From an uncultured Alcanivorax sp. (GTDB lineage: Bacteria; Pseudomonadota; Gammaproteobacteria; Pseudomonadales; Alcanivoracaceae): DNA of 64,000 nucleotides. The stretch spans positions 310,001 through 374,000 of the forward strand of contig NZ_CAMYIV010000012.1 of the NCBI RefSeq assembly GCF_947258575.1. The letters run 5' to 3'. Of this stretch, positions 1 to 64,000 are shown one piece after another. Position numbers and translations under genes: made by a program. Below the pieces are notes generated by a model. That model was not told the DNA's origin, ran no database searches, and was given only the letters and a program-made list of their open reading frames with translations. Each line of letters opens with the position of its first letter. The first letter of the stretch is position 1.

Positions 1-290
1 GGGACTTCCATGCCGGCGCGGCCAGCAAGCTGTTTCACCGCTTCCGGGAAGCTCTGGTGCTCGTATTCCATCAGGAAACCCACCGCATTGCCGGAAGCGC
101 CGCAGCCAAAGCAGTAATAGAACTGCTTGTCCGGGGCGACCGTGAACGACGGGGTCTTTTCCTGATGGAAGGGGCAGCAGGCGCTGTAGTTGCGGCCGGT
201 TTTTTTCAGGGGCACGCGGGAATCGATCAGCTCCACCAGGTCGGTGCGGGCTAACAGGTCCTGTACGAAATTTTCCGGGATGCGTGCCAT
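1..290 (-). CDS. dnaG: DNA primase, N-terminal part (cut by window edge)
   Basis: Only the first 96 or so residues are in the window; the gene runs off the left edge. The translation starts MARIPENFVQDLLARTDLVE and holds the CHC2 zinc-binding domain, with CPFH near residues 39-42 and CFGC near 60-63, as in bacterial primases that make RNA primers for Okazaki fragments. The ATG at 288-290 gives the standard DnaG start. It lies downstream of rpsU and yqeY on the same strand, the classic rpsU-dnaG-rpoD macromolecular synthesis order. Family assignment is firm; the rest of the protein cannot be judged. Confidence 0.96.
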   Translation of the reverse strand, partial: MARIPENFVQDLLARTDLVELIDSRVPLKKTGRNYSACCPFHQEKTPSFTVAPDKQFYYCFGCGASGNAVGFLMEYEHQSFPEAVKQLAGRAGMEV

Positions 291-427
291 GGGTCAGATT
301 CTGCCAGATGGGAGGCTATTCAAACAGAAAGCGGTAACTGGCGGTAGTTCCGTTCGCCGTACGAAGTCAGTTTGGATTGAGAGGAAAAGAGTCGAATAAA
401 ACCGGTCAGGCTGGGTGACCGTGGGGA

Positions 428-874
428 TCAGTTCAGCTTGGCGCGAACCTTGCCACTGGCGGCGCCCATGTCGGCACGGCCCTGCAGTTGCGGCTTGAGG
501 ATGCCCATTACCTTGCCCATATCCTGCATGCCTGAGGCACCGGTCTGGGAGATGGCATCATCAATCAGAGCGTCGACTTCTGCGTCGCTCAGTTGGGTGG
601 GGAGAAATTCCTGGAGTACTACGATTTCCGCTTCTTCGATTTCCGCCAGTTCCGGGCGGTTCGCATCGCGGTATTGAGTCGCAGAGTCCTTGCGCTGCTT
701 GATCAGCTTGTCGAGCAACGCCAGTACACGGGCGTCATCGGGCTCGATGCGCTCGTCCACTTCGATTTGCTTGATCGCTGACAGCGCCATACGAAAAACG
801 CCAAGACGTGCCTTTTCTTTGGCACGCATGGCGTCTTTCATGGCTGCAGTGAGCTGCTCTTTGAGCGCACTCAT
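428..874 (-). CDS. yqeY: YqeY/GatB-tail domain protein
   Basis: This 148-residue protein belongs to the GatB/YqeY family, which resembles the C-terminal tRNA-binding helical domain of the GatB amidotransferase subunit. The start (MSALKEQLTAAMKDAMRAKE), the RLGVFRMALSAIKQIEVDER segment and the QDMGKVMGILKP segment near the C-terminus are typical, and the length is that of stand-alone members. It sits 13 bases after rpsU and before dnaG, a common proteobacterial arrangement. Exact function is not established for the family; a link to tRNA or translation is inferred from the domain. Confidence 0.93.
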   Translation of the reverse strand: MSALKEQLTAAMKDAMRAKEKARLGVFRMALSAIKQIEVDERIEPDDARVLALLDKLIKQRKDSATQYRDANRPELAEIEEAEIVVLQEFLPTQLSDAEVDALIDDAISQTGASGMQDMGKVMGILKPQLQGRADMGAASGKVRAKLN

Positions 875-887
875 TCAGACGTCTACC

Positions 888-1103
888 TTAGTAGAGACGT
901 TTGCGTGCAAGCTGCTCACGCTGCAGTTTCTTAAGGTGACGCTTGACGGCTGCGGCACGTTTGCGCTTACGCTCTTGAGTGGGCTTCTCATATTGCTCGC
1001 GACGACGCACTTCAGAGAGAACACCCGCTTTTTCACAGCCACGCTTGAAACGGCGCAGGGCCACATCAAACGGTTCGCCTTCTTTCACCTTCACCTGAGG
1101 CAT
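888..1103 (-). CDS. rpsU: 30S ribosomal protein S21
   Basis: The 71-residue, highly basic protein ([20 protein letters not shown] start, RKRLY end) matches bacterial S21, a small-subunit protein near the mRNA platform that helps select initiation sites. Length and arginine/lysine-rich C-terminal half are normal. It is the first gene of the leftward rpsU-yqeY-dnaG group, divergent from tsaD across a gap of about 160 bases. The sequence just upstream of the start on the minus strand contains AGGAAGGTGATTC, a usable ribosome-binding site. Confidence 0.98.
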
Positions 1104-1206
1104 GAAGAATCACCTTCCTAAAAGTCTTTGGGTTATATGGATTCGCCGCGGGCTCAGGTGGTCCCGGGTGCGGCGAGGGCGGGGATTCTACCTGAGTTAG
1201 GAATAA

Positions 1207-1235
1207 ATGCAAATCCGGTCGTCCGGCGCTATCAT
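1207..1235 (+). promoter_or_regulatory. Candidate tsaD promoter
   Basis: TATCAT at 1230-1235 has ATGCAA 17 bases upstream at 1207-1212. The spacing is right and the -10 is good, but the -35 is weak (three of six). It lies about 30 bases before the tsaD start in the divergent rpsU/tsaD gap. Inferred from sequence only. Confidence 0.4.
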
Positions 1236-1263
1236 GGCGCCCGTATTTCAAGGGGTGAGCATC

Positions 1264-2322
1264 ATGCGTGTATTGGGTATTGAATCAAGCTGTGACGAGA
1301 CCGGGGTTGCCATTTATGACACCGATGCCGGTCTGCTGGGGCAGGCCCTGTACAGTCAGGTGGAGATGCATGCCCGCTTTGGCGGCGTGGTGCCGGAACT
1401 GGCCAGCCGCGATCATGTGCAGCGGGTGCTGCCCCTTGTGAAACAGGTGATGGCGGAGGCTGATACCACTGCGGAGCAGCTGGATGGCATTGCCTATACC
1501 GCGGGCCCGGGTTTGGCCGGGGCGCTGCTGGTGGGAGCTGGCGTGGCCCGGGCGCTGGCCTTTGGTTGGGGGATCCCTGCCGTGGAAGTGCACCATATGG
1601 AAGGCCACCTGCTGGCACCGCTGCTGGAGCCGAATGCGCCGGCCTTTCCCTTTGTGGCCCTGCTGGTCAGTGGCGGCCATACCCTGTTGCTGGAAGCCCG
1701 CTCCCTGGGCGATTACGCCATTCTCGGTGAATCCGTGGATGACGCCGCTGGTGAGGCCTTTGACAAAGCCGCCAAGATGATGGGGCTGGGCTATCCTGGC
1801 GGCCCGCGTATTGCCGCCCTGGCGGAGCAAGGGACACCGGGGCGGTTCCGCTTCCCCCGGCCAATGACGGACCGCCCTGGTCTGAACATGAGCTTTTCCG
1901 GTCTGAAGACCTTTACGCTCAACACCATCAACGATCTGGGCGGCAAGGACGCCCTCAGCGAGCAGGACCAGGCAGATATCGCCCTGGCGTTCCAAGAAGC
2001 GTCGGTGGATACGCTGGTCATCAAGTGTCGTCGGGCGGTGGAGCAGACCGGGGACAAGCGGTTGGTGATGGCCGGTGGTGTCAGTGCCAACCGTGCCTTG
2101 CGGGCCAAGCTGGCCGAGCAAATGAACAAGCGTGGCGTCGAGGTGTTCTACCCCGCGCCCCAGTATTGCACCGACAACGGCGCCATGATCGCCTTTGCTG
2201 GCGCTCTGCGCCTGCAGGCCGGGGAACGCGCGGAGTTGCCCATCAAGGTTCGCCCGCGCTGGCCGCTGACGGAGCTGGAGAAGCTGCAAGCTTCAAGCTG
2301 CAAGCTGCAAGGCGCGGACTAA
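1264..2322 (+). CDS. tsaD: tRNA N6-adenosine threonylcarbamoyltransferase TsaD
   Basis: TsaD transfers the threonylcarbamoyl group to A37 of ANN-decoding tRNAs together with TsaB and TsaE. The sequence has the conserved start ([19 protein letters not shown]), the metal-binding HHMEGH motif and the CTDNGAMIA segment. The start is set at 1264, not an in-frame ATG at 1207, because the family begins with this [10 protein letters not shown] segment and AGGGGTGAG lies just before it. The product is 352 residues. The last dozen codons (ending [11 protein letters not shown]) are encoded by a heptad repeat array at 2281-2317, so the C-terminal tail is a repeat-derived extension. Confidence 0.97.
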
Positions 2323-2438
2323 GTCGGGTTGGCTCTCAAAAGCTCTGCCCGCGCTCCTGGGGTGGTGCGCGGGTAGCGTGTCTCAGAAATTACCAGGGCC
2401 TGTCGCGTTGTAGCTTGTAGCTTGAGGCTTGCAGCTCA
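2281..2438. repeat. Heptad inverted-repeat element A
   Basis: Left arm 2281-2317 is a run of 7-base units such as AAGCTGC and AAGCTTC ending in GGCGCGG. The right arm 2404-2438 is the inverted form (units TAGCTTG) starting with CGCG. Between them is a hairpin, CCCGCGC at 2348-2354 with GCGCGGG at 2367-2373. The left arm codes the TsaD tail and the right arm ends on the plsY stop codon. The whole sits between convergent genes and may act as a bidirectional terminator. Confidence 0.85.
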
Positions 2439-3050
2439 GTCCTTCTTCCGGAACCCCAGTTCTTCCCCGCGCAGCAGTTTTTGCAGGTTGCTGCGATGGC
2501 GCAGGATCATGACCAGTGACAGTGCCACCATGGGCCAGAAGGCCTGGGGCAGCCAGGCGAAGATGCAGGCCGGGGCGACCACGAAGGCGCTCAACGAGGC
2601 CAGGGAAGAAATGCGGGTGAGGGCGAAGACCAGCAGCCAGACGACACCCGCCACCAGGCCGCTGGGCCAGTGCAGGGCAAACAACAGACCGAAGGCCGTG
2701 GCTACACCCTTGCCGCCCTGGAAGTGGAAAAACACCGGAAACAGATGGCCGAGAAAGGCAAAGGTGCCCACCAGTGCGGCCACGAACGGGCCCATGCCCA
2801 GGTAGTGGGCTATCACTACCGGGATCACCCCTTTGAGTACGTCGCCCAGCAGCGTCAGCGCCGCAGCGGGCTTGCCGCCGATACGCAGCACATTGGTGGC
2901 GCCCGGGTTGTTGGAGCCCTCGGTGCGCGGGTCCGGATAGCCGAACAACCGGCACACCAGAATCGCACTGGAAATGGAGCCCATCAGATAGCCGGCCACG
3001 CACAATGGCAGCAGCCAATACCACACATCCTGTAATGTCCCTGCTTGCAC
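2436..3050 (-). CDS. plsY: Acyl-phosphate:glycerol-3-phosphate acyltransferase PlsY
   Basis: PlsY is the inner-membrane enzyme that makes lysophosphatidic acid from acyl-phosphate and glycerol-3-phosphate, the first step of phospholipid synthesis with PlsX. The 204-residue protein is hydrophobic with about five membrane segments and carries the cytosolic motifs GSNNPGATNVLR, a GD motif in LLGDVLKG, and HFQGGKGVATAFG. It is divergent from folB and convergent with tsaD; its TGA stop abuts the right arm of a heptad repeat. Confidence 0.96.
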   Translation of the reverse strand: MQAGTLQDVWYWLLPLCVAGYLMGSISSAILVCRLFGYPDPRTEGSNNPGATNVLRIGGKPAAALTLLGDVLKGVIPVVIAHYLGMGPFVAALVGTFAFLGHLFPVFFHFQGGKGVATAFGLLFALHWPSGLVAGVVWLLVFALTRISSLASLSAFVVAPACIFAWLPQAFWPMVALSLVMILRHRSNLQKLLRGEELGFRKKD

Positions 3051-3054
3051 CGGC

Positions 3055-3060
3055 TATAAT
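3055..3060 (+). promoter_or_regulatory. Candidate -10 box for folB-folK
   Basis: A perfect TATAAT lies in the plsY/folB divergent gap, with TTGCAC directly upstream but too close for a standard -35, so it may be an extended or activator-dependent promoter. It would give a leader of about 160 bases before folB. Confidence 0.45.
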
Positions 3061-3099
3061 CTCCCTTCACATCGCCGGGGTGGCGAATTCTGCATGCTT

Positions 3100-3136
3100 G
3101 GCAGGCGTTAATTGTACACATGGCGACACGCCTGCC
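3100..3136 (+). promoter_or_regulatory. Hairpin in folB leader
   Basis: GGCAGGCGT at 3100-3108 pairs perfectly with ACGCCTGCC at 3128-3136 around a 19-base loop, within the presumed untranslated leader of folB. No run of T follows, so it is not an intrinsic terminator. It does not match a riboswitch class I recognise. Confidence 0.4.
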
Positions 3137-3226
3137 TGCGTTGCAAGCGTAACATCTGATTACCCAAAAGGGATCTATGAAGATGTTAAGTCGCTTCCCC
3201 GTGAAATCTGCGCCAAGAGGGCGAGT

Positions 3227-3589
3227 ATGGACATTGTTTATATCAATGATTTGAAAGTGGATACCGTGATCGGGATTTTCGACTGGGAGCGGCGTATTCG
3301 TCAGACTGTCAGCCTGGATCTGGAAATGGCGGCGGATATCCGCAAGGGTGCGGCGTCGGATCACATCGACGATGCGCTGGACTACAAGGCCATCGGCAAG
3401 CGTGTGATTGCGTTTATCGAGGGCAGTGAATTTCAGCTGGTGGAAACCCTGGCGGAAAACGTGGCTCAGCTGGTGATTGGTGAATTCAATGTTCCCTGGC
3501 TGAAACTGCGCCTCAGCAAGCCCGGCGCCCTGCGTGGGTCGCGGGATGTGGGCGTGATCATCGAAAGGGGTCAAAAACCCAATGGGTAA
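3227..3589 (+). CDS. folB: Dihydroneopterin aldolase
   Basis: FolB cleaves 7,8-dihydroneopterin to 6-hydroxymethyl-dihydropterin in folate synthesis. The 120-residue product starts MDIVYINDLKVDTVIGIFDW and keeps the family segments DYKAIGKRV and LVETLAENVA. The start at 3227 is chosen over an in-frame one at 3005 because the extra 74 codons have no family resemblance and would overlap plsY. It overlaps folK by 8 bases, so the two folate genes are translationally coupled. Confidence 0.95.
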   Translation: MDIVYINDLKVDTVIGIFDWERRIRQTVSLDLEMAADIRKGAASDHIDDALDYKAIGKRVIAFIEGSEFQLVETLAENVAQLVIGEFNVPWLKLRLSKPGALRGSRDVGVIIERGQKPNG

Positions 3590-4088
3590 TACGGATCAAT
3601 CTGCCCGGGTGTACCTTAGCCTGGGCTCCAATATCGACCGGGAGCACAATATCCGTTCCGGTCTGCAGGCACTGGCTGCCGCCTTCGGTGAGTTGGCGGT
3701 CAGTCCGGTGTACGAAAGTGAAGCGGTGGGTTTTTCCGGCGATGCCTTCTACAACCTGGTGGTGGGAATCGACACTGCCTTGTCCGTGGGTGAGTTGGCC
3801 GCAGTCTTGCGCGATATGGAAAAAGACCATGGTCGGGTGCGTGGGGAAAAGAAATTTTCCAGCCGGACCCTGGATATCGACATTCTCACTTACAACGATC
3901 TCACCGGCGATATCGACGGGGTACAACTGCCCCGTGACGAAATCCTCAAGCACGCCTTTGTTCTCAAGCCTCTGGTGGATCTGGCTCCTGATGCAATTCA
4001 CCCGGAAATCGGCAAGCCTTACCGGCAGTTGCTGGAAGAGTCGGATTTTGCCGGACAGGCATTGTGGGTGGTGGCGCTGGAAGCGTAG
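3582..4088 (+). CDS. folK: 6-hydroxymethyl-7,8-dihydropterin pyrophosphokinase
   Basis: FolK transfers pyrophosphate from ATP to hydroxymethyl-dihydropterin, the step after FolB. The 168-residue protein has the SLGSNI start, the VYESEAVG segment and the signature SSRTLDIDIL with its two metal-binding aspartates. It begins inside the end of folB and ends before a palindromic element. Length and motifs are normal. Confidence 0.96.
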   Translation: MGNTDQSARVYLSLGSNIDREHNIRSGLQALAAAFGELAVSPVYESEAVGFSGDAFYNLVVGIDTALSVGELAAVLRDMEKDHGRVRGEKKFSSRTLDIDILTYNDLTGDIDGVQLPRDEILKHAFVLKPLVDLAPDAIHPEIGKPYRQLLEESDFAGQALWVVALEA

Positions 4089-4118
4089 CTACGGGCTACG
4101 CTCGATTTCTACGAAGCC

Positions 4119-4269
4119 GCTGTAGGAGTACCTCTTGAGGTGCGAACCTTGCGGAGCAAGGAAATCGCCCGGAGGGCGATCAGGTGTGCCAGGCGTCGAA
4201 AGAGTGATCAGGTGGCGCTAGCTTCCTCGCTCAAGCTCGGATTCGTCCCTCAAGAGGAACTCCTACAGC
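4119..4269. repeat. TAGGAGC-type palindromic element
   Basis: Left arm 4119-4146 (beginning GCTGTAGGAG) and right arm 4242-4269 (ending CTCCTACAGC) match at 25 of 28 positions when inverted. The spacer of about 95 bases has no gene. It lies between convergent folK and the DUF4124 metalloprotease gene. Confidence 0.8.
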
Positions 4270-4281
4270 TTGCCGCTGTAT

Positions 4282-5226
4282 TCAATACCAATGCGGTGCC
4301 ATGTCACTCTGCGCCCAGCGGAAAAAATCATACTCCAGCCGTGTCAGCCCACCCGGATAGATCTGGTCTATCCTTCTCAACGTGGGGCGGCGGTCGGTTT
4401 TTTCCAGTTCCTGAAGCAGTTGGCGCAATGTGCTGCGGCCCACGGGTTTGGACATCAGAAACGCCGTCGTCGCCCAGGCAACGGTGTAGGGAATGGCATC
4501 GAGTTCGTGGGCCATGCGCCGCCACTGGGTATCACCCAGGGACAGATACTGTCGCAGGGTGATCAGCCGCCCTTCATCCATCCATTGGCGGATGCGTGCC
4601 TGGGCGTCAGGCAGGGCACTGACTTTCAGGCGGCCATCGGGTTGCACTTGCAGAGTCTGAAAATACTGGGCCAGGCCCTCATGCAGCCACACCGGTGAAG
4701 CCGGGGACAGTTGGTAAAGGAGTACGTGGCTGCTTTCGTGGAGAATCGTCTGGGCCACGTCCTGATCATCGCCCCAGCGCCAGACGGCCACTTCATTGCG
4801 GGAAGGGATAAACACGCCGGCGTAATTGGCGTTGCTGGAGCCGATGCGGTCGACCATCCATTGACGGAAATCCGCCTGCTGTTCGAACAGATACAGATTG
4901 ACCTGGGCGGTGCCATGCAGGTCGAGACCGAAATCGTTGCGGTAACGCCGGTAGATGTTGCGGATCGCCTGCAGGGTGGTGTCATGGATTCCGTCGGGCA
5001 GAGTGAAGTCCTGCCGCAGTACGGTAATTTCCAGTTCCTGCATGAGCGGGGACGTTCTTTGGGTGATTTTTTTACTGTCCACCTGCTCGGGCGGACGATC
5101 ACCAAAGTGCAGCTTGCCGTTGTCATCGCGCCACTGAAAAATGTCCCCATGGGCAGCCAGTGATGTCACCAGTGCGATCAGGCAGAGGCCGCTGCGGATC
5201 AGGGCGTACAGTGTTGTTGTATCCAT
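4282..5226 (-). CDS. DUF4124 protein with HExxH metalloprotease-like domain
   Basis: The 314-residue protein has a hydrophobic N-terminal segment (about residues 8-26) that looks like a signal peptide, then a DUF4124 module (FQWRDDNGKLHFGDRPP, about 30-46). The C-terminal part has HESSH at 163-167 and a glutamate at 183 (LHEGLAQYF), the zinc-ligand layout of gluzincin peptidases. A periplasmic or envelope protease is therefore inferred; substrate unknown. It overlaps the next DUF4124 gene by 28 bases, so the pair is probably co-transcribed. I do not recognise a named orthologue. Confidence 0.75.
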   Translation of the reverse strand: MDTTTLYALIRSGLCLIALVTSLAAHGDIFQWRDDNGKLHFGDRPPEQVDSKKITQRTSPLMQELEITVLRQDFTLPDGIHDTTLQAIRNIYRRYRNDFGLDLHGTAQVNLYLFEQQADFRQWMVDRIGSSNANYAGVFIPSRNEVAVWRWGDDQDVAQTILHESSHVLLYQLSPASPVWLHEGLAQYFQTLQVQPDGRLKVSALPDAQARIRQWMDEGRLITLRQYLSLGDTQWRRMAHELDAIPYTVAWATTAFLMSKPVGRSTLRQLLQELEKTDRRPTLRRIDQIYPGGLTRLEYDFFRWAQSDMAPHWY

Positions 5227-5624
5227 TGGCGAACGGCGTCCTGGTCGGCTTTTACCTTATCCATGGTGGGGTGGGTGACATTGCCGTCGTCATCCCGGTA
5301 GACGAAACGGCCCTGCAGTCGCTTCAATTTTGCCCTGGCGTTTCGGCATTTCTTGTCCTGAGCATCTTGTTGTTTTTGCTCTCTGGCTGCCTGTTCCTGC
5401 GCCCTGGCCTGTTCGCTTTCGCGTAGTCGCAGGGTGCGTTGATTGATTTCGCGGACCCGCTCGCCCTGGCCGATCTTGGGCGGCGCCTTGATATCCAGTT
5501 TCTCGTGCTGTTCCTGTGGCGGCTGATCGCCAAAGTGCCAGTTACCGTCGGCATCCTGCCAGCGGTACACCTCGGCACTGGCGAGCAGTGGCAGCAATGC
5601 CAGTAGTGTAATGAGTCCTTTCAT
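5199..5624 (-). CDS. DUF4124 domain protein, exported
   Basis: The start at 5624 gives MKGLITLLALLPLLASA, a clear signal peptide, followed at once by the DUF4124 module VYRWQDADGNWHFGDQPP. The remainder of the 141 residues is a charged, probably coiled segment rich in Arg, Glu and Gln, then RFVYRDDDGNVTHPT. An upstream in-frame start at 5744 was rejected because it would bury the signal peptide. It overlaps the next DUF4124 gene. Function unknown. Confidence 0.8.
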   Translation of the reverse strand: MKGLITLLALLPLLASAEVYRWQDADGNWHFGDQPPQEQHEKLDIKAPPKIGQGERVREINQRTLRLRESEQARAQEQAAREQKQQDAQDKKCRNARAKLKRLQGRFVYRDDDGNVTHPTMDKVKADQDAVRQWIQQHCTP

Positions 5625-5643
5625 TCTGTCCCCCCGAACACGT

Positions 5644-6381
5644 TTAACTTCCCTGTAATGTGAGAGAGCGCCCTCCGTCCACGGCCAAAATCTGGCCGGT
5701 AACAAACGGCGCCTGTGTGCCCAGCCACAAGACGGTCTGGGCAATATCCTGCGGTGTGCCGCAGCGTTTCAGTGCGGTGGCATCCTGAATCTCTTGCTGA
5801 TTCATCTGCCCGGCCTCCGGCCACAGGATGGGACCCGGTGATACGCCGTTGACGCGGATATCCGGCCCCAGTTCGCGGGCCAGGCTGCGGGTCATCATCG
5901 CCAGTCCGGCCTTGGCCATGCAATACAGGGTATGGTTTTGTAGCGGTTTTTCCGCGTAGACATCCACAATATTGATAATGCTGCCCTGCTGCTGCCGCAG
6001 GGCGTAGGCCAGTGTCTGGCTGAGAATAAAGGGAGCGCGCAGGTTGCTGTGAACCAGCCTGTCCCAGTCGGCATCATCGGCCTGATCGACGGGGGTCGGA
6101 TAGAAGCTGGAGGCATTGTTGACCAGCAGATCCATGCGGCCGAAGCAGGCCAGGGCATCCTGGGCCAGTTGCCGCACCTGGTCGGGTTGATCCAGATCCG
6201 CCTGAAGCGTGGCCGCGCTATCCGGGCGCGAGCGATTGAGGCTGTCCGCCAGAGCCAGAGCCTCTTGTGCGCTGTTGCGGTAATGAATAATCACCCGCAT
6301 GCCATTGGCATGCAGGGTGCGAACGATTTCTGCGCCGATGCGGCGAGCGCTACCGGTAATCAGGGCGACGGGGTCTGCCAT
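5644..6381 (-). CDS. Short-chain dehydrogenase, pteridine reductase type
   Basis: This 245-residue SDR has the nucleotide motif TGSARRIG rather than the common TGxxxGIG. Arginine at that place is typical of pteridine reductases and FolM, which bind NADPH. Other SDR marks are NNASSFYP, the YCMAKAG catalytic segment (Tyr-x-x-x-Lys) and the SPGPILWP loop. Its place beside folB and folK fits a dihydrofolate or dihydromonapterin reductase role, but substrate is inferred. It overlaps cca by 22 bases. Confidence 0.85.
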
Positions 6382-7598
6382 GTTTTTTTAAACTCCGAGA
6401 TTGCATGAATGCGAGCTTTTTCAATGGCCTCGCCCAGTGCCGGCCCTTCGATGCCGCTCTGGCGCAGTGCGGCAACATCAATATTGCTGGCAGCCTGCGC
6501 CGTACCACGCAAGTAATCCACTTGAGGGTAGGGGCGATCTTCCAGGCCGGTACGACCGCGAGCATCGGCTTCGCAGGAGAGAAGAAAATCCTCCAGCCGT
6601 TCAGGTCGGCGTATTACGTCCAGCGTTTTCAGCAGCTTCCAGACCGTGGCGGGTTTCAGCTCCAGGGCCCGGTGGCAGTGGGTATGGTATTCCGCCACCA
6701 GGGCCGCCAGGGTGGCGGCGTCCTTGGGGACGCGCCAGCGCTTTGACACGGTTTTCGCCAGCCGGGCGCTACGAATTTCGTGGGCGATATGCCGGGGCCA
6801 TTCTTCCTCGGGCGTTTTGCCCTTACCCAGATCATGACAAAGCACAGCGTAACGGGCCGTCAACGGCAGGTTCAGTCGACTGGCCTGTTCCAGACACAGC
6901 CATTGATGCACCAGCGTATCCACCTCCGGATGGTGCTGCTCCGGTTGCGGAACCCCATCCAGAGCAGCCAGTTCCGGAAACAACACCCGCAGGGCGCCAC
7001 AGGCATGCAACACCTGAAAGAAGACCTGGGGATCGCGCTCCATCAGCGCCCGGCTGGTTTCCTTCCAGACCCGTTCCGGCACCAGATAATCCAGCTCGCC
7101 GCTGTCAGCCAGCTGCCGCATGAGTGCCAGGGTGTCATCGGCTACCCGAAAACCCAGCCAGTGGTAGCGGGCAGCAAACCGCGCCACCCGTAATACTCGC
7201 AAGGGGTCTTCTGCAAAGGCGGGGGAGACATGGCGAAGCAGGCGGGCCTTCAGGTCAATCCGGCCGTTGAAGGGATCAAACACCTGGCCGCCTTCCTCCT
7301 GGGCCATGGCGTTGATGGTCAGGTCACGGCGCACCAGATCGTCGTCCAGGCTGACATCGGGGGCGGCATGGAAGGTAAAGCCGCCATAACCGTGACCGGA
7401 TTTGCGTTCCGTGCGGGCCAGGGCGTATTCCTCCTGGGTTTTCGGGTGCAGAAAGACGGGAAAATCCTGTCCCACCGGGCGAAACCCTTTGGCCTGCATC
7501 TCGTCGGGTGTGGCACCGACGACGACCCAGTCTCTTTCTGTCACCGGCAGTCCCAGTAATGCATCCCGCACGGCACCACCCACCAGATAAATTTTCAT
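6360..7598 (-). CDS. cca: Multifunctional CCA tRNA nucleotidyltransferase
   Basis: The 412-residue enzyme adds or repairs the CCA end of tRNA. It opens [16 protein letters not shown] with the catalytic ERDWVVVG segment, followed by DLTINAMA and the [12 protein letters not shown] helix, as in class II enzymes. A C-terminal HD domain (CHDLGKG) marks the gamma-proteobacterial multifunctional form with phosphatase and phosphodiesterase activity. Length equals that of the E. coli enzyme. It is the first gene of a leftward group with the pteridine reductase. Confidence 0.97.
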
Positions 7599-7634
7599 CT
7601 TGTGCGCTCTCGTTATCTTGGACAGAATGGTCGC

Positions 7635-7724
7635 ATGCTTTCTATCGTACTGAAACTACACATGCTGGTCGCAGACCGCTGTGCACGCAAATGGCGTGCG
7701 CAGGGATTGCGGCTGTGTGACTGA
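7635..7724 (+). CDS. Possible 29-residue small protein
   Basis: ATG at 7635 opens a 29-codon frame ([20 protein letters not shown], then nine more residues, RAQGLRLCD) ending with TGA at 7722-7724, just before a strong terminator. The product would be an amphipathic basic helix with two cysteines. No good ribosome-binding site is seen, so the region may instead be a non-coding RNA. It lies between divergent cca and the EamA transporter, where nothing else would need this terminator. Confidence 0.35.
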
Positions 7725-7777
7725 TAGTTTCAGTTCTGCAAAAAGGCCGCAGTGTCCCTGACCTGCGGCCTTTTTTG
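7649..7777 (+). ncRNA. Candidate structured small RNA
   Basis: ACTGAAACTA at 7649-7658 pairs perfectly with TAGTTTCAGT at 7725-7734. Inside is a second stem, GCACGC 7683-7688 with GCGTGC 7694-7699. An intrinsic terminator follows. Nested stems plus a terminator in an otherwise empty divergent gap suggest an independent short transcript; no known RNA family was recognised. Confidence 0.4.
7740..7777 (+). terminator. Rho-independent terminator
   Basis: GGCCGCAG at 7745-7752 and CTGCGGCC at 7763-7770 form an 8-bp stem with a 10-base loop, followed by six T. A run of A before the stem would let it work on the other strand too, but cca reads away from it. Confidence 0.85.
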
Positions 7778-7807
7778 TGTTTTTGGAAAGGTGGCAGGTC
7801 GTTAATC

Positions 7808-7990
7808 AGTTGCAAGTTGAAAGTTCAAAGTTGAAAAGCGCGGGAAAGGCAGCTGCTAATCATTGACCTCCTCAGCCCCGCCGTAAAGGGAAAGAGTGTG
7901 GAGCATGGTTTTCTCGCTTTGCGGCGCGGCTGAGGAGGTTGTCGGTTGGCACCAGCACCTGCCGCGCCTTTCAACTTTGAACTTTCAACT
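7808..7990. repeat. Heptad inverted-repeat element B
   Basis: Left arm 7808-7843 has units such as AGTTGAA ending AAGCGCG. The right arm 7962-7990 is its inverse (units TTCAACT). An inner palindrome, CCTCCTCAGCC near 7867 with GGCTGAGGAGG near 7929, forms the core. It ends about a dozen bases before the ribosome-binding site of the EamA gene. Confidence 0.85.
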
Positions 7991-8014
7991 TGCTCCTCAA
8001 CCAAGGAGAACGAC

Positions 8015-8932
8015 ATGCCAACCCTGGCAGCGTATTTGATCGTAGTGGCGGTGTGGGCAACCACGCCGTTGGGGATTAAATGGAGTGGTGATGCCATGGC
8101 ACCGCTGGCGGCAGCTGGCGTGCGTATGGCCATTGCTGCGCTGCTGGGTTTGCTGTGGTTGTGCTGGAAGCGTCAGAGCCTGCCGCTGCATGGTCGCGCT
8201 GTGCTCAGTTATACCGTTGCCTTGCCGGGTATTTTTGGGGCCATGGCGTGTAGCTACATGGCGGCCACACATCTGCCTTCCGGTCTGATTTCGGTGATTT
8301 TCGGTCTGGCCCCATTACTCTCCGGCCTGATGATGCAATCTTTGCCTGGCAGCGTGCGACTGAATGGCTGGCACTGGAGCGCCTGCCTGCTGGGTTTGTT
8401 CGGCTTGGCGCTGGTGTTTGACGAAAACCTGGCGGGCCTGCTGGCCGGCGCGGACCTGGGTGAGCGTGGTACCGGGCTGTTGTGGATGTTGTCTGCGGTG
8501 ACCCTGTTTGCCGGGGGCGGCATTGCCGTGCAGCGGGTGGGCGCCGGTCTGCAGCCCATGCAACAGACCGTCGGCGGCCTGATATTGTCATTGCCGTGCT
8601 ACGCAGTGGCCATGCTCATTGCTGGCCAGTCGTTTGCCTTTAGCGGCGACCTGCGTGGGCTGTCCGCCATTATCTACCTGGCCGTGTTTGGCTCTCTGCT
8701 GGGTTTTTATTGTTATTTCCAGATCCTGTCACGGCTGCCTGCCGCCACGGTGGCGTTGGTCACACTGATTACACCCGTGTTGGCGCTGGCGCTGGGCAAT
8801 CTGCTCAATGGCGAGAGCCTGGGCAGTATGGTGCTGATCGGTGCCGGGGTGATTGTGCTGGCGCTGTCCCTGTTTGTGTTGGGGGATCATCAGGTAAGGC
8901 GGCAGCTCAAGCGGTTTCAAGTGGAAAGTTGA
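8015..8932 (+). CDS. EamA/DMT family transporter
   Basis: The 305-residue protein is almost wholly hydrophobic with about ten membrane helices in two repeats, as in drug/metabolite transporters of the EamA family. Characteristic pieces are VWATTPLGIKW near the start and LITPVLALALGNLLNGE in the second half. The start at 8015 is preceded by AAGGAGAACGAC; an in-frame start at 7946 was rejected because it would be coded by repeat sequence. The last residues (QVES) and the stop lie in a heptad array. Substrate unknown. Confidence 0.88.
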   Translation: MPTLAAYLIVVAVWATTPLGIKWSGDAMAPLAAAGVRMAIAALLGLLWLCWKRQSLPLHGRAVLSYTVALPGIFGAMACSYMAATHLPSGLISVIFGLAPLLSGLMMQSLPGSVRLNGWHWSACLLGLFGLALVFDENLAGLLAGADLGERGTGLLWMLSAVTLFAGGGIAVQRVGAGLQPMQQTVGGLILSLPCYAVAMLIAGQSFAFSGDLRGLSAIIYLAVFGSLLGFYCYFQILSRLPAATVALVTLITPVLALALGNLLNGESLGSMVLIGAGVIVLALSLFVLGDHQVRRQLKRFQVES

Positions 8933-8946
8933 AAGTGGTAACGCGG
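8919..8946. repeat. Heptad array C (single arm)
   Basis: Four 7-base units (AAGTGGA, AAGTTGA and relatives) end in ACGCGG. The EamA stop codon lies inside the second unit. No inverted partner was found before the next gene; a different palindrome follows instead. Confidence 0.7.
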
Positions 8947-8983
8947 CTCGAACGTTTGTGGACGTTATGAGGAGGCGGCATTT

Positions 8984-9063
8984 GTAGGGTGCACTGAGCC
9001 CAAGCGAACTGCACCGCTGCGGCCCCGGGTTGGTGCAGTTCGCTTGGGCTCAGTGCACCCTAC
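8984..9063. repeat. GTAGGGTGCACTGAGCC palindrome, copy 1
   Basis: Arms 8984-9015 and 9032-9063 are a perfect 32-base inverted repeat around a 16-base GC-rich loop. A second copy is at 24290-24370. It lies between convergent EamA and SpoVR genes and could terminate transcription from both, although no T run follows. Confidence 0.9.
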
Positions 9064-9135
9064 ACATTCTGGTTGTTACGCGTTTCTCTGATGGCTGCGA
9101 CCTTTGCCGTTCAGTCTTGCGGCACAGGCTATTGG

Positions 9136-10653
9136 TTACGAAGAAACGGTAGGGGCCGGCTCCGGGGGCATGCTGTGATGGCTGACCACGCTGCCGTTTT
9201 CCACGCTTTCCAGGTGTACGTCGAACTGCCACAGCCGGTGCAGGTGGCGCAGGACTTCCCGGGCGCTGTCATCATCCAGAGGTCGGCTGCTGCTACGCTG
9301 GTGACGCAGGGTCAGGGCTCGGTCGCCATGAATGTTGGCGCGCACGATCTGGATGTTGGGCTCCTGAATGCTCAGGTTGTACTGCTCGGCCAGGGCGTCG
9401 CGGACCTTGCGGTAACCCTGTTCATTATGAATCGCTGCCACTTCCACGTAATCGTTGTGATCGTCATCGTCGATCTGGAAAAACTTGAAGTAACGGATCA
9501 GTTTCGGTGACAGAAATTGCTGAATGAAGCTCTCATCCTTGAAGCTCTCCATGGCAAATTTCACCGTCTCGACCCAGTTGGAGCCGGCGATTTCCGGAAA
9601 CCACTCCCGGTCCTCGTCATCCGGGTTTTCGCAAATGCGGCGGATATCCTGGAACATGTTGAAGCCCAGCGCATAGGGATTCATGCCGCTGTAGAAGGGG
9701 GCCGTAAAGGGGGGCTGGTAGATCACCTGACTGTGATTCTGCAGGAATTCCAGCATGAAGCCATCGGTGACCAGACCCTTGTCGTAGAGATCGTTGAGCA
9801 GGGTGTAGTGCCACAGGCATGCCCAACCCTCGTTCATTACCTTGGTCTGGCGTTGCGGGTAGAAGTACTGGGCCATCTTGCGCACGATGCGGATGATTTC
9901 CCGTTGCCAGGGTTTCAGAAGAGGGGCATTTTTCTCGATGAAATAAAGCAGGTTTTCCTGTGGTTCAGCCGGGAAGGTGCCGTCCTCCTCGCGACGTTGG
10001 GTGGCCGGCTGTAATTGCGGAAAGGTGCGCCATAACTCCGAGACCTGCTTCTGCAGCGACTCTTCCCGTTCGCGCTGGCGGCGTTTTTCCTCCACGGCGG
10101 AAATGGGGGAGGGGCGTTTGTAGCGATCTACCCCGTAATTCATCAGGGCATGGCAGGAGTCCAGGGTTTCCTCCACGGCAGTGACACCGTGGCGCATTTC
10201 GCACTCGGCAATGTAGTTCCGCGCGAATACCAGGTAATCGATGATGGAGGAGGCATCGGTCCAGGTCTTGAACAGGTAATTGTTCTTGAAGAAGGAATTG
10301 TGCCCATAGCTGGCGTGGGCGATCACCAGGGCCTGCATGGCGATGCTGTTCTCTTCCATCAGGTAGGCAATGCAAGGGTCGGAGTTGATGACGATTTCAT
10401 AAGCCAGCCCCATCTGCCCGCGCCGATAGCGGCCCTCCACTTCGACAAACTGTTTGCCGAAGGACCAGTGGTTGTAGCCCACCGGCATGCCCACCGAGGA
10501 ATAGGCGTCCATCATTTGCTCGGAGGAAATCACCTCGATCTGGTTGGGGTAGGTGTCGAGGCCATATTTGTTATGGGCAATATCGGCAATCGCCTCGTCA
10601 TAGCGCGCCAGCAGTTCGAAATCCCAGTCGGACCCTTGAGATAAAAAGCTCAT
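9136..10653 (-). CDS. ycgB: SpoVR family protein (YcgB)
   Basis: The 505-residue protein matches the SpoVR/YcgB family (pieces include [23 protein letters not shown] and [13 protein letters not shown]). Biochemical function is unknown. In enteric bacteria and Pseudomonas it is linked to the PrkA-type kinase and YeaH, and here it is the last gene of that trio. It starts four bases into the end of the YeaH gene (ATGA overlap), so translation is coupled. Length is normal. Confidence 0.95.
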
Positions 10654-11933
10654 GCGTCCTCCATGCGTTTCTTGAACAGGTGACGGAAAACCGGGTAGAT
10701 CTCGCCGGGCTCGTCAATCTGTGCCATGGAAAACGCAGTGGGGTGTTTTTCCATGATGCTTTGATAGTGGTCCCAGAGGGCCTGGTGGGCACGGGGCATA
10801 ACTTCCACGTAGGAGAAGTACTGCAACTTGGGTAGCAGTTCTTCTTCAATCAACTTGGCGCAGGCCGGGGAGTCATCATTCCAGTTGTCGCCATCGGAGG
10901 CCTGGGCGGCATAGATATTCCACTCCGCCACCGGGTAGCGTTCGTTGATGATGTCGCGGGTGAGTTTCAATGCACTGGAGACAATGGTGCCGCCGGTCTC
11001 CCGGGAATAGAAAAACTCTTCCTCATCCACTTCCTTGGCACTGGTGTGGTGGCGGATAAAAACCACCTCGATTTTTTCATAATTGCGCTGCAGGAACAGA
11101 TACAGCAACAGGAAGAAACGTTTGGCCAGATCCTTCATGTCCTGATTCATGGAGCCGGATACATCCATGATGCAGAACATCACCGCCCGGCTCACCGGCA
11201 CGGGCACTTTCACATGATGATTGAAGCGCAGGTCTACGGTATCCAGAAACGGAATGCGATCCAGGCGTCGTTCCAGCTTGGCAATCTGCTCGTCCAGTTC
11301 CTGCAGGCGAGCCTGGCGTTGCGGGGACTGGTCCTTTTGTAGCAGTTCCTCTCGTTCCGCTTTGAAATCACGAATGCGTCGCCGGGTGGCGGCGGTGAGT
11401 GCCCGGCGCCGCATGGAGGCCTGGCGCATGGAGCGGACAATATTGATCTTGGCGGGCATGCCCTGGCTGACAATGCCGCCATGTTTGGTCTGGAAGGTCT
11501 GGGCGCCTTCCAGGTGTCGCTTTATCAGGTTGGGAAGCTCCAGGTCCTCGAACAGGAAGTTGAGGAATTCCTGCTTGTCGATTTCAAAGGCGAAGGCATC
11601 ATCGCCTTCCCCCTGGTCACTGGCCTGACCATCCCCGCTGCCTTGTCCGCCTCCGCCTTCCGGTCGCATGATCCGGTCGCCCGGGTGAAACTCCTTGTTG
11701 CCGGGGTGCACGATACTGCGTTGCCCGCCGGGGCCATGATGAAAAATGGGCTCGGACAGGTCCTTGCGAGGAATATTGATACGCTCGCCCTGTTCCATAT
11801 CCTGAATGGAGCGGCGGTTCACCGCATCATTGACGGCTTCGCGGATGTGCTTGCGATAACGACGCAAAAAACGCTGGCGGTTGACCGTGCTCTTGCGCTT
11901 GTCGTTCAGGCGGCGATCAATGATGTAGCTCAT
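10650..11933 (-). CDS. yeaH: YeaH/DUF444 protein with VWA-like domain
   Basis: The 427-residue protein is of the DUF444 family. The N-terminal half is basic and probably coiled. The C-terminal half has a von Willebrand A-like fold with the metal-site motif MDVSGSM ([16 protein letters not shown]). It lies between the PrkA kinase gene and ycgB, as in Pseudomonas and E. coli (yeaG-yeaH). It probably acts with PrkA in a stress or stationary-phase response; that role is inferred from family context. Confidence 0.95.
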
Positions 11934-11959
11934 TGCTTCCTCCGGCTATGTGCCCCTTG

Positions 11960-12032
11960 CGTAGGAGCTATGCTTGCATGGCGAATCATGGGTATTCGCA
12001 AGCAGGTTCGCCATGCAAGCATAGCTCCTACG
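11960..12032. repeat. TAGGAGC-type palindrome inside the prkA operon
   Basis: A perfect 26-base inverted repeat (11960-11985 with 12007-12032) lies between the prkA stop and the yeaH start. In the transcript it would form a long hairpin between two cotranscribed genes, which could attenuate or protect the message. Confidence 0.85.
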
Positions 12033-12041
12033 GGGAGTTTG

Positions 12042-13964
12042 CTACTGCGCCTTGCGAACTCGCAGGTACCATTCGGATAGCAGGCGTACCTGTTTTTCCG
12101 TATAGCCTCGGGAGACCATGCGCTGCACGAAGTTGCTGTGCTTGCGCTGATCGTCTTCGCTGCCCTTGGCGTTGAAGGAAATCACCGGCAGCAGGTCTTC
12201 GGTGTTGGAGAACATTTTCTTCTCGATCACGTCGCGAAGTTTCTGGTAGCTGAGCCAGCTGGGGTTCTTGCCATTGTTGTTGGCGCGGGCGCGCAGGACG
12301 AAGTTGACCACTTCGTTGCGGAAATCCTTCGGGTTGGAGATGCCCGCGGGCTTTTCGATTTTCTCCAGATCCTCGTTGAGAGCCTGACGGTCGAAAATCT
12401 CACCGGTGTCCGGGTCGCGGAATTCCTGATCCTGAATCCAGAAGTCCGCGTAGGTGACATAGCGGTCGAAGATGTTCTGGCCATACTCGGAATAGGACTC
12501 CAGGTAGGCGGTCTGTATTTCCTTGCCGATAAATTCCACGTAGCGCGGTACCAGGTACTCCTTGATGAAGCGGCGGTATTGCTCCTGTTGCTCCTGGGGA
12601 AACTGCTCTTGATCAATGCGTTGCTCGAGCACATGGATCAGATGCACCGGGTTGGCTGCCACTTCGGTGTGGTCGTAGTTGAAGACCTTGGACAGGATCT
12701 TGAAAGCGAAGCGAGTGGAGAGGCCGTTCATGCCTTCGTCGACGCCGGCCATGTCATGATATTCCTGCATGGACTTGGCATGGGGATCCACGTCTTTCAG
12801 GTTCTCGCCGTCATAGACCCGCATCTTGGAATAAATGCTGGAGTTTTCCGGTTCCTTGAGGCGGGTCAGGGAAGAGAACTGCGCCAGCATGTGCAAGGTG
12901 TCTGGTGCGCAATGGGCGTCACGCAGGCTGGAATTGCGCAGCAGTTTTTCATAGATCTGCATTTCTTCGGTGACACGCAGACAGTAGGGCACCTTGACGA
13001 TATAGACCCGGTCGATAAAGGCTTCGTTGTTCTTGTTGTTCTTGAAGGTGTGCCACTCCGCTTCGTTGGAGTGGGCCAGCACGATGCCGTCGAAGGGAAT
13101 CGCACCCATGTGTTCGGTGCCGTTGTAATTGCCTTCCTGGGTGGCGGTCAGCAGGGGATGCAGCACCTTGATCGGTGCCTTGAACATTTCCACGAATTCC
13201 AGAATGCCCTGATTGGCCCGACACAGACCGCCGGAGAAGGAATAGGCGTCCGGGTCGTCCTGGGCGAAATCTTCCAGTTTGCGGATATCCACCTTGCCCA
13301 CCAGGGCAGAAATATCCTGGTTGTTTTCATCACCCGGCTCGGTCTTGGCCACGGCGACCTGGTCGAGAATGGACGGGTAACGTTTCACCACCCGGAACTG
13401 GCTGATGTCGCCGCCGAATTCATGCAGTCGTTTTACCGCCCAGGGCGACATGATGGTGCGGATATAGCGGCGCGGGATGCCGTATTCCTCTTCCAGAATC
13501 GGGGCATCTTCTTCCGGGTCGAACAGGGCCAGGGGAGAGTCGTTAACCGGGGAACCCTTGATGGCGTAGAAAGGCACTCTTTGCATCAGCGCCTTGAGCT
13601 TTTCCGCCAGGGAGGATTTGCCGCCGCCCACCGGGCCGAGCAGGTAAAGAATCTGTTTCTTTTCTTCCAGGCCCTGAGCGGCATGGCGGAAGTAGCTGAC
13701 GATATTCTCGATCACCTCTTCCAGGCCGTAGAACTCGTCGAAGGCAGGGTAGCGACGGATGACCTTGTTGGAGAAGATGCGTGACAGGCGTGGGTCCTTG
13801 GCGGTGTCGACCATTTCTGGCTCGCCGATGGCCATCAGCATGCGCTCGGGGGCCGTGGCGTAGGCGCTGGGGTCGCGTTTGCACAGGTCCAGGTATTCTT
13901 CCAGCGACATTTCTTCCTGCTGTGTGCTGTCAAACCGGGCCTGGTAGTGGCTGATAATGCTCAT
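12042..13964 (-). CDS. yeaG: PrkA-type serine protein kinase / AAA+ protein (YeaG)
   Basis: The 640-residue protein starts MSIISHYQARFDSTQQEEMS. It has a Walker A motif (LLGPVGGGKSSLAEKLK, near residues 109-125), an AAA+ core and a C-terminal kinase-like PrkA domain. Homologues phosphorylate serine in Bacillus and support survival under nitrogen limitation in E. coli. It heads the leftward yeaG-yeaH-ycgB operon. Upstream, 13965-14350 is non-coding and AT-rich near 14040-14090, probably the promoter zone, but no clear sigma-54 or sigma-70 site was found. Confidence 0.96.
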   Translation of the reverse strand: MSIISHYQARFDSTQQEEMSLEEYLDLCKRDPSAYATAPERMLMAIGEPEMVDTAKDPRLSRIFSNKVIRRYPAFDEFYGLEEVIENIVSYFRHAAQGLEEKKQILYLLGPVGGGKSSLAEKLKALMQRVPFYAIKGSPVNDSPLALFDPEEDAPILEEEYGIPRRYIRTIMSPWAVKRLHEFGGDISQFRVVKRYPSILDQVAVAKTEPGDENNQDISALVGKVDIRKLEDFAQDDPDAYSFSGGLCRANQGILEFVEMFKAPIKVLHPLLTATQEGNYNGTEHMGAIPFDGIVLAHSNEAEWHTFKNNKNNEAFIDRVYIVKVPYCLRVTEEMQIYEKLLRNSSLRDAHCAPDTLHMLAQFSSLTRLKEPENSSIYSKMRVYDGENLKDVDPHAKSMQEYHDMAGVDEGMNGLSTRFAFKILSKVFNYDHTEVAANPVHLIHVLEQRIDQEQFPQEQQEQYRRFIKEYLVPRYVEFIGKEIQTAYLESYSEYGQNIFDRYVTYADFWIQDQEFRDPDTGEIFDRQALNEDLEKIEKPAGISNPKDFRNEVVNFVLRARANNNGKNPSWLSYQKLRDVIEKKMFSNTEDLLPVISFNAKGSEDDQRKHSNFVQRMVSRGYTEKQVRLLSEWYLRVRKAQ

Positions 13965-14350
13965 GCCTGCTTCCTCCTGGCGAAACCAACAATGGTCACA
14001 ACAAAACTACATGCGGTACGTGTCCTTGATAGATGCCTTGATCACTTTGATTGATTATTAAAAAAAGTCGCGTAAATAAAAAATGAAAGTGGGTATTCAT
14101 GACTGCAGGTCTGACCGTGCAGTCACATCTTTAGCATGTAGCCAAACGGCAGATGAAGTCAAAGCGGAAGGAAATGTTTTTTGGCAGAAAAAGGATGAAG
14201 TGTGGCGAATGTCTGACAGGCCGGAGGCGAGCCGTAAAGGGCGGCAAGTGGTAAGCAAAACACCGTTCGAACACTCGTAGGTAGCTGGCAGATTGCCATG
14301 GATTTGCGCAGGGTGTTACAGCGAGGGAAAGCGCCTGCATGCGCTGAGAG
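13965..14350. other. Intergenic gap between yeaG and apaH
   Basis: About 386 bases with no convincing gene. An AT-rich tract (14040-14090) lies on the yeaG side and is the likely regulatory region for the stress operon. In P. aeruginosa a small rhodanese gene (glpE) is recalled at this place; none is seen here. Confidence 0.5.
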
Positions 14351-15157
14351 TCAGCAGTGGCAGGCGATGCGGGTCAGATCGTCCAGGCGCAGGGCGGTGA
14401 GGCTGCCGCCCCAGACGCAGCCGGTATCCAGGGCGTCTACGTTTGCCACGTCAGTGTGGCCTTCCAGTGCCGCCCAGTGGCCGAACAGGATGCGGGTGTC
14501 AGTGGCCTGACGATGGGGGTGCAGGAACCAGGGCATGAAACCTTCCGGAGGGGCATCGGCTTCGCCCTTGCTGCCCAGATCCAGAGCTCCGGCCAGGTCC
14601 ACAAAACGCATGCGGGTGAAATGGTTGGTGATGACCCGCCAGCGTTCCGCGTCTTGCAGGGCGTTGTCCCAGCCCGCCGGCTGGTTACCGTACATGTTGG
14701 CGAAATACTCGCCCACCTGAGGGCCGCGCAGTACCTGCTCCACTTCCCGGGCCCGTTGCCGTGCTTCGGGCAGTGTCCACAGTGGCGGAATGCCGGCATG
14801 GGTCATCACCGCCTGATGTTCAGGGATATCCACCAATAGCGGGCAGTTCTGCAGCCAGCCCAACAGGGCGTCGCGGTCCGGTGCCTCGAGGATATCCGTG
14901 AGGGTGTCCTTACGGCGGCTGTCGGTGCTGCCCTGGGCCACTGCCAGCAGGTGCAGGTCGTGGTTGCCCAGTACGGCGTGCACATTCTCGCGCAGCTCAT
15001 AAACCCGGCGCAGGGTGCCCAGGGAATCCGGGCCGCGGTTGACCAGGTCGCCGGCGAGGAACAGCCGGTCGCGATCCGCATTGAAATTGATTTGTTCCAG
15101 CAGGCAATTGAAGGGCTTCAGGCAGCCCTGCAAGTCACCGATGGCGTAATCGCTCAA
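14351..15157 (-). CDS. apaH: Diadenosine tetraphosphatase, symmetrical
   Basis: ApaH hydrolyses Ap4A to two ADP and can remove Np4 caps from RNA. The 268-residue protein has the metallophosphatase motifs GDLQGC (usual GDxHG position), GDLVNRGP and GNHD (AVLGNHDLH), plus MTHAGI further on. It is the last gene of the leftward lptD-surA-pdxA-rsmA-apaG-apaH group, a conserved gammaproteobacterial order. Confidence 0.96.
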   Translation of the reverse strand: MSDYAIGDLQGCLKPFNCLLEQINFNADRDRLFLAGDLVNRGPDSLGTLRRVYELRENVHAVLGNHDLHLLAVAQGSTDSRRKDTLTDILEAPDRDALLGWLQNCPLLVDIPEHQAVMTHAGIPPLWTLPEARQRAREVEQVLRGPQVGEYFANMYGNQPAGWDNALQDAERWRVITNHFTRMRFVDLAGALDLGSKGEADAPPEGFMPWFLHPHRQATDTRILFGHWAALEGHTDVANVDALDTGCVWGGSLTALRLDDLTRIACHC

Positions 15158-15211
15158 TGGGCACCTCCAGTCCCGGTTGGCCTGGTCCTGTTGGCGTGTT
15201 GCAGGCCGGAA

Positions 15212-15589
15212 TCAATGCAGCGCATGCGGTACCGCAAGAGTAAACATCGGGACTTGTGCGTCGAAGTGTGTGCCATCTTCTGCAATCATCTGGTAACTGC
15301 CGCGCATACTGCCGACTTCGGTTTCCAGGATGGCGCCGCTGGTGTAGGAAAAGGCCTGGCCCGGGGCGATGTGGGGCTGTTCGCCGATGACGCCTTCGCC
15401 ATGGACTTCCTGCACGCGCTCTTCGCCATCGGTGATCACCCAGTGACGGGTCAACAGGCGGGCGCTGACGGTACCCTCATTGCGAATGGTGATGTGGTAG
15501 GCAAACACCCAGCGCTGGTTGTCCACGTCGCTCTGATCGGCGAGAAATTCGGTTTCCACCGAGACCTGAATATTATGGCGCGGGCTCAT
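15212..15589 (-). CDS. apaG: ApaG (Co2+/Mg2+ efflux protein family)
   Basis: The 125-residue protein is a typical ApaG beta-sandwich (VFAYHITIRNEGTVSARLLT, then HWVITDGEERVQEV and the FSYTSGA segment). The family is old and widespread; biochemical function is not settled, with an older link to cobalt sensitivity. Position between rsmA and apaH is standard. Confidence 0.95.
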   Translation of the reverse strand: MSPRHNIQVSVETEFLADQSDVDNQRWVFAYHITIRNEGTVSARLLTRHWVITDGEERVQEVHGEGVIGEQPHIAPGQAFSYTSGAILETEVGSMRGSYQMIAEDGTHFDAQVPMFTLAVPHALH

Positions 15590-15664
15590 GGTTGCTCCGT
15601 TGATGTGATTCTCGCTGAATGGGTTCGGTTACCTGGCTGGCTCTGGCGCGGCTGCTTGGCCCGG

Positions 15665-16459
15665 CTAGGCGGTGCCCGCCTCTGGCCGGGTGATATTGGC
15701 CAGGGCCACATAGTCTGCCACGGAGAGCTGGTCCGGGCGCAGGCCGGCGTCAATGCCCGCCTGCTCGAACTGCTCCAGGGTGACCTGTGATTTTAGACTA
15801 TTGCGGATGGCCTTGCGTCGTTGAGTGAAGGCCTGGGCCACCAGCCGCCGCAGATGCTCTTCGTCGTCCGCCGGGTGGGGCAGGCTGGCATGGGGCATCA
15901 GCCGGACCACGGCGGAATCCACCTTGGGCGGCGGGCTGAAGGCCTCCGGGGGGACAAAGAACAGGTAATCCGCCTGACAGTGGTACTGCACCATGATCGA
16001 CAGGCGCCCCCAGTCACGGGTGCCGGGGCGGGCGGTGAGCCGGTCTACCACTTCCTTCTGCAACATGAAGGTCATGTCGCTGATGGCGTTCGCCTGGCTG
16101 AGCAGGTGGAAGATCAGCGGCGTGGAGATGTTGTAGGGCAGGTTGCCGATCACCCGCAGCGGCTTGTCCGTCGGTTTCAGGGTGCGGAAATCGAAGCGCA
16201 GGGCGTCGCTTTCATGGATGGTCAGGCGTTCCGGGCTGTTTTCCTGACGCAGCAGGGCGATCAGGTCCCGGTCCAGCTCCACCACGTGCAGATGCGGCAG
16301 CTTTTCCAGCAGCGGGTAGGTGAGCGCGCCGCGCCCGGGACCGATTTCCACCAGGGTGTCGTCTTTCTGCAGCCCCAGGGTACGCACCATCAGGTCTACC
16401 AGATTGCGGTCATGCAGAAAGTGCTGGCCGAAACGTTTGCGGGTGCGGTGTTCTGTCAT
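15665..16459 (-). CDS. rsmA: 16S rRNA dimethyladenosine transferase
   Basis: RsmA (KsgA) dimethylates A1518 and A1519 of 16S rRNA late in 30S assembly. The 264-residue protein has the RKRFGQHFLHD start, the S-adenosylmethionine motif IGPGRGALT and the catalytic NLPYNIST. Its ATG overlaps the TGA of pdxA (ATGA at 16456-16459), so it is translated in series with it. Confidence 0.97.
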   Translation of the reverse strand: MTEHRTRKRFGQHFLHDRNLVDLMVRTLGLQKDDTLVEIGPGRGALTYPLLEKLPHLHVVELDRDLIALLRQENSPERLTIHESDALRFDFRTLKPTDKPLRVIGNLPYNISTPLIFHLLSQANAISDMTFMLQKEVVDRLTARPGTRDWGRLSIMVQYHCQADYLFFVPPEAFSPPPKVDSAVVRLMPHASLPHPADDEEHLRRLVAQAFTQRRKAIRNSLKSQVTLEQFEQAGIDAGLRPDQLSVADYVALANITRPEAGTA

Positions 16460-17460
16460 GTGGCGGCAAGCTCCAGAGCGAGTCGGGTGGCGGCGATCAG
16501 GCTGCCGGCCTTGGCCTGGCCGGTGCCGGCCAGATCGAAGGCGGTGCCATGGTCCACGGAAGTGCGGATAAAGGGCAGCCCCAGGGTGATATTGATGGCT
16601 TCGCCAAAGCCGGCGTACTTGAGCACCGGCAGGCCCTGGTCGTGGTACATGGCCAGCACCGCATCGTGCTGCGCCAGCAGGTCCGGCTGAAAGGCCGTAT
16701 CCGCCGGCACCGGGCCGGTGAGCGCCATGCCCTGATCGCGCAGGGCGTCCAGGGTGGGGATGATCACATCCAGTTCTTCGCGGCCCAGGTGGCCGCCTTC
16801 GCCGGCATGGGGGTTAAGCCCCAGCACCAGAATGCGCGGCGCCTCAATGCGGTACTTGCCGATCAGGTCGTCGCGCAGAATGGTCAGGGTGCGGGTCAGG
16901 CTGTCTGCCGTTACCGCCCGTGACACCTGACTGAGCGGCAGATGGGTGGTGACCAGGGCCACCCGCAGTTCGCGGGCGGTGAGCATCATCACTACCTGGT
17001 CCACCCCGGCCTGTTCGGCGAGAAACTCGGTATGGCCGGTAAAGGCCGGGTCGGCGCCCTCACAGATCACGTTTTTGGCCACAGGAGCGGTCACCATGGC
17101 GGCAAAGGTGCCATCCAGGCAGCCCTGTGCCGCGCGGCTGAGCATGGTGAGGGTGCCGCTGGCGGTGGCCGGATCGGGCTGCCCGGCGGTCACCGACGAC
17201 CCGGCCGGGGTGTGCCACACCGGCAGGGTGCCCGGTGTCAGCGGTTGCCCTGGCTGCCAGTCGGAGAGCGTAATGGCCAGGTCGAGTTGCCTGGCTCGCT
17301 GGGTAAGGACGTCGCGATCAGCGATGACAACAAGCCGGGCGTCCGGGAAGGATGCCGGCAGGGTCAGTACCAGATCAGGGCCGATGCCTGCGGGATCCCC
17401 GCAGGTGATGGCGATGGGACGTTCTGGCGTCAGACGTCCGACGTCAGACGTCAGACTCAT
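16456..17460 (-). CDS. pdxA: 4-hydroxythreonine-4-phosphate dehydrogenase
   Basis: PdxA oxidises 4-phosphohydroxy-L-threonine in pyridoxal phosphate synthesis. The 334-residue protein has ITCGDPAGIGPDL at its start, the TGHTEFLAE zinc/substrate segment and YHDQGLPVLKY. The first ten residues (MSLTSDVGRL) are encoded by a heptad array, while the family normally begins close to RPIAIT, so the N-terminus is repeat-extended. The ATG overlaps the surA stop. A start nearer the conserved part is possible but no ATG is there. Confidence 0.95.
   Translation of the reverse strand: MSLTSDVGRLTPERPIAITCGDPAGIGPDLVLTLPASFPDARLVVIADRDVLTQRARQLDLAITLSDWQPGQPLTPGTLPVWHTPAGSSVTAGQPDPATASGTLTMLSRAAQGCLDGTFAAMVTAPVAKNVICEGADPAFTGHTEFLAEQAGVDQVVMMLTARELRVALVTTHLPLSQVSRAVTADSLTRTLTILRDDLIGKYRIEAPRILVLGLNPHAGEGGHLGREELDVIIPTLDALRDQGMALTGPVPADTAFQPDLLAQHDAVLAMYHDQGLPVLKYAGFGEAINITLGLPFIRTSVDHGTAFDLAGTGQAKAGSLIAATRLALELAAT
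17428..17455. repeat. Heptad array D in the pdxA start
   Basis: Four units (CGTCAGA three times, CGTCCGA once) in perfect 7-base register occupy the first codons of pdxA. No inverted partner is close; the next array, at 18742, has a different unit. Confidence 0.8.
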
Positions 17461-18785
17461 AAGCGAATATCCACGTAGGATTCGCTGCGCTGCTCTTGCA
17501 GCCAGGTTTCCAGCTCTTCCTCGAAACGGCGCTTCTGCAGGGCCTGGGTGGCCTGCATGCGACGGAATTCTTCGCTCATGTCCGCGTCGCGGGTGTCGTC
17601 CACGCGCAGGAAGTGAAAGCCGAACTGGCTTTCGAACACCGGCGACAGCTCGCCCACCGGGGTGTTGAGCATCATGTCCTCGAATTCCGGCACCATCTCG
17701 CCCTGGGTGATCCAGCCCAGCTCGCCACCGTTACGGGCACTACCCGGATCGTCGGAATGCTCCGCTGCCACGGCGGCAAACGCTTGCTGGCCAGAGGCAA
17801 TGCTGTCGTGCAGGCGCATGGCTTCTGAGCGAGCCTCCTGGGGGCTGGTCAATGCATCGGCCTTGATCAGTACGTGACGGACCTGGTACTGGGTGACCAC
17901 TTTTTCGATGCCGCCCTTGCGGTCCATCATCTTGATGATATGGAAGCCGGCCCCGGAGCGTAGCGGCTGGGAAATCTCGCCCTTGTTCATGTCGATGGCG
18001 GTTTCTGCGAACAGGCTGGGCCATTGGGCCGCCGGGCGCCAACCCAGGTCACCGCCTTCCAGGGCCTTGGGGCCGTCGGATTCCGACGTGGCCAGCTGCT
18101 GGAAGTCACTGCCCTGCTTCAGGCGTTCCACGATGCTCTCGGCTTTCTGTTTGGCGTCCTGGACTTGCTCCGGGCTGGCGCCGGCGGGTAGCCGCACCAG
18201 AATATGGCCAAGACGGAAGTCGGCTTCGAACATCTTCTTGCCCATTTCCGAATTCAGGAAACGGTCCACTTCCCGGTCGGTGATGCGAATGCGCGAGGCA
18301 ACGCTGCGTTGTTGAAGGCGGGAAATCAGCATGTCCTGGCGGATCTGCTCACGGAACTGGGCCCAGTCGTAACCGTCCTGGCGCAGGGCGGCGGCGAAAT
18401 CTTCCAGGGTCATGCCGTTCTGGCGGGCAATGCCGGCCAGTGCCTGATTGAGGGTGGCGTCGTCGACCTTGATGCCGCCCCGGTCGGCCAGTTGCAGCTG
18501 CATGCGCTCAAGGATCATGCGGTCGAGCACCTGCTCACGCATCACCGCCGGGGGCGGCAGTGGCTGGCCCTTTTCCTGGAATTGCAGGGCAATGGTGTTG
18601 ATGCGCTCGTCCAGCTCGCTGGCCATGATGGCGCCGTCGTTGACCACGGCCACGATGCGGTCGAGCATCTGCACCTTGGCGTGGGACCAGGCCGGCAACA
18701 TCAGCACGGCCATGGCCAGCAGGCCAAGCAGGGTGTGTCTGGCGTGCAGCGTGCGTCGTGCAGCGTGCAGCGTTCTATCAATCAT
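17457..18785 (-). CDS. surA: Periplasmic chaperone / peptidyl-prolyl isomerase SurA
   Basis: SurA escorts outer-membrane proteins through the periplasm. The start at 18785 gives a 442-residue protein with a signal peptide (TLLGLLAMAVLMLPAWSHA) followed by the SurA N domain (LDRIVAVVNDGAIMASELDE) and two parvulin domains (for example FRLGHILVRLP and QYQVRHVLIK). The basic n-region of the signal peptide (RTLHAARRTLHARH) is encoded by a heptad array at 18742-18776. A longer in-frame start at 18917 was rejected because it lies in lptD. It overlaps lptD by 8 bases. Confidence 0.96.
   Translation of the reverse strand: MIDRTLHAARRTLHARHTLLGLLAMAVLMLPAWSHAKVQMLDRIVAVVNDGAIMASELDERINTIALQFQEKGQPLPPPAVMREQVLDRMILERMQLQLADRGGIKVDDATLNQALAGIARQNGMTLEDFAAALRQDGYDWAQFREQIRQDMLISRLQQRSVASRIRITDREVDRFLNSEMGKKMFEADFRLGHILVRLPAGASPEQVQDAKQKAESIVERLKQGSDFQQLATSESDGPKALEGGDLGWRPAAQWPSLFAETAIDMNKGEISQPLRSGAGFHIIKMMDRKGGIEKVVTQYQVRHVLIKADALTSPQEARSEAMRLHDSIASGQQAFAAVAAEHSDDPGSARNGGELGWITQGEMVPEFEDMMLNTPVGELSPVFESQFGFHFLRVDDTRDADMSEEFRRMQATQALQKRRFEEELETWLQEQRSESYVDIRL
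18742..18776. repeat. Heptad array E in the surA start
   Basis: Units GCGTGCA, GCGTGCG and TCGTGCA in 7-base register end just before the surA ATG and the lptD stop. The array encodes the basic front of the SurA signal peptide. Confidence 0.8.
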
Positions 18786-21060
18786 ACTGTCTCCTGTATC
18801 CCGGAATACTGCGCTCCAGCAGGGCATCCACCTGGCCGCCGAAGCCGCCCAGGCCAACCATCTGAATTTGTATCCAGATGGTGCTGTCGGCTTCGAGATC
18901 GCCATCGCCATCATCATCCACCAGTTCCCGCTGACTCAGCAGGCGCAGTTTCCAGCAGCAATTGCGGTATTCGGCCCCGGCTATGGTTTCCAGGGTGCGC
19001 TTGTTTTCCAGGTCGTACATCCAGCGGCCTACCATGCGCCAGTGGCGATGAATTGGCAGGATGCCGCTGAGTTCCGATTCGCGGATGTCGTCTTCGGGGC
19101 GGTCGTGATAGCCCACATTGACCACCCGGCGTTCCCGGTCGTTGTAACCGATCTGGAAGCTGGAGCGTTCCCGCTCGTTTTCTTCCAGATCCCATTGGGC
19201 TTCAGTGTAGAGGTACCAGTCGCGGGCAAAGTTCCATCGGGCGTCACCCACCAGTGGCGTCTGGTCATCGGTGGGGTCTTCCACGGTCTGCTCGGTGACC
19301 ACCTTGCGGTCTTCGAAGTAGAAACCCTGGGCCAGGCGCAGCCGAAGTTGTTCGCGGCCGGTGGCATCATGGAGGAAACGGCTGGTCAGGCCCAGCGCCA
19401 GTTTTTCCTCGTCACCAATGCGGTCGTAGCCGATAAAGCGGTTTTCCCGGAACAGCGAGTTGTAGGAGAAGGTCAGCTCGCGGCTGTCGAAGTTGGGCAG
19501 GAAGTCCTGATTCTTGAACGCCACCTTGTTGACGAACAGGCGCGGTTCCAGAGTCTGGGTGAAGTCTTCACCAAACCAGCGGCTGGGGCGCTCGAAGAAC
19601 AGGCCGGAATCCACACTGGCCCCCCAGGTGGTGATATCCGGATTGTCTTCCGCGTTGGCGTCCACACTGTCCAGCTCATAGCGGGTGTGATACAGCCGGG
19701 CGCGGGGTTCCAGATAGCCCCAGGGTTGCTGCAGGCGCAGGTTCAGGGCCGGGGCCGCGTGGGCGCGCAGGCCGGTGGCCTTGCCGCTGTCATCGGACCC
19801 GCTGCGCTCGAAAGAGGTGATATCAGACAGCCACAGCCCTTTCAGGGGGCCATACAGGGTCGGGTCACCGGTGAGCTGCAACTGTGGCAGACGGCGGTAG
19901 GGCAGATCCTGATCCGCCAGGGTCGGGTCGATGGTCTGCCAGGACTGCATGCGCCCCAGTACCTGCCAGGTGCGGCCGTAATAGCGGGCTTCCGCCAGCC
20001 GGGGCAGGTGGGTCTGGGAGCTGATTTCCAGGCCGGTGTCCAGGTCCTTGAAATAGAAGTCGTCCGACACGTAATTGAAGTCGGTCTTCAGATTCCAGCG
20101 GTTGATATTGCCGTTATGGGTCCAACGGGCCACCTGCCGGTCTTCGTCATCGAACTTGCGGTCGTTGAACAGCACCCCGTAGCTGATGTCGCCTTCGCCC
20201 CAGGGCGTCAGGTAGCGGAATTCGGAGTCCACCCCTTCGCCACGGCCATCGATAAAGCGGGGGCCGATGGTGGCATCCAGCTGTGGGTGGATGTTCACGT
20301 AGATCGGCTGGGTAATGTCCAGGCCGCCGCTGCTGTCACCGATAGCAATGGTGGGGAACAGCAGGCCGGTCTTGCGGCGGTCGTCAATGGGGAAGGTCAT
20401 CCAGGGCAGCCAGAAGATCGGCATGCTCTTCACCTTCAGCACCACATTATTGGCTTCGCCCCAGCCCTTTTCCCGGTCCAGGAAAATACGTTCCCCTTCC
20501 AGAGACCAGCCATTGGAGCCCGGCGCACAGGTGGTGTAGGTGCCACGGGTAATGGTGGTGGTGGTTTCGTTGAGGAAAATATAGTCGGCGCTGCCGCGGG
20601 CGGCGGTATTGAACAGGGAATAGCGCACACCCAGCAGGCTGCCTTCCTTGCGGCGGGTCTGGCCGCTCATGCTGGAGGCAATAAAGGTGGCCTGGTCGCT
20701 TTCCAGGCGCATGCCGTTTTCCAGCTGGAACTTGCCGGTGGCCTGGTCCAGTTGCGCGCTGTCAGTGGTAATGCGGCTGCCGGGCTGTTCGATCAGCACG
20801 TCGCCGTCCAGCTCGATCAGGCCATTCTGCGACATGGTGGAGTGGTCGGCGGTGACCACGGTGTCGCTGCCTGCCACGGGGATGCCCACGGCCGGGTTAT
20901 AGTAGATGCCGCCACACCATTCCGGGATGCTGCGCTGTTGCACGGCAGGGAACGTGGCCATTTCTTCGCGGTCAACCCAGTTAAGGTCGTTGTCCGCGGT
21001 GCTGGTGCCTGCCAGTAGCAGCAGGCCGGGGATAAGAATTCGTTGTACGGGCAGTGGCAT
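18778..21060 (-). CDS. lptD: LPS-assembly outer membrane protein LptD
   Basis: LptD, with LptE, inserts lipopolysaccharide in the outer leaflet. The start at 21060 gives 760 residues with a signal peptide (RILIPGLLLLAGTSTA), an N-terminal LptA-like jellyroll domain (LIELDGDVLIEQPGSRITTD) and a C-terminal 26-strand barrel (WLPWMTFPIDDRRKTGLL and following). Cysteines CGGIYY near the start and EYRNCCWKLRLLS near the end match the family's disulfide sites. The frame is open to 22026, but the extension lies antisense to amgK and was rejected. Divergent from amgK. Confidence 0.95.
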   Translation of the reverse strand: MPLPVQRILIPGLLLLAGTSTADNDLNWVDREEMATFPAVQQRSIPEWCGGIYYNPAVGIPVAGSDTVVTADHSTMSQNGLIELDGDVLIEQPGSRITTDSAQLDQATGKFQLENGMRLESDQATFIASSMSGQTRRKEGSLLGVRYSLFNTAARGSADYIFLNETTTTITRGTYTTCAPGSNGWSLEGERIFLDREKGWGEANNVVLKVKSMPIFWLPWMTFPIDDRRKTGLLFPTIAIGDSSGGLDITQPIYVNIHPQLDATIGPRFIDGRGEGVDSEFRYLTPWGEGDISYGVLFNDRKFDDEDRQVARWTHNGNINRWNLKTDFNYVSDDFYFKDLDTGLEISSQTHLPRLAEARYYGRTWQVLGRMQSWQTIDPTLADQDLPYRRLPQLQLTGDPTLYGPLKGLWLSDITSFERSGSDDSGKATGLRAHAAPALNLRLQQPWGYLEPRARLYHTRYELDSVDANAEDNPDITTWGASVDSGLFFERPSRWFGEDFTQTLEPRLFVNKVAFKNQDFLPNFDSRELTFSYNSLFRENRFIGYDRIGDEEKLALGLTSRFLHDATGREQLRLRLAQGFYFEDRKVVTEQTVEDPTDDQTPLVGDARWNFARDWYLYTEAQWDLEENERERSSFQIGYNDRERRVVNVGYHDRPEDDIRESELSGILPIHRHWRMVGRWMYDLENKRTLETIAGAEYRNCCWKLRLLSQRELVDDDGDGDLEADSTIWIQIQMVGLGGFGGQVDALLERSIPGYRRQYD

Positions 21061-21150
21061 CGGCTGCTCAGAACAGGTAAAAAGGCCGTTTTGTACAGCG
21101 GCGGCAATTCCGCCCTGTAAAAGCGGCAGTGTAATCGAACAAGGAAGGCA

Positions 21151-22155
21151 ATGCAGCCTGATAAAAGTAAATCCGACAATAAGGCCGACCCCCGCAAGGT
21201 CGCCCTGGACCAGTGGGTAAGTACTTACCTCGGTGCCGGTGTGGCGGGTGAGCCGGCTTCCGCGGATGCCAGTTTCCGTCGTTATTTTCGCTATCAGCAT
21301 GGTGGCCGCAGCCTGATCGCCATGGATGCGCCGCCGGCCCAGGAAGATTGTCGCCCCTTTATCGACGTGGCCCAGCGTCTTCAGCGTGCCGGCCTGCATG
21401 TGCCGGAAATCGTCCATCAGGATCTGGACCAGGGCTTTCTGCTGCTCACCGATATGGGCAATGAAACCTGGCTGACCGCCCTGAACGAGAACAATGCGGA
21501 TGCCTGGTACAGCGCCGCCATCGATACCCTGATTACCCAGCAGTTGCATACCGATGTGAGCGGCCTGCCAGTCTATGACGAAGCCCTGCTGCAAAGGGAG
21601 CTGGAGCTGTTCCCCCAGTGGTACCTGTTTCGCCACCGGGAAAAGGTGGTCACCGGCGAGCTGCGCCAGCGCCTGGACCGTGTGTTCGCTGTGCTGATCG
21701 AATCGGCCCTGGCCCAGCCGCAGGTCTTTGTGCACCGGGACTACATGCCCCGCAACCTGATGGTGTCCGACCCCAACCCCGGCGTGCTGGATTTCCAGGA
21801 CGCGGTGGCCGGCCCCATCAGCTATGACGTGATCAGCCTGTTCAAGGATGCCTTTATCAGCTGGCCGGAAGAGCGGGTGCTGGGCTGGCTGCGCCAGTAT
21901 TTCGACAAGGCCACCGCCGCAGGCCTGCCGGTGCCGGCGGACTTCGATACCTTTCTGCGCCACTGCGACCTGATGGGCGCCCAGCGCCACCTCAAGGTGA
22001 TCGGTATCTTTGCCCGCATCTGCCACCGGGACGGCAAACCCAAATATCTGGGCGATGTAGCCCGATTCTTCGCCTACCTGCGCACCGTCATCGCCCGCCG
22101 CCCGGAGCTGGCGGACCTGGAGTGGATCCTGGATCAGCTCGAGGACAACGAGTGA
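21151..22155 (+). CDS. amgK: N-acetylmuramate/N-acetylglucosamine kinase AmgK
   Basis: The 334-residue protein is an aminoglycoside-phosphotransferase-fold kinase with the catalytic loop [14 protein letters not shown] and the metal-binding segment [10 protein letters not shown]. With murU directly downstream, it matches AmgK of Pseudomonas, which phosphorylates MurNAc at the anomeric carbon in peptidoglycan recycling that bypasses de novo UDP-MurNAc synthesis. Divergence from lptD is also as in Pseudomonas. The function call relies on this context. Confidence 0.9.
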
Positions 22156-22817
22156 AAGCCATGATCCTGGCCGCCGGCTACGGCAAGCGCATGCGGCCCC
22201 TCACCGACCATACCCCCAAGCCGTTACTGCAGGCCGGGGGCAAGGCGCTGATCGAATACCATATCGAGAAATTGCGTGATGCCGGCATCGACTCCCTGGT
22301 AATCAACACCGGCTGGTTGGGCGACAGACTGGCCGCCACCCTGGGCGACGGTCGGCGCTTTGGCATCCCCATCGCCTATTCCCATGAAGGCACTCCGCTG
22401 GAAACTGCCGGCGGCATTCGCCGGGCGCTACCGCTGTTGGGCGATGCGCCCTTTGTGCTGGTGAATGGCGATATCTGGACCGACTTCGACCTGTCCCGGC
22501 TGGTGGCAGACCGTCCCGACCCGGTGCATCTGGTGCTGGCGGATAACCCGGACCACCACCCGGGCGGGGATTTTCATCTGACAGAAGGGGGCCGGGTGCG
22601 CGATAATGGCGAACCCAGGCTGACCTATGCGGGCATGGGGCGGTTCGATCCGGCCCTGTTCCGGGATCTGCCCGATGGCGAAGCGAAACTGGCGCCGCTG
22701 CTGCGCGCCGCCATGGCAGACGATGCCGTCAGCGGCGAGCACCACATCGGCCAGTGGTGGGATATCGGCACCCCCGAGCGCCTGAACGAACTGGATCGAT
22801 TGCTGACCCGACGCTGA
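22152..22817 (+). CDS. murU: N-acetylmuramate alpha-1-phosphate uridylyltransferase MurU
   Basis: MurU makes UDP-MurNAc from MurNAc-1-phosphate and UTP, the step after AmgK. The 221-residue nucleotidyltransferase starts at GTG 22152 (overlapping the amgK TGA), giving the family start [19 protein letters not shown] with the signature PKPLL. The acidic NGDIW segment holds the metal site. An in-frame start at 22122 would lie inside amgK and was rejected. Confidence 0.93.
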
Positions 22818-22827
22818 AACGGTTTTT

Positions 22828-22896
22828 TGTGGGAGCGGTCGTTCGACAGCGATTTCGGCCCCGGCACATTTTCGCGGTCGAACGACCGCTCCCACA
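22828..22896. repeat. Palindrome between murU and rpe
   Basis: A perfect 20-base inverted repeat, 22828-22847 (TGTGGGAGCGGTCGTTCGAC) with 22877-22896, forms a long hairpin. It resembles the TAGGAGC family but with GGGAGC at the tip. Confidence 0.85.
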
Positions 22897-22934
22897 GTGA
22901 CACTGTCGCGACAAACGAATTTTGAGGAATTGTC

Positions 22935-23609
22935 ATGCCCAAGCAGGATTATCTGATCGCCCCCTCCATTCTCGCGGCCAACTTCGCCCGTCTCGGGGAA
23001 GAGTGCGATAACGTGCTGGCCGCCGGGGCGGACGTGATCCACTTCGACGTGATGGACAACCACTACGTGCCCAACCTGACCATCGGCCCCATGGTCTGCA
23101 AGGCCCTGCGCGACCACGGCATCACCGCCCCCATCGACGTGCACCTGATGGTCAGCCCGGTGGATGAACTGATCAGCATGTTCGCCGAAGCCGGCGCCAG
23201 CTACATTACCTTCCACCCGGAAGCCAGCCAGCACGTGGATCGCTCCCTGCAGCTGATCAAGAGCTACGGCTGCAAGGCCGGCCTGGTCCTCAACCCGGCC
23301 ACCCGCCCGGATTGCCTGGAATACGTGATGGACAAGCTGGACATGATCCTGCTGATGAGCGTGAACCCGGGCTACGGCGGTCAGAAGTTTATCCCCTCCA
23401 CGCTGGACAAAACCCGCGCCGTGCGCCAGATGATCGACGCCAGCGGCTATGATATCCGCCTGGAAGTGGATGGCGGCGTTTCCGAAAAGAACATCCGCGA
23501 AGTCGCCGCCGCCGGCGCCGACACCTTCGTGGCCGGCTCCGCCATCTTCGGCAAGGACGACTACGCCGCGGTCATCCAGCAAATGCGCGAGGAGCTGGCG
23601 CAGGCCTGA
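22935..23609 (+). CDS. rpe: Ribulose-phosphate 3-epimerase
   Basis: Rpe interconverts ribulose-5-phosphate and xylulose-5-phosphate in the pentose phosphate pathway. The 224-residue TIM barrel has [44 protein letters not shown] and LEVDGGVS, the full set of active-site motifs. A TTTTGAGGAATTGTC leader gives a ribosome-binding site. In Pseudomonas a phosphoglycolate phosphatase and trpE follow; here an unrelated 16-kb stretch intervenes. Confidence 0.97.
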
Positions 23610-23637
23610 GGGCCTACGCCGCTCAGGAGGGAACCGA

Positions 23638-24234
23638 ATGGCCACACCGCTGCCTTATCCCTCCATGCGCCACACCCTTCCTTTGTTAAGTTGTTTGCTG
23701 CTCCTGCTGGCCGGCTGTGCCGGCAGGGCACCTGTTGACGCGCCTCCCGCCTCGCAAGCGCCCGGTGCGCCCGCCGATGCGGCGTATGCCGGCACAGCAC
23801 CGGATCTCCAGTCCCAGCAGGAACTGGATGCGCTGGTGGCAGAAGTGATGTCCGAAGCGCCGCCCCTGCGCGTTTCCCTGCAAGCCCAGCACGAAGACTG
23901 GAAAGGCGTTCCCTACCGCTACGGCGGCCTGAGCCCCCGCGGTGTGGATTGCTCCGGCTTTGTCTATCTCACCTTCCTGTCCCGCCTGGGTATGCAGGTA
24001 CCGCGCACCACCACCGAACTGCTGAAAAGCGGCGAAAAAGTCCGCCGTGATGAGATCCGCGTGGGCGACCTGGTGTTCTTCCGCACCGGCCCCGGCAACC
24101 GCCATGTAGGCATCTACATGGGCAACGGCGATTTCCTTCATGCGTCCTCCAGCAAGGGCGTGATGACTTCGTCCCTCAGTAATCCCTACTGGCGCCAGCG
24201 TTACTGGCAGGCCCGTCGTCTGGCAGGCCTGTAA
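23638..24234 (+). CDS. NlpC/P60 family lipoprotein peptidase
   Basis: The 198-residue protein has a hydrophobic leader and lipobox (LLLLLAGC), a Pro/Ala-rich linker, then an NlpC/P60 domain with the catalytic cysteine in GVDCSGFVYLTF and histidine in NRHVGIYMG. This family cleaves peptidoglycan stem peptides. The start at 23638 is preceded by CAGGAGGGAACC; a later ATG at 23665 is possible. It is probably anchored in the outer membrane, near rpe with a short gap. Confidence 0.9.
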   Translation: MATPLPYPSMRHTLPLLSCLLLLLAGCAGRAPVDAPPASQAPGAPADAAYAGTAPDLQSQQELDALVAEVMSEAPPLRVSLQAQHEDWKGVPYRYGGLSPRGVDCSGFVYLTFLSRLGMQVPRTTTELLKSGEKVRRDEIRVGDLVFFRTGPGNRHVGIYMGNGDFLHASSSKGVMTSSLSNPYWRQRYWQARRLAGL

Positions 24235-24289
24235 TACGCTCCATCTCTTGCGCGCCTAGCGTTACCGCACCTACCCCTCTACCGAACGA

Positions 24290-24370
24290 GTAGGGTGCAC
24301 TGAGCCTAAGGCGAACTGCACCATTTCCCACCCAAGCGGTGCAGTTCGCCCCAGGCTCAGTGCACCCTAC
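24290..24370. repeat. GTAGGGTGCACTGAGCC palindrome, copy 2
   Basis: Arms 24290-24322 and 24338-24370 are nearly perfect inverted repeats and closely match the copy at 8984-9063. The loop sequence differs, so the arms are what is conserved. Confidence 0.88.
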
Positions 24371-24717
24371 GCAAACCGCAATTCATCCGTTGTACCCGAA
24401 GCGTCCCGCTTATTGTCGGCCTGATATGTGGCCACTCCTCCGCCCGTTTTTCACCCGCGCGCAAGTTTAATTTGTAGGATATGGCTTACATATTTTTGTA
24501 AGTTGCTGAGATAAAGTGAATTTTCGGGTTTTGGGGTGCGAGAAAAGTCCGAACTAAATTTCCTGTTCAACACGCAAATGCAAGAAAAGTCAGGTGAGAG
24601 TGGATGCTGCTCTGGCGGTAACCCACTGAGTCAATTCGGTTTTAGCGTGATTTGAGCAAAGAGTTGGGTCGGGGATATATTGCAAAGTGATATATCGCAT
24701 CTGCAATTGAATACACT
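24371..24717. other. AT-rich non-coding stretch before the cassette array
   Basis: No gene was found here, nor a recognisable integrase fragment on either strand. Base composition drops sharply compared with the core genes on its left. It contains two similar segments (GAGAAAAGTCC and AAGAAAAGTCA, about 40 bases apart) and a palindrome GATATAT...ATATATC near 24674-24696. Confidence 0.5.
24652..24681 (+). promoter_or_regulatory. Candidate promoter of the cassette array
   Basis: TTGAGC at 24652-24657 and TATATT at 24676-24681 are separated by 18 bases and point into the first cassette, about 40 bases before its core site. This is where an integron Pc-type promoter would be expected. Inferred from sequence only. 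Confidence 0.45.
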
Positions 24718-24724
24718 GTTAGGT
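24718..24724 (+). other. Integron core recombination site, left boundary
   Basis: GTTAGGT fits the core consensus GTTRRRY. It is the exact reverse complement of ACCTAAC at 25067-25073, the inverse core of the first cassette. It lies 5 bases before the first cassette ORF and may be the edge of an attI or of an upstream attC. Confidence 0.7.
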
Positions 24725-24728
24725 TGTC

Positions 24729-25097
24729 ATGAGATACAAGTGCCAAAATTGTGGTGAACTTTTCTCTCCCCGTAATGCGGGATGCGAGGATTGGAGGGAA
24801 AAGAAGTTGTCTTTTATATGCCCTCATTGTGGTGTGTATCTAAAAAGGCCTGAGAATATTATCAAAGAAAAGGGGTGGAAGGGTGCGGCTCCTACACTGA
24901 TAAAATATGGTTTGGTAGCATTTGTCTTGCATTTTTTAGCTATATATCTAGGTGCTAACCATCCGTCGGTACTTGTCATTGTTGGAGGGATTGCCTTGAT
25001 TGCTTTGTTCCTTTACGCATGGAGAACGCCTGAAGAAGTGAGGCTGGTTGAGGTTCTTGTGCCGCAACCTAACAAGAAGCTCCAGTTAGACCGCTGA
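24729..25097 (+). CDS. Cassette 1: zinc-ribbon membrane protein, unknown function
   Basis: The 122-residue protein begins with a double CxxC zinc ribbon (YKCQNCGELF and FICPHCGVYL, about residues 3-36) followed by two hydrophobic helices (about 58-95), so a cytoplasmic metal-binding head on a membrane anchor is likely. The tail NKKLQLDR is coded by the attC site, as is common for integron cassette genes. No ribosome-binding site is evident. Codon use is AT-rich, unlike neighbours. No named function can be given. Confidence 0.7.
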   Translation: MRYKCQNCGELFSPRNAGCEDWREKKLSFICPHCGVYLKRPENIIKEKGWKGAAPTLIKYGLVAFVLHFLAIYLGANHPSVLVIVGGIALIALFLYAWRTPEEVRLVEVLVPQPNKKLQLDR

Positions 25098-25123
25098 CGC
25101 GGCGGCTGAGCATGGCGTTATAA
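25067..25123 (+). other. attC site of cassette 1
   Basis: Inverse core ACCTAAC 25067-25073 exactly complements the cassette's own left core GTTAGGT. The inner arms GCTCCAG and CTGAGC pair with one bulged base, and the site ends at GTTATAA 25117-25123, the core of cassette 2. The attC architecture is complete, about 57 bases. Confidence 0.8.
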
Positions 25124-25141
25124 GTTGCGGGATCTAAAAGC

Positions 25142-25489
25142 ATGGTGAAATTCCTTACCATCGGAAAGCTTAATGCGATCAGCGTCTACTGCGCTTGGGC
25201 AATGTTATTGGCCTGTGGCTTGTATTTCGCCTTTACGATGGTGGCTGAGTCTGGAGATAAAGGTGTATTGGTCAGGCTGTTCTACGGGTTTTTGGTTTTC
25301 GCAGCAGTGCACGTTGTTCTCGCATTCTTCGTCCGCTGCCCTCATTGTGGCCGGTGCCTCACCATCCAGACCTTTAAAAAGCCACATCCTGACTCAAGTG
25401 GTAATTGGGCATCCGTGGTTGCAAAGTGGTTCAGTGGCTCCATCGTGTGCATTCATTGCGGGAACAGAGTTAATACCAAGAACTTATAA
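25142..25489 (+). CDS. Cassette 2: membrane protein with CxxC pairs, unknown function
   Basis: The 115-residue protein has two hydrophobic helices (about residues 10-35 and 42-62), then CPHCGRCLT and a C-terminal CIHCGNRVNT, which together could bind one zinc. The layout is the reverse of the cassette 1 product: membrane part first, zinc part last. Its TAA stop lies within the inverse core TTATAAC. Function unknown. Confidence 0.65.
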   Translation: MVKFLTIGKLNAISVYCAWAMLLACGLYFAFTMVAESGDKGVLVRLFYGFLVFAAVHVVLAFFVRCPHCGRCLTIQTFKKPHPDSSGNWASVVAKWFSGSIVCIHCGNRVNTKNL

Positions 25490-25561
25490 CAATCGGCTGC
25501 ACAGAGACCGGTTTTTCGCCGCTTCGCGGCTCCAAACCGGCGCGTGAGCCGGGCGTTAGGT
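25484..25561 (+). other. attC site of cassette 2
   Basis: Inverse core TTATAAC 25484-25490 exactly complements the cassette's own left core GTTATAA. CGGCTGCAC pairs with GTGAGCCG with one bulged G, and the middle is a self-complementary hairpin. It ends GGGCGTTAGGT at 25551-25561. This is the best-formed attC of the array. Confidence 0.88.
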
Positions 25562-25566
25562 GTTAA

Positions 25567-25869
25567 ATGGCATTAGACATATACCAAAAAATCGAGAACG
25601 ACTTTGGCGAAAGAGCCAACGAAGTCCACGAAGAGTTGAAAGTTCTTGATGCCAAAACAAAGGGCATGATTGGCAATAGAATCATACGGGCTATTGTTTA
25701 TCTATCTAATGGTGATGTTTCAACTTTTCACGAGAAAGTAAAGCTCGCTCAAGTAGATTGGCGTGATGTATTAATGCAAGCAGAGTACAGCTACCCTGAG
25801 AATGAGCGATTAAGAGACTTTGATAAAACATTTTATGAACTTGGCTTACTTAAAGGCAGAAACACCTAA
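25567..25869 (+). CDS. Cassette 3: hypothetical protein
   Basis: The 100-residue soluble, charged protein (MALDIYQKIENDFGERANEV start) has no motif I recognise. Predicted character is mostly helical. The frame fills the cassette between the core GTTAGGT and the inverse core, and its TAA stop is part of ACCTAAC. There is no clear ribosome-binding site, which is usual in cassettes. AT-rich codon use differs from the core genes. Confidence 0.7.
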   Translation: MALDIYQKIENDFGERANEVHEELKVLDAKTKGMIGNRIIRAIVYLSNGDVSTFHEKVKLAQVDWRDVLMQAEYSYPENERLRDFDKTFYELGLLKGRNT

Positions 25870-25995
25870 CAAGGCCAAGCAACATCGTTCGCTGCGCTCT
25901 CTGGACAGCCTTGGGCTTGCGCCTTTTGTGCATGGCTTCGCCATTGTTGCGCAAAATTTACAATCACAAGTCTGCCGTTGTTGGCGACGTTATGT
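25864..25995 (+). other. attC site of cassette 3
   Basis: Inverse core ACCTAAC 25864-25870 complements the cassette's left core GTTAGGT at 25555-25561. GCCAAGCAA pairs with TTGTTGGC with one bulged G. It ends at GTTATGT 25989-25995, the core of cassette 4. Length is about 132 bases. Confidence 0.8.
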
Positions 25996-26010
25996 TTGAA
26001 AGGGGGCTGA

Positions 26011-26439
26011 ATGGCGAAAAGGATGACGAAAGCAGAGACGCAAGGTATAGCAGCCTTGATTGTGATTGCTCTTCCTATTTATGGGGCAATGAAGCTGGGA
26101 GAGTCTGTTGGTTGGGTTTCAATTGTAGCTATTGTGGCTTCAGTTGTCGGGGTGATCATTTTTGTCCGGGCCGTTCAGAAAAAACAGCGAAGAGAGTCCT
26201 TGATGGCGAAGTATAAGGATGAAGATCTTGTTTTGGCGCTTATGAATCGTTCCTTTTGGCAGGGGCAAACTGCTGAACAGCTTGTGGATTCGTTGGGTCG
26301 GCCACACTCCGTGGACTAAAAAGCCCTTAAAACCAAGAAGAAAGAAGTCTGGAAGTATAATCACCAAGGTGGTAACCGATACGGTCTTCGAATCACACTT
26401 GATAACGATCAAGTTGTAGGGTGGGACCAAAAAACATAA
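26011..26439 (+). pseudogene. Cassette 4: interrupted membrane protein gene
   Basis: ATG 26011 follows AAAGGGGGCTGA. The first 102 codons encode a protein with two membrane helices (about residues 11-28 and 36-53), then a basic segment and FWQGQTAEQLVDSLGRP. A TAA at 26317-26319 stops the frame, but the same frame continues for another 39 codons with family-like sequence (KTKKKEVWKYNHQGGNRYGL, then RITLDND and VVGWDQK) to a TAA at 26437-26439 that is part of the inverse core. I recall intact relatives in which the two parts are one protein. A single G to T change (GAA to TAA) would explain it. Confidence 0.75.
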
Positions 26440-26554
26440 CCACGATTAATGGGGTCAGCTCTTGCATCGTGCACTTGATTGAAATATTTAAGACCTGATC
26501 CCGATTTTTAGAAATCGCGCCGCGAGCGACACTCCTACGGATAGGGCGTTAATC
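26434..26554 (+). other. Degenerate attC end of cassette 4
   Basis: Inverse core ACATAAC 26434-26440 exactly complements the cassette's own core GTTATGT. No matching inner arms were found on the right, where a GGGGTCAG-type inverted repeat and part of a TAGGAGC palindrome intervene. GGGCGTTAATC at 26544-26554 looks like an attC right end and overlaps the stop codon of the next gene, but may be chance. Confidence 0.45.
26453..26504. repeat. GGGGTCAG-type inverted repeat
   Basis: GGGGTCAGCTCTT at the left and AAGACCTGATCCC at the right match at 11 of 13 positions when inverted, with TGCATCGTGCA between. I recall near-identical sequences scattered in many proteobacterial genomes, often near REP-type transposases; none is present here. 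Confidence 0.6.
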
Positions 26555-27175
26555 TCGCAGATTCTTCAGTGCGCGACAGAGGTTTTCTCTGGCTGGCAAC
26601 TCCAGCTTCTCCCTTAGCTCAGCGGTGTGATAAATCACCCCTTGATCCAGAAAACTCTCCAACACAGCGCTACGCCCTTTCCGAAACGCCGCCTCCGGCA
26701 CAAAGTCATATTCCTTCCGAATCCACCCTTCATACCGGTCGTACAATTCCGCATCTGCCCCAAGAATACTCAGGTCGATATCCTGCAGCAGGGCCATGTC
26801 CGGGTCTGTGGGAGGGTGCGGGTGGATGGTGGCCAGGATGAGTTCGTGTACTCGGGCGCGCTGTTGATCCGTGAGGTAGCTGCCAGCAAAGTGCTGGGCA
26901 AACCAGTCTGCACTGCGAGCTTCGTTATCACTGGCGCGGGGATCGTAGATTACATCATGGGCCCACAAGGCCAGTTCCAGGCTAAGCGGATCTGCGGCGA
27001 GGTGTCGGTAATGGTCCAGCCATCCCAGGCAGGCGGCGACGTGGTCCAGGGTGTGGTAGTGGCGGTGGGGCTCGCTGTAGTGGTTGACCAGTTGTTGCCA
27101 GGTGGGCTCCGGGTCAGGCAGTAGCGGGGCGACGGCGGTGCGCCATCGTTGGTGCAGGGCGGACCCGGTGGTCAT
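26549..27175 (-). CDS. HD-superfamily metal-dependent hydrolase
   Basis: The 208-residue protein fits the predicted HD phosphohydrolase family (COG4339-like): HYHTLDHVAACLGWLDHY, ALWAHDVIYDPRASDNE and LLQDIDLSILGAD supply the His, HD and Asp metal ligands. Substrate unknown. Its start overlaps the HxlR regulator stop (ATGA), so they form an operon. The stop codon lies at the edge of the integron-like array (GTTAATC), so the array may have been joined exactly to this gene's end. Confidence 0.85.
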   Translation of the reverse strand: MTTGSALHQRWRTAVAPLLPDPEPTWQQLVNHYSEPHRHYHTLDHVAACLGWLDHYRHLAADPLSLELALWAHDVIYDPRASDNEARSADWFAQHFAGSYLTDQQRARVHELILATIHPHPPTDPDMALLQDIDLSILGADAELYDRYEGWIRKEYDFVPEAAFRKGRSAVLESFLDQGVIYHTAELREKLELPARENLCRALKNLRD

Positions 27176-27633
27176 CCCGCTTCCTCCAGCGGCTTCCCAT
27201 CTTCATCCACAAACCGCACATCCCGCACGGTGAGGGTCTGACCCTGCTGGTTCTGGACGGTAACCGGCGCCAGCGGCTCTCCGGTCTGGCGGTCCACCAG
27301 CTGCATGGTGTCTTTCTCGCCGTTCCAGCGTTCGCTCCACTGGCGCAGGGCGGTGACTACCGTAAACAGGTCGCGGCCCTTGTCGGTGAGGCGGTATTCG
27401 TAGCGCTTGCCGTGCTCGCCCACGTCCACACGCACCATTACCCCGTTGTCCACCAGCCGGGTCAGGCGGTTGCAGAGGATGTTCTTGGCGATGCCCAGGT
27501 TGTGCTGGAAATCCACAAAGCGGCGGGTGCCCAGCATGGCCTGCTTGACCACCAGCAGGGACCACCAGTCACCGACCTCATTGAGGGCGCAGGCTACCGA
27601 GCAGCCCATTTCATCGAAGCGTTTGCGTGTCAT
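27172..27633 (-). CDS. HxlR family transcriptional regulator
   Basis: With the start at 27633 the protein has 153 residues and the HxlR winged-helix domain: GCSVACALNEVGDWWSLLVV, then FQHNLGIAKNILCNRLTRL and YRLTDKGRDL. An earlier ATG at 27642 adds three residues; longer frames reach into the divergent gene's promoter and were rejected. It is divergent from an old yellow enzyme gene with a strong palindrome between them, so it probably controls that enzyme and itself. Cys-19-type redox or electrophile sensing is known in some members and possible here. Confidence 0.9.
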   Translation of the reverse strand: MTRKRFDEMGCSVACALNEVGDWWSLLVVKQAMLGTRRFVDFQHNLGIAKNILCNRLTRLVDNGVMVRVDVGEHGKRYEYRLTDKGRDLFTVVTALRQWSERWNGEKDTMQLVDRQTGEPLAPVTVQNQQGQTLTVRDVRFVDEDGKPLEEAG

Positions 27634-27655
27634 GGGTGGCATTGTACGCCAGAAA

Positions 27656-27695
27656 GGTTGCATAACGAAACCAAATAAGGTTTTATTACGCAACC
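27656..27695. promoter_or_regulatory. Palindromic operator between hxlR-type gene and oxidoreductase
   Basis: GGTTGCATAACGAAACC and GGTTTTATTACGCAACC are inverted arms matching at 14 of 17 positions, spaced by six bases. The site lies just upstream of the regulator start and about 100 bases before the oxidoreductase, a typical place for an HxlR dimer site. Confidence 0.7.
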
Positions 27696-27791
27696 AAATT
27701 GAGGGCCGCCGATTGGTGGCCTCGCTGATTCTGTTGTTTTTTATCGCGCTCGCTTGAGCGCCAGAGTGAAACAAAATTCGGGAGAGTAACA

Positions 27792-28901
27792 ATGAGTGGT
27801 TCCCTGGACAGTCTGCTGCGCCCTTTTGCGCACAAATCCCTGAACCTGCGTAACCGGGTGGCCATGGCCCCCATGACCCGCACCTTCTCGCCGGGCTATG
27901 TGCCCAATGACGAGGTGGTGGGTTACTACCGCCGTCGGGCGGAAGGCGAGGTGGGCCTGATCATCACCGAGGGCACCTTTGTGGGCCACAAGGCGGCCAA
28001 CGGCTATGAGCGGGTGCCGGCGATCTACGGTGATGTGGCCATGGCGGGCTGGAAGAAGGTGGTGGATGCGGTCCACGAGGCCGGTGGCCAGATTATCCCG
28101 CAGCTCTGGCACGTGGGCTCGGTGCGCAAGCCCGGGATTGGTCCGGACAAGGACGTGCCCGGGCATTCGCCGTCCGGCCTGTTCAAGCCGGGCAAGGAAA
28201 ATGGCCACGCCATGACCCATGAGGACATCCAGGACGTGGTGCAGGCGTTTGCTGACTCCGCCAGGGCCGCCAAAGCGGTGGGCTTTGACGGGGTAGAGAT
28301 TCATGGTGCCCACGGCTATCTGCTGGACCAGTTCTTCTGGGAAGGCACCAACCAGCGCGATGACGAGTACGGTGGCTCCATCGAGAACCGCGCCCGCTTC
28401 GGCGTGGAGATCGTCAAGGCGGTCCGTGAAGCGGTAGGTGAGGAGTTCGCCATTGTGCTGCGCTTTTCCCAATGGAAGCAGCAGGATTACGACGCCAAGC
28501 TGGCCCAGAATCCGGAAGAGCTGGAACGCTTCCTGATGCCGTTCGTGGACGCCGGCGTGGATATTTTCCATGCGTCTACCCGTCGTTTCTGGCTGCCGGA
28601 GTTCGAGGGTTCCGACCTGAACCTGGCCGGCTGGACCAAGAAGATTACCGGGAAGCCCACCATTTCTGTGGGTAGCGTGGGGCTGGATGGGGATTTCCTG
28701 AACAGCCCGGAAGGCATGGGCGGCACCGCCAACCCGGCGGCGCTGGATGAGCTGACCCGACGCATGGACAACGACGAGTTCGACATGATTGCGGTGGGCC
28801 GGGCGCTGCTGCAGGACCCGAACTGGCTGCTGAAGGTGAAGGAAGGGCGTGAGGAAGAGATCGCGCCGTTTACCAAGAAAGCGTTGGGGAGCTTGAGTTA
28901 A
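27792..28901 (+). CDS. NADH:flavin oxidoreductase (old yellow enzyme family)
   Basis: The 369-residue FMN TIM barrel has NRVAMAPMTRTFS near the start, the active-site HGAHGYLLDQFF, NQRDDEYGGSIENR and the phosphate-binding VGRALLQDPNW. Such ene-reductases reduce activated C=C bonds, often in electrophile detoxification. Histidine in the fourth position (HxxH) resembles the 2,4-dienoyl-CoA/YqjM side of the family. GGGAGAGTAAC precedes the start. Regulation by the divergent HxlR protein is inferred from the operator. Confidence 0.92.
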   Translation: MSGSLDSLLRPFAHKSLNLRNRVAMAPMTRTFSPGYVPNDEVVGYYRRRAEGEVGLIITEGTFVGHKAANGYERVPAIYGDVAMAGWKKVVDAVHEAGGQIIPQLWHVGSVRKPGIGPDKDVPGHSPSGLFKPGKENGHAMTHEDIQDVVQAFADSARAAKAVGFDGVEIHGAHGYLLDQFFWEGTNQRDDEYGGSIENRARFGVEIVKAVREAVGEEFAIVLRFSQWKQQDYDAKLAQNPEELERFLMPFVDAGVDIFHASTRRFWLPEFEGSDLNLAGWTKKITGKPTISVGSVGLDGDFLNSPEGMGGTANPAALDELTRRMDNDEFDMIAVGRALLQDPNWLLKVKEGREEEIAPFTKKALGSLS

Positions 28902-28902
28902 G

Positions 28903-28936
28903 AGCTACAAGCTACAAGCTACAAGCTGCAACGCGG
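28903..28936. repeat. Heptad array F (single arm)
   Basis: Units AGCTACA (three) and AGCTGCA (one) end in ACGCGG just after the oxidoreductase stop. No inverted heptad partner is present; a terminator hairpin and a TAGGAGC palindrome follow. Confidence 0.8.
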
Positions 28937-28961
28937 ATCCGGGTTTGTCGGGTCTGATAGG

Positions 28962-28998
28962 AAAGAGGCCGCGTCCAGATGTTGGATGCGGCCTTTTT
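28962..28998 (+). terminator. Terminator of the oxidoreductase gene
   Basis: AGGCCGCGTCCA 28966-28977 pairs with TGGATGCGGCCT 28983-28994 (one G-U pair), followed by TTTTT. It belongs to the GAGGCCGCGCCCA hairpin group found with other heptad elements. Confidence 0.85.
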
Positions 28999-29010
28999 GC
29001 GTTCTACGGA

Positions 29011-29184
29011 GCCGCTGTAGGAGCGCCTCTTGAGGCGCGAACCGAGCGACAGCGAGGAAGAGATTATCAGCTGGTTCGGGTCTCTCTATCGGGAGCCCTG
29101 TTCCGTTCTGACGACCCTGATCGTCCTCCGGACGATTCCGCGTTTGCACGCGGTTCGCGGCTCAAGCGCCGCTCCTACGGCGGC
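29011..29184. repeat. TAGGAGC-type palindromic element
   Basis: Left arm 29011-29044 (GCCGCTGTAGGAGCGCC start) and right arm 29151-29184 are inverted, with a 106-base spacer that contains shorter palindromes and no gene. It separates convergent oxidoreductase and MFS genes. Confidence 0.75.
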
Positions 29185-29196
29185 CTTGTCGAGAGC

Positions 29197-30495
29197 TTAG
29201 TCCTCGCTTTGGTCCACCAGGGTCTGGTTCACCGCCAACGCCAGCAGGGTGCAGATGACGCCGGAGAGCAGGTAGACGGTGACCGACAGCAGGCCGAACT
29301 TGGCGGACAGGCCCAGGGCCACCAGGGGGGCGAAGGCGGCGCCGAACAGCCAGGCGAAGTCGGAGGTGAGGGCGGCACCGGTGTAGCGGAAGCGGCGCTC
29401 GAAGTTGGCGGTGACGGTGCCGGAGGCCTGGCCGTAGGAAATCCCCAGCAGGGCAAAGCCGAGCAGGATGAAGGTGTCCTGCATGGCCGGGCTGCCCCCC
29501 ATCAATAGCGGGGTGAGCAGGCTGAAGACGCCGATCACCGCCGCCAGGGCGCCCACGGTGGTGCGCTTGCCGATGCGCGCGGCGATCCAGCCGGAGCCGA
29601 TGGTGGCGATAATGCCCACGATGCCGCCGACGATCTGCACGGTCAGCACCTGGCCGGTGGTCTGGCTGCCCTGCAGGGCGATCCAGGACAGCGGGAAGAT
29701 GGTCACCAGGTGGAACAGGGCATAGCTGGCCAGGGCGGCGAAGGAGCCGATAAAGATGTTGTAGCCCTGCTTGCGCACCATCTCGGTGGTGCCGATGGGC
29801 TCCAGCTCGCTTTCTTCCAGGGCTTCGGTGTATTCCTCGGTGAGCACCAGACGCAGGCGGGCGAACAGGGCGACCACGTTGATGGCGAAGGCTACGAAGA
29901 ACGGGTAACGCCAGCCCCAGCCCAGGAAATCCGGGGCGCTCAGGCTGTTATAGAGAAACAGGAACAGGGCGCTGGCAATGACGAAGCCCAGCGGGGCGCC
30001 CAGCTGCCCGATCATGGCGTACCAGCTACGCTTTTCCTTTGGTGCGTTCAGGGCCAGCAGCGAGGGCAGACCATCCCAGGAGCCGCCGAAAGCCACCCCC
30101 TGCATGATGCGGAACAGGGCCAGCAGGGTAATGGCGTAGCCACCCAGCTTCTCGTACCCGGGCAGGAAGGCGATGCCGGCGGTGGCGGTGCCCAGCAGGA
30201 ACAGGGCGGCGGTGAGTTTGATGCCGCGACCCCAATGACGCTGGATGGTCATGAACAGGGCGGTACCGAAGGGCCGGGCCACAAACGCCAGGGCAAACAG
30301 GGAGAAGGAATAGAGCATGCCCTGTAGCGGGTCGGCGAAGGGGAAGAATACCTGCGGGAAGATCAGTACCGAGGCGATGCCGTAGACAAAGAAGTCGAAG
30401 TATTCGGAAGTCCGGCCGATGACCACTCCGACGGCGATTTCATTGGGCGCCACCGGGGCATGACTGGAACCGTGGGACTGCTGGGGTTGGGACAT
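29197..30495 (-). CDS. MFS transporter (metabolite:H+ symporter type)
   Basis: The 432-residue protein has about twelve membrane helices. The N-terminal VVIGRTSEYFDFFVYGIASV and the RPFGTALFM and GVAFGGSWDG segments resemble the MHS branch (shikimate, proline/betaine, alpha-ketoglutarate transporters). Substrate cannot be told. The first dozen residues are polar (SQPQQSHGSSH). It is alone, flanked by palindromic elements on both sides. Confidence 0.9.
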   Translation of the reverse strand: MSQPQQSHGSSHAPVAPNEIAVGVVIGRTSEYFDFFVYGIASVLIFPQVFFPFADPLQGMLYSFSLFALAFVARPFGTALFMTIQRHWGRGIKLTAALFLLGTATAGIAFLPGYEKLGGYAITLLALFRIMQGVAFGGSWDGLPSLLALNAPKEKRSWYAMIGQLGAPLGFVIASALFLFLYNSLSAPDFLGWGWRYPFFVAFAINVVALFARLRLVLTEEYTEALEESELEPIGTTEMVRKQGYNIFIGSFAALASYALFHLVTIFPLSWIALQGSQTTGQVLTVQIVGGIVGIIATIGSGWIAARIGKRTTVGALAAVIGVFSLLTPLLMGGSPAMQDTFILLGFALLGISYGQASGTVTANFERRFRYTGAALTSDFAWLFGAAFAPLVALGLSAKFGLLSVTVYLLSGVICTLLALAVNQTLVDQSED

Positions 30496-30522
30496 GTTGT
30501 GCGCTCGAATTTCGTGTTGGGG

Positions 30523-30674
30523 AGTTGCAAGCTACAAGCTTCAAGCTGCAAGGCGCGGTGATGGCTTCGCGGCTCTGCTCGGCCGTGCCCGCGTATTGCC
30601 CTAGGCGCGGGCACAGAATTGCTACACCGAATCAGTCTGATCGCGTTGCAGCTTGAAGCTTGTAGCTTGTAGCT
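30523..30674. repeat. Heptad inverted-repeat element G
   Basis: Left arm 30523-30558 (units AGTTGCA, AGCTACA, AGCTTCA) ends GGCGCGG. Right arm 30642-30674 is the inverse (units TGCAGCT, TGTAGCT). The core hairpin is GTGCCCGCG 30585-30593 with CGCGGGCAC 30606-30614. It lies in the divergent gap between the MFS gene and cyoA, so it is not simply a 3' terminator. Confidence 0.85.
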
Positions 30675-30779
30675 CATTCCCCTAGCACTTTAAGGCCATG
30701 GGACAAAATGTCCAATACCCGCTTCCCATTGCCTTGGCTAGAGTTCCCCTATCCCATAAGCCAACCAGAATAGCCGCCA

Positions 30780-31766
30780 ATGCAAATATTCAAATACTTG
30801 CGTGGAGTGTCGCTGACGTTGCTTGTCGCTGCCCTGCTGTCGGGTTGCGATGCAGTCGTGATGTCCCCCTCTGGTGATGTGGCAGTGCAACAGCGGGACC
30901 TGCTTGTCTGGTCCACCATCCTGATGCTGCTGGTCATCGTTCCTGTCATCGTGCTGACCTTGTGGTTTGCCTGGCGTTACCGCGCGTCAAACACCGAGGC
31001 CACCTACAAACCGGACTGGACCCATTCCACCGTGCTGGAACTGGTGATCTGGGCGGTGCCGCTGCTGATCATCATTGCCCTGGGGGCGATGACCTGGGTG
31101 TATACCCACAAGCTGGATCCCTACCGGCCGCTGGATCGCATCGACGCCAACACCCCGATCCCGGCGGATCTGGAGCCGCTCACCGTGGAAGTGGTGGCGC
31201 TGGACTGGAAGTGGCTGTTCATTTACCCGGAGCAGGGCATCGCCACGGTGAATGAGCTGGCGGCGCCGGTGGATCAGCCGATCCGCTTCAAGATCACCGC
31301 CTCCACCATGATGAATTCCTTCTTCATCCCCGCCATGGCCGGGCAGATCTACGCCATGGCCGGCATGGAGACCAAGCTGCACGGCGTGATCAACGAGCCG
31401 GGCGTCTACCAGGGCTTCTCCGCCAACTACAGTGGCGCCGGCTACTCGCACATGAAGTTCCAGTTCCATGGCCTCAGCGAGGCGGACTTCCAGGCCTGGG
31501 TGGACAAGAACAAGGCCAGCGGCAACACCCTCAGCCGTGAGGTCTACAAGGCGCTGGAAGTGCCCAGCATCAAGGACCCGGTGAAGCGCTATGCCAGCGT
31601 CGACCCGACCCTGTACCACGCCATTCTCAACCGCTGCGTGGACCCGGGCACCGTGTGCATGGAAGACATGATGTATCACAGCGGCCATGGCAAGCAGGAG
31701 GCGGATGCCGCTGAAGGGCACGACGCCCACGCCGGCCATGACGCGCATGGAGGCCACCATGAATAA
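30780..31766 (+). CDS. cyoA: Cytochrome bo3 ubiquinol oxidase subunit II
   Basis: The 328-residue lipoprotein has a leader with lipobox LLSGC (Cys 23), two membrane helices and a periplasmic cupredoxin domain. Where cytochrome c oxidases carry the Cys/His CuA ligands this protein reads YSGAGYSHMKF, with no cysteines, so it is a quinol rather than a cytochrome c oxidase. The C-terminal tail is rich in His, Glu, Gly and Asp. First gene of cyoABCD. Confidence 0.95.
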   Translation: MQIFKYLRGVSLTLLVAALLSGCDAVVMSPSGDVAVQQRDLLVWSTILMLLVIVPVIVLTLWFAWRYRASNTEATYKPDWTHSTVLELVIWAVPLLIIIALGAMTWVYTHKLDPYRPLDRIDANTPIPADLEPLTVEVVALDWKWLFIYPEQGIATVNELAAPVDQPIRFKITASTMMNSFFIPAMAGQIYAMAGMETKLHGVINEPGVYQGFSANYSGAGYSHMKFQFHGLSEADFQAWVDKNKASGNTLSREVYKALEVPSIKDPVKRYASVDPTLYHAILNRCVDPGTVCMEDMMYHSGHGKQEADAAEGHDAHAGHDAHGGHHE

Positions 31767-31906
31767 ATCCTTGCGGATTTTCCCTCTCCCCCGGCCCCTT
31801 TATTCGCTTCGCTCACCCTTCGGGCCAGCCTGCGGCTGTTCTGCGCTGCGCTGGTCCCCCAAAGGGAGAGGGGAGCAAACAAAAATTGTCGTAGCAGGTG
31901 TCGCCC

Positions 31907-33907
31907 ATGTTTGAAAACCTGGACCTGACCAAACTCATTTTCGGACGTCTCACCTGGGACGCGATTCCGTTCCATGATCCGATCATTCTGGCTACCTTCG
32001 CCGTGGTGGCAGTGGGTGGCGTGGCCATGCTGGTGGCGCTGACTCGCTACAAGCTGTGGGGGTATCTGTGGACCGAGTGGTTCACCTCCATCGACCACAA
32101 GAAGATCGGCATCATGTACATCATCCTGGGGTTGGTGATGCTGCTGCGCGGTTTCGCCGATGCCATCATGATGCGCCTGCAGCAGGCCTTCGCCTTCGGC
32201 GACAACATGGGCTATCTGCCACCGGATCACTACGACCAGATCTTCACCGCCCACGGCGTGATCATGATTTTCTTCGTGGCCATGCCGCTGGTGACCGGGA
32301 TCATGAACTACCTGATCCCGTTGCAGATCGGCACCCGTGATGTGGCCTTCCCGTTCCTGAACAACTTCAGCTTCTGGATGACCGCCGGTGGCGCCGCGCT
32401 GATGATGGTGTCCCTGTTCGTGGGCGAGTTCGCCAAGACCGGCTGGCTGGCCTATCCGCCACTATCGGGGATATTGCAGAGTCCCGGGGTGGGGGTGGAT
32501 TACTACATCTGGTCGTTGCAGATCGCCGGGGTGGGTACGCTGCTATCGGGGATCAACCTGCTGGTGACCATCGTCAAGATGCGTGCCCCGGGCATGAGCC
32601 TGATGAAGATGCCGGTGTTCACCTGGACCTCCCTGTGCACCAACGTGTTGATCGTGGCGGCCTTCCCGGTGCTGACCGCCGTGCTGGGCATGCTGACCCT
32701 GGATCGTTATCTGGGCACCGCCTTCTTCACCAACGACATGGGCGGCAACGCCATGATGTACGTGAACCTGATCTGGATCTGGGGTCACCCGGAGGTGTAC
32801 ATCCTGATCCTGCCGGTGTTCGGTATCTTCTCCGAGATCGTGGCCACCTACAGCCGCAAGCCGCTGTTCGGGTACACCTCCATGGTCTACGCCACCGTGG
32901 TGATTACCGTGCTGTCCTACCTGGTATGGCTGCACCACTTCTTCACCATGGGCTCGGGGGCCAGCGTGAACTCGTTCTTCGGGATCACCACCATGATTAT
33001 CTCGATACCGACAGGGGCGAAGATCTTCAACTGGCTGTTCACCATGTTCCGTGGCCGCATCAAGTTCGATGTGCCCATGCTGTGGACCCTGGGCTTCATG
33101 GTCACCTTCGTGATCGGTGGCATGACCGGGGTGTTGCTGGCGGTACCGCCGGTGGACTTCGTGCTGCATAACAGCCTGTTCCTGATCGCCCACTTCCATA
33201 ACGTGATCATCGGTGGCGTGCTGTTCGGTCTGTTTGCCGGTATCACTTACTGGTTCCCGAAAGCCACCGGTTACAAGCTGGATGAGTTCTGGGGCAAGCT
33301 GTCGTTCTGGTTCTGGCTGATCGGTTTCTACTTCGCCTTCATGCCGCTGTACGTGCTCGGCCTGATGGGCGTGACCCGTCGTGTCAGCCACTTCGAGGAT
33401 CAGTCCCTGCAGATCTGGTTCCAGATTGCCGCCTTCGGTGCGGTGCTGATTGCGGTGGGTATTGCGGCCTTCCTGATCCAGTTGATCGTCAGCTTCCGTC
33501 GCCGCGAAGCGCTGGCCGATGAGACCGGTGACCCGTGGGATGGCCGTACCCTGGAGTGGTCTACTTCCTCGCCGCCGCCGCCTTACAACTTTGCCTTCAC
33601 TCCGCGTGTGCACGATCTGGACGCCTGGTGGCAGATGAAACAGCACGGCTTCAAGCGCCCGGAATCCGGCTTTATCCCGATTCACATGCCCAAGGGCACC
33701 TGGGCAGGCATCGTGCTGTCGGCGATCAGCGTGGCCTGTGGCTTCGCCCTGATCTGGCACATGTGGCTGGCGGCAGCGGTGACCTTCGTGGCACTGATCG
33801 GCACCGCCATCTACCACACCTTCAATTACGACCGTGACTACTACATCCCCGCTGAGGAAGTAGAACGGATTGAAGCCGAACGAACCAAGGTGCTTGCCAA
33901 TGTCTGA
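31907..33907 (+). CDS. cyoB: Cytochrome bo3 ubiquinol oxidase subunit I
   Basis: Subunit I holds low-spin heme b and the heme o3-CuB site where oxygen is reduced. The 666-residue protein has many membrane helices with the landmarks [28 protein letters not shown] (CuB His and cross-linked Tyr) and [21 protein letters not shown] 31907 ([10 protein letters not shown]) is preferred; a GTG at 31898 in frame would add three residues. The 140-base gap after cyoA contains a CCCTCTCCC/GGGAGAGG hairpin. Confidence 0.96.
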
Positions 33908-34535
33908 AGCAACCATGACCGCTGACGTGAAAACGCAGGATGGCCAGCTGGAGTTTCTGGTGAAGGGGGATCACCACCCCCAGAACGGTACCCTGCTGGG
34001 CTTCTGGCTCTACCTGATGAGCGACTGCCTGATCTTCGCTGCCCTGTTCGCCACCTACGGTGTGTTGGCGCGCAGCTATGCGGGCGGGCCCACCGGCATG
34101 GAAGTGTTCGATCTGTCCCTGGTGGCGATCAACACCTCGTTCCTGCTGTTGTCCTCCATCACTTATGGCTTTGCCATGCTGCAGATGCAGGCCAACCGCC
34201 TGAAGGGCACCCTGTTCTGGCTGGCGATCACCGCCCTGCTGGGCGCGGCCTTCCTGGGGCTGGAGCTGTACGAGTTCTATCACCTGATCCACATCGGTGC
34301 GACGCCGCAGACCAGCGGCTTCCTCACCGCCTTCTTCGCCCTGGTGGGCACCCACGGCCTGCACGTGCTGTTTGGCATCGTCTGGCTGGTGACCCTGTTG
34401 TTCCAGCTGAAGAAGCACGGCCTGATCCCTGCCAACAAGCGTCGGGTGTTCTGTCTGTCCATGTTCTGGCACTTCCTGGACGTGGTCTGGGTGGGTGTCT
34501 TTACCTATGTCTATCTGATGGGAGTGCTGCCATGA
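33900..34535 (+). CDS. cyoC: Cytochrome bo3 ubiquinol oxidase subunit III
   Basis: The 211-residue integral membrane protein has five helices and the family segments [31 protein letters not shown] and [21 protein letters not shown] 33900 overlaps the end of cyoB by 8 bases, so the subunits are translationally coupled. A longer frame from 33870 was rejected as it lies in cyoB. Confidence 0.95.
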
Positions 34536-34888
34536 GTGAGCATACACACGACCACGATCACCACGAGGCGGAAGGCCCCCACGTTAGCCTGAAGGAATAC
34601 GTGATCGGCTTTGTGCTGGCGGTGATTCTTACCGTGATCCCGTTCTGGCTGGTGATGGGCAATGTCTTCGAAAGCTCCACCACCACAGCGCTGCTGATCC
34701 TGCCCTTCATGGTGGTGCAGATCGTTGTCCACATGGTGTTTTTCCTGCACATGAACTTCCATTCGGAAGGGGGCTGGAACATGCTGGCACTGATCTTCAC
34801 CCTGGTGCTGGTGTTTATCACCCTGGCCGGTTCCCTGTGGGTGATGATCAGCCTGAACAACAACATGATGCCGGGCATGATGGGGTAA
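34532..34888 (+). CDS. cyoD: Cytochrome bo3 ubiquinol oxidase subunit IV
   Basis: The 118-residue protein has a His-rich start ([17 protein letters not shown]), then three membrane helices with VVHMVFFLHMNF, as in CyoD. It overlaps cyoC by 4 bases (ATGA). It ends in NNNMMPGMMG. No cyoE (heme O synthase) follows; it must lie elsewhere. Confidence 0.94.
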   Translation: MSEHTHDHDHHEAEGPHVSLKEYVIGFVLAVILTVIPFWLVMGNVFESSTTTALLILPFMVVQIVVHMVFFLHMNFHSEGGWNMLALIFTLVLVFITLAGSLWVMISLNNNMMPGMMG

Positions 34889-34903
34889 CACCTCAGTCTC
34901 CCT

Positions 34904-34971
34904 GCAGGAGCTTGCCTGCCAGCGAATTCGACCTCGAAAAGAGGCTGGGTTTGCTGGCAGACGCCTCCTGC
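34904..34971. repeat. Palindrome between cyoD and the SURF1 gene
   Basis: GCAGGAGCTTGCCTGCCAGC near 34904 and an inverted counterpart ending GCCTCCTGC at 34971 form a hairpin after cyoD. It may lower transcription into the SURF1 gene. Related to the TAGGAGC family. Confidence 0.65.
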
Positions 34972-34999
34972 TCTCTCCTTCGTTTGAAGAGGCATAGCA

Positions 35000-35710
35000 A
35001 TGGCTCGTCGGCGTCTTCTTTCATTCCTGTTTCTGCTGTTTTGTCTGGCGGCCTTTGCCGGCTTTATTGCCCTGGGCGTCTGGCAGGTGCAGCGCCTGGC
35101 CTGGAAAGAGGATCTCATCGCCCGGGTGGATGCCCGCGTCCATGCGCTACCGGTAGACGCGCCCGGGCAGGGTGACTGGTCCGCCGTCAATAAAGCCTCC
35201 CATGAATATCTGCGTGTTCAGCTAACGGGGGAGTATCTGCCCGAAGGAATCTCCCTGGTGACCGCAGCCACGGAGGAGGGCCAGGGCTACTGGGTGATGA
35301 CGCCGTTGCAGCGGACGGATGGCAGCTGGGTCTACATCAACCGGGGGTTCGTGCCCCAGGCCGAGCGGGTGCAAGCCAGTCGGGGAGATTTTACCCCGCA
35401 CGGTGAGGTCTCGGTGGCCGGCTTGCTGCGCCTCAACGAACCGGGCGGTGGCCTGTTGCGGGACAATGTGCCCGCTGAACACCGCTGGTATTCTCGGGAT
35501 GTACTGGCCATGGGAGAACGGCACGGGCTGGTACCGGTGGCACCCTTCTTTATCGATGCGGAGGCCAGCGACCAACCCGGACCGATTGGTGGGCTGACCG
35601 TAATCCGTTTCCCCAATAATCACTTGGTTTACGCCATCACCTGGTTTGCCCTGGCGCTGGGTGTGATGCTGGCGGCCTGGCTGGTGATACGCGAACAGCG
35701 CAAGCGCTGA
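35000..35710 (+). CDS. SURF1 family oxidase assembly protein
   Basis: The 236-residue protein has an N-terminal helix (FLFLLFCLAAFAGFIALGVWQ), a large periplasmic domain (GYWVMTPLQRTDGSWVYINR) and a C-terminal helix (AITWFALALGVMLAAWLVI), the SURF1/Shy1 layout. These proteins help insert heme into heme-copper oxidases. A SURF1 gene beside a quinol oxidase operon parallels the Surf1q case known in Paracoccus, so it probably serves the cyo enzyme. Confidence 0.93.
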   Translation: MARRRLLSFLFLLFCLAAFAGFIALGVWQVQRLAWKEDLIARVDARVHALPVDAPGQGDWSAVNKASHEYLRVQLTGEYLPEGISLVTAATEEGQGYWVMTPLQRTDGSWVYINRGFVPQAERVQASRGDFTPHGEVSVAGLLRLNEPGGGLLRDNVPAEHRWYSRDVLAMGERHGLVPVAPFFIDAEASDQPGPIGGLTVIRFPNNHLVYAITWFALALGVMLAAWLVIREQRKR

Positions 35711-35720
35711 AGCCGTTTTT

Positions 35721-35746
35721 TGTAGGAGCTGTGCTTGCATGGCGAA
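35721..35746. repeat. TAGGAGC element, single arm
   Basis: TGTAGGAGCTGTGCTTGCAT followed by GGCGAA matches one arm of the palindrome at 11960-12032, but no inverted partner follows. Confidence 0.6.
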
Positions 35747-35827
35747 CCCGCCCTCGCCCAGGCGGCCATCATGCCCGGTCCATAACCTCCTCACACCTTC
35801 ACGCCGAAGTCGGTAAACTGACTCGCC

Positions 35828-37156
35828 ATGGAAAAACTGACAATGACAGCTCCCGCCGGCACCCCGCCCCTGGCGGCCATCCGCCGTTCCAGTGAAGATG
35901 TGGCCGGCCGCAAGAACCTGCAGCTGCTGATTCAGCTGCGCTGGATCGCCATGGGCGGTCAGCTGGCCACCATCCTTCTGGTGCACTTTGGTTTCGGCAT
36001 CACCCTGCCCCTGGGGCAGATGCTGGTGGTGCTGTTTGGTTTGCTGTTGCTCAACGCGGTCAGTCTGCTGCGCCTCAAGCTGCCGAAAAGCATCGGCAAT
36101 ACCGAGCTGTTTCTGTCGCTGCTGATTGATGTGGCGACGCTGACCATCCTGCTGTATCTCAGTGGCGGGGCCACCAACCCCTTTGTGTTTCTTTACCTGT
36201 TGCAGGTGATTCTTGGTGCCGTGCTGCTCAAGGTGTGGTCCACCTGGGTGATCCTGATTACCACCACCCTGTGTTTTGCCTGGTTGGCCTGGTCGGGCAA
36301 GCCGCTGCCGCTGCCGCTGGATCATTCAAAAGGGCTGTTCAGTCTCTATATCGAAGGGATGATCATCTGCTTTGTGCTCAACGGGGTGCTGCTGGTGATC
36401 TTTATCAACCGTATTACCCGCAATCGCCGCCAGCGCGACGAGCATCTGGCGGAGTTGCGCCAGCGCGCCGCTGAGGAAGAGCACATTGTGCGTATGGGGC
36501 TGCTGGCCTCCGGTGCCGCCCACGAGCTGGGCACACCGCTGGCGACCCTGTCGGTGATTCTCGGTGACTGGCGGCACATGGAACCGTTCAAATCCGACCG
36601 GGACATGGCCCAGGAAATTGGCGAAATGCAGACTCAGGTGCTGCGCTGTAAATCCATTGTCAGTGGCATTCTGTTGTCCGCCGGTGAGGCCCGTGGAGAA
36701 TCCTCCGAGGAAACCACCGCCCGGGAATTCCTGGATGACCTGGTCACCGAATGGCGAGAAACCCGGCCAGTAAAAGACTTTATCTACCGCAATGACTTCG
36801 GTCAGGACCTGAGCATCGTTTCCGATTCGGCCCTGAAGCAAAGTATTCATAACGTGCTGGACAATGCCCTGGAGGCATCCCCGCAATGGCTGCGTCTGGA
36901 TGTGCACCGTGACGACGACACCCTGGTGATCTCGGTGACCGACCGAGGTCCTGGCTTCCCGCCGGCCATGCTGGAAAGCCTGGGGCGGCCCTACCAATCC
37001 AGTAAGGGACGATCGGGCAGTGGGCTGGGCCTGTTCCTGGTGATGAATGTGCTGCGCACCCTGGGCGGCAACCTGCGCGCCCGCAATCTGGTCCAGGGCG
37101 GTGCCGTGGTAATGCTGTCGTTGCCCCTGTCCGCAGTCATCCTGGAAGAGGAATAA
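35828..37156 (+). CDS. regB: RegB/PrrB/RoxS-type redox sensor histidine kinase
   Basis: The 442-residue kinase has six membrane helices (about residues 34-195), with the quinone-site heptad GGATNPF at 113-119. The H-box AHELGTPLATLSV has the phospho-accepting His at 232. Cys 274 (VLRCKSIV) sits where RegB has its redox cysteine. The ATPase domain is intact (DNALEAS, DRGPGF, GSGLGLFLV). Such kinases sense respiratory quinone and thiol state; here it follows the quinol oxidase operon, a likely target. Confidence 0.93.
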   Translation: MEKLTMTAPAGTPPLAAIRRSSEDVAGRKNLQLLIQLRWIAMGGQLATILLVHFGFGITLPLGQMLVVLFGLLLLNAVSLLRLKLPKSIGNTELFLSLLIDVATLTILLYLSGGATNPFVFLYLLQVILGAVLLKVWSTWVILITTTLCFAWLAWSGKPLPLPLDHSKGLFSLYIEGMIICFVLNGVLLVIFINRITRNRRQRDEHLAELRQRAAEEEHIVRMGLLASGAAHELGTPLATLSVILGDWRHMEPFKSDRDMAQEIGEMQTQVLRCKSIVSGILLSAGEARGESSEETTAREFLDDLVTEWRETRPVKDFIYRNDFGQDLSIVSDSALKQSIHNVLDNALEASPQWLRLDVHRDDDTLVISVTDRGPGFPPAMLESLGRPYQSSKGRSGSGLGLFLVMNVLRTLGGNLRARNLVQGGAVVMLSLPLSAVILEEE

Positions 37157-37159
37157 GTT

Positions 37160-37711
37160 GTGAGTGATGTTGATCAACAGACAGAGCGGTTGCTGCTGAT
37201 CGTGGAAGATGACGAGGCATTCGCCCGTACCCTCAGCCGTTCCTTTGAGCGACGAGGCTATACGGTGATCCATGCTGCCGGCATGGAAGAAATGGATGCC
37301 CTGCTGGCAAACCATGATCCGGGTTACGCGGTGGTCGACCTGAAGCTGAAAGGAGAGGCCTCCGGTTTGGCCTGTGTCCAGAGTCTGCACGAGCACAATG
37401 AAGATATGCTGATCGTGGTGCTCACCGGCTACGCCAGTATTGCCACGGCGGTGGAAGCGGTGAAGCTGGGGGCCTGTCATTACCTGGCCAAACCCTCCAA
37501 CACCGATGACATTGAAGCCGCCTTCCTGCGTGCCGAGGGCGACGTGGATGTGGCCCTCACCGCCCGGGAAACCGATCTGAAAACCCTGGAGTGGGAACGC
37601 ATTCACGAAACCCTGGCAGAGACCGGCTTCAATATCTCCGAAACCGCCAGACGTCTTGGCATGCACCGCCGCACCCTGGCCAGGAAGCTGGGCAAGCAGC
37701 GCGTTAAATAA
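37160..37711 (+). CDS. regA: RegA/PrrA/RoxR-type response regulator
   Basis: The 183-residue regulator has a receiver domain (LLLIVEDDEAFARTL, phospho-acceptor Asp 60 in YAVVDLKLKG, the switch segment LTGYASIATAVEAVK) and a Fis-type helix-turn-helix at the end (NISETARRLGMHRRTLARKL). It starts three bases after the kinase gene. RegA-type regulators adjust respiratory oxidases and other redox genes; control of the adjacent cyo genes is inferred. Confidence 0.94.
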   Translation: MSDVDQQTERLLLIVEDDEAFARTLSRSFERRGYTVIHAAGMEEMDALLANHDPGYAVVDLKLKGEASGLACVQSLHEHNEDMLIVVLTGYASIATAVEAVKLGACHYLAKPSNTDDIEAAFLRAEGDVDVALTARETDLKTLEWERIHETLAETGFNISETARRLGMHRRTLARKLGKQRVK

Positions 37712-37735
37712 CCTCGAAGTTCTCAACAACGCCGC

Positions 37736-37795
37736 GTAGGAGCGACGCTGGCGGCGCGATAGCCACCATATGGAATCGCGCCGCTACAGTACGGC
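37736..37795. repeat. TAGGAGC-type short palindrome
   Basis: GTAGGAGCGACGCTGGCGGC at 37736 onward has GCGGCGCGAT mirrored by ATCGCGCCGC about 15 bases later. It lies between convergent regA and the DUF3301 gene. Confidence 0.6.
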
Positions 37796-38137
37796 TCAGT
37801 GCAGCTGTTCCGGGTCCGGGGTGTAGCGGTGGGGCGGCAGCTCGACCCGCTGCACGTGGCCGCCCTGCACATAGGTGTGGCCGGGGTAGCGCTCGCCGCC
37901 GGTGACGGTGAATTCGAAGCGGTAGATGCGTGTTATGCGCCGTTTGCCGTGGCGGTCTTTCATCAGCGCCAGTTTTTCCAGCCCTACGGTATCATCCAGA
38001 AACTCCACCTCTTCCCGTTGGCAAAATCGCCGGGTGTAGATCAGTGCTCGTTCGCGGATGCCGTGGGAGCGCCAGAACAGGGCGGCAATCACCACCACTG
38101 CTGTGACCAGGCCGATGTCGGTCAGATCCAGATTCAT
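37796..38137 (-). CDS. DUF3301 family membrane-anchored protein
   Basis: With the start at 38137 (MNLDLTDIGLVTAVVVIAAL) the 113-residue protein has one N-terminal membrane helix, then a basic domain with RRFCQREEVEFLDDTVGLEK and ITRIYRFEFTVTGGERYPG, features of DUF3301. Function unknown. Its ATG overlaps the stop of the DUF1415 gene, and together with the MOSC gene they form a three-gene leftward operon. Confidence 0.85.
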   Translation of the reverse strand: MNLDLTDIGLVTAVVVIAALFWRSHGIRERALIYTRRFCQREEVEFLDDTVGLEKLALMKDRHGKRRITRIYRFEFTVTGGERYPGHTYVQGGHVQRVELPPHRYTPDPEQLH

Positions 38138-38700
38138 GGAGTTTTCCCTGTCAGATTGCTGAACAGGCTGCGCCACTGGTCGTCACTGAGGCCGTTGAGA
38201 GTGGCGATGTTGCGCTCGGGGATCTGTTCCGGGTCCGGGTAGCTGGCCAGGCCCCGGTCCAGGCTGGCTTCACGGAGGATATGCAGGATCGGGTAGGGGG
38301 CCCGGTTGGTGAAGTTCTCGCGGTCGTCCACCTGCGTATCGGCAAACTGATAGGCCGGATGGAAACTGGCAATCTGATAGGTGCCTTCCCAGCCTTGCTG
38401 TTCCAGCAAGCCATCGGCCAGATCGAGCATGTCGTTATAGTCGAGAAAATCCTCCAGCTGATCGGGAATGATCAGCAGGGTGGTGTCGATTTGCTCGGCA
38501 GGGGTGTTATCCAGCCGCACCAGCTCGTCATACAAATCCACCAGCAGGGTTTCCACATTGCGGCTGTCGCTGACGGCAAAGTGAACCTGACCGGCACCGA
38601 GAGGCTTGCGGGCAAAGGGGCACAGGTTGAGGCCGACGACGACCTGCTCCAGCCACTGGCGGGTGGTGCTGATAACGGTTTGCGGTGTAGTGGTATTCAT
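38134..38700 (-). CDS. DUF1415 family protein
   Basis: The 188-residue protein matches DUF1415: QWLEQVVVGLNLCPFARKPL near the start, DFLDYNDMLDLADGLLE, then YQIASFHPAYQFADTQ and NRAPYPILHILREAS. The conserved Cys-Pro-Phe and the histidine near HPAYQF suggest an enzyme, but no function is established. It overlaps the genes on both sides by four bases. Confidence 0.9.
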   Translation of the reverse strand: MNTTTPQTVISTTRQWLEQVVVGLNLCPFARKPLGAGQVHFAVSDSRNVETLLVDLYDELVRLDNTPAEQIDTTLLIIPDQLEDFLDYNDMLDLADGLLEQQGWEGTYQIASFHPAYQFADTQVDDRENFTNRAPYPILHILREASLDRGLASYPDPEQIPERNIATLNGLSDDQWRSLFSNLTGKTP

Positions 38701-39155
38701 GGGGTCTCAGTCTTGATGCTGTCGCCCACGCGAACCACGCCGCTGGACAGGATTTCACAACGCAGGCCGCCCCGGCCCAGCAGGGCCTTGACCACCTGAG
38801 GGGGTGTCAGGTCGCCGGCCAGCAATTTGCCCACCACGGAGCAGGGCTCGCACAATTCGATGCCGCGCAGGCGGATGTTGCCGAGCAGAAATTCCCGGCC
38901 CTCCAGGGCATTCAGGTCGACTCCCTCGGTGAGGACATTGCGGCGCAGGGTGTGTGATTCAACCTGCTGCTGATAATCCCGGTTGAAGGCGGCGATGGCT
39001 TCGGATTCGATCAGGGTAATCTGTTCGGCGGGTTTTGCATTGCGTTTGTAATGACGGTCGCCAACGATGCCGCACCCGGCACGTAGCTGCACAGCGGGCT
39101 GGCTTTCCACAGGGCCGCGGGATTCGCTGGCAGTGTAAAGGGCGAGGATTTTCAT
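38697..39155 (-). CDS. MOSC domain protein
   Basis: The 152-residue protein starts MKILALYTASESRGP at 39155. It has a MOSC domain (GIVGDRHYKRN, NVLTEGVDLNALEG, ELCEPCSVVGKLL and GRGGLRCEILSSGVVRVGD), with the conserved Cys typical of molybdenum cofactor sulfurase C-terminal domains. A role in sulfur carriage or molybdenum hydroxylase maturation is inferred. An upstream start at 39191 lies in a heptad array and was rejected. Confidence 0.88.
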   Translation of the reverse strand: MKILALYTASESRGPVESQPAVQLRAGCGIVGDRHYKRNAKPAEQITLIESEAIAAFNRDYQQQVESHTLRRNVLTEGVDLNALEGREFLLGNIRLRGIELCEPCSVVGKLLAGDLTPPQVVKALLGRGGLRCEILSSGVVRVGDSIKTETP

Positions 39156-39509
39156 GGGGCTCCTGGATTGACGCCGGACGCTGGATGCCAAGTATAGATC
39201 GAGGCGCCAGTTTAGCAGTTTCCTCCGGGTTTTCAGCGTCTGGGGTAGCGCGTCTGGCGTCCGGCGTTCTCATTAGCTAGAATTCCCCCAATCTTCACGT
39301 TTGAGAAAGGACGTCCCCCTTGGACCGTGCCCTGATCAACAGCTTTGCCTTCCTCTCCGCACCCGCCAGCTGGCGATGGTGACGCTCCCTCTGTGCCGGT
39401 GTTGAACGCTTGCACGGACACGCCCTTTTTGCCTTGTTTTTCCTCTACAATTGTTGCACTTGTCGGCCTGTGCGTTTGAATGGCCGAGCGAAGACCAATA
39501 GGGACAACC
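39156..39509. other. Divergent gap between the MOSC gene and trpE
   Basis: About 354 bases. It contains the heptad element at 39169-39269 and an AT-rich segment near 39425-39455 (TACAAT near 39450) that may be the trpE promoter. No Trp-rich leader peptide or attenuator was found. Confidence 0.5.
39169..39269. repeat. Heptad inverted-repeat element H
   Basis: Left arm 39169-39189 has units TGACGCC, GGACGCT, GGATGCC. Right arm 39235-39269 has the inverse register (units AGCGTCT, CGCGTCT, GGCGTCC). Unit sequence differs from the other elements but the 7-base period is kept. Confidence 0.75.
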
Positions 39510-41003
39510 ATGTCACAACAGCAACTGGATCGTTATGCCCGAGAGGGCTATACCCGGGTGCCGCTGGTACGCGAGGTGCTGGCGGATCTGGATACGCCGC
39601 TGACCGCCTACCGCAAGCTTGCCCAGGGGCCTTACAGCTACCTGTTTGAATCCGTTCAGGGCGGCGAGCGCTGGGGCCGTTATTCCATTCTCGGGCTGCC
39701 GGCCACGGAAGTGATCCGCATCACTGGCCAGGCCGTTACTGTCAGTAATGAACAGGGCGAAACCACCACCGAGGTGGCTGACCCGATCCAGTGGATTGAA
39801 GACTACCGTCAGCAGTACCGCTCCCCGGAAATCCCCGGGCTGCCCCGTTTTAACGGCGGCCTGGTGGGCTACTTCGGTTACGACAGCGTACGTTATTTCG
39901 AGCCCCGGCTGGGCCCGGCGCCCGGCGAGGATGTGCTCGGCGTGCCGGATATTCTGCTGATGCGCTCCGAAGAAGTGGTGGTGTTCGATAACCTGCGTGG
40001 AGCTTTGTTCCTGGTGGTGCATGTGGACCCCCGTGAAACCGATGCCGGCGAGCAGGCGGCGCAGCGCCTGGATGAGCTGCAGGCGCTGCTGCGTGCGCCC
40101 CTGCCGGAGCCGGAGCATACCGTTTACGGCGAGCCGGTGGACGAGAGCGATTTCCGCAGCGAGTTTCCGGAGGAGCAATTCAAGGCCGGGGTGGAAAAGG
40201 TGCGCGAGTACATTCTCGCCGGGGATGTGATGCAGGTGGTGCCGGCCCAGCGCATGAGCTGCCCCTTCAAGGCGCCGGCGCTGGATCTGTACCGGGCGCT
40301 GCGTTACCTGAACCCGTCGCCTTACATGTTTTATCTGGATCTGGGGGACTTCCATATCGCTGGCTCCTCCCCGGAAATTCTCACCCGGGCAGAGCAGGGC
40401 GCCGTCACCGTGCGACCCATCGCCGGTACCCGCAAGCGCGGTGCCAATGCCGAGGAAGACCAGGCCCTGGAAGCAGACCTGCTGGCCGACCCCAAGGAAA
40501 TCGCCGAGCACCTGATGCTCATCGACCTGGGCCGCAACGATGTGGGCCGGGTGGCCAAGCCCGGCAAGGTCACGCTCACCGACAAGATGGTGGTGGAGCG
40601 TTACTCCCACGTCATGCATATCGTCTCCAATGTGGAAGGCGAATTGCGCGACGGCCTGGGGCCATTGGACGTGCTGCGCGCTACCTTCCCGGCGGGCACC
40701 TTGAGCGGCGCGCCGAAAATTCGTGCCATGGAAATCATCGACGAACTGGAGCCCACCAAGCGGGGCGTCTACGGCGGTGCTGTGGGCTATATCGGTTTCA
40801 ACGGTGACATGGATACCGCCATCGCCATCCGTACCGCCGTGGTCAAGGATCAGCGCCTTTACGTGCAGGCCGGTGCCGGCATTGTTGCCGACTCTGTGCC
40901 CCAGTCCGAGTGGGACGAGACCATGAACAAGGCCCGGGCCGTGTTCCGGGCGGTGAATCTGGCACTGGGTGGTCTCAACCTGGCAGACGGAGGGCAGCGG
41001 TAA
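39510..41003 (+). CDS. trpE: Anthranilate synthase component I
   Basis: TrpE turns chorismate into anthranilate using ammonia supplied by TrpG. The 497-residue protein has the feedback-site region ([20 protein letters not shown]) and the chorismate-binding core ([54 protein letters not shown]). The start at 39510 follows TAGGGACAACC; an in-frame start at 39480 was rejected on family fit. The TAA overlaps the trpG ATG by one base. Confidence 0.97.
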
Positions 41004-41605
41004 TGCGTGTGCTGATGATCGACAACTACGACAGCTTTACCTACAACCTGGTGCAGTACCTGCAGGAGCTGGGCGCCGAGGTGCTGGTGCACCGCAATGA
41101 CCAGATCTCCATCGACGAGATTGAAGCGCTGAATCCGGACCGGCTGATGATTTCTCCGGGCCCCTGTACGCCCAACGAGGCGGGCATCTCCATTGCTGCC
41201 ATTCAGCACTTTGCCGGCAAGCTGCCGATTCTCGGGGTCTGTCTGGGCCATCAGAGTATCGGCCAGGCCTTCGGTGGCAAGGTGGTGCGCGCCCGCCAGG
41301 TGATGCACGGCAAGACCTCACCGATCTACCACAGTGGCGTGGGTATTTTCCGCAACCTGCCGTCTCCCTACACGGCCACCCGTTACCACTCCCTGGTGGT
41401 GGAAAAGGACAGTCTGCCGGACTGCCTGGAAATGACCGCCTGGACCTGCAACGAGGACGGCAGTGTGGACGAGGTGATGGGCATGCGGCACAAAACCCTG
41501 CCCATCGAAGGGGTGCAATATCACCCCGAGTCCATTTTGAGTGAGCACGGCCACGCCCTGCTCGAGAACTTTCTGAACAACGAACAACAAGGGGACGCCG
41601 CATGA
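41003..41605 (+). CDS. trpG: Anthranilate synthase component II, glutamine amidotransferase
   Basis: TrpG hydrolyses glutamine and feeds ammonia to TrpE. The 200-residue class I amidotransferase starts [20 protein letters not shown], with the oxyanion [11 protein letters not shown], nucleophile Cys in [15 protein letters not shown] and the His-Glu pair in [10 protein letters not shown]. The start overlaps trpE and the end overlaps trpD (ATGA), so the three are tightly coupled. Confidence 0.97.
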
Positions 41606-42645
41606 ATATCCAGCAGGCCCTGGCCAAGGTGGTCGAGCAGATCGACCTGAGCATCGAGGAAATGCAGGACGTGATGCGTCAGATCATGACCGGCGGCGCT
41701 ACTGACGCCCAGATCGGCGGCTTCCTGGTAGCCCTGCGCATGAAGAGCGAATCCCTGGACGAGATCACCGGTGGCGTGCAGGTGATGCGCGAGCTGGTTA
41801 CCGCCGTGCCGGTGCAGAACCGCCAGTATCTGGTGGATATCGTCGGCACCGGTGGCGACGGCGCCAACCTGTTCAATGTGTCCTCTGCCAGCGCCTTTGT
41901 GGCGGCGGCGGCCGGGGCCCGGGTTGCCAAGCATGGTGGCCGGTCGGTGAGCTCCAAAAGCGGCTCGGCGGATCTGCTGGAAACCGCTGGCATCGCCCTG
42001 GACCTGACCCCGGAACAGATCGGCAGCTGCGTGGATAACGTGGGAGTGGGCTTCATGTTTGCCCCCAACCACCACAAGGCCATGAAATACGCGGTGGGCC
42101 CGCGCAAGGAACTGGGTATGCGCACCCTGTTCAATATTCTCGGCCCCATGACCAACCCGGCCGGCGTGCAGCGTCTGGTCGTGGGGGTCTTCTCCGAGAA
42201 GCTGTGCCGCCCCATGGCGGAGGTGATGGGCCGACTGGGCGCCGAGCACGTGATGGTGGTGCATAGCCGGGATGGCCTGGACGAGATCAGCCTGGCCACC
42301 CGTACCCATGTGGCGGAATGCCGTAACGGGGAAATCAGCGAATACGAGGTGACGCCGGAAGACCTGGGGCTGGACTCCGATTCACTGGTCGGCCTGGATG
42401 TGACCGACTCCGACGCCTCCCTGGCCCTGATTCGCGATGCCTTCGGCAAACGCAGCAGTGACGCGGCCCGCAAGGCAGCGGACATGATTGCCCTGAACGC
42501 GGGGGCGGCTATCTATGTGAGCGGTATTACCCGGACTCACAAAGAAGGGGTACGAATGGCCGAAGACCTGATACACAATGGAGAGGCAGCAGAGCGCATG
42601 CGTGAGCTGGCTCAATACAGCACGGCCCTCACCGCTGCGGACTGA
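41602..42645 (+). CDS. trpD: Anthranilate phosphoribosyltransferase
   Basis: TrpD joins anthranilate to phosphoribosyl pyrophosphate. The 347-residue protein has the glycine-rich [20 protein letters not shown], the [18 protein letters not shown] segment and [13 protein letters not shown], with normal length. It overlaps trpG by 4 bases and is followed 14 bases later by trpC. Confidence 0.97.
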
Positions 42646-42659
42646 TAAGGAGAGCGGTT

Positions 42660-43454
42660 ATGAGCACAGGCACCATTCTCGACAAGATCATTGCGCGCAA
42701 GCAGGAAGAAATTGCGGTCGGCAAGAACAACTACACCCTGGGTGAGCTGGAGGCCATGGCCGCCAACGAGCGCAAGGCCAGAGGGTTCATTTCCAGCCTG
42801 TTCGACCGGGTGCGTGACCACCAACCGGCAGTGATCGCCGAAATCAAGAAAGCCTCTCCCAGCAAGGGCGTGATCCGGGACGATTTCGACCCGGTGGAGA
42901 TTGCCCGCAGCTACGAGAAAAACGGCGCGGCCTGTCTGTCGGTACTCACCGACAAGGACTTCTTTCAGGGTGACGAGCATTACCTGCGTGCGGCGCGCAA
43001 CGCGGTCAATCTGCCGGTGCTGCGCAAGGACTTCATGATCGACCCCTGGCAGATCTTCGAGTCCCGGGCCATGGGTGCCGACGCCATTCTGCTGATCGCG
43101 GCGGCCTTGTCGGATGAGCAGATGAACGAACTCTACCACGCCGCCCAGCAGGCTGGCTGCGATGTGCTGGTGGAAGTGCATACCGAGGAAGAGCTGGAGC
43201 GGGCGGTGAATCTCAACGCCGAGCTGATCGGCATCAACAACCGCAACCTGCATACCTTCGAGACCAGCCTGAACACCACCCTGACGCTGGCGGAAAAGGT
43301 CCCCGGCGACCGTATGATTGTCACCGAAAGCGGTATCCACACCTCGGAAGACGTGAAGCTGATGCGCAAGAACGGCATCAATGCGTTCCTGGTGGGCGAG
43401 GCCTTTATGCGGGCGGAGGATCCGGGGGCGGCGCTGAAGGCGCTGTTTTTTTAG
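42660..43454 (+). CDS. trpC: Indole-3-glycerol phosphate synthase
   Basis: TrpC closes the indole ring. The 264-residue TIM barrel has [46 protein letters not shown] and [10 protein letters not shown], the usual catalytic Lys and Glu residues. It is monofunctional, with no TrpF fusion. AGGAGAGCGGTT precedes the ATG. The TAG stop is overlapped by a heptad array that starts at 43453. Confidence 0.97.
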
Positions 43455-43490
43455 TTAACAGTTAATAGTGAATAGTTAATAGCTGCGCGG
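43453..43490. repeat. Heptad array I (single arm)
   Basis: Units AGTTAAC, AGTTAAT, AGTGAAT end in CTGCGCGG. The trpC stop lies in the first unit. No inverted partner is seen before the chorismate mutase gene, only the hairpin that usually forms the core. Confidence 0.8.
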
Positions 43491-43516
43491 GGAAGGTTGG
43501 TGCCGCGCAGAGAATG

Positions 43517-43555
43517 TTTGAGGCCGCGCCCATGAAGTGGGGGCGGCTTCGTTCG
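43517..43555 (+). terminator. Hairpin after trpC
   Basis: AGGCCGCGCCCA at 43521-43532 pairs imperfectly with TGGGGGCGGCTT near 43538-43549. It lacks a long T run, so termination of the trp transcript may be partial. Confidence 0.5.
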
Positions 43556-43581
43556 TTTTAATGCGAAAACAGGGAGTTTGA

Positions 43582-43881
43582 ATGACAGGAAAGTCACCAG
43601 AGGAATGTCTTGGCATGGAGGACATCCGTGCCGAAATCGACTGTCGCGACAGGCAAATCATTGCACTTCTGGGCGAAAGGGCCGGGTATGTCCATGCTGC
43701 CGCAGCGTTCAAAACCAGCGAAGACGGTGTGCGTGCGCCGGCGCGTTTCAAAGCCATGCTAGAAACACGGCGCGACTGGGCGGAGCAGGAAGGGCTGGAT
43801 GCGGATATGGTCGAGAAGCTTTACCGTGATCTGGTGGAGCACTTTATCCAGCGGGAGATGGCAGCGTTCAAGAGTAGTTAA
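43582..43881 (+). CDS. Chorismate mutase (AroQ type II domain)
   Basis: The 99-residue all-helical protein has DIRAEIDCRDRQIIALLGER, a Lys (FKTSED), ARFKAMLETRRDWAEQEGLD and DLVEHFIQREMAAF, the stand-alone AroQ/PchB pattern. It could convert chorismate to prephenate or, like PchB, cleave isochorismate; the former is more likely next to trp genes with no pch cluster seen. The stop and the last serines are coded within a heptad array. Confidence 0.82.
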   Translation: MTGKSPEECLGMEDIRAEIDCRDRQIIALLGERAGYVHAAAAFKTSEDGVRAPARFKAMLETRRDWAEQEGLDADMVEKLYRDLVEHFIQREMAAFKSS

Positions 43882-44044
43882 CAGTTAATAGTGAACAGTT
43901 AACAGCGCCGCGGACCAGGTTGTTCTGTCGTTAAACGCAAGAGGCCGCGCCCATCATCTGGGCGCGGCCTCTTTGCTTTCAGTCACTCATGCGCTGAACG
44001 CGCAGCTGTTAACTGTTCACTATTAACTATTAACTATTAACTGC
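43876..44044. repeat. Heptad inverted-repeat element J
   Basis: Left arm 43876-43913 (units AGTTAAC, AGTTAAT, AGTGAAC, ending GCCGCGG) and right arm 44001-44044 (units GTTAACT, GTTCACT, ATTAACT). A terminator hairpin lies between. The chorismate mutase stop is inside the left arm; the vfr stop is just beyond the right arm. Confidence 0.9.
43939..43975. terminator. Bidirectional terminator in element J
   Basis: AGAGGCCGCGCCCA pairs perfectly with TGGGCGCGGCCTCT, followed by TTT and preceded by A residues. It serves convergent chorismate mutase and vfr genes. Confidence 0.85.
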
Positions 44045-44047
44045 TTT

Positions 44048-44677
44048 TTACCGCGTTCCGTAAACCACCATCGTCTTACCCTTAACAGACACCAGCCCCT
44101 GTTCTTCCAGGTTCTTCAGTACCCGGCCGACCATTTCCCGGGAGCAGCCGACGATGCGGCCGATTTCCTGGCGGGTTACCTTGATCTGCATACCGTCCGG
44201 GTGGGTCATGGCGTCGGGCTGCTTGCACAGGTCCAGCAGGGTGCCGGCCACGCGGCCAGTCACATCCAGGAAGGCCAGATCCCCTACCTTGCGAGTAGTG
44301 GCGCGCAGGCGACCGGCGATCTGGGCGGAGACGGCGAACAGGATGTCGGCGTCTTCCCGGGCCAGTTGCTTGAATTTGCCGTAGCTGACTTCGGCGACTT
44401 CGCACTCAGTCTTTGCCTTTACCCAGGCGGAGCGTGACGGGTCGTTCTCGAACAACCCCATTTCACCGAAGAAATCCCCTTCATTCAGGTACGCCATGAT
44501 CATTTCGCGACCATCGTCGTCTTCGATCATGACTGTCACGGAGCCCTTCAAAATATAGTAAAGCGCATCCGATTCATCACCCGCATAAATGATGGTGCTC
44601 TTCGCCGGGTACTTGCGGCGATGGCAGTGGGCCAGAAACTGGTCCAGATTTGGAATAATTTTGTTGCCGTCAGTCAT
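44048..44677 (-). CDS. vfr: cAMP-activated global regulator Vfr/Crp
   Basis: The 209-residue protein has a cyclic-nucleotide domain with the phosphate-binding cassette [18 protein letters not shown], and a C-terminal winged helix ([20 protein letters not shown], starting KVTRQEIG). It matches Vfr of Pseudomonas and E. coli CRP in length and motifs. Binding of cAMP and class I/II promoter activation are known for the family. It lies between the trp block and an OsmC gene as in P. aeruginosa. Confidence 0.95.
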
Positions 44678-44977
44678 GGGTGCTCAATATTAAGCCAGAA
44701 AAATGTCTTAGCTGGTAAGCGTAAGGATATTGCCTGTTTTTATCATTGATGCCAAGGGAACTGGCTCTCACTCTCAATTTTCACAGGCTAAACGGTGCCT
44801 TACGGCTGACCGGCACCGGCTCGGGAGAGCCCTGGAAGGCCTGCCCGGTGGCAAAATTATCTGCCATCCGGGGCTGTCAGGGGGGTGGCGGCGCCCCCGC
44901 GCTATGGTACTCTGCGCCCCCTTTCGGGGCTGGATAGAAGCAGCCTGGAGCGGTGACTGGAACCTGGGAGATCCCCC
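44678..44977. other. Divergent gap between vfr and the OsmC gene
   Basis: About 300 bases without a gene. TATGGTACT near 44903, followed by GCGCCCC, looks like a -10 box for the OsmC gene; no clear -35 was found. GC content is high on that side. Confidence 0.4.
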
Positions 44978-45403
44978 ATGAAAGCAGTGGTTAAATGGCA
45001 GGGCGAAGCCTGCTATGAAGCGCAGACAGAAAGCGGCCATACGGTGCTCATGGATGGTCCGCCGGATCACGGTGGTCAGAACCGGGGACCGCGTCCCATG
45101 GAGACCCTGTTGCTGGGTGTCGGCGGTTGCTCCTCCTTTGATGTGGTGCATATCCTCAAGAAGTCCCGCCAAGACGTGACGGACTGTCGCTGTGAGCTGA
45201 CCGCGGAGCGTGCCGATGAGGTGCCGGCGGTATTCAGCAAGATTCATCTGCACTTCATCGTCAGCGGTAATAACCTGAAAGAAACCCAGGTGAAGCGGGC
45301 GGTGGAGCTGTCGGCGGAGAAATATTGCTCGGCCAGCATTATGCTGACCCGAGGTGGTGTTGAGATCACCCATAGTTATACCATTGAGGGTCAGGAAGCT
45401 TGA
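44978..45403 (+). CDS. OsmC family protein
   Basis: The 141-residue protein is an OsmC/Ohr-fold member of the YhfA-like type: MDGPPDHGGQNRGPRPMETL, LLLGVGGCSSFDVVHILKKS and KYCSASIMLTRGG. Two cysteines (in GGCSS and KYCSAS) stand where the peroxidase pair of OsmC lies, so peroxide reduction is possible. It lies beside vfr and speD, an order recalled from Pseudomonas. Confidence 0.9.
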   Translation: MKAVVKWQGEACYEAQTESGHTVLMDGPPDHGGQNRGPRPMETLLLGVGGCSSFDVVHILKKSRQDVTDCRCELTAERADEVPAVFSKIHLHFIVSGNNLKETQVKRAVELSAEKYCSASIMLTRGGVEITHSYTIEGQEA

Positions 45404-45534
45404 TTCCTGCCCGGTCAACGGTCCGGCGCAAGCCGGAGGCAAGCTGAGGCCCTGAGGTCTCGCAAACAGGTAGCCGCAGAGTCTGCGGTGGTGTGTTGGT
45501 TTTATTGTGGCGATGACGCCTACGGGGTACAGCT

Positions 45535-46341
45535 GTGGTGAAAGATCCCAATCCCAAGATTACGGTTCATGGTTTCAACAACCTGACCAAATCCTTGAGC
45601 TTCAATATTTTCGATATCGCCTATGCGAAGACGGAACAGCATCGCAAGGAGTACATCGAGTATATTGACGAGCTGTATAATGCCGAGCGTCTCACCGAGA
45701 TTCTCACCAACGTGACCAAGATCATCGGCGCCAACGTGCTCAACGTGGCTCGCCAGGATTACGATCCCCAGGGCGCCAGCGTGACCATGCTGATTGCCGA
45801 GCATGAGAGTCCGCCGGATGGCACTGACTGGGATGAAGAAGCGCCTGGCCCGCTGCCGGACTCCGTGGTGGCGCATCTGGACAAGAGCCATGTAACGGTG
45901 CACACCTACCCGGAATCCCACCCGGATAACGGTATCTCCACCTTCCGGGTGGACGTGGATGTGTCCACCTGTGGGGTGATTTCACCGCTGCGGGCGCTGA
46001 ATTACCTGATCCACAGCTTCGATTCCGATATCGTCACTGTCGACTACCGGGTGCGGGGCATGACCCGGGATCTGGATGGCACCAAGCACTACATTGATCA
46101 CGACATCAATTCGATCCAGAACTTCCTCACCGAAGACACCCAGAACGCCTATCAGATGATCGACGTGAATGTGTTCCAGGAGAACATCTTCCACACCAAG
46201 ATGCTGCTCAAGGACTTCGACATCGACAACTATCTGTTCGGCGCTGGCAGCGACGAATTCGAGAAGGAAGAACTGGAGCAGATCGAGGAGCGCCTGCGCA
46301 CCGAGATGCTGGAGATCTTCTACAGCCGGAATATGGGCTGA
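45535..46341 (+). CDS. speD: S-adenosylmethionine decarboxylase proenzyme
   Basis: SpeD makes the aminopropyl donor for spermidine. The 268-residue protein is the long, E. coli-type form; self-cleavage before Ser 118 ([13 protein letters not shown]) makes the pyruvoyl cofactor, and [20 protein letters not shown] carries the catalytic Cys. Start codons are two GTGs in a row (45535, 45538), preceded by CGGGGTACAGCT. A weak start may limit expression. Confidence 0.95.
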
Positions 46342-46346
46342 AGGGC

Positions 46347-46508
46347 AGTTGACAGTTGATAGTGGACAGTTGAAAGCTGCGCGTTAGAGCTTATCGCTAT
46401 CCGGAAACGTAAGAGGCCGCGCCCAACACTTGGGCGCGGCCTCTTTGCTTTAATCAACTACCAACTTTTTCCGTGACGCTGTCAACTGTCCACTATCAAC
46501 TGTCAACT
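46347..46508. repeat. Heptad inverted-repeat element K
   Basis: Left arm 46347-46383 (units AGTTGAC, AGTTGAT, AGTGGAC, ending CTGCGCG) and right arm about 46477-46508 (units GTCAACT, GTCCACT, ATCAACT). The right arm runs into the coq7 stop codon (46508-46510). Same plan as element J but T-A changed to G-C at matching places in both arms. Confidence 0.9.
46411..46446. terminator. Bidirectional terminator in element K
   Basis: AGAGGCCGCGCCCA and TGGGCGCGGCCTCT form a perfect stem with a short loop and TTT after it; almost identical to the hairpin at 43939-43975. It serves convergent speD and coq7. Confidence 0.85.
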
Positions 46509-47167
46509 CAGATCCTGTAGGTCGTAAACGTCATCACCTTGCTCATCAGTGTCATGGCGTGGCGCACTGGCGGGGGCAGGTCTGCGCCGCCGGCGTCTTT
46601 GGCGGTGACGGCGTGTTTGAGTTCGTCACTTTTCATCTGTTCCAGAATGGCGCGGGTACGCAGGTCGCTTTCCGGGACCTGGAACAGGTGGGCTTCCAGA
46701 TGTTTGACCACCTGATTCTCCGTTTCCGATACAAAGCCCAGGCTCCAGCGGTCGCCGACCAGGCCGGCCGTGGCGCCGACCGCATAGCTCATGGCATAGA
46801 ACAGCGGGTTAAGCTTGCTGGGTACACCGCCGAGCTCCTGAATGCGCTCCTCGCACCAGGCCAGGTGATCCTCTTCCTCACGGGCGGCTTCCTCCATGGC
46901 ATGGCGCACATGGGGCAGGCTGGCGGTGCTGGCCTGGCCCTGATACAGCGCCTGGGCGCACACTTCACCGGTATGATTGATACGCATCAACCCCAGCACA
47001 TGGCGGCGCTTATCGGTGGGCAGATTCCCGGCTTCCGGGCTATCCGGCGCCGCAGACGCATGGGCAGGTGCTCGCTCCGCCTGGATGGTGCCCGGCGTCA
47101 GTGTACGCAGGGCGTTATCGGCCCGGGCCAGCAGTTTGTCCAGCGGTGACAGTCGACGTTCGCTCAT
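46508..47167 (-). CDS. coq7: 2-nonaprenyl-3-methyl-6-methoxy-1,4-benzoquinol hydroxylase
   Basis: Coq7 is the di-iron hydroxylase for the penultimate step of ubiquinone synthesis. The start at 47167 gives 219 residues with the two repeated ligand motifs [16 protein letters not shown] and [13 protein letters not shown], and a C-terminal [15 protein letters not shown]. An earlier in-frame start at 47200 is less likely. Its stop codon touches a heptad array. Confidence 0.95.
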
Positions 47168-47319
47168 GGGGATCTTCCAAAACGGTTTGCTACGGCGCAC
47201 ATGGGGTGCAGGAAAACAGAGTGCTCCCGGTGAGCAGGCAGTCTTCCGCGGCGCTACAAAACAGTGTCAGGCTTCATGCTAGCATAGCGCTGACAGTGAC
47301 CTGTGAAGAATGATAACAA

Positions 47320-48795
47320 ATGAGTGACTTGAACGACCTGAAAATGCTGCTGGAATCCCGCTATCCCATCGTGGTCATCGAGACCTGGGAGGAATTGCGG
47401 GCGCTGGATCTGATTCGCCGGTTGGGGATGCGTGAGGGCCGGCCGGTGTTCGCCTGGAACGGGGTGGATGGCCTGCGCCGGCTGGAATTCGAGGACGCCC
47501 CCAGCCAGAAGCACACGGTGGAGCCTGACGCGGTGCTCGGGCAGATTCGTGGCACCAATGAACCGGGCATCTACGCCCTGTGTGATCTGCATCCTTATCT
47601 GGAGGGTGAGCCCAAACAGGTGCGCCTGCTCAAGGAAATCGCCCTCCATCATGAGCGCCTGCACCACACCCTGGTGTTGATCAGCCACCAGTTTTCCATT
47701 CCCCCGGAAATCCGCCGTTACTGCACCCGCTTTTCCCTGTCCATGCCGGACGAGAAGCAGCTGGAGCATATCGTTCAGGACGAGGCTCGTCGTTTCAAAC
47801 AGGAGAAAGGGGAACGGGTGCGCGCGGATCGGAACTCACTCGATCGACTGGTGCGCAACCTGCGCGGCCTGAGCGTGGAAGATGCCCGCAAGCTGGCTCG
47901 GGGTGCCATTATCCACGACGGCGCTATTACCGAGGCGGACCTGCCGGAGATCAACAAGGCCAAGTTTGCCCTGATGGAAATGGACGGCGTGCTCAGCTAT
48001 GAGTACGACACGGAAAGCTTTGCCGACGTGGGCGGTCTGCAGGGGCTGAAAGACTGGTTGGGCAAACGCGAGAAAGCCTTTCACGGGCAAAGCGATATCG
48101 ACAGCCCCCGCGGCATCATGATGGTAGGGGTGCAGGGTGGCGGCAAGAGCCTGGCCGCCAAGGCGGTGGCCGGGTTGTGGGGGCTGCCGCTGCTGCGCAT
48201 GGACATGGGCGCCATCTATAACAAGTTCTTCGGTGAATCCGAACGCAACGTGCGCGAGGCGCTGGAGTTGGCCGAGACCATGTCTCCCTGTGTGCTGTGG
48301 ATCGATGAAATCGAAAAGGGCATCGCCGTGGGCGACAACGATGGCGGCACCTCCCGGCGCGTACTCGGAACCCTGCTTACCTGGATGGCGGAGAACCAGA
48401 GCCAGGTGTTCCTGGTGGCCACGGCCAACGACATCGAGCGCCTGCCACCGGAGCTGATCCGCAAGGGACGCCTGGACGAAATCTTCTTTGTGGATCTGCC
48501 ATCGCCGGCGGTGCGCGAGGTGATTTTCCGTATCCACCTGGAAAAACGCGGCCAGGCAAGCGAGCGGTTCGATCTGCCCACCCTGTCGGCGCACAGCGAC
48601 GGGTTTACCGGGGCGGAAATCGAACAGGCCGTGGTGGCCGGACTCTACAGCGCCGGCGCCGCCGATGGCGTGCTGGACCAGGCGCTGCTGGAAGCGGAGT
48701 TGGCGGCCACCGTGCCGCTGTCGGTGACCATGGCGGAATCCCTGGCGCGGCTGCGCCAGTGGTGCCAGGGCAGGGCGGTTCATGCCGGTACTTGA
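47320..48795 (+). CDS. AAA+ ATPase, Ycf46-like
   Basis: The 491-residue protein has an N-terminal domain (about residues 1-220) of the Ycf46 type, then one AAA+ module: Walker A GVQGGGKSLAAK near residue 271, Walker B VLWIDEIEKG, sensor ATANDIERLP and the arginine finger area IRKGRLDE. Ycf46 proteins are poorly known; a link to carbon uptake was reported in cyanobacteria. It overlaps the AraC gene by 14 bases, suggesting joint expression. Confidence 0.85.
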   Translation: MSDLNDLKMLLESRYPIVVIETWEELRALDLIRRLGMREGRPVFAWNGVDGLRRLEFEDAPSQKHTVEPDAVLGQIRGTNEPGIYALCDLHPYLEGEPKQVRLLKEIALHHERLHHTLVLISHQFSIPPEIRRYCTRFSLSMPDEKQLEHIVQDEARRFKQEKGERVRADRNSLDRLVRNLRGLSVEDARKLARGAIIHDGAITEADLPEINKAKFALMEMDGVLSYEYDTESFADVGGLQGLKDWLGKREKAFHGQSDIDSPRGIMMVGVQGGGKSLAAKAVAGLWGLPLLRMDMGAIYNKFFGESERNVREALELAETMSPCVLWIDEIEKGIAVGDNDGGTSRRVLGTLLTWMAENQSQVFLVATANDIERLPPELIRKGRLDEIFFVDLPSPAVREVIFRIHLEKRGQASERFDLPTLSAHSDGFTGAEIEQAVVAGLYSAGAADGVLDQALLEAELAATVPLSVTMAESLARLRQWCQGRAVHAGT

Positions 48796-49813
48796 TCCCG
48801 GCCTGGCAGGCTCTGATCGCAGCCTCACGGCTGCCTATGTAGATGCGGTGCTGCCGCCGTTACTGGCGCATTACGGTCTGTCCCGGGAGGCGGTGCTGCA
48901 GCAAGCCGGGCTCAGTGAGACACCGTTTGCCGAACCGGGCCAGTTGCTGCCGTTGGTGGATGTATTAAGGCTGTTTCTGGTGATTCTGCAAGCCAGCGGC
49001 GATTCCGGCCTGGGTTTCGAAATCGGCAAGCGGGTTAAGCCCCGCTCTTATCAAGTGCTGGGTTATGTGATTCTGGCCAGCCGCGATCTGGGCCAGGCCA
49101 TGGATCGCCTGATCCGCTTTGAAAGCCTGTCCGGCAAGCTGGGCGAGACGCAACTTTCGCACCAGGGTGACACGGTACGTCTGAGCTGGCAGTGTCCGCT
49201 GGCCGGCGAGCCGGGCCGTTATCTCACCGAGGCGGCGGTGACCGGATGGGTGGCGTTCATGCGCCCGCTGATGGCCCGGCAGCTGAGCCCTGCCAGGGTG
49301 TGTTTCCGCCACCCGGCGCCGGATGACGAACAACGCTATCAGGCGTTTTTTGATGCGCCGGTGCAGTTCGCGGCGGATTTCGACGGGGTGGAGTTGCCGG
49401 CTGAGTATCTGTCGTTGCCGCTGGAATCGGCAGATCCGGGGCTCTCGGTAATGATGGAGCGCGAGGCCCGTGACCTGCTGGCCGACTTTGACGCCAATAC
49501 CAATCTGGTCAGCGCCGTGCGCGCTCGCATCTATCAGCAGCTGGCAGATGGCGAGCCATCTCTGGAATCCGTGGCGGATAGCCTGGGCATGCCTGCCCGC
49601 ACGCTCAGTGCACGGCTGGCGCGCCGTTCATTGCGATTTGCGGAAATTCTTGATGGCCTGCGTCAGAGTCTGGCGGAGCTGTATCTGCAGGATCCGGCCC
49701 TGTCTTTGACAGAGATAGCCCTGCTGCTGGGCTTCGCCGAATCCAGTTCTTTCAGTCGGGCATTTCGTCGTTGGCGAGGAACAAGTCCGAATCAGTGGCG
49801 TCGGGGCGGGTAA
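48782..49813 (+). CDS. AraC family transcriptional regulator
   Basis: The 343-residue protein has an N-terminal AraC-type ligand domain (about residues 20-200) and a C-terminal double helix-turn-helix (VADSLGMPARTLSARLAR, then TEIALLLGFAESSSFSRAF). This OruR/Ttg-like layout is common in Pseudomonas relatives. It begins inside the end of the ATPase gene and its last 62 bases overlap the convergent hybrid kinase gene, an unusually long tail overlap. Target unknown. Confidence 0.88.
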   Translation: MPVLDPGLAGSDRSLTAAYVDAVLPPLLAHYGLSREAVLQQAGLSETPFAEPGQLLPLVDVLRLFLVILQASGDSGLGFEIGKRVKPRSYQVLGYVILASRDLGQAMDRLIRFESLSGKLGETQLSHQGDTVRLSWQCPLAGEPGRYLTEAAVTGWVAFMRPLMARQLSPARVCFRHPAPDDEQRYQAFFDAPVQFAADFDGVELPAEYLSLPLESADPGLSVMMEREARDLLADFDANTNLVSAVRARIYQQLADGEPSLESVADSLGMPARTLSARLARRSLRFAEILDGLRQSLAELYLQDPALSLTEIALLLGFAESSSFSRAFRRWRGTSPNQWRRGG

Positions 49814-52547
49814 AGCGCACCAGGGTATCGCGTAGCACATTCAACTCCACCGGCTTGGGCAGGTGGGCATTCATGCCCGCTGCCAGGCTGCGTTCCTTGT
49901 GCTCGCGCAGGATATGGGCGGTGAGGGCGACAATGGGCACCGCCGGCAGACCCTGTTTCTGCTCGTACTGACGAATCCGTCGAGTGGCTTCGAAGCCATC
50001 CATCTCCGGCATTTCGCAATCCATCAGGATCAGGTCATAGCGGTGCTTCTCGGCCAGGGTCAGGGCTTCCTGGCCGTTGGAGGCGATGTCGGCCTTGAGG
50101 CCCAGTTTGGCGAGCATGCCACGAATCACTTTCTGGCTCAGATAATGATCCTCTGCCACCAGGATGTTCAGTTGCGGGTCGGGCTTGTGCTCGGTCTTGC
50201 TGGGCATGGGGCGGTGGCCCAGCCCCAGCTCTTCGGCCAGTACCTGGCGAAGGCGGGGAGACGAAACGGGTTTCGACAGCACCCGGTGGATGCCCACATT
50301 GCGTGCCTGGGTGGCAGTGGGAGCAAGGCTGATACCGGTGAGCATCACCAGCACGGTGGGGTGCATGATCACCGGGTCCTCGTGGATCCGGGCGGCCAGT
50401 TGCATGCCGTCCATGCCGGGCATGTTGTGGTCCAGCACCACCACGTCGTAGGGCTCGTTGATGTTGGCCTGGGTTCGCAGGGAGGCCAGCGCCTCACGGG
50501 GGTCGTGGCAGGCGGTGACGCGCATCCCCCAGGACAGGGCGTGATGGCGCAGTACCCGGGTCACGGTGCTGGAATCATCAACCACCAGCAGACTGCGTCC
50601 TTCCAGCGCCGAGGTGTCCACCATTAGCGGCGGTGGCGCATCGGTGATTTCCGGTGGCAGGGGAACCACAAACCAGTAATGGGCGCCGCGCTGATCCTGC
50701 AGGGTGCCCATGCGGCCGTGCAGGGCTTCCACCAGCTGTTCGGCGATGGCCAGGCTCAGATGGCTGCTTTCCGGCTGTTTGGTGGTGCTGCGAAGGCGCT
50801 TGAGGATGTCGTCGCTGATGGCGCTGCCGGAGAACCCGAAGCGAACCCGGTCCGCCTGGCCGGTTGGCTCCATGGACACATCTACCACCAGTTCCCCGTG
50901 GCTGCCATGGCGTACCAGGGCGCCCATCAGGTTGGTGAGGATCTGGCGCAGTCGTCCGGCGTCGCCGATTACCCTTGTGGGTACATTGGTATGTACGTGG
51001 GTGATCAGTTCGATCTGTTTTTCTTCGGCCTTTTCCTTGAACAGGTCGATGGCTTCCATGATCAGGTCATGGATGTCCAGGGCGCTGTGATTGATGTCGG
51101 CGCCCTGGGTGGATAGCTGCGAGTGCTCCAGTACGTCATTGATGATGCGCAGCAGGCTGTCGCCGGCATTCTGGATGGCGCAGACGCATTCACGTTGGTT
51201 GGGGGTAAGCGGGGTGTCGCCAAGAATTTCCGCCATCCCCAGGATGCCGCTCAGCGGGGTGCGAATATCATGGCCGATCCGTGAAAGGGTTTCCCGGCGG
51301 GTGCTGTCTACGGTTTCGGCAACCGCCTCGGAGCGTTTCTTCTCGATCTGCATACGGGCCTGTTGGGCATGTTGCAGCCGCAGGCCGATGCCCAGAGTCA
51401 TTGCTTCCAGCACGGTAGCGCCAAGTAGCCATTGGGGGAGTTCCGCGCCGGTTTGCACGATTCCCAGGCAGGCCAGGCATACCAGCAACGCCGGAAAACT
51501 GATCAACAGGGACGTGAGGAAAAACAGTCCGCCGCCAGTGATTTCACGGTGCCAGGCGGTGTAGCCCATGGTGAGCAGAAACAGGGTGGCCATGGTGACC
51601 AGAGCGAAACTGATGTAGCCGGCGGCGGCCAGCGGCAGAATGATGGTGAAAGGCAGATTGGCCAGGGCCAGCATCTGCAGCAGACGGGTGCAGTAATGCA
51701 GCCAGCCGGTCTGGTCAGACAGGTTGAAAAAGCTGCGTGACAGGCCGGTGGCCGACCACATGGCCAGCATCATGCCGGCAAACAGCAGTCGTGGATGCAG
51801 CAGGTTATTTTGACTCAGAGCCCAGGGCAGCAAGTCCGCCAGGGTCAGCCCGATCAACAGGATGCTGAGGATAAAGCCGCAGTGGTAGTAGTAGGTGGCT
51901 CCTCCGCGCAGAGCGCCGACAATCAGGTTATACATTGCCAGTATCAACAGGGCGCCGGCCAGCAACATGTAGATGGCATGTTGTTGCTGCTGATGCTGGA
52001 GCAAGCCGTTAACGGTGGTCAGGGTGAGTCCGTAAGTGAGATAGGCCCGAGGCGGCAATTGCAGATAGGCGAGCTGGGTTTCACCGGTAGGCAGCTGCAC
52101 CCGGAAGCTGCTGCCACGGCCTGGGATACGTTCTTGTGGACTGAGTTGCCGGTAGCCGCCGTTCCCGTCAGGTAGATAGAGCTGTGCCGCCGGGTTGCCG
52201 CGCAGATGCAGGGCAAAATCATGCTGGTTACCCAGCTCGTTTTTGATGGCAACGCGCACCCACCAGTGCCCGTTGCGGATGCCCAGGCGCTCGATGTAGC
52301 GGGTGGCCGGCTGGAAGTGATCCATGGCCGGTAGCTGGCTGGCGGTATGGATGTCGAGCTCGCCGGAGGGGTCACGCAGGTATTCGGAGTAGATGGTAAT
52401 CCGCGCCTGGTCAGGCAGGCTGTGAATCACAAAGGGCGGAGGTGGTTCCGGATTGGCCCGGCAGAGGCTGCCCGCCAGACTCAGCAGGAGTATCAGGGCG
52501 CCTCTGAACAGAAAAGAGTCAGGCCACTTCCGTTGGTTTTTTTGCAT
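49752..52547 (-). CDS. retS: RetS-like hybrid sensor kinase
   Basis: The 931-residue protein has a signal-like N-terminus, a periplasmic 7TMR-DISMED2 domain (about 40-185), seven membrane helices (about 190-385), a HisKA domain with His 426 (RIGHDIRTPLSG), an ATPase-like domain (about 520-630) and two receivers (Asp 706 in VVLDHNMPG, and a second with LILMDCEMPEMDG). Architecture and place near purD match RetS of P. aeruginosa, which restrains GacS by direct binding. The ATPase domain lacks a normal second N-box Asn (LTNLMGALVRHG) and DxGxG (FSGSAIS), so it probably does not bind ATP. Confidence 0.82.
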   Translation of the reverse strand: MQKNQRKWPDSFLFRGALILLLSLAGSLCRANPEPPPPFVIHSLPDQARITIYSEYLRDPSGELDIHTASQLPAMDHFQPATRYIERLGIRNGHWWVRVAIKNELGNQHDFALHLRGNPAAQLYLPDGNGGYRQLSPQERIPGRGSSFRVQLPTGETQLAYLQLPPRAYLTYGLTLTTVNGLLQHQQQQHAIYMLLAGALLILAMYNLIVGALRGGATYYYHCGFILSILLIGLTLADLLPWALSQNNLLHPRLLFAGMMLAMWSATGLSRSFFNLSDQTGWLHYCTRLLQMLALANLPFTIILPLAAAGYISFALVTMATLFLLTMGYTAWHREITGGGLFFLTSLLISFPALLVCLACLGIVQTGAELPQWLLGATVLEAMTLGIGLRLQHAQQARMQIEKKRSEAVAETVDSTRRETLSRIGHDIRTPLSGILGMAEILGDTPLTPNQRECVCAIQNAGDSLLRIINDVLEHSQLSTQGADINHSALDIHDLIMEAIDLFKEKAEEKQIELITHVHTNVPTRVIGDAGRLRQILTNLMGALVRHGSHGELVVDVSMEPTGQADRVRFGFSGSAISDDILKRLRSTTKQPESSHLSLAIAEQLVEALHGRMGTLQDQRGAHYWFVVPLPPEITDAPPPLMVDTSALEGRSLLVVDDSSTVTRVLRHHALSWGMRVTACHDPREALASLRTQANINEPYDVVVLDHNMPGMDGMQLAARIHEDPVIMHPTVLVMLTGISLAPTATQARNVGIHRVLSKPVSSPRLRQVLAEELGLGHRPMPSKTEHKPDPQLNILVAEDHYLSQKVIRGMLAKLGLKADIASNGQEALTLAEKHRYDLILMDCEMPEMDGFEATRRIRQYEQKQGLPAVPIVALTAHILREHKERSLAAGMNAHLPKPVELNVLRDTLVRFTRPDATDSDLFLANDEMPD

Positions 52548-53574
52548 CCGTCGCTTTTCCCCGGTCCAGCACATAGGCATTCAGGCCTGCTTCCGAGAGG
52601 ATATAGGCTCCCAGCTCGCTGCGTCGACCATCTCCGCACACCACATAGAAAAAATCCTTTTCCAGGTTGTGCACTTCGCGGCGTAGTTCGTTGAGGGGAA
52701 GGTTGCGGGCACCCGGGGTACGGTCGTGACGGAACTCCATGGGCAGGCGCACATCCACCAGGATGCAGGCGGTCTCCGCCTCCAGCACCATGGTATCCAG
52801 CTCGTCTTCGCTGAGATGGCGGATCACCGAGTCCTGCAGGATGGACTGGAAGTCCTGTTTGCCCAGGCACATTAATGTGCCGTCGCTGGTCATGGTGATG
52901 GTGGCATTGCGGGGGCTGTCGCTGATCAGGGCGTCTTCGCCGAAGAAGCGCCCGGCGGACAGGGCCGCCAGGGTTTCCTGCTTGGCCCCCTTGGAGCGGG
53001 TGACCATGGCCTTGCCCTGCTTGATCACGAAGAAGGTGTCGCCATCATCCCCTTCGTTAACCACGGTTTCGCCCAGCTGCACCTCCCGTTCCTCGAATTT
53101 CACGAACAGGCTGTGAATCATGGCCGGCGGTATGGCAGAAAACAGTTCCGAGGACAGCAGCGCATCCATCCAGTCGCGTTCGCTTTCGTCATCGTCTTCA
53201 TCAAGCATGGATTCGGCGGCCTGGGTCCAGGTCATCAGTAGATCCAGCTTGTTGCGGTCGATGGCGTAAAGGGTAGTGGCTTCCGCGCTGATGGCGTTGA
53301 TGGTGTGTTCCGGGTAGTTGTCCAGCGCCAGGTAGTTCTCGTCGTCATCGGCGGCGAAGTGGCGTACCTGGAAACTGGCGTCGGTGAGATCAACCGAGCC
53401 TTCCACCAGAAAATAGGCCTTGTCGCTGGTCTGGCCGCGTTTGAACAGCAGCCGTCCGGGGCCTATCTTGATGACTTCGATCTGGCCCTGAATTTCCTTC
53501 AGGTGCGATTCGCCCAGGCAGTCAAAGGGAATGAAATTCTCGAGACGAGACATGTCGGCTACGACATCGCTCAT
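52519..53574 (-). CDS. Double cyclic-nucleotide-binding and rhodanese protein
   Basis: The 351-residue protein has two cNMP-binding folds and a C-terminal rhodanese domain (about 268-345). The second fold (about 145-250) has a good phosphate cassette (RFFGEDALISDSPRNATI); the first (about 15-115) lacks one. The rhodanese loop VVCGDGRRS keeps the active Cys, near residue 313. The start at 53574 (MSDVVADMSRLENFIPF) is preferred to 53634. It overlaps the RetS-like gene by 29 bases, so the two may act together; cAMP or c-di-nucleotide binding is inferred. Confidence 0.85.
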   Translation of the reverse strand: MSDVVADMSRLENFIPFDCLGESHLKEIQGQIEVIKIGPGRLLFKRGQTSDKAYFLVEGSVDLTDASFQVRHFAADDDENYLALDNYPEHTINAISAEATTLYAIDRNKLDLLMTWTQAAESMLDEDDDESERDWMDALLSSELFSAIPPAMIHSLFVKFEEREVQLGETVVNEGDDGDTFFVIKQGKAMVTRSKGAKQETLAALSAGRFFGEDALISDSPRNATITMTSDGTLMCLGKQDFQSILQDSVIRHLSEDELDTMVLEAETACILVDVRLPMEFRHDRTPGARNLPLNELRREVHNLEKDFFYVVCGDGRRSELGAYILSEAGLNAYVLDRGKATDAKKPTEVA

Positions 53575-53658
53575 TGCTAACCCCCAGCGGTCGATAAACG
53601 TGCAGCGTTGGTGGGTGAGCCCTGCCGGGCTCACCCTTACTTCTTAGTTGCTACTACT

Positions 53659-54945
53659 TTATGACTTTTCGCGGGCCACTGCACGGTAACCGATGTCGGT
53701 GCGGTGATAGGCACCGCGCCATGTGACCTGCTTCACACCGGCGTAGGCGTTGGTCTGGGCTTCGCTGACGGTATCGCCAACTCCGGTGACGCAGAGAACG
53801 CGGCCGCCGCTGGTCACTACCTGGCCGTCTTTCTGCGCGGTACCGGCATGGAATACCTTAACGGTGTCGGAATCGGCCTGATCCAGGCCCTCAATGACGT
53901 CACCCTTGTCGTAGCTGTCCGGGTAGCCGCCGGCGGCCATCACCACGCCCAGGGTGGGGCGCGGGTCCCACTGGATTGAGGTCTGGTCCAGCTTGCCGTC
54001 CAGGGCCGCCAGGCACAGGGCAGCTAGATCGGATTGCAGGCGCATCATGATCGGCTGGGTTTCCGGGTCGCCGAAGCGGCAGTTGTACTCGATGACCTTG
54101 GGGGCGCCATCCGGGTTGATCATTAGCCCGGCGTAAAGGAAGCCGGTGTAGGGCATACCCTCGGCGGCCATGCCTTCCACGGTGGGGGTGATCACCTCGT
54201 CCATGATGCGCTGGTAGACTGCATCGGTGACCACCGGCGCCGGGGAGTAGGCACCCATGCCGCCGGTGTTGGGGCCGGTATCGCCGTCGCCCACGCGTTT
54301 GTGGTCCTGGCTGGTGGCCATGGGCAGCACGTTCTTGCCGTCCACCATGACGATAAAGCTGGCTTCCTCGCCTTCCAGGAATTCCTCCACCACCACGCGG
54401 TGGCCGGCGTCGCCGAATTTATTGCCGTCCAGCATGTCGCGCACGGCGTCTTCTGCGTCCTGCAGGGTCATGGCGACAATTACGCCTTTGCCCGCCGCCA
54501 GGCCGTCGGCCTTGATGACGATGGGGGCGCCCTGTTCACGGACATAGGCCAGGGCCTCGTCCATATCGGTGAAGTTGCCGTAGGCGCCGGTAGGAATGTT
54601 CTGGCGGGCCAGGAAATCCTTGGTGAAGGCTTTTGAGCCTTCCAGCTGGGCGGCGGCCTTGCTGGGGCCGAAACACTTCAGGCCATTGGCCTGGAAGTTG
54701 TCCACCAGCCCTTCCACCAGCGGCGCTTCCGGGCCGACGATGGTCAGGTCGATGCCGTTGTCCTTGGCAAAGGCCAGCAGAGCGGGCTGGTCCAGTACAT
54801 CGATGGCCACGTTTTCCAGCTTGGCTTCCCGGGCGGTACCGGCATTGCCGGGGGCCACGAACACTTTCTCAACCTGTTCCGCCTGTGCCACTTTCCAGGC
54901 CAGTGCATGCTCGCGGCCACCGCCGCCAATGATCAGAACTTTCAT
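53659..54945 (-). CDS. purD: Phosphoribosylamine-glycine ligase
   Basis: PurD makes glycinamide ribonucleotide in purine synthesis. The 428-residue ATP-grasp enzyme starts [19 protein letters not shown], with [46 protein letters not shown] and [12 protein letters not shown]. It is paired with purH on the same strand, separated by a palindrome, as in many gammaproteobacteria. Confidence 0.97.
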
Positions 54946-54971
54946 GTCTACCTCAACCCTTTCAGGTTCGC

Positions 54972-55040
54972 CGTAGGAGTGGCGCTTGAGCCGCGAATCG
55001 TTGTCGCAAGCAGCTTCGCGGCTCGAGCGCCGCTCCTACA
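54972..55040. repeat. TAGGAGC-type palindrome between purD and purH
   Basis: CGTAGGAGTGGCGCTTGAGC at 54972 onward and its inverse ending CGCTCCTACA at 55040 pair over 26 positions with few mismatches. In the purH-purD transcript this forms a hairpin between the genes. Confidence 0.8.
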
Positions 55041-55051
55041 GAGAGATGCTG

Positions 55052-56620
55052 TTAGTGACGGAAATGGCGCATGCCGGTGAAGACCATGGCCATGCCGGCT
55101 TCGTCGGCAGCGGCAATCACTTCTTCGTCGCGGATCGAACCGCCCGGCTGGATCACGCAGCTGATGCCGACCTTGGCGGCATTGTCGATGCCGTCGCGGA
55201 ACGGGAAGAAGGCGTCGGATGCCATGACGGAGCCTTCTACCTGCAGGCCGGCATGCTCGGCCTTGATGGCGGCAATGCGGGCGGAGTTGACGCGGCTCAT
55301 CTGGCCGGCGCCCACGCCCACGGTCTGGCGGTTCTTGGCATAGACGATGGCGTTGGATTTGACGAACTTGGCCACTTTCCAGGCGAAGATCAGGTCGTGC
55401 ATCTCCGCTTCGGTGGGGGCGCGCTTGGTGACCACTTTCAGCTCGCCTTCGGTGATCATGCCGATGTCACGGTCCTGCACCAGCAGGCCGCCATTCACGC
55501 GCTTGTAGTCCAGGCCTTGCGCTGCCGCTCCCTTGATCTCGCCACATACCAGCACACGCACGTTCTTCTTGGCGGCGGTGATGGCCAGGGCTTCGTCAGT
55601 GGCAGACGGCGCGATGATCACTTCCACAAACTGGCGATCGACGATAGCCTGGGCAGTGGCCGCATCCAGCTCGCGATTGAAGGCGATGATGCCGCCGAAG
55701 GCGGATTCGGTATCGGTTTCGAAGGCCAGGTCATAGGCCTTGCCGATGCCGTCCAGGCTCACTGCCACGCCGCACGGGTTGGCATGTTTGACGATCACGC
55801 AGGCGGGCTTGGTGAAGCCTTTGACGCATTCCAGCGCCGCGTCGGTGTCGGCAATGTTGTTGTAGCTCAGTTCTTTGCCCTGCAGCTGTTTGGCGGTGGC
55901 GATGGAGGCCGCGGCCGGGGTGCGCTCGGTGTAGAAGGCCGCTTTCTGGTGCGGGTTCTCGCCGTAGCGCATGTTCTGGGTTTTCTCGAAATTCAGGTTG
56001 ATGGTGCGGGGGAAGTCCTGATTGTTCTCTCCGACTTTCTTGCCAAAGTAGTTGGCAATGGCGCTGTCATAGGCGGCGGTGTGTTCGAACGCCTTGATAG
56101 CCAGGTCGAAACGCAGGGTGTCGGACAGGGCGCCGTTGTGGGCGGCCATGTCGTCGAGAACACGCTGGTAGTCGCTGGCATTGGTGACAATGCCCACGCT
56201 GGCGTTGTTCTTGGCGGCAGAACGCACCATGGTCGGACCGCCGATATCGATGTTCTCGATGGCGTCTTCCAGTGAGCAATCCGGGTTGGCCACGGTGGCT
56301 TCGAACGGGTAGAGATTGACTACCACCAGATCAATGCGGCTGATGTCGTTGTCGGCCATGACCTGTTCGTCCTGGCCGCGACGGCCAAGGATGCCACCGT
56401 GCACTTTCGGGTGCAGGGTTTTCACCCGGCCGGCCATCATTTCCGGGAAACCGGTGTAGTCGGAGACTTCGCGCACGGCGATGCCTTCGTCCTGCAGTTT
56501 CTTGTAGGTGCCGCCGGTGGAAAGAATTTCCACGCCTTGCTCGGCCAGGGCCTTTGCAAATTCGACGATACCTGTCTTGTCGGAAACACTGATCAGTGCA
56601 CGTTCAACCGCGTTGCTCAT
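55052..56620 (-). CDS. purH: AICAR transformylase / IMP cyclohydrolase
   Basis: PurH carries out the last two steps of IMP synthesis. The 522-residue bifunctional enzyme has the N-terminal cyclohydrolase ([40 protein letters not shown]) and the C-terminal transformylase ([49 protein letters not shown]). Length is normal. It is first in a leftward purH-purD pair and follows the fis terminator. Confidence 0.97.
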
Positions 56621-56662
56621 GGGATTTCACCAAGTTGCGTTCTGGGATAAGTGGTTCATTTA

Positions 56663-56697
56663 AAAACAAAAAAAGGGCAGTAAGGACTGCCCTTTAT
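56663..56697 (-). terminator. Terminator of the dusB-fis operon
   Basis: On the minus strand GGGCAGT pairs with ACTGCCC (56675-56692) around a 4-base loop, followed by a run of T. It lies 15 bases after the fis stop and before purH. Confidence 0.9.
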
Positions 56698-56711
56698 CGC
56701 TGTGGTCGTGC

Positions 56712-57041
56712 TTAGAGCAGACCGTACTGCTTGAGCTTCTTGCGCAGGGTGCCGCGGTTCAGGCCCAGCAGCTCGGCGGCCTTGGTCTGGTTGCCGCGGG
56801 TGTACTCGAGCACTTTCTCAAGCAGCGGGATTTCCATTTCCGCCAGTACCATCGGGTAGAGTTCGCTTACGGCCTCACCGTCCAGCTGGTTGAAATAATC
56901 GTTTAACGAACGTCGCACACAATTGCGCAGAGTGTCGTGGGTTTCGCTGCGCGCAATGGTCAGGTGCGGCTTTCGTGCTTCTGCGGTGTTCATTTCAGTA
57001 AGTGTCCGTGCAGCGGCTGTGTTAACTGAAGAAAGGGTCAT
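56712..57041 (-). CDS. fis: DNA-binding protein Fis
   Basis: Fis bends DNA at many promoters and origins. The start at 57041 gives 109 residues, with the beta-arm and helices [20 protein letters not shown] and the helix-turn-helix [23 protein letters not shown] overlaps the dusB TGA (57038-57041), matching the dusB-fis operon known in proteobacteria. An inner ATG at 56993 would give a 93-residue protein nearer the E. coli length (98), so the exact start is open. Confidence 0.94.
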
Positions 57042-58078
57042 GCGGCCAAGGCTCCGTTTTTCTTCCGGGCAGACACCTCGCCATAACAACCGAATCGTAC
57101 CCGGTCGGTCGTGGCGTTTATCTGTTGGAAAAACTGCTCGATTGCCAGCCGTTGATCGGCGGCATTTTCCAGTGTGTTAAATCCGCGCCGGAAGTCTTCC
57201 CCTCCGGGCAGGTTTTGCGTATACCAGCCCAGATGCTTGCGTGCGATACGCACTCCCATGAACTCTCCGTAGAACTGGTGGAGTTCGGCGAGGTGCTGTT
57301 GCACACAATCGTGGACTTCCGTTACGAACGGCGCTGCGGGTAGCGAGCCGTGCTCGAGGTAATGCAGGGTATCCCGGAAGATCCACGGGTTCCCCTGTGC
57401 AGCGCGGCCGATCATGATACCACCCGCGCCGGTGGATTCCAGTACCCGTTTAGCTTTTTCCGGGCTATCCACGTCACCGTTAGCCATAACCGGAATATTC
57501 ACCGCGGCCACCACCTGGGCGATGGAGGCGTACTCGGCGTCACCGTTGAACTTGTCGGCACGGGTGCGGCCATGGATGGCCAGGGCCTGAATGCCCGCCG
57601 CTTCCGCGATACGGGCGATCTCCAACGCATTGCGATGGTCGCGATCGGGCCCGGTTCGAATCTTCAGGGTCACCGGGACGTCCACGGCAGCGACGACGGC
57701 ATCCAGGATGCGGGCCACCAGGTCCGGGTCAGCCAGCAGGGCAGAGCCTGCGGCGCGTTTGCACACTTTCTTTGCCGGGCAGCCCATATTGATATCAATG
57801 ATCTGGGCGCCATGATCCACATTGGCGCGGGCCGCATCGGCCAGCATTGTCGGCTCGCCGCCGGCAATCTGTACCGACACCGGGCCGGGTTCACCACTGT
57901 GATCAAGCCGTTGGCGTGACTTTCGAGAGTTCCACAGACGGGTGTCCGAGGTCACCATTTCCGATACCAGCAGACCTGCGCCCAGATCCCGGCACAAACG
58001 CCGGAAAGGGCGATCCGTGACGCCGGCCATGGGGGCCAGAATCAGCGAATTGGGCAAGGTATATGGGCCGATCTGCAT
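57038..58078 (-). CDS. dusB: tRNA-dihydrouridine synthase B
   Basis: DusB reduces uridines in the tRNA D-loop with FMN. The 346-residue protein starts [26 protein letters not shown] (first part shown), with [20 protein letters not shown] carrying the catalytic Cys, and [13 protein letters not shown] and [11 protein letters not shown]. It is the leading gene of dusB-fis. A 230-base gap to the next gene (58079-58308) has no gene and probably holds the promoter, which in E. coli drives growth-phase Fis control. Confidence 0.96.
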
Positions 58079-58308
58079 AGGGTCGGGATGGCATGTGTCA
58101 AAGGGGGGCTAATGATAGTGAGCGGAACGCGGGGATGAAAGGGCGCAGGGTAAAAAATGCGCGATTCCACCCAGGATTACATGCGGTGCTGCTATTTCGA
58201 TGGTTGCTGGCTACTGAGCAGTGAGGCACGGGTGCCGAAAAGTCACCCTGGCCTTTCGCCACCCGTACCTTGTTACACGCTGTTCCTGCGGCAGACGGCA
58301 CAGGGGCG

Positions 58309-59511
58309 TTAGCGCTGGCTCACCCGTTCCTGAGTCTCCACCGCCGGCAGCAGACGCAGGTTATAGTTTACCGCCTGCTCGCCAGGATCGACGATTTCCA
58401 GGGAGATGTGCAGCGGGGTGTTCACCGGCATGGCCTCCAGGTTGGTCAGGTCGCCACGCAGGTATTCCGCCGGGCTGAAGCGACGGCTGGCTACCGGATT
58501 GCCGTTGAGGGCACTGAAGCTCAGTTCCAGCTCCGGAAAGGGTTGCGGGTAGCGGGCTTCATTGAACAGGATGGCATCCACGATCAGGGCGTTGGCGTAA
58601 TCCGGGTGGCTACGCACTACCAGGTTGGCGCCGCGCAGCTTGCTGATGTCGGTGCGGTTGGGTAGCCGACAGCCAAGCACGCCGCAGGCCTGTTGGTAGA
58701 GCGGCCGCCATTGCGGGCTGCGGGCCAGGTCGTCGAAATTGAAGTAGGCGTATTGCCCTACCAATACCACCAGGGCCAGCACGGACAGGCCGCTCCACTT
58801 GAGCAGGCCGCCCCAGTCGCGCTGTTGGCGGAAGGGGGCGTCGCGTTCGCGTACCGGCCGGGACAGCGGCACCGGCTCCTCGGTCAGGTCGTCACCAAAC
58901 AGGTCCAGGCCGCCGAAGAAATCGTCTTCGTCGTCATCCTTGGGTGGTTTGGGGGCCGGTTTCTTTTTGGTCTCTGGCGGCGGTGAAGGCGCTTTGCGTT
59001 TGTCTGCCTGGCTTTCCCGGGGGCCAAAGCTGGCGGGCTGACGGGCTTCCTGCTTTGCTGGCTGGTCCTCGTCGTCTTCCAGTTCCTTGAGCAGGGCTTC
59101 GGCCCAGGCCTCGTCGGCATTCTCGTTGTGGCTGGCGCGACCGGCGCCCTGCATATCGGAGAAGTCTTCGCCGAGACCGGAGTCGGCGGCATCTTCATCC
59201 AGATTGATGAAAGAGTCGCTCAGCTCCATGCCCTCGATGCTGGAGCCCGAGGAGGCGCCGTCATCGTCATCGCCGAAGGTTTGTTCGTCACTATCCGGCA
59301 CGCTGGCGCTTTCGCTTTCCAGGGCTCCGGCCCAGCGGTCGCCGGCGGGTTCTTCCTGGGCGGGGGGCGGATCAATCAGGTAGTCACTGGCCTGAAAAAT
59401 CTGCAGGCATGAGCCGCAGCGAACCGCGCCGCGGGCCTGCTTCAGGTGTTCTTCGGTAATCTTGAACTGGGCTGCACAGTGCGGGCAGCGGGTCTTGTAT
59501 TGGGCGGCCAT
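58309..59511 (-). CDS. MJ0042-type zinc-ribbon protein with DUF3426 domain
   Basis: The start at 59511 gives 400 residues: an N-terminal zinc ribbon (KTRCPHCAAQFKI, then VRCGSCLQIF), a long acidic disordered middle (residues about 50-225), one membrane helix (LSVLALVVLVGQYAYFNF) and a C-terminal DUF3426 domain (about 275-395). The family is common beside prmA in gammaproteobacteria; function unknown. A longer frame from 59577 was rejected because the ribbon normally starts the protein. Confidence 0.87.
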   Translation of the reverse strand: MAAQYKTRCPHCAAQFKITEEHLKQARGAVRCGSCLQIFQASDYLIDPPPAQEEPAGDRWAGALESESASVPDSDEQTFGDDDDGASSGSSIEGMELSDSFINLDEDAADSGLGEDFSDMQGAGRASHNENADEAWAEALLKELEDDEDQPAKQEARQPASFGPRESQADKRKAPSPPPETKKKPAPKPPKDDDEDDFFGGLDLFGDDLTEEPVPLSRPVRERDAPFRQQRDWGGLLKWSGLSVLALVVLVGQYAYFNFDDLARSPQWRPLYQQACGVLGCRLPNRTDISKLRGANLVVRSHPDYANALIVDAILFNEARYPQPFPELELSFSALNGNPVASRRFSPAEYLRGDLTNLEAMPVNTPLHISLEIVDPGEQAVNYNLRLLPAVETQERVSQR

Positions 59512-59690
59512 GGCTTTCGCCTGATTGTTATTGGACGAGACGCAACACGCTACACGCACCGGGCTTTCACGGAACACTTTACGCAGCCCTGGAATCCAGA
59601 AAACGCGTGCAGATGAGTCAGGTATGTTTTACAGAAAAAGCAGGACAGGCCGCAAGGACCTGTCACTCAGTTTTACCTGAATCAATGAAT

Positions 59691-60572
59691 TCAGGTGTTA
59701 CGGCGCACCCCGTCAATTCGCACCCAGTCGCCCTGTTGGGTGGTGGGGTTCAGGTCGAACCAGGGGGCATAGGCGCTGCGTACCGATTCTGCCTGCTCGG
59801 CAAGAATGCCGGACAGGGCAAGGCTGGCCCCGGCGCGACAATAACCGGCAAGCTGGTCGGCCAGTTCCACCAGGGGGCCGGCCAGGATATTGGCGACCAG
59901 TACATCACAGCGGTAATCCGCCGGCAGATTTTCCGGCAGGTAGAGGCTGAGCCCGTCGGCCACACCGTTATTGCGGGCATTATCCTCGCTGGCGGTGAGT
60001 GCCTGGGGGTCGATGTCGGTGCCGGTGGCATTGCCGGCGCCCAGCAGCAGGGCAGCAATGGCCAGCACCCCGGAGCCACAGCCGAAATCCAGCACCGTCT
60101 TGCCGTGCAGGTCGGCCCGATCCAGCCATTCCAGGCACAATGCCGTGGTTTCGTGGGTGCCGGTGCCGAAGGCCAGCCCCGGGTCCAACTTCAGGTTCAC
60201 TGCCTGCGGATCCGGTGACTCGCTCCAGCTGGGGACGATCCACAGCCGTTCGCCAAAGCGCATGGGGGCGAAGTCATCCATCCAGGCCCGTTCCCAGACC
60301 TGGTCATCCAGTGTTTCGTGGTGGTGTGCCTGGGCGTCCAGCCCCTGTTGTTGCAGGGCGGCGAGGATCAATGCCGGGTCACGGTCCGCATCGAACAGGG
60401 CGCTGACCACGATGTTTTGCCACAGCGGGCGGGCACCGGGAGGCGGTTCAAACACCGGCTGATCGGCGCCATCAGTCAGGGTGACCGCACAAGCTCCCAT
60501 ATCTTCCAGTGCGGACTGAAAGGCATCGGCGTGGGCTTCGGTGGTGGCAAGGTGTAGCTGGAGCCAGGCCAT
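59691..60572 (-). CDS. prmA: Ribosomal protein L11 methyltransferase
   Basis: PrmA trimethylates L11. The 293-residue protein has an N-terminal L11-recognition domain ([20 protein letters not shown]) and a methyltransferase core with [36 protein letters not shown] and [16 protein letters not shown]. Note that the substrate domain and linker ([20 protein letters not shown]) are both intact. It follows accC across a heptad element. Confidence 0.96.
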
Positions 60573-60588
60573 GTTGTCGCTTCGCTCT

Positions 60589-60750
60589 AGTTAATAGTGA
60601 ACAGTTAACAGTGAATAGCTGCGCGAGAGATGCGGTCGTTATTCAGAACGCATGAGGCCGCGCACAGGGTATGGGCGCGGCCTCAGGGGGTAATATAACA
60701 GCTAACGGTGAACGCGAGCTATTCACTGTTCATTGTTAACTATTCACTGC
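60589..60750. repeat. Heptad inverted-repeat element L
   Basis: Left arm 60589-60625 (units AGTTAAT, AGTGAAC, ending CTGCGCG) and right arm 60713-60750 (units ATTCACT, GTTCATT, GTTAACT). The accC stop codon (60740-60742) and last residues are inside the right arm. It lies inside a leftward operon, so the enclosed hairpin may cut accC from prmA expression. Confidence 0.88.
60651..60687. terminator. Hairpin in element L
   Basis: TGAGGCCGCGC 60653-60663 pairs with GCGCGGCCTCA 60675-60685. No T run follows on the plus strand; on the minus strand the bases after the stem are not T-rich, so it is a weaker terminator than those in elements J and K. Confidence 0.6.
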
Positions 60751-62089
60751 TTCCCAGTTTTTTCTCCAGGTGGTGGATATCCACCCCGCCGGCAATAAAG
60801 GCCTTGTCCTTGAAGATCTTGTTGCGGTGCAGCTCCACATTGGTCTTGATGCCTTCCACCACGATTTCGTCCAGCGCATTTTTCATGCGGGCGAAGGCGA
60901 TCTCGCGATTTTCGCCCCAGGTGATCAGCTTGCCGATCAGGGAGTCGTAATAGGGGGGCACGGTGTAGCCGCTGTAGATATGGGAATCTACCCGCACGCC
61001 ATTACCGCCAGGGGCATGGAAATAGGTGATCTTGCCGGGGCAGGGTGTGAAGCGCACCGGGTCTTCGGCGTTGATACGCACCTCGATGGCATGGCCCAGG
61101 AACGTTACGTCGGACTGCTGCAATTGCAGGCCTTCGTCGCTGGCGATACGCAGCTGTTCCTTGACGATGTCCACACCGGTGATCATTTCGGTGACCGGGT
61201 GTTCCACCTGCACGCGGGTGTTCATCTCAATGAAGTAGAAACCTTCATTTTCGTAGAGGAACTCGAAGGTGCCGGCACCCCGATAATTGATTTCCTTGCA
61301 GGCGTTGACGCAACGCTCGGCCACTTCGTCTTTCAGGTGCTGGGGAATGCCAGGCGCCGGTGCTTCTTCCACCACTTTCTGGTGACGACGTTGCAGGGAG
61401 CAGTCCCGGTCGCCCAGATGAATGGCGTGGCCGGCGCCGTCTGCCAGTACCTGCACTTCCACGTGACGGGGCTTCTGCAGGAATTTTTCCATGTAGACAG
61501 TGGCGTCGCCGAAGGCGTTCTTGGCTTCGGAGCGGGTCAGGGTGATGGCGTTGAGCAGGTGCTTGGCTTCTTCCACTACGCGCATGCCACGGCCACCGCC
61601 GCCGGCGGCGGCCTTGATGATCACCGGGTAGCCGATCTTCTCGGCCATGGCCAGTGACGCATCGCCGTCGTCACCCAGGGGGCCGTCGGAGCCGGGTACG
61701 GTGGGAACGCCGGCCTTTTTCATGGCCTCAATGGCGGCCACCTTGTTGCCCATCAGGCGAATGGTGTCCGCCTTGGGGCCGATAAAGGTGAAGCCGGAGC
61801 GTTCCACGCTTTCGGCAAAATCCGCGTTTTCGGCGAGGAAGCCGTAACCGGGGTGAATGCCATCGGCGTCGGTCACTTCCGCCGCACTGATGATCGCCGG
61901 GATGTTCAGGTAGGACTCGGTGGACGAGGCCGGGCCGATGCAGACCGCTTCGTCGGCCAGTCGCACGTGCATCAGATCCCGGTCCGCCTTGGAATAAACC
62001 GCCACGGTGCGAATGCCCAGCTCCTTGCAAGCGCGCAGGATGCGCAGGGCGATTTCGCCGCGGTTGGCAATGACAACCTTTTCCAGCAT
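60740..62089 (-). CDS. accC: Acetyl-CoA carboxylase, biotin carboxylase subunit
   Basis: AccC carboxylates biotin on AccB with ATP and bicarbonate, the first step of fatty acid synthesis. The 449-residue ATP-grasp enzyme has [18 protein letters not shown], the Gly-rich [34 protein letters not shown] and the C-terminal domain. Normal length. The final GSSE and stop are coded by a heptad array. It is 12 bases downstream of accB. Confidence 0.97.
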
Positions 62090-62101
62090 GAGATGCCTCC
62101 G

Positions 62102-62560
62102 TTAAACGATGGAGAACAGAGGCTGATCGAACTCAACCGGTTCGCCGTCTTCCACAAGGATGGCATCAATGGTGCCGGATTTGTCCGCTTCGATCTGGTT
62201 CATCATCTTCATGGCTTCGACGATGCACAGTACGTCACCAGCCTGGACTTTCTTGCCTACCTCGACAAAGGACGAGGCTCCCGGTGACGGTGAGCGATAG
62301 AAAGTGCCAACCATGGGCGAGCGCACCAGATGACCGCTGGGGGTGTTGTCAGCCGGTGCCGGTGTTTCAGCAGCGGCAGCAGGGGCAGGAGCCGGAGCGG
62401 GCGCGGCGGCCTGTGGGGCGGCATAGTAATGGGCCGGCGCTGCAGGGTGACGCGAGCCGCGACTGATGCGCACGGACTCTTCTCCCTCACAGATCTCCAG
62501 CTCTTCAATGCCGGATTCCTCCAGCAGCTCAATCAGTTTCTTTACCTTGCGAATATCCAT
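62102..62560 (-). CDS. accB: Acetyl-CoA carboxylase biotin carboxyl carrier protein
   Basis: The 152-residue carrier has an N-terminal segment ([20 protein letters not shown]), a Pro/Ala linker (residues about 50-80) and a C-terminal biotinyl domain with the [11 protein letters not shown] lysine that receives biotin. It stands between aroQ and accC, the standard accBC order, with 3- and 12-base gaps. Confidence 0.97.
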
Positions 62561-62563
62561 GTA

Positions 62564-63004
62564 TTAACCATCCAGTTGTTCAAGGGCGGCGGTCAGCGCC
62601 AGCGGGTAGCCAGTTGCGCCGAGCCCGCAGATCACGCCCCGGGCAATATCGGAAAAATAGGAATGATGGCGGAAACTTTCCCGGGCATGCACGTTCGACA
62701 AGTGCACCTCGATAAAGGGGATGTCCACCGCCAGCAGGGCGTCACGCAGGGCCACGCTGGTATGGGTGAATGCCGCCGGATTGATGATGATGAAGTCGAT
62801 GCCTTCGGTGCGGGCATCGTGGATCCGTTCAACCAGCTCGTATTCCGCGTTGCTTTGCAGATGCTGCAGGTGGTGGCCTGCATCGCCGGCCTGGGCCTGC
62901 AATTGCTGGTTGATATCGGCCAGGGTGGTATGGCCGTACTTGTCCGGCTCGCGGGTGCCGAGCAGGTTCAGGTTTGGGCCGTGTAAGACCAGAATGGAAG
63001 CCAA
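62564..63004 (-). CDS. aroQ: 3-dehydroquinate dehydratase, type II
   Basis: AroQ makes 3-dehydroshikimate in the shikimate pathway. The 146-residue protein has [20 protein letters not shown] (Arg and Tyr of the active loop), [20 protein letters not shown] and the His in [20 protein letters not shown]. It is first in a leftward aroQ-accB-accC group, as in Pseudomonas. Upstream is a 230-base gap with a partial TAGGAGC element. Confidence 0.96.
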
Positions 63005-63193
63005 AACAGGTCCCCCTGGGGAATTTGTCGTTATTTGCCGTGAACGTGCAGGAAAAGCACCGGTTATCCCGGCGTTTCTGGCACTTGTGCAATATTAGGG
63101 GGAAATCATGACAGAAAAAAGGGTTTTACAACATTCGTTACAAGTTACCGGAAGATGCCGTGCAATCGGTACTGTTTCACGATTTTTGTTCGG

Positions 63194-63221
63194 GCGGGAG
63201 AGCGCCGCTCCTACAGCGGCT
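63194..63221. repeat. TAGGAGC element, partial
   Basis: GCGGGAGAGCGCCGCTCCTA near 63195 and adjoining CAGCGGC resemble the right arm of the palindromes elsewhere, without a clear left arm. It lies between the dsbD stop and aroQ. Confidence 0.5.
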
Positions 63222-63237
63222 ACGTAGAGCGATCCTG

Positions 63238-64000
63238 TTACAGCCCCGGCATGACACGCTTGTTCAGGTGCTCCAGAAACCGTTCCGGTTTCATTTCCCC
63301 CAGTACCCGCGATTCAGGCAGCTCCGTGCCTGCGGGGGTAAAGAACACCAGCGCCGGCAGGCCGAGGATGTTGTATTGCTCCATGATCGCCTGGCTGTCC
63401 GCACTGATCTCGGTAATATCCACCCGATAAAGATCGAAGTCTTTCATGGCGGCGAGTACCTGCGGGTCGCTGAGGGTGGTTTCCTCCAGTACCTTGCAGG
63501 CCACGCACCACTCGGCAAAGAAATCCACCAGCACCGGGTTGCCTGCCTGGCGGGAATCGGCCAGGGCGGCGTTGAGATTGTCGCGGCCCAGGATGGTTTG
63601 CCAGGGGCCATGATCCCCCGGGGTGTTGGCAGTGGCAGCTGCCGGTGCCGATTGCGTCATCGGGGCCAGGGGTTGCAGTGGATCGTCACCGCCACTGAGC
63701 GCGCCGACAATCATCACCGAGCCATACAGGGCCAGCACCAGGGCAATGCCGCGCTTGAGCCGGGCGAGCCCCTCGCCGGCGGCTTCCAGGGCGCCGAGCT
63801 GCACGCCGTAGACCGCCAGAAGCAAGCCGTAAAGGCCCAGGGTAATGGTGCCGCTGATGATGCGATCCAGCAGCCAGATGGCCACCCCGAGCATGACCAC
63901 GCCGAAGAAGCGTTTGATTTCTTCCATCCACATTCCGGCCCGGGGCAGCAGGCTGCCGCCGCCGGTGCCAAAGATGATCAGTGGCAGGCCCATACCCATG
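63238..64000 (-). CDS. dsbD: Thiol:disulfide interchange protein DsbD, C-terminal part (cut by window edge)
   Basis: The visible 253 residues include the end of the membrane domain (GVVMLGVAIWLLDRIISGTI and following helices) and the C-terminal thioredoxin-like domain with the active pair in DFFAEWCVACKVLEE. DsbD carries electrons from cytoplasmic thioredoxin to periplasmic DsbC and similar proteins. The start is outside the window: the frame is open to the right edge and the alpha domain is missing. In Pseudomonas it also follows aroQ. Confidence 0.93.
   Translation of the reverse strand, partial: MGMGLPLIIFGTGGGSLLPRAGMWMEEIKRFFGVVMLGVAIWLLDRIISGTITLGLYGLLLAVYGVQLGALEAAGEGLARLKRGIALVLALYGSVMIVGALSGGDDPLQPLAPMTQSAPAAATANTPGDHGPWQTILGRDNLNAALADSRQAGNPVLVDFFAEWCVACKVLEETTLSDPQVLAAMKDFDLYRVDITEISADSQAIMEQYNILGLPALVFFTPAGTELPESRVLGEMKPERFLEHLNKRVMPGL

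Follow-up and report, generated by a model that had tools for sequence, protein, structure and literature searches.

What are the short arrays of imperfect seven-base repeats that lie near gene ends in a genome of an uncultured Alcanivorax sp., a member of a marine genus, and why do several of them face an inverted partner made of similar units? In a stretch of 64,000 nucleotides from this genome (the window, by which we mean the whole stretch), the initial annotation had listed twelve such arrays, six of them with inverted partners, and had argued that the two arms at a locus must change together. We observe that Alcanivorax carries intergenic, hairpin-forming short elements whose two ends each repeat a seven-base word about four times. 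These elements probably form several parallel dispersed, non-coding, MITE-like families with inward-facing heptad-array ends, one of which, type A, would be a terminator-like closer of gene 3' ends.

Period-7 arrays are over-represented: the window holds 15, and three Markov shuffles of it hold 0, 0 and 1 respectively. A mechanical test that requires 16 or more of 21 bases to match at lag 7 is passed by 10 of the 12 listed arrays, the array at 8919 being detected by TRF only and the one at 39169 by eye only. Elsewhere in this genome, 20 stretches of 20 kb each (400 kb) hold 27 period-7 arrays versus 0 in one Markov shuffle, and the same stretches yield none of period 8, 10, 11 or 13, 7 of period 9 (2 when shuffled) and 11 of the harmonic period 14. 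The excess extends to ten congeners, where 678 kb contain 142 arrays of period 7 versus 3 of period 8. Across the genome, the type A pattern by itself matches 133 times in forward and 119 times in reverse orientation (overlapping matches counted), and an Rfam search of the window gave 0 matches above the gathering score.

The arrays sort into about 10 unit types, each recurring at many loci (types were set by eye from array lists, and 25 of 314 arrays are without a type). The words are AGTTAAC/AGTGAAT for type A, AGTTGAC for A2, AAGTTNA for B, AAGCTNC for C, GACGTCN for G, CACGCNN for F-like and GACGCCN for H-like arrays, with CGAGTNN as a further word. All six inverted partners proposed for the window are real, belonging to the elements at 2282-2436, 7812-7993, 30522-30675, 43875-44036, 46347-46508 and 60589-60748. 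Type C elements lie between the convergent genes tsaD and plsY (2278..2437, arms at about 2281-2311 and 2404-2436, RNA fold z of -9.2, with the tsaD frame continuing through the left arm) and between divergent genes (30520..30680); the type B element at 7805..7997 is likewise between divergent genes. Type A elements are found between a small forward-strand ORF and a convergent crp-like gene (43876..44036, RNA fold z of -13, with a central terminator-like GC hairpin at 43941..43971) and downstream of a biotin carboxylase gene (60589..60748, central terminator-like hairpin at 60654..60684), and a type A2 element is placed convergently with a COQ7-like gene (46347..46508, central terminator-like hairpin at 46413..46443).

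Unpaired arrays on the forward strand are of type A at the 3' end of an IGPS (trpC-like) gene (43448..43485), of type C at the 3' end of a forward ORF (28893..28937) and weakly type B-like (8919..8938, TRF only and under the lag-7 threshold); a weak type H-like array at 39169..39268, read by eye, has a possible inverted partner near 39247-39268. The arrays had been described as lying at gene boundaries, and not all of them are intergenic. On the reverse strand, the type G array listed at 17428 (17422..17460) falls in the first codons of pdxA directly after the surA stop codon, and the type F-like array listed at 18742 (18741..18777) falls in the first codons of surA directly after the lptD stop codon, with start codons read by eye. 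GCG-rich inner arm ends, also described earlier, are present in types A, B and C and missing from type D.

Across 864 kb of the same genome we count 43 paired elements (18 A, 2 A2, 9 B, 9 C, 2 D, 1 E and 2 unassigned). Type A arrays with three or more exact units mostly have four of them, namely 24 of 34 in the sample from this genome and 30 of 37 in the congeners. Consecutive typed arrays 20-260 bp apart comprise 63 same-type inward pairs, 4 different-type inward pairs, 5 tandem pairs and 0 outward pairs; this neighbour-orientation count, like pairing by unit pattern, avoids selection for arm likeness. Paired arms agree in type in 103 of 107 cases, versus 16.6 by chance (the 2 untyped among 109 pairs were left aside), but this concordance is inflated, because these pairs were found by arm likeness. 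Period and plan are indeed kept while sequence differs, as had been proposed, with about 10 types following one plan; that families with differing words keep to it suggests a greater importance of the plan than of the word.

With respect to the arms, those within a locus score 20.59 versus 7.95 between loci (109 elements). The statement that units match their own locus and not others is wrong, since types recur at many loci, and the likeness of arms within a locus mostly reflects that both are of one type: when only the same type is compared, the values are 20.71 within and 18.87 between loci (105 elements; 0 of 2,000 permutations reach the within-locus value), an excess that is biased upward because pairs were chosen by arm likeness. 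Types D, F, G and H taken alone have no clear excess (89, 712, 533 and 519 of 2,000). When pairs are instead identified by their unit pattern, the 26 type A-like pairs have a total arm identity of 0.87 versus 0.81 shuffled (1 of 2,000). As this pattern allows a single base at unit positions 1, 3 and 6 and restricts positions 2, 4, 5 and 7, invariance within these pairs is built in and is not evidence.

These data bear on the possibility that one arm is copied from the other at each locus, by fold-back or quasipalindrome correction, with no mobile family involved. We consider this improbable. The small same-type excess is in its favor, as are unit position 5 of the A, A2 and E units, fully concordant between arms in the 26 pairs (position 7 is weakly related), an identical 31-base arm present on both sides at the COQ7 locus in genomes G001 and G004, and, at locus L039, two 28-base arms of an unrelated unit that match perfectly (by eye). 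Against it, unit position 4 (T or G) is unrelated between the arms of the same pairs (0.54, 0.50 and 0.58 versus 0.54, 0.52 and 0.53), the same types are present at many loci, and in the distant genome G276 two oppositely oriented elements carry two different units that track the end and not the locus (by eye). Moreover, G001 and G004 have all four arms in common at the COQ7 site, yet their spacers differ, which local copying alone does not explain. Because position 4 is unlinked and the G276 units are end-bound, the arms need not have been copied from each other locus by locus. Most of the arm likeness is explained if whole element types are inherited, with limited exchange. Same-type elements at different loci of one genome are 64-82% identical over 173-237 bases in the best 40 of 468 matches, under a permissive alignment scoring in which some alignments extend into flanks.

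Comparison of orthologous loci, which the initial annotation had recommended, reveals turnover: the same gene ends in congeners carry A, A2, E, B, C, D or no element. The tsaD-plsY gap in G004 measures 11 bases between stop codons (counted by eye). At sites with dissimilar spacers, same-site arms are no more alike than different-site arms (0.749 and 0.764; only arrays with exactly four units, 25 of 31, were kept), as replacement predicts. This turnover of types at a given site between species may come about through new insertion or through exchange between elements. Exact patterns searched in 369 genomes of the class occur in 3 genomes for type C and 5 for type A, the genome studied here included in both, and stretches of G315 and G276, two of the other matching genomes, hold 14 arrays each, counts that are not unbiased because some stretches were chosen at known matches.

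Less probable still than copying is the explanation that the heptads are binding-site arrays of a DNA- or RNA-binding protein that reads sequence, the inverted pair being an operator or a processing signal. Heptads are bound by the ribbon-helix-helix omega repressor, and in an alignment of 18 A/A2 elements the two inner units of the left arm never vary at positions 1, 3 and 6; orthologous four-unit arms are also on average more alike than the adjoining spacers (0.92 versus 0.85 over 12 non-independent pairs, the arm being higher in 8). Against this, unit position 4 is free, and about 10 units would need about 10 readers or a reader of period only.

The least probable of the three is that the arrays are polymerase-slippage products, paired merely since two gene ends face each other: a heptamer excess is reported in many bacteria and 7 nt is cited as the polymerase footprint for heptamer repeats (PMC4692102, PMC4679880), long near-perfect expansions exist in Alcanivorax (L026, L142 and L150) and A-like arms lie in sense at gene 3' ends, but 19 of the 43 paired elements lie between co-directional genes and 6 between divergent ones, 14 of 26 type A-like pairs (counting orthologues) have an inner spacing of 97-101, each type is met at many loci, and type A avoids rather than favors identical neighbors (7 of 99 adjacent units versus 15.9 shuffled within arrays in this genome, 9 of 104 versus 20.5 in congeners). 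This avoidance is clear in A only, weak in B and absent within arrays of C and D. Slippage may act in another way, with arrays staying short and uneven because identical neighboring units slip and expand.

In the architecture of these elements, every end is a short inward-facing array, usually of about four heptads, with each family having its own heptad. The commonest, A with its variants A2 and E, is an element of about 160 bp that closes a gene 3' end and runs from heptad arm through GCG-rich step, spacer and central GC hairpin, which by a loose rule often has T-rich stretches beside it on both strands, into its mirror image. The placement is observed as well: of 49 outer ends of A-like arrays, 38 adjoin the 3' end of a gene and 4 a 5' end, and 12 of 19 A and A2 elements are flanked by convergent genes, versus 87 of 489 neighboring gene pairs (P = 9e-6), compared with 3 of 18 for B and C. 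The 43 paired elements together include 17 between convergent genes (genes were called by a simple ORF scorer in array-bearing stretches only). The hairpin covaries in its consensus fold, where 11 of 34 pairs have a change on both sides and two hairpin pairs have such changes in 7 and 3 of 18 sequences, with a small covariation term (-0.61).

Bidirectional intrinsic terminators between convergent genes are GC hairpins at 3' ends with T-rich flanks. By a looser rule without a shuffled control, 9 of the 18 type A elements and 1 of the 2 A2 elements have T tails on both sides, and ordinary terminators differ in having no heptad arms, which in Alcanivorax measure 28-35 bp. A strict terminator scan of 43000-47000 returned 2 sites, fewer than in shuffles (3.5), and listed neither central hairpin there. 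Judged from sequence features, the type A element is most likely a bidirectional terminator, which convergent genes would share as terminator and mRNA 3' end. Since B, C and D mostly have no T tails and B and C are not convergent-enriched, a terminator role does not cover these types. Stop codons, read inward, are enriched over shuffled arms in A, A2, E, G and H, equal in B and below in C, D and F; stop-codon insurance as a general rule is rejected and can hold for some types only. As type A arms supply stop codons in two to three frames, insertion of the element at a gene end would be tolerated.

The elements share with MITEs that they are short, non-coding, present in many copies and bounded by terminal inverted repeats, and in this reading the families would be mobile. 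MITEs and the TIR repeats of TIRtrons (Di Nocera et al. 2013, PMC3733652) are likewise 70-300 bp, non-coding, hairpin-forming and near genes, with inverted ends of 15-30 bp; the Alcanivorax ends differ in being tandem heptad arrays, and no heptad-flanked transposase gene was found. No mobilizing enzyme for the elements was found by any of our searches. A count of array positions in about 1.54 Mb of sampled sequence gave no sign of an autonomous parent: at distances of 700-2500 bp, arrays of one type face inward in 4 cases and outward in 11. Two Y1-transposase-like (Y1_Tnp) matches in the genome, one of them under the cut-off, have no heptad arrays in the 3.2-3.3 kb read around each, and RAYT mobilization or REP/RAYT membership is rejected. 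One of these loci, L110, is bordered by another inverted repeat (by eye). Among 138 alignment gaps between congeners we saw, by eye, no clean heptad insertion with target-site duplication. The gap list consists mostly of other repeat families.

The closest published case is the GGGNATC heptads of Xanthomonas (Rehm et al. 2015, PMC4692102), which have a 7-nt unit with fixed and free positions, mostly four units per array, 186 and 183 arrays in two genomes and 70 and 75 cases of two facing arrays. Those arrays are mostly intergenic, lie nearer the preceding ORF (at an average distance of 28 nt) and differ in sequence and length among related species (PMC4692102). Alcanivorax resembles this in its 7-nt unit, mostly four units, and facing pairs (67 inward, 5 tandem, 0 outward). 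Xanthomonas, however, has one G-rich unit tied to G-quadruplex formation (PMC4692102), whereas Alcanivorax has about 10 units without GGG and a central hairpin in type A. AGTTAAC, AAGTTNA, AAGCTNC and CGAGTNN contain no GGG tract, so the G-quadruplex link cannot be general.

Tandem heptanucleotide repeats are also known from cyanobacteria, where we take them to be the STRR class. Heterocystous cyanobacteria, like Alcanivorax, have several per genome (three in Calothrix), with a facing-pair plan not mentioned in the available text (PMC4692102). Beggiatoaceae carry dispersed intergenic TAACTGA arrays of two to six units, whose forward repeats place stop codons in all three frames and whose unit, on the opposite strand, is one base off the type A unit CAGTTAA (MacGregor 2015, PMC4679880). 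They differ in having a single unit, mostly upstream of start codons and in direct repeats, with one inverted case (PMC4679880). In the open-access literature, with most subscription papers outside the search, we found none of six unit strings, nor Alcanivorax, tandem repeats and 7-bp together.

The over-representation of 7-nt tandem repeats in bacteria is an open question, for which the explanations cited in these sources are polymerase slippage and, in Xanthomonas, G-quadruplexes (PMC4692102, PMC4679880). About 10 heptad families without G tracts in one genus, all in this facing plan and with units that are fixed at some positions and free at others, make plan separable from sequence, and Alcanivorax, a marine genus and not a pathogen, allows the question to be tested. 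It is a tentative and rather doubtful extension that a cellular machine recognizes or produces the period and plan (about four 7-nt steps, inward pair) regardless of unit sequence, such that unrelated families in Alcanivorax, Xanthomonas and other bacteria would coexist as one G-quadruplex-independent class. Within Alcanivorax, with 17 of 43 paired elements between convergent genes and 87 convergent gene pairs counted in the sampled array-bearing stretches, the elements would shape many gene 3' ends.

The heptad arrays are a real and striking feature that is found genome-wide, and the excess of period 7 is specific. Among the twelve arrays listed in the initial annotation, 10 pass a lag-7 test, 1 further array is detected by TRF and 1 is recognizable by eye only, and the inverted partners that it claimed for six arrays were confirmed as facing partners at six. 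The same excess is present in 400 kb of the genome (3.5 Mb, 13 contigs) outside the window, with 27 arrays versus 0 in one Markov shuffle. Across 678 kb from congeners, we observe 142 arrays of period 7, 3 of period 8, and 17 each of periods 6 and 9. Around tsaD in 70 loci classed as non-Alcanivoracaceae from record names (605 kb), period 7 is scarce (6 arrays), while periods 6, 9, and 12, which are codon-related, yield 33, 28, and 43, indicating that heptad abundance is lineage-specific.

An 864-kb catalogue of the window's own genome comprises 90 arrays and 43 paired elements; together with ten congener regions, this amounts to 314 arrays and 109 pairs. Unit types were sorted by eye, leaving 25 of 314 arrays outside every type: A (AGTKAAY), A2 (AGTKGAY), E (AATKRAY), B (AAGTTNM), C (AAGCYNC), D (CGAGNNN), F (CACGCNN), G (GACGTCN), H (GAYGCCN), and I (KAGCTNC). 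Consecutive typed arrays 20 to 260 bp apart are inward and of the same type in 63 cases, inward and of different types in 4 (two of them A with E), tandem in 5, and outward in 0. It had been proposed that units are specific to their locus and that the arms at one locus change together. Arms are indeed more alike within than between loci (20.6 versus 7.95 overall), but loci of the same type already reach 18.9, so that the supposed co-evolution is largely explained by element type; for D, F, G, and H taken one by one, there is no clear excess of within-locus likeness over that of their own type.

Type A elements run from arm through GCG-rich step and spacer to a central hairpin, typically GAGGCCGCGCCCA-loop-TGGGCGCGGCCTC, and back through spacer and GCG-rich step to the other arm; in B and C, inner hairpins are weaker and T-rich flanks few. 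The predicted folds of the type A element at 43876 (z about −13 both as RNA and DNA) and the type C element at 2281 (z −9.2) are far more stable than those of shuffles. The consensus fold of 18 aligned elements has 34 pairs, 11 with changes on both sides, and a small covariation term; position 4 of the arm units is unpaired. Across 26 type A pairs, picked by unit pattern and not by how alike their arms are, the two arms agree at position 5 (A or G) in 26/26, whilst position 4 (T or G) shows no relation between arms, and position 7 (C or T) a weak one. Positions 1, 3, and 6 are preset by the search pattern, and their constancy in these pairs is thus built in; independently of that pattern, an alignment of 18 A/A2 elements shows no variation at these three positions within the two inner units of the left arm.

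Identical neighbouring units are avoided in type A (7/99 versus 15.9 expected within arrays in the own genome, 9/104 versus 20.5 in congeners), weakly so in B and not in C and D. Slippage, an idea cited for heptamers in PMC4692102, would be a force removing perfect short arrays, and the near-perfect arrays that occur as long expansions would fit. Three loci (L026, 8171-8293; L142, 11673-11750; L150, 3377-3474) have such expansions, with about 11 to 17 units each, which are perhaps hypervariable between strains.

With respect to gene position, A and A2 elements lie between convergent genes in 12/19 cases versus 87/489 neighbouring gene pairs (P = 9e-6), an enrichment absent from B and C (3/18). 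The outer ends of A-like arrays fall at a gene 3' end in 38/49 cases and at a 5' end in 4/49, with the predicted stop codon within the first units in many type A cases. A type C array encodes the C-terminal tail of TsaD, a protein with 84 to 89% identity to that of five Alcanivorax records, on which basis, together with the available congeners, the genome is treated as Alcanivorax. Separately, GC-rich heptad arrays at 17422-17460 and 18741-18777 of the window encode the first residues of PdxA and SurA (SurA start by eye), and element evolution thus writes protein N-termini.

Sixteen Alcanivorax congeners served for comparison. Among 16 loci compared at the crp-like gene's 3' end (our own included; a 17th genome lacked a match), 14 have a sense array of type A, A2, E, or mixed type beside the stop codon, 1 has a single unit, and 1 has none; the COQ7-like gene has a sense array in 12/17. 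Where spacers are alike (identity ≥ 0.7), four-unit arms have a mean identity of 0.92 and spacers 0.85, the arm being higher in 8/12 non-independent pairs. With unlike spacers at one site, arms average 0.749 (80 pairs) and are no more alike than those of different sites (0.764, 208 pairs), as whole-element replacement predicts. The tsaD-plsY site differs by species: some have an element of type C, B, or D, some have repeats of other kinds, and in one case the gap is 11 bases. The crp and COQ7 sites of one genome (G011) lie about 2.5 kb from each other and match in arm (identity 1.00) and spacer (0.87), a likeness that points to putative copying between loci.

Other repeats occur nearby. TIR families of tyrosine transposases are described in PMC3733652. 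A non-heptad inverted family, GTAGGGTGC...GAACTGCACC, is present at about 8982-9065 and 24290-24370 of the window and about 1255-1345 and 1930-1980 of locus L110. Since the L110 copies flank a Y1-transposase-like match, this family, rather than the heptads, is the candidate TIR-type repeat and may be mobilised by that enzyme. For this family, GGTGCAGTTCGC has 5 matches within the window versus 0.6 expected. Inverted repeats like GTAGGAGCGTCGCTGGCGGCGCGAT, which resemble Pseudomonas REPs, are found in joined congener regions (e.g., G005 67480-67684, G016 66552-66729) and at the tsaD-plsY site of L114, L115, and L121, occupying intergenic sites that hold heptad elements in other species. Species-specific insertions of about 265 to 275 bp with inverted ends (joined regions of G008, 47459-47730; G016, 8072-8348; G003, 57775-58041) are probably other MITEs.

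Heptads also occur in other genomes. A genome of the same class but a different family (G315) has AAGCTNC facing pairs, about 7 to 95 bases apart and mostly with about 4 units per arm; in a distant genome (G276), long arrays of AGTGAAT type and of GGTGAAA type face each other across a short centre, each end having its own unit in two elements; and a gammaproteobacterial MAG locus (L039) has a perfect facing pair of a different unit again. In G152, the type A pattern run in reverse as a control gave 21 and 39 matches, which suggests that heptads of a further unit are abundant there. According to PMC4692102, Xanthomonas heptads, discussed with G-quadruplexes, share the facing-pair plan but have a single G-rich unit, whereas Alcanivorax has several unit families, and three different heptanucleotides are cited in that paper for Calothrix; PMC4679880 reports TAACTGA arrays. 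Within the accessible portions of the openly licensed literature, we found no description of several heptad families with a common facing-pair plan in one genome. The Alcanivorax elements are best filed as a new variant among the known heptameric, inverted, MITE-like intergenic repeats.
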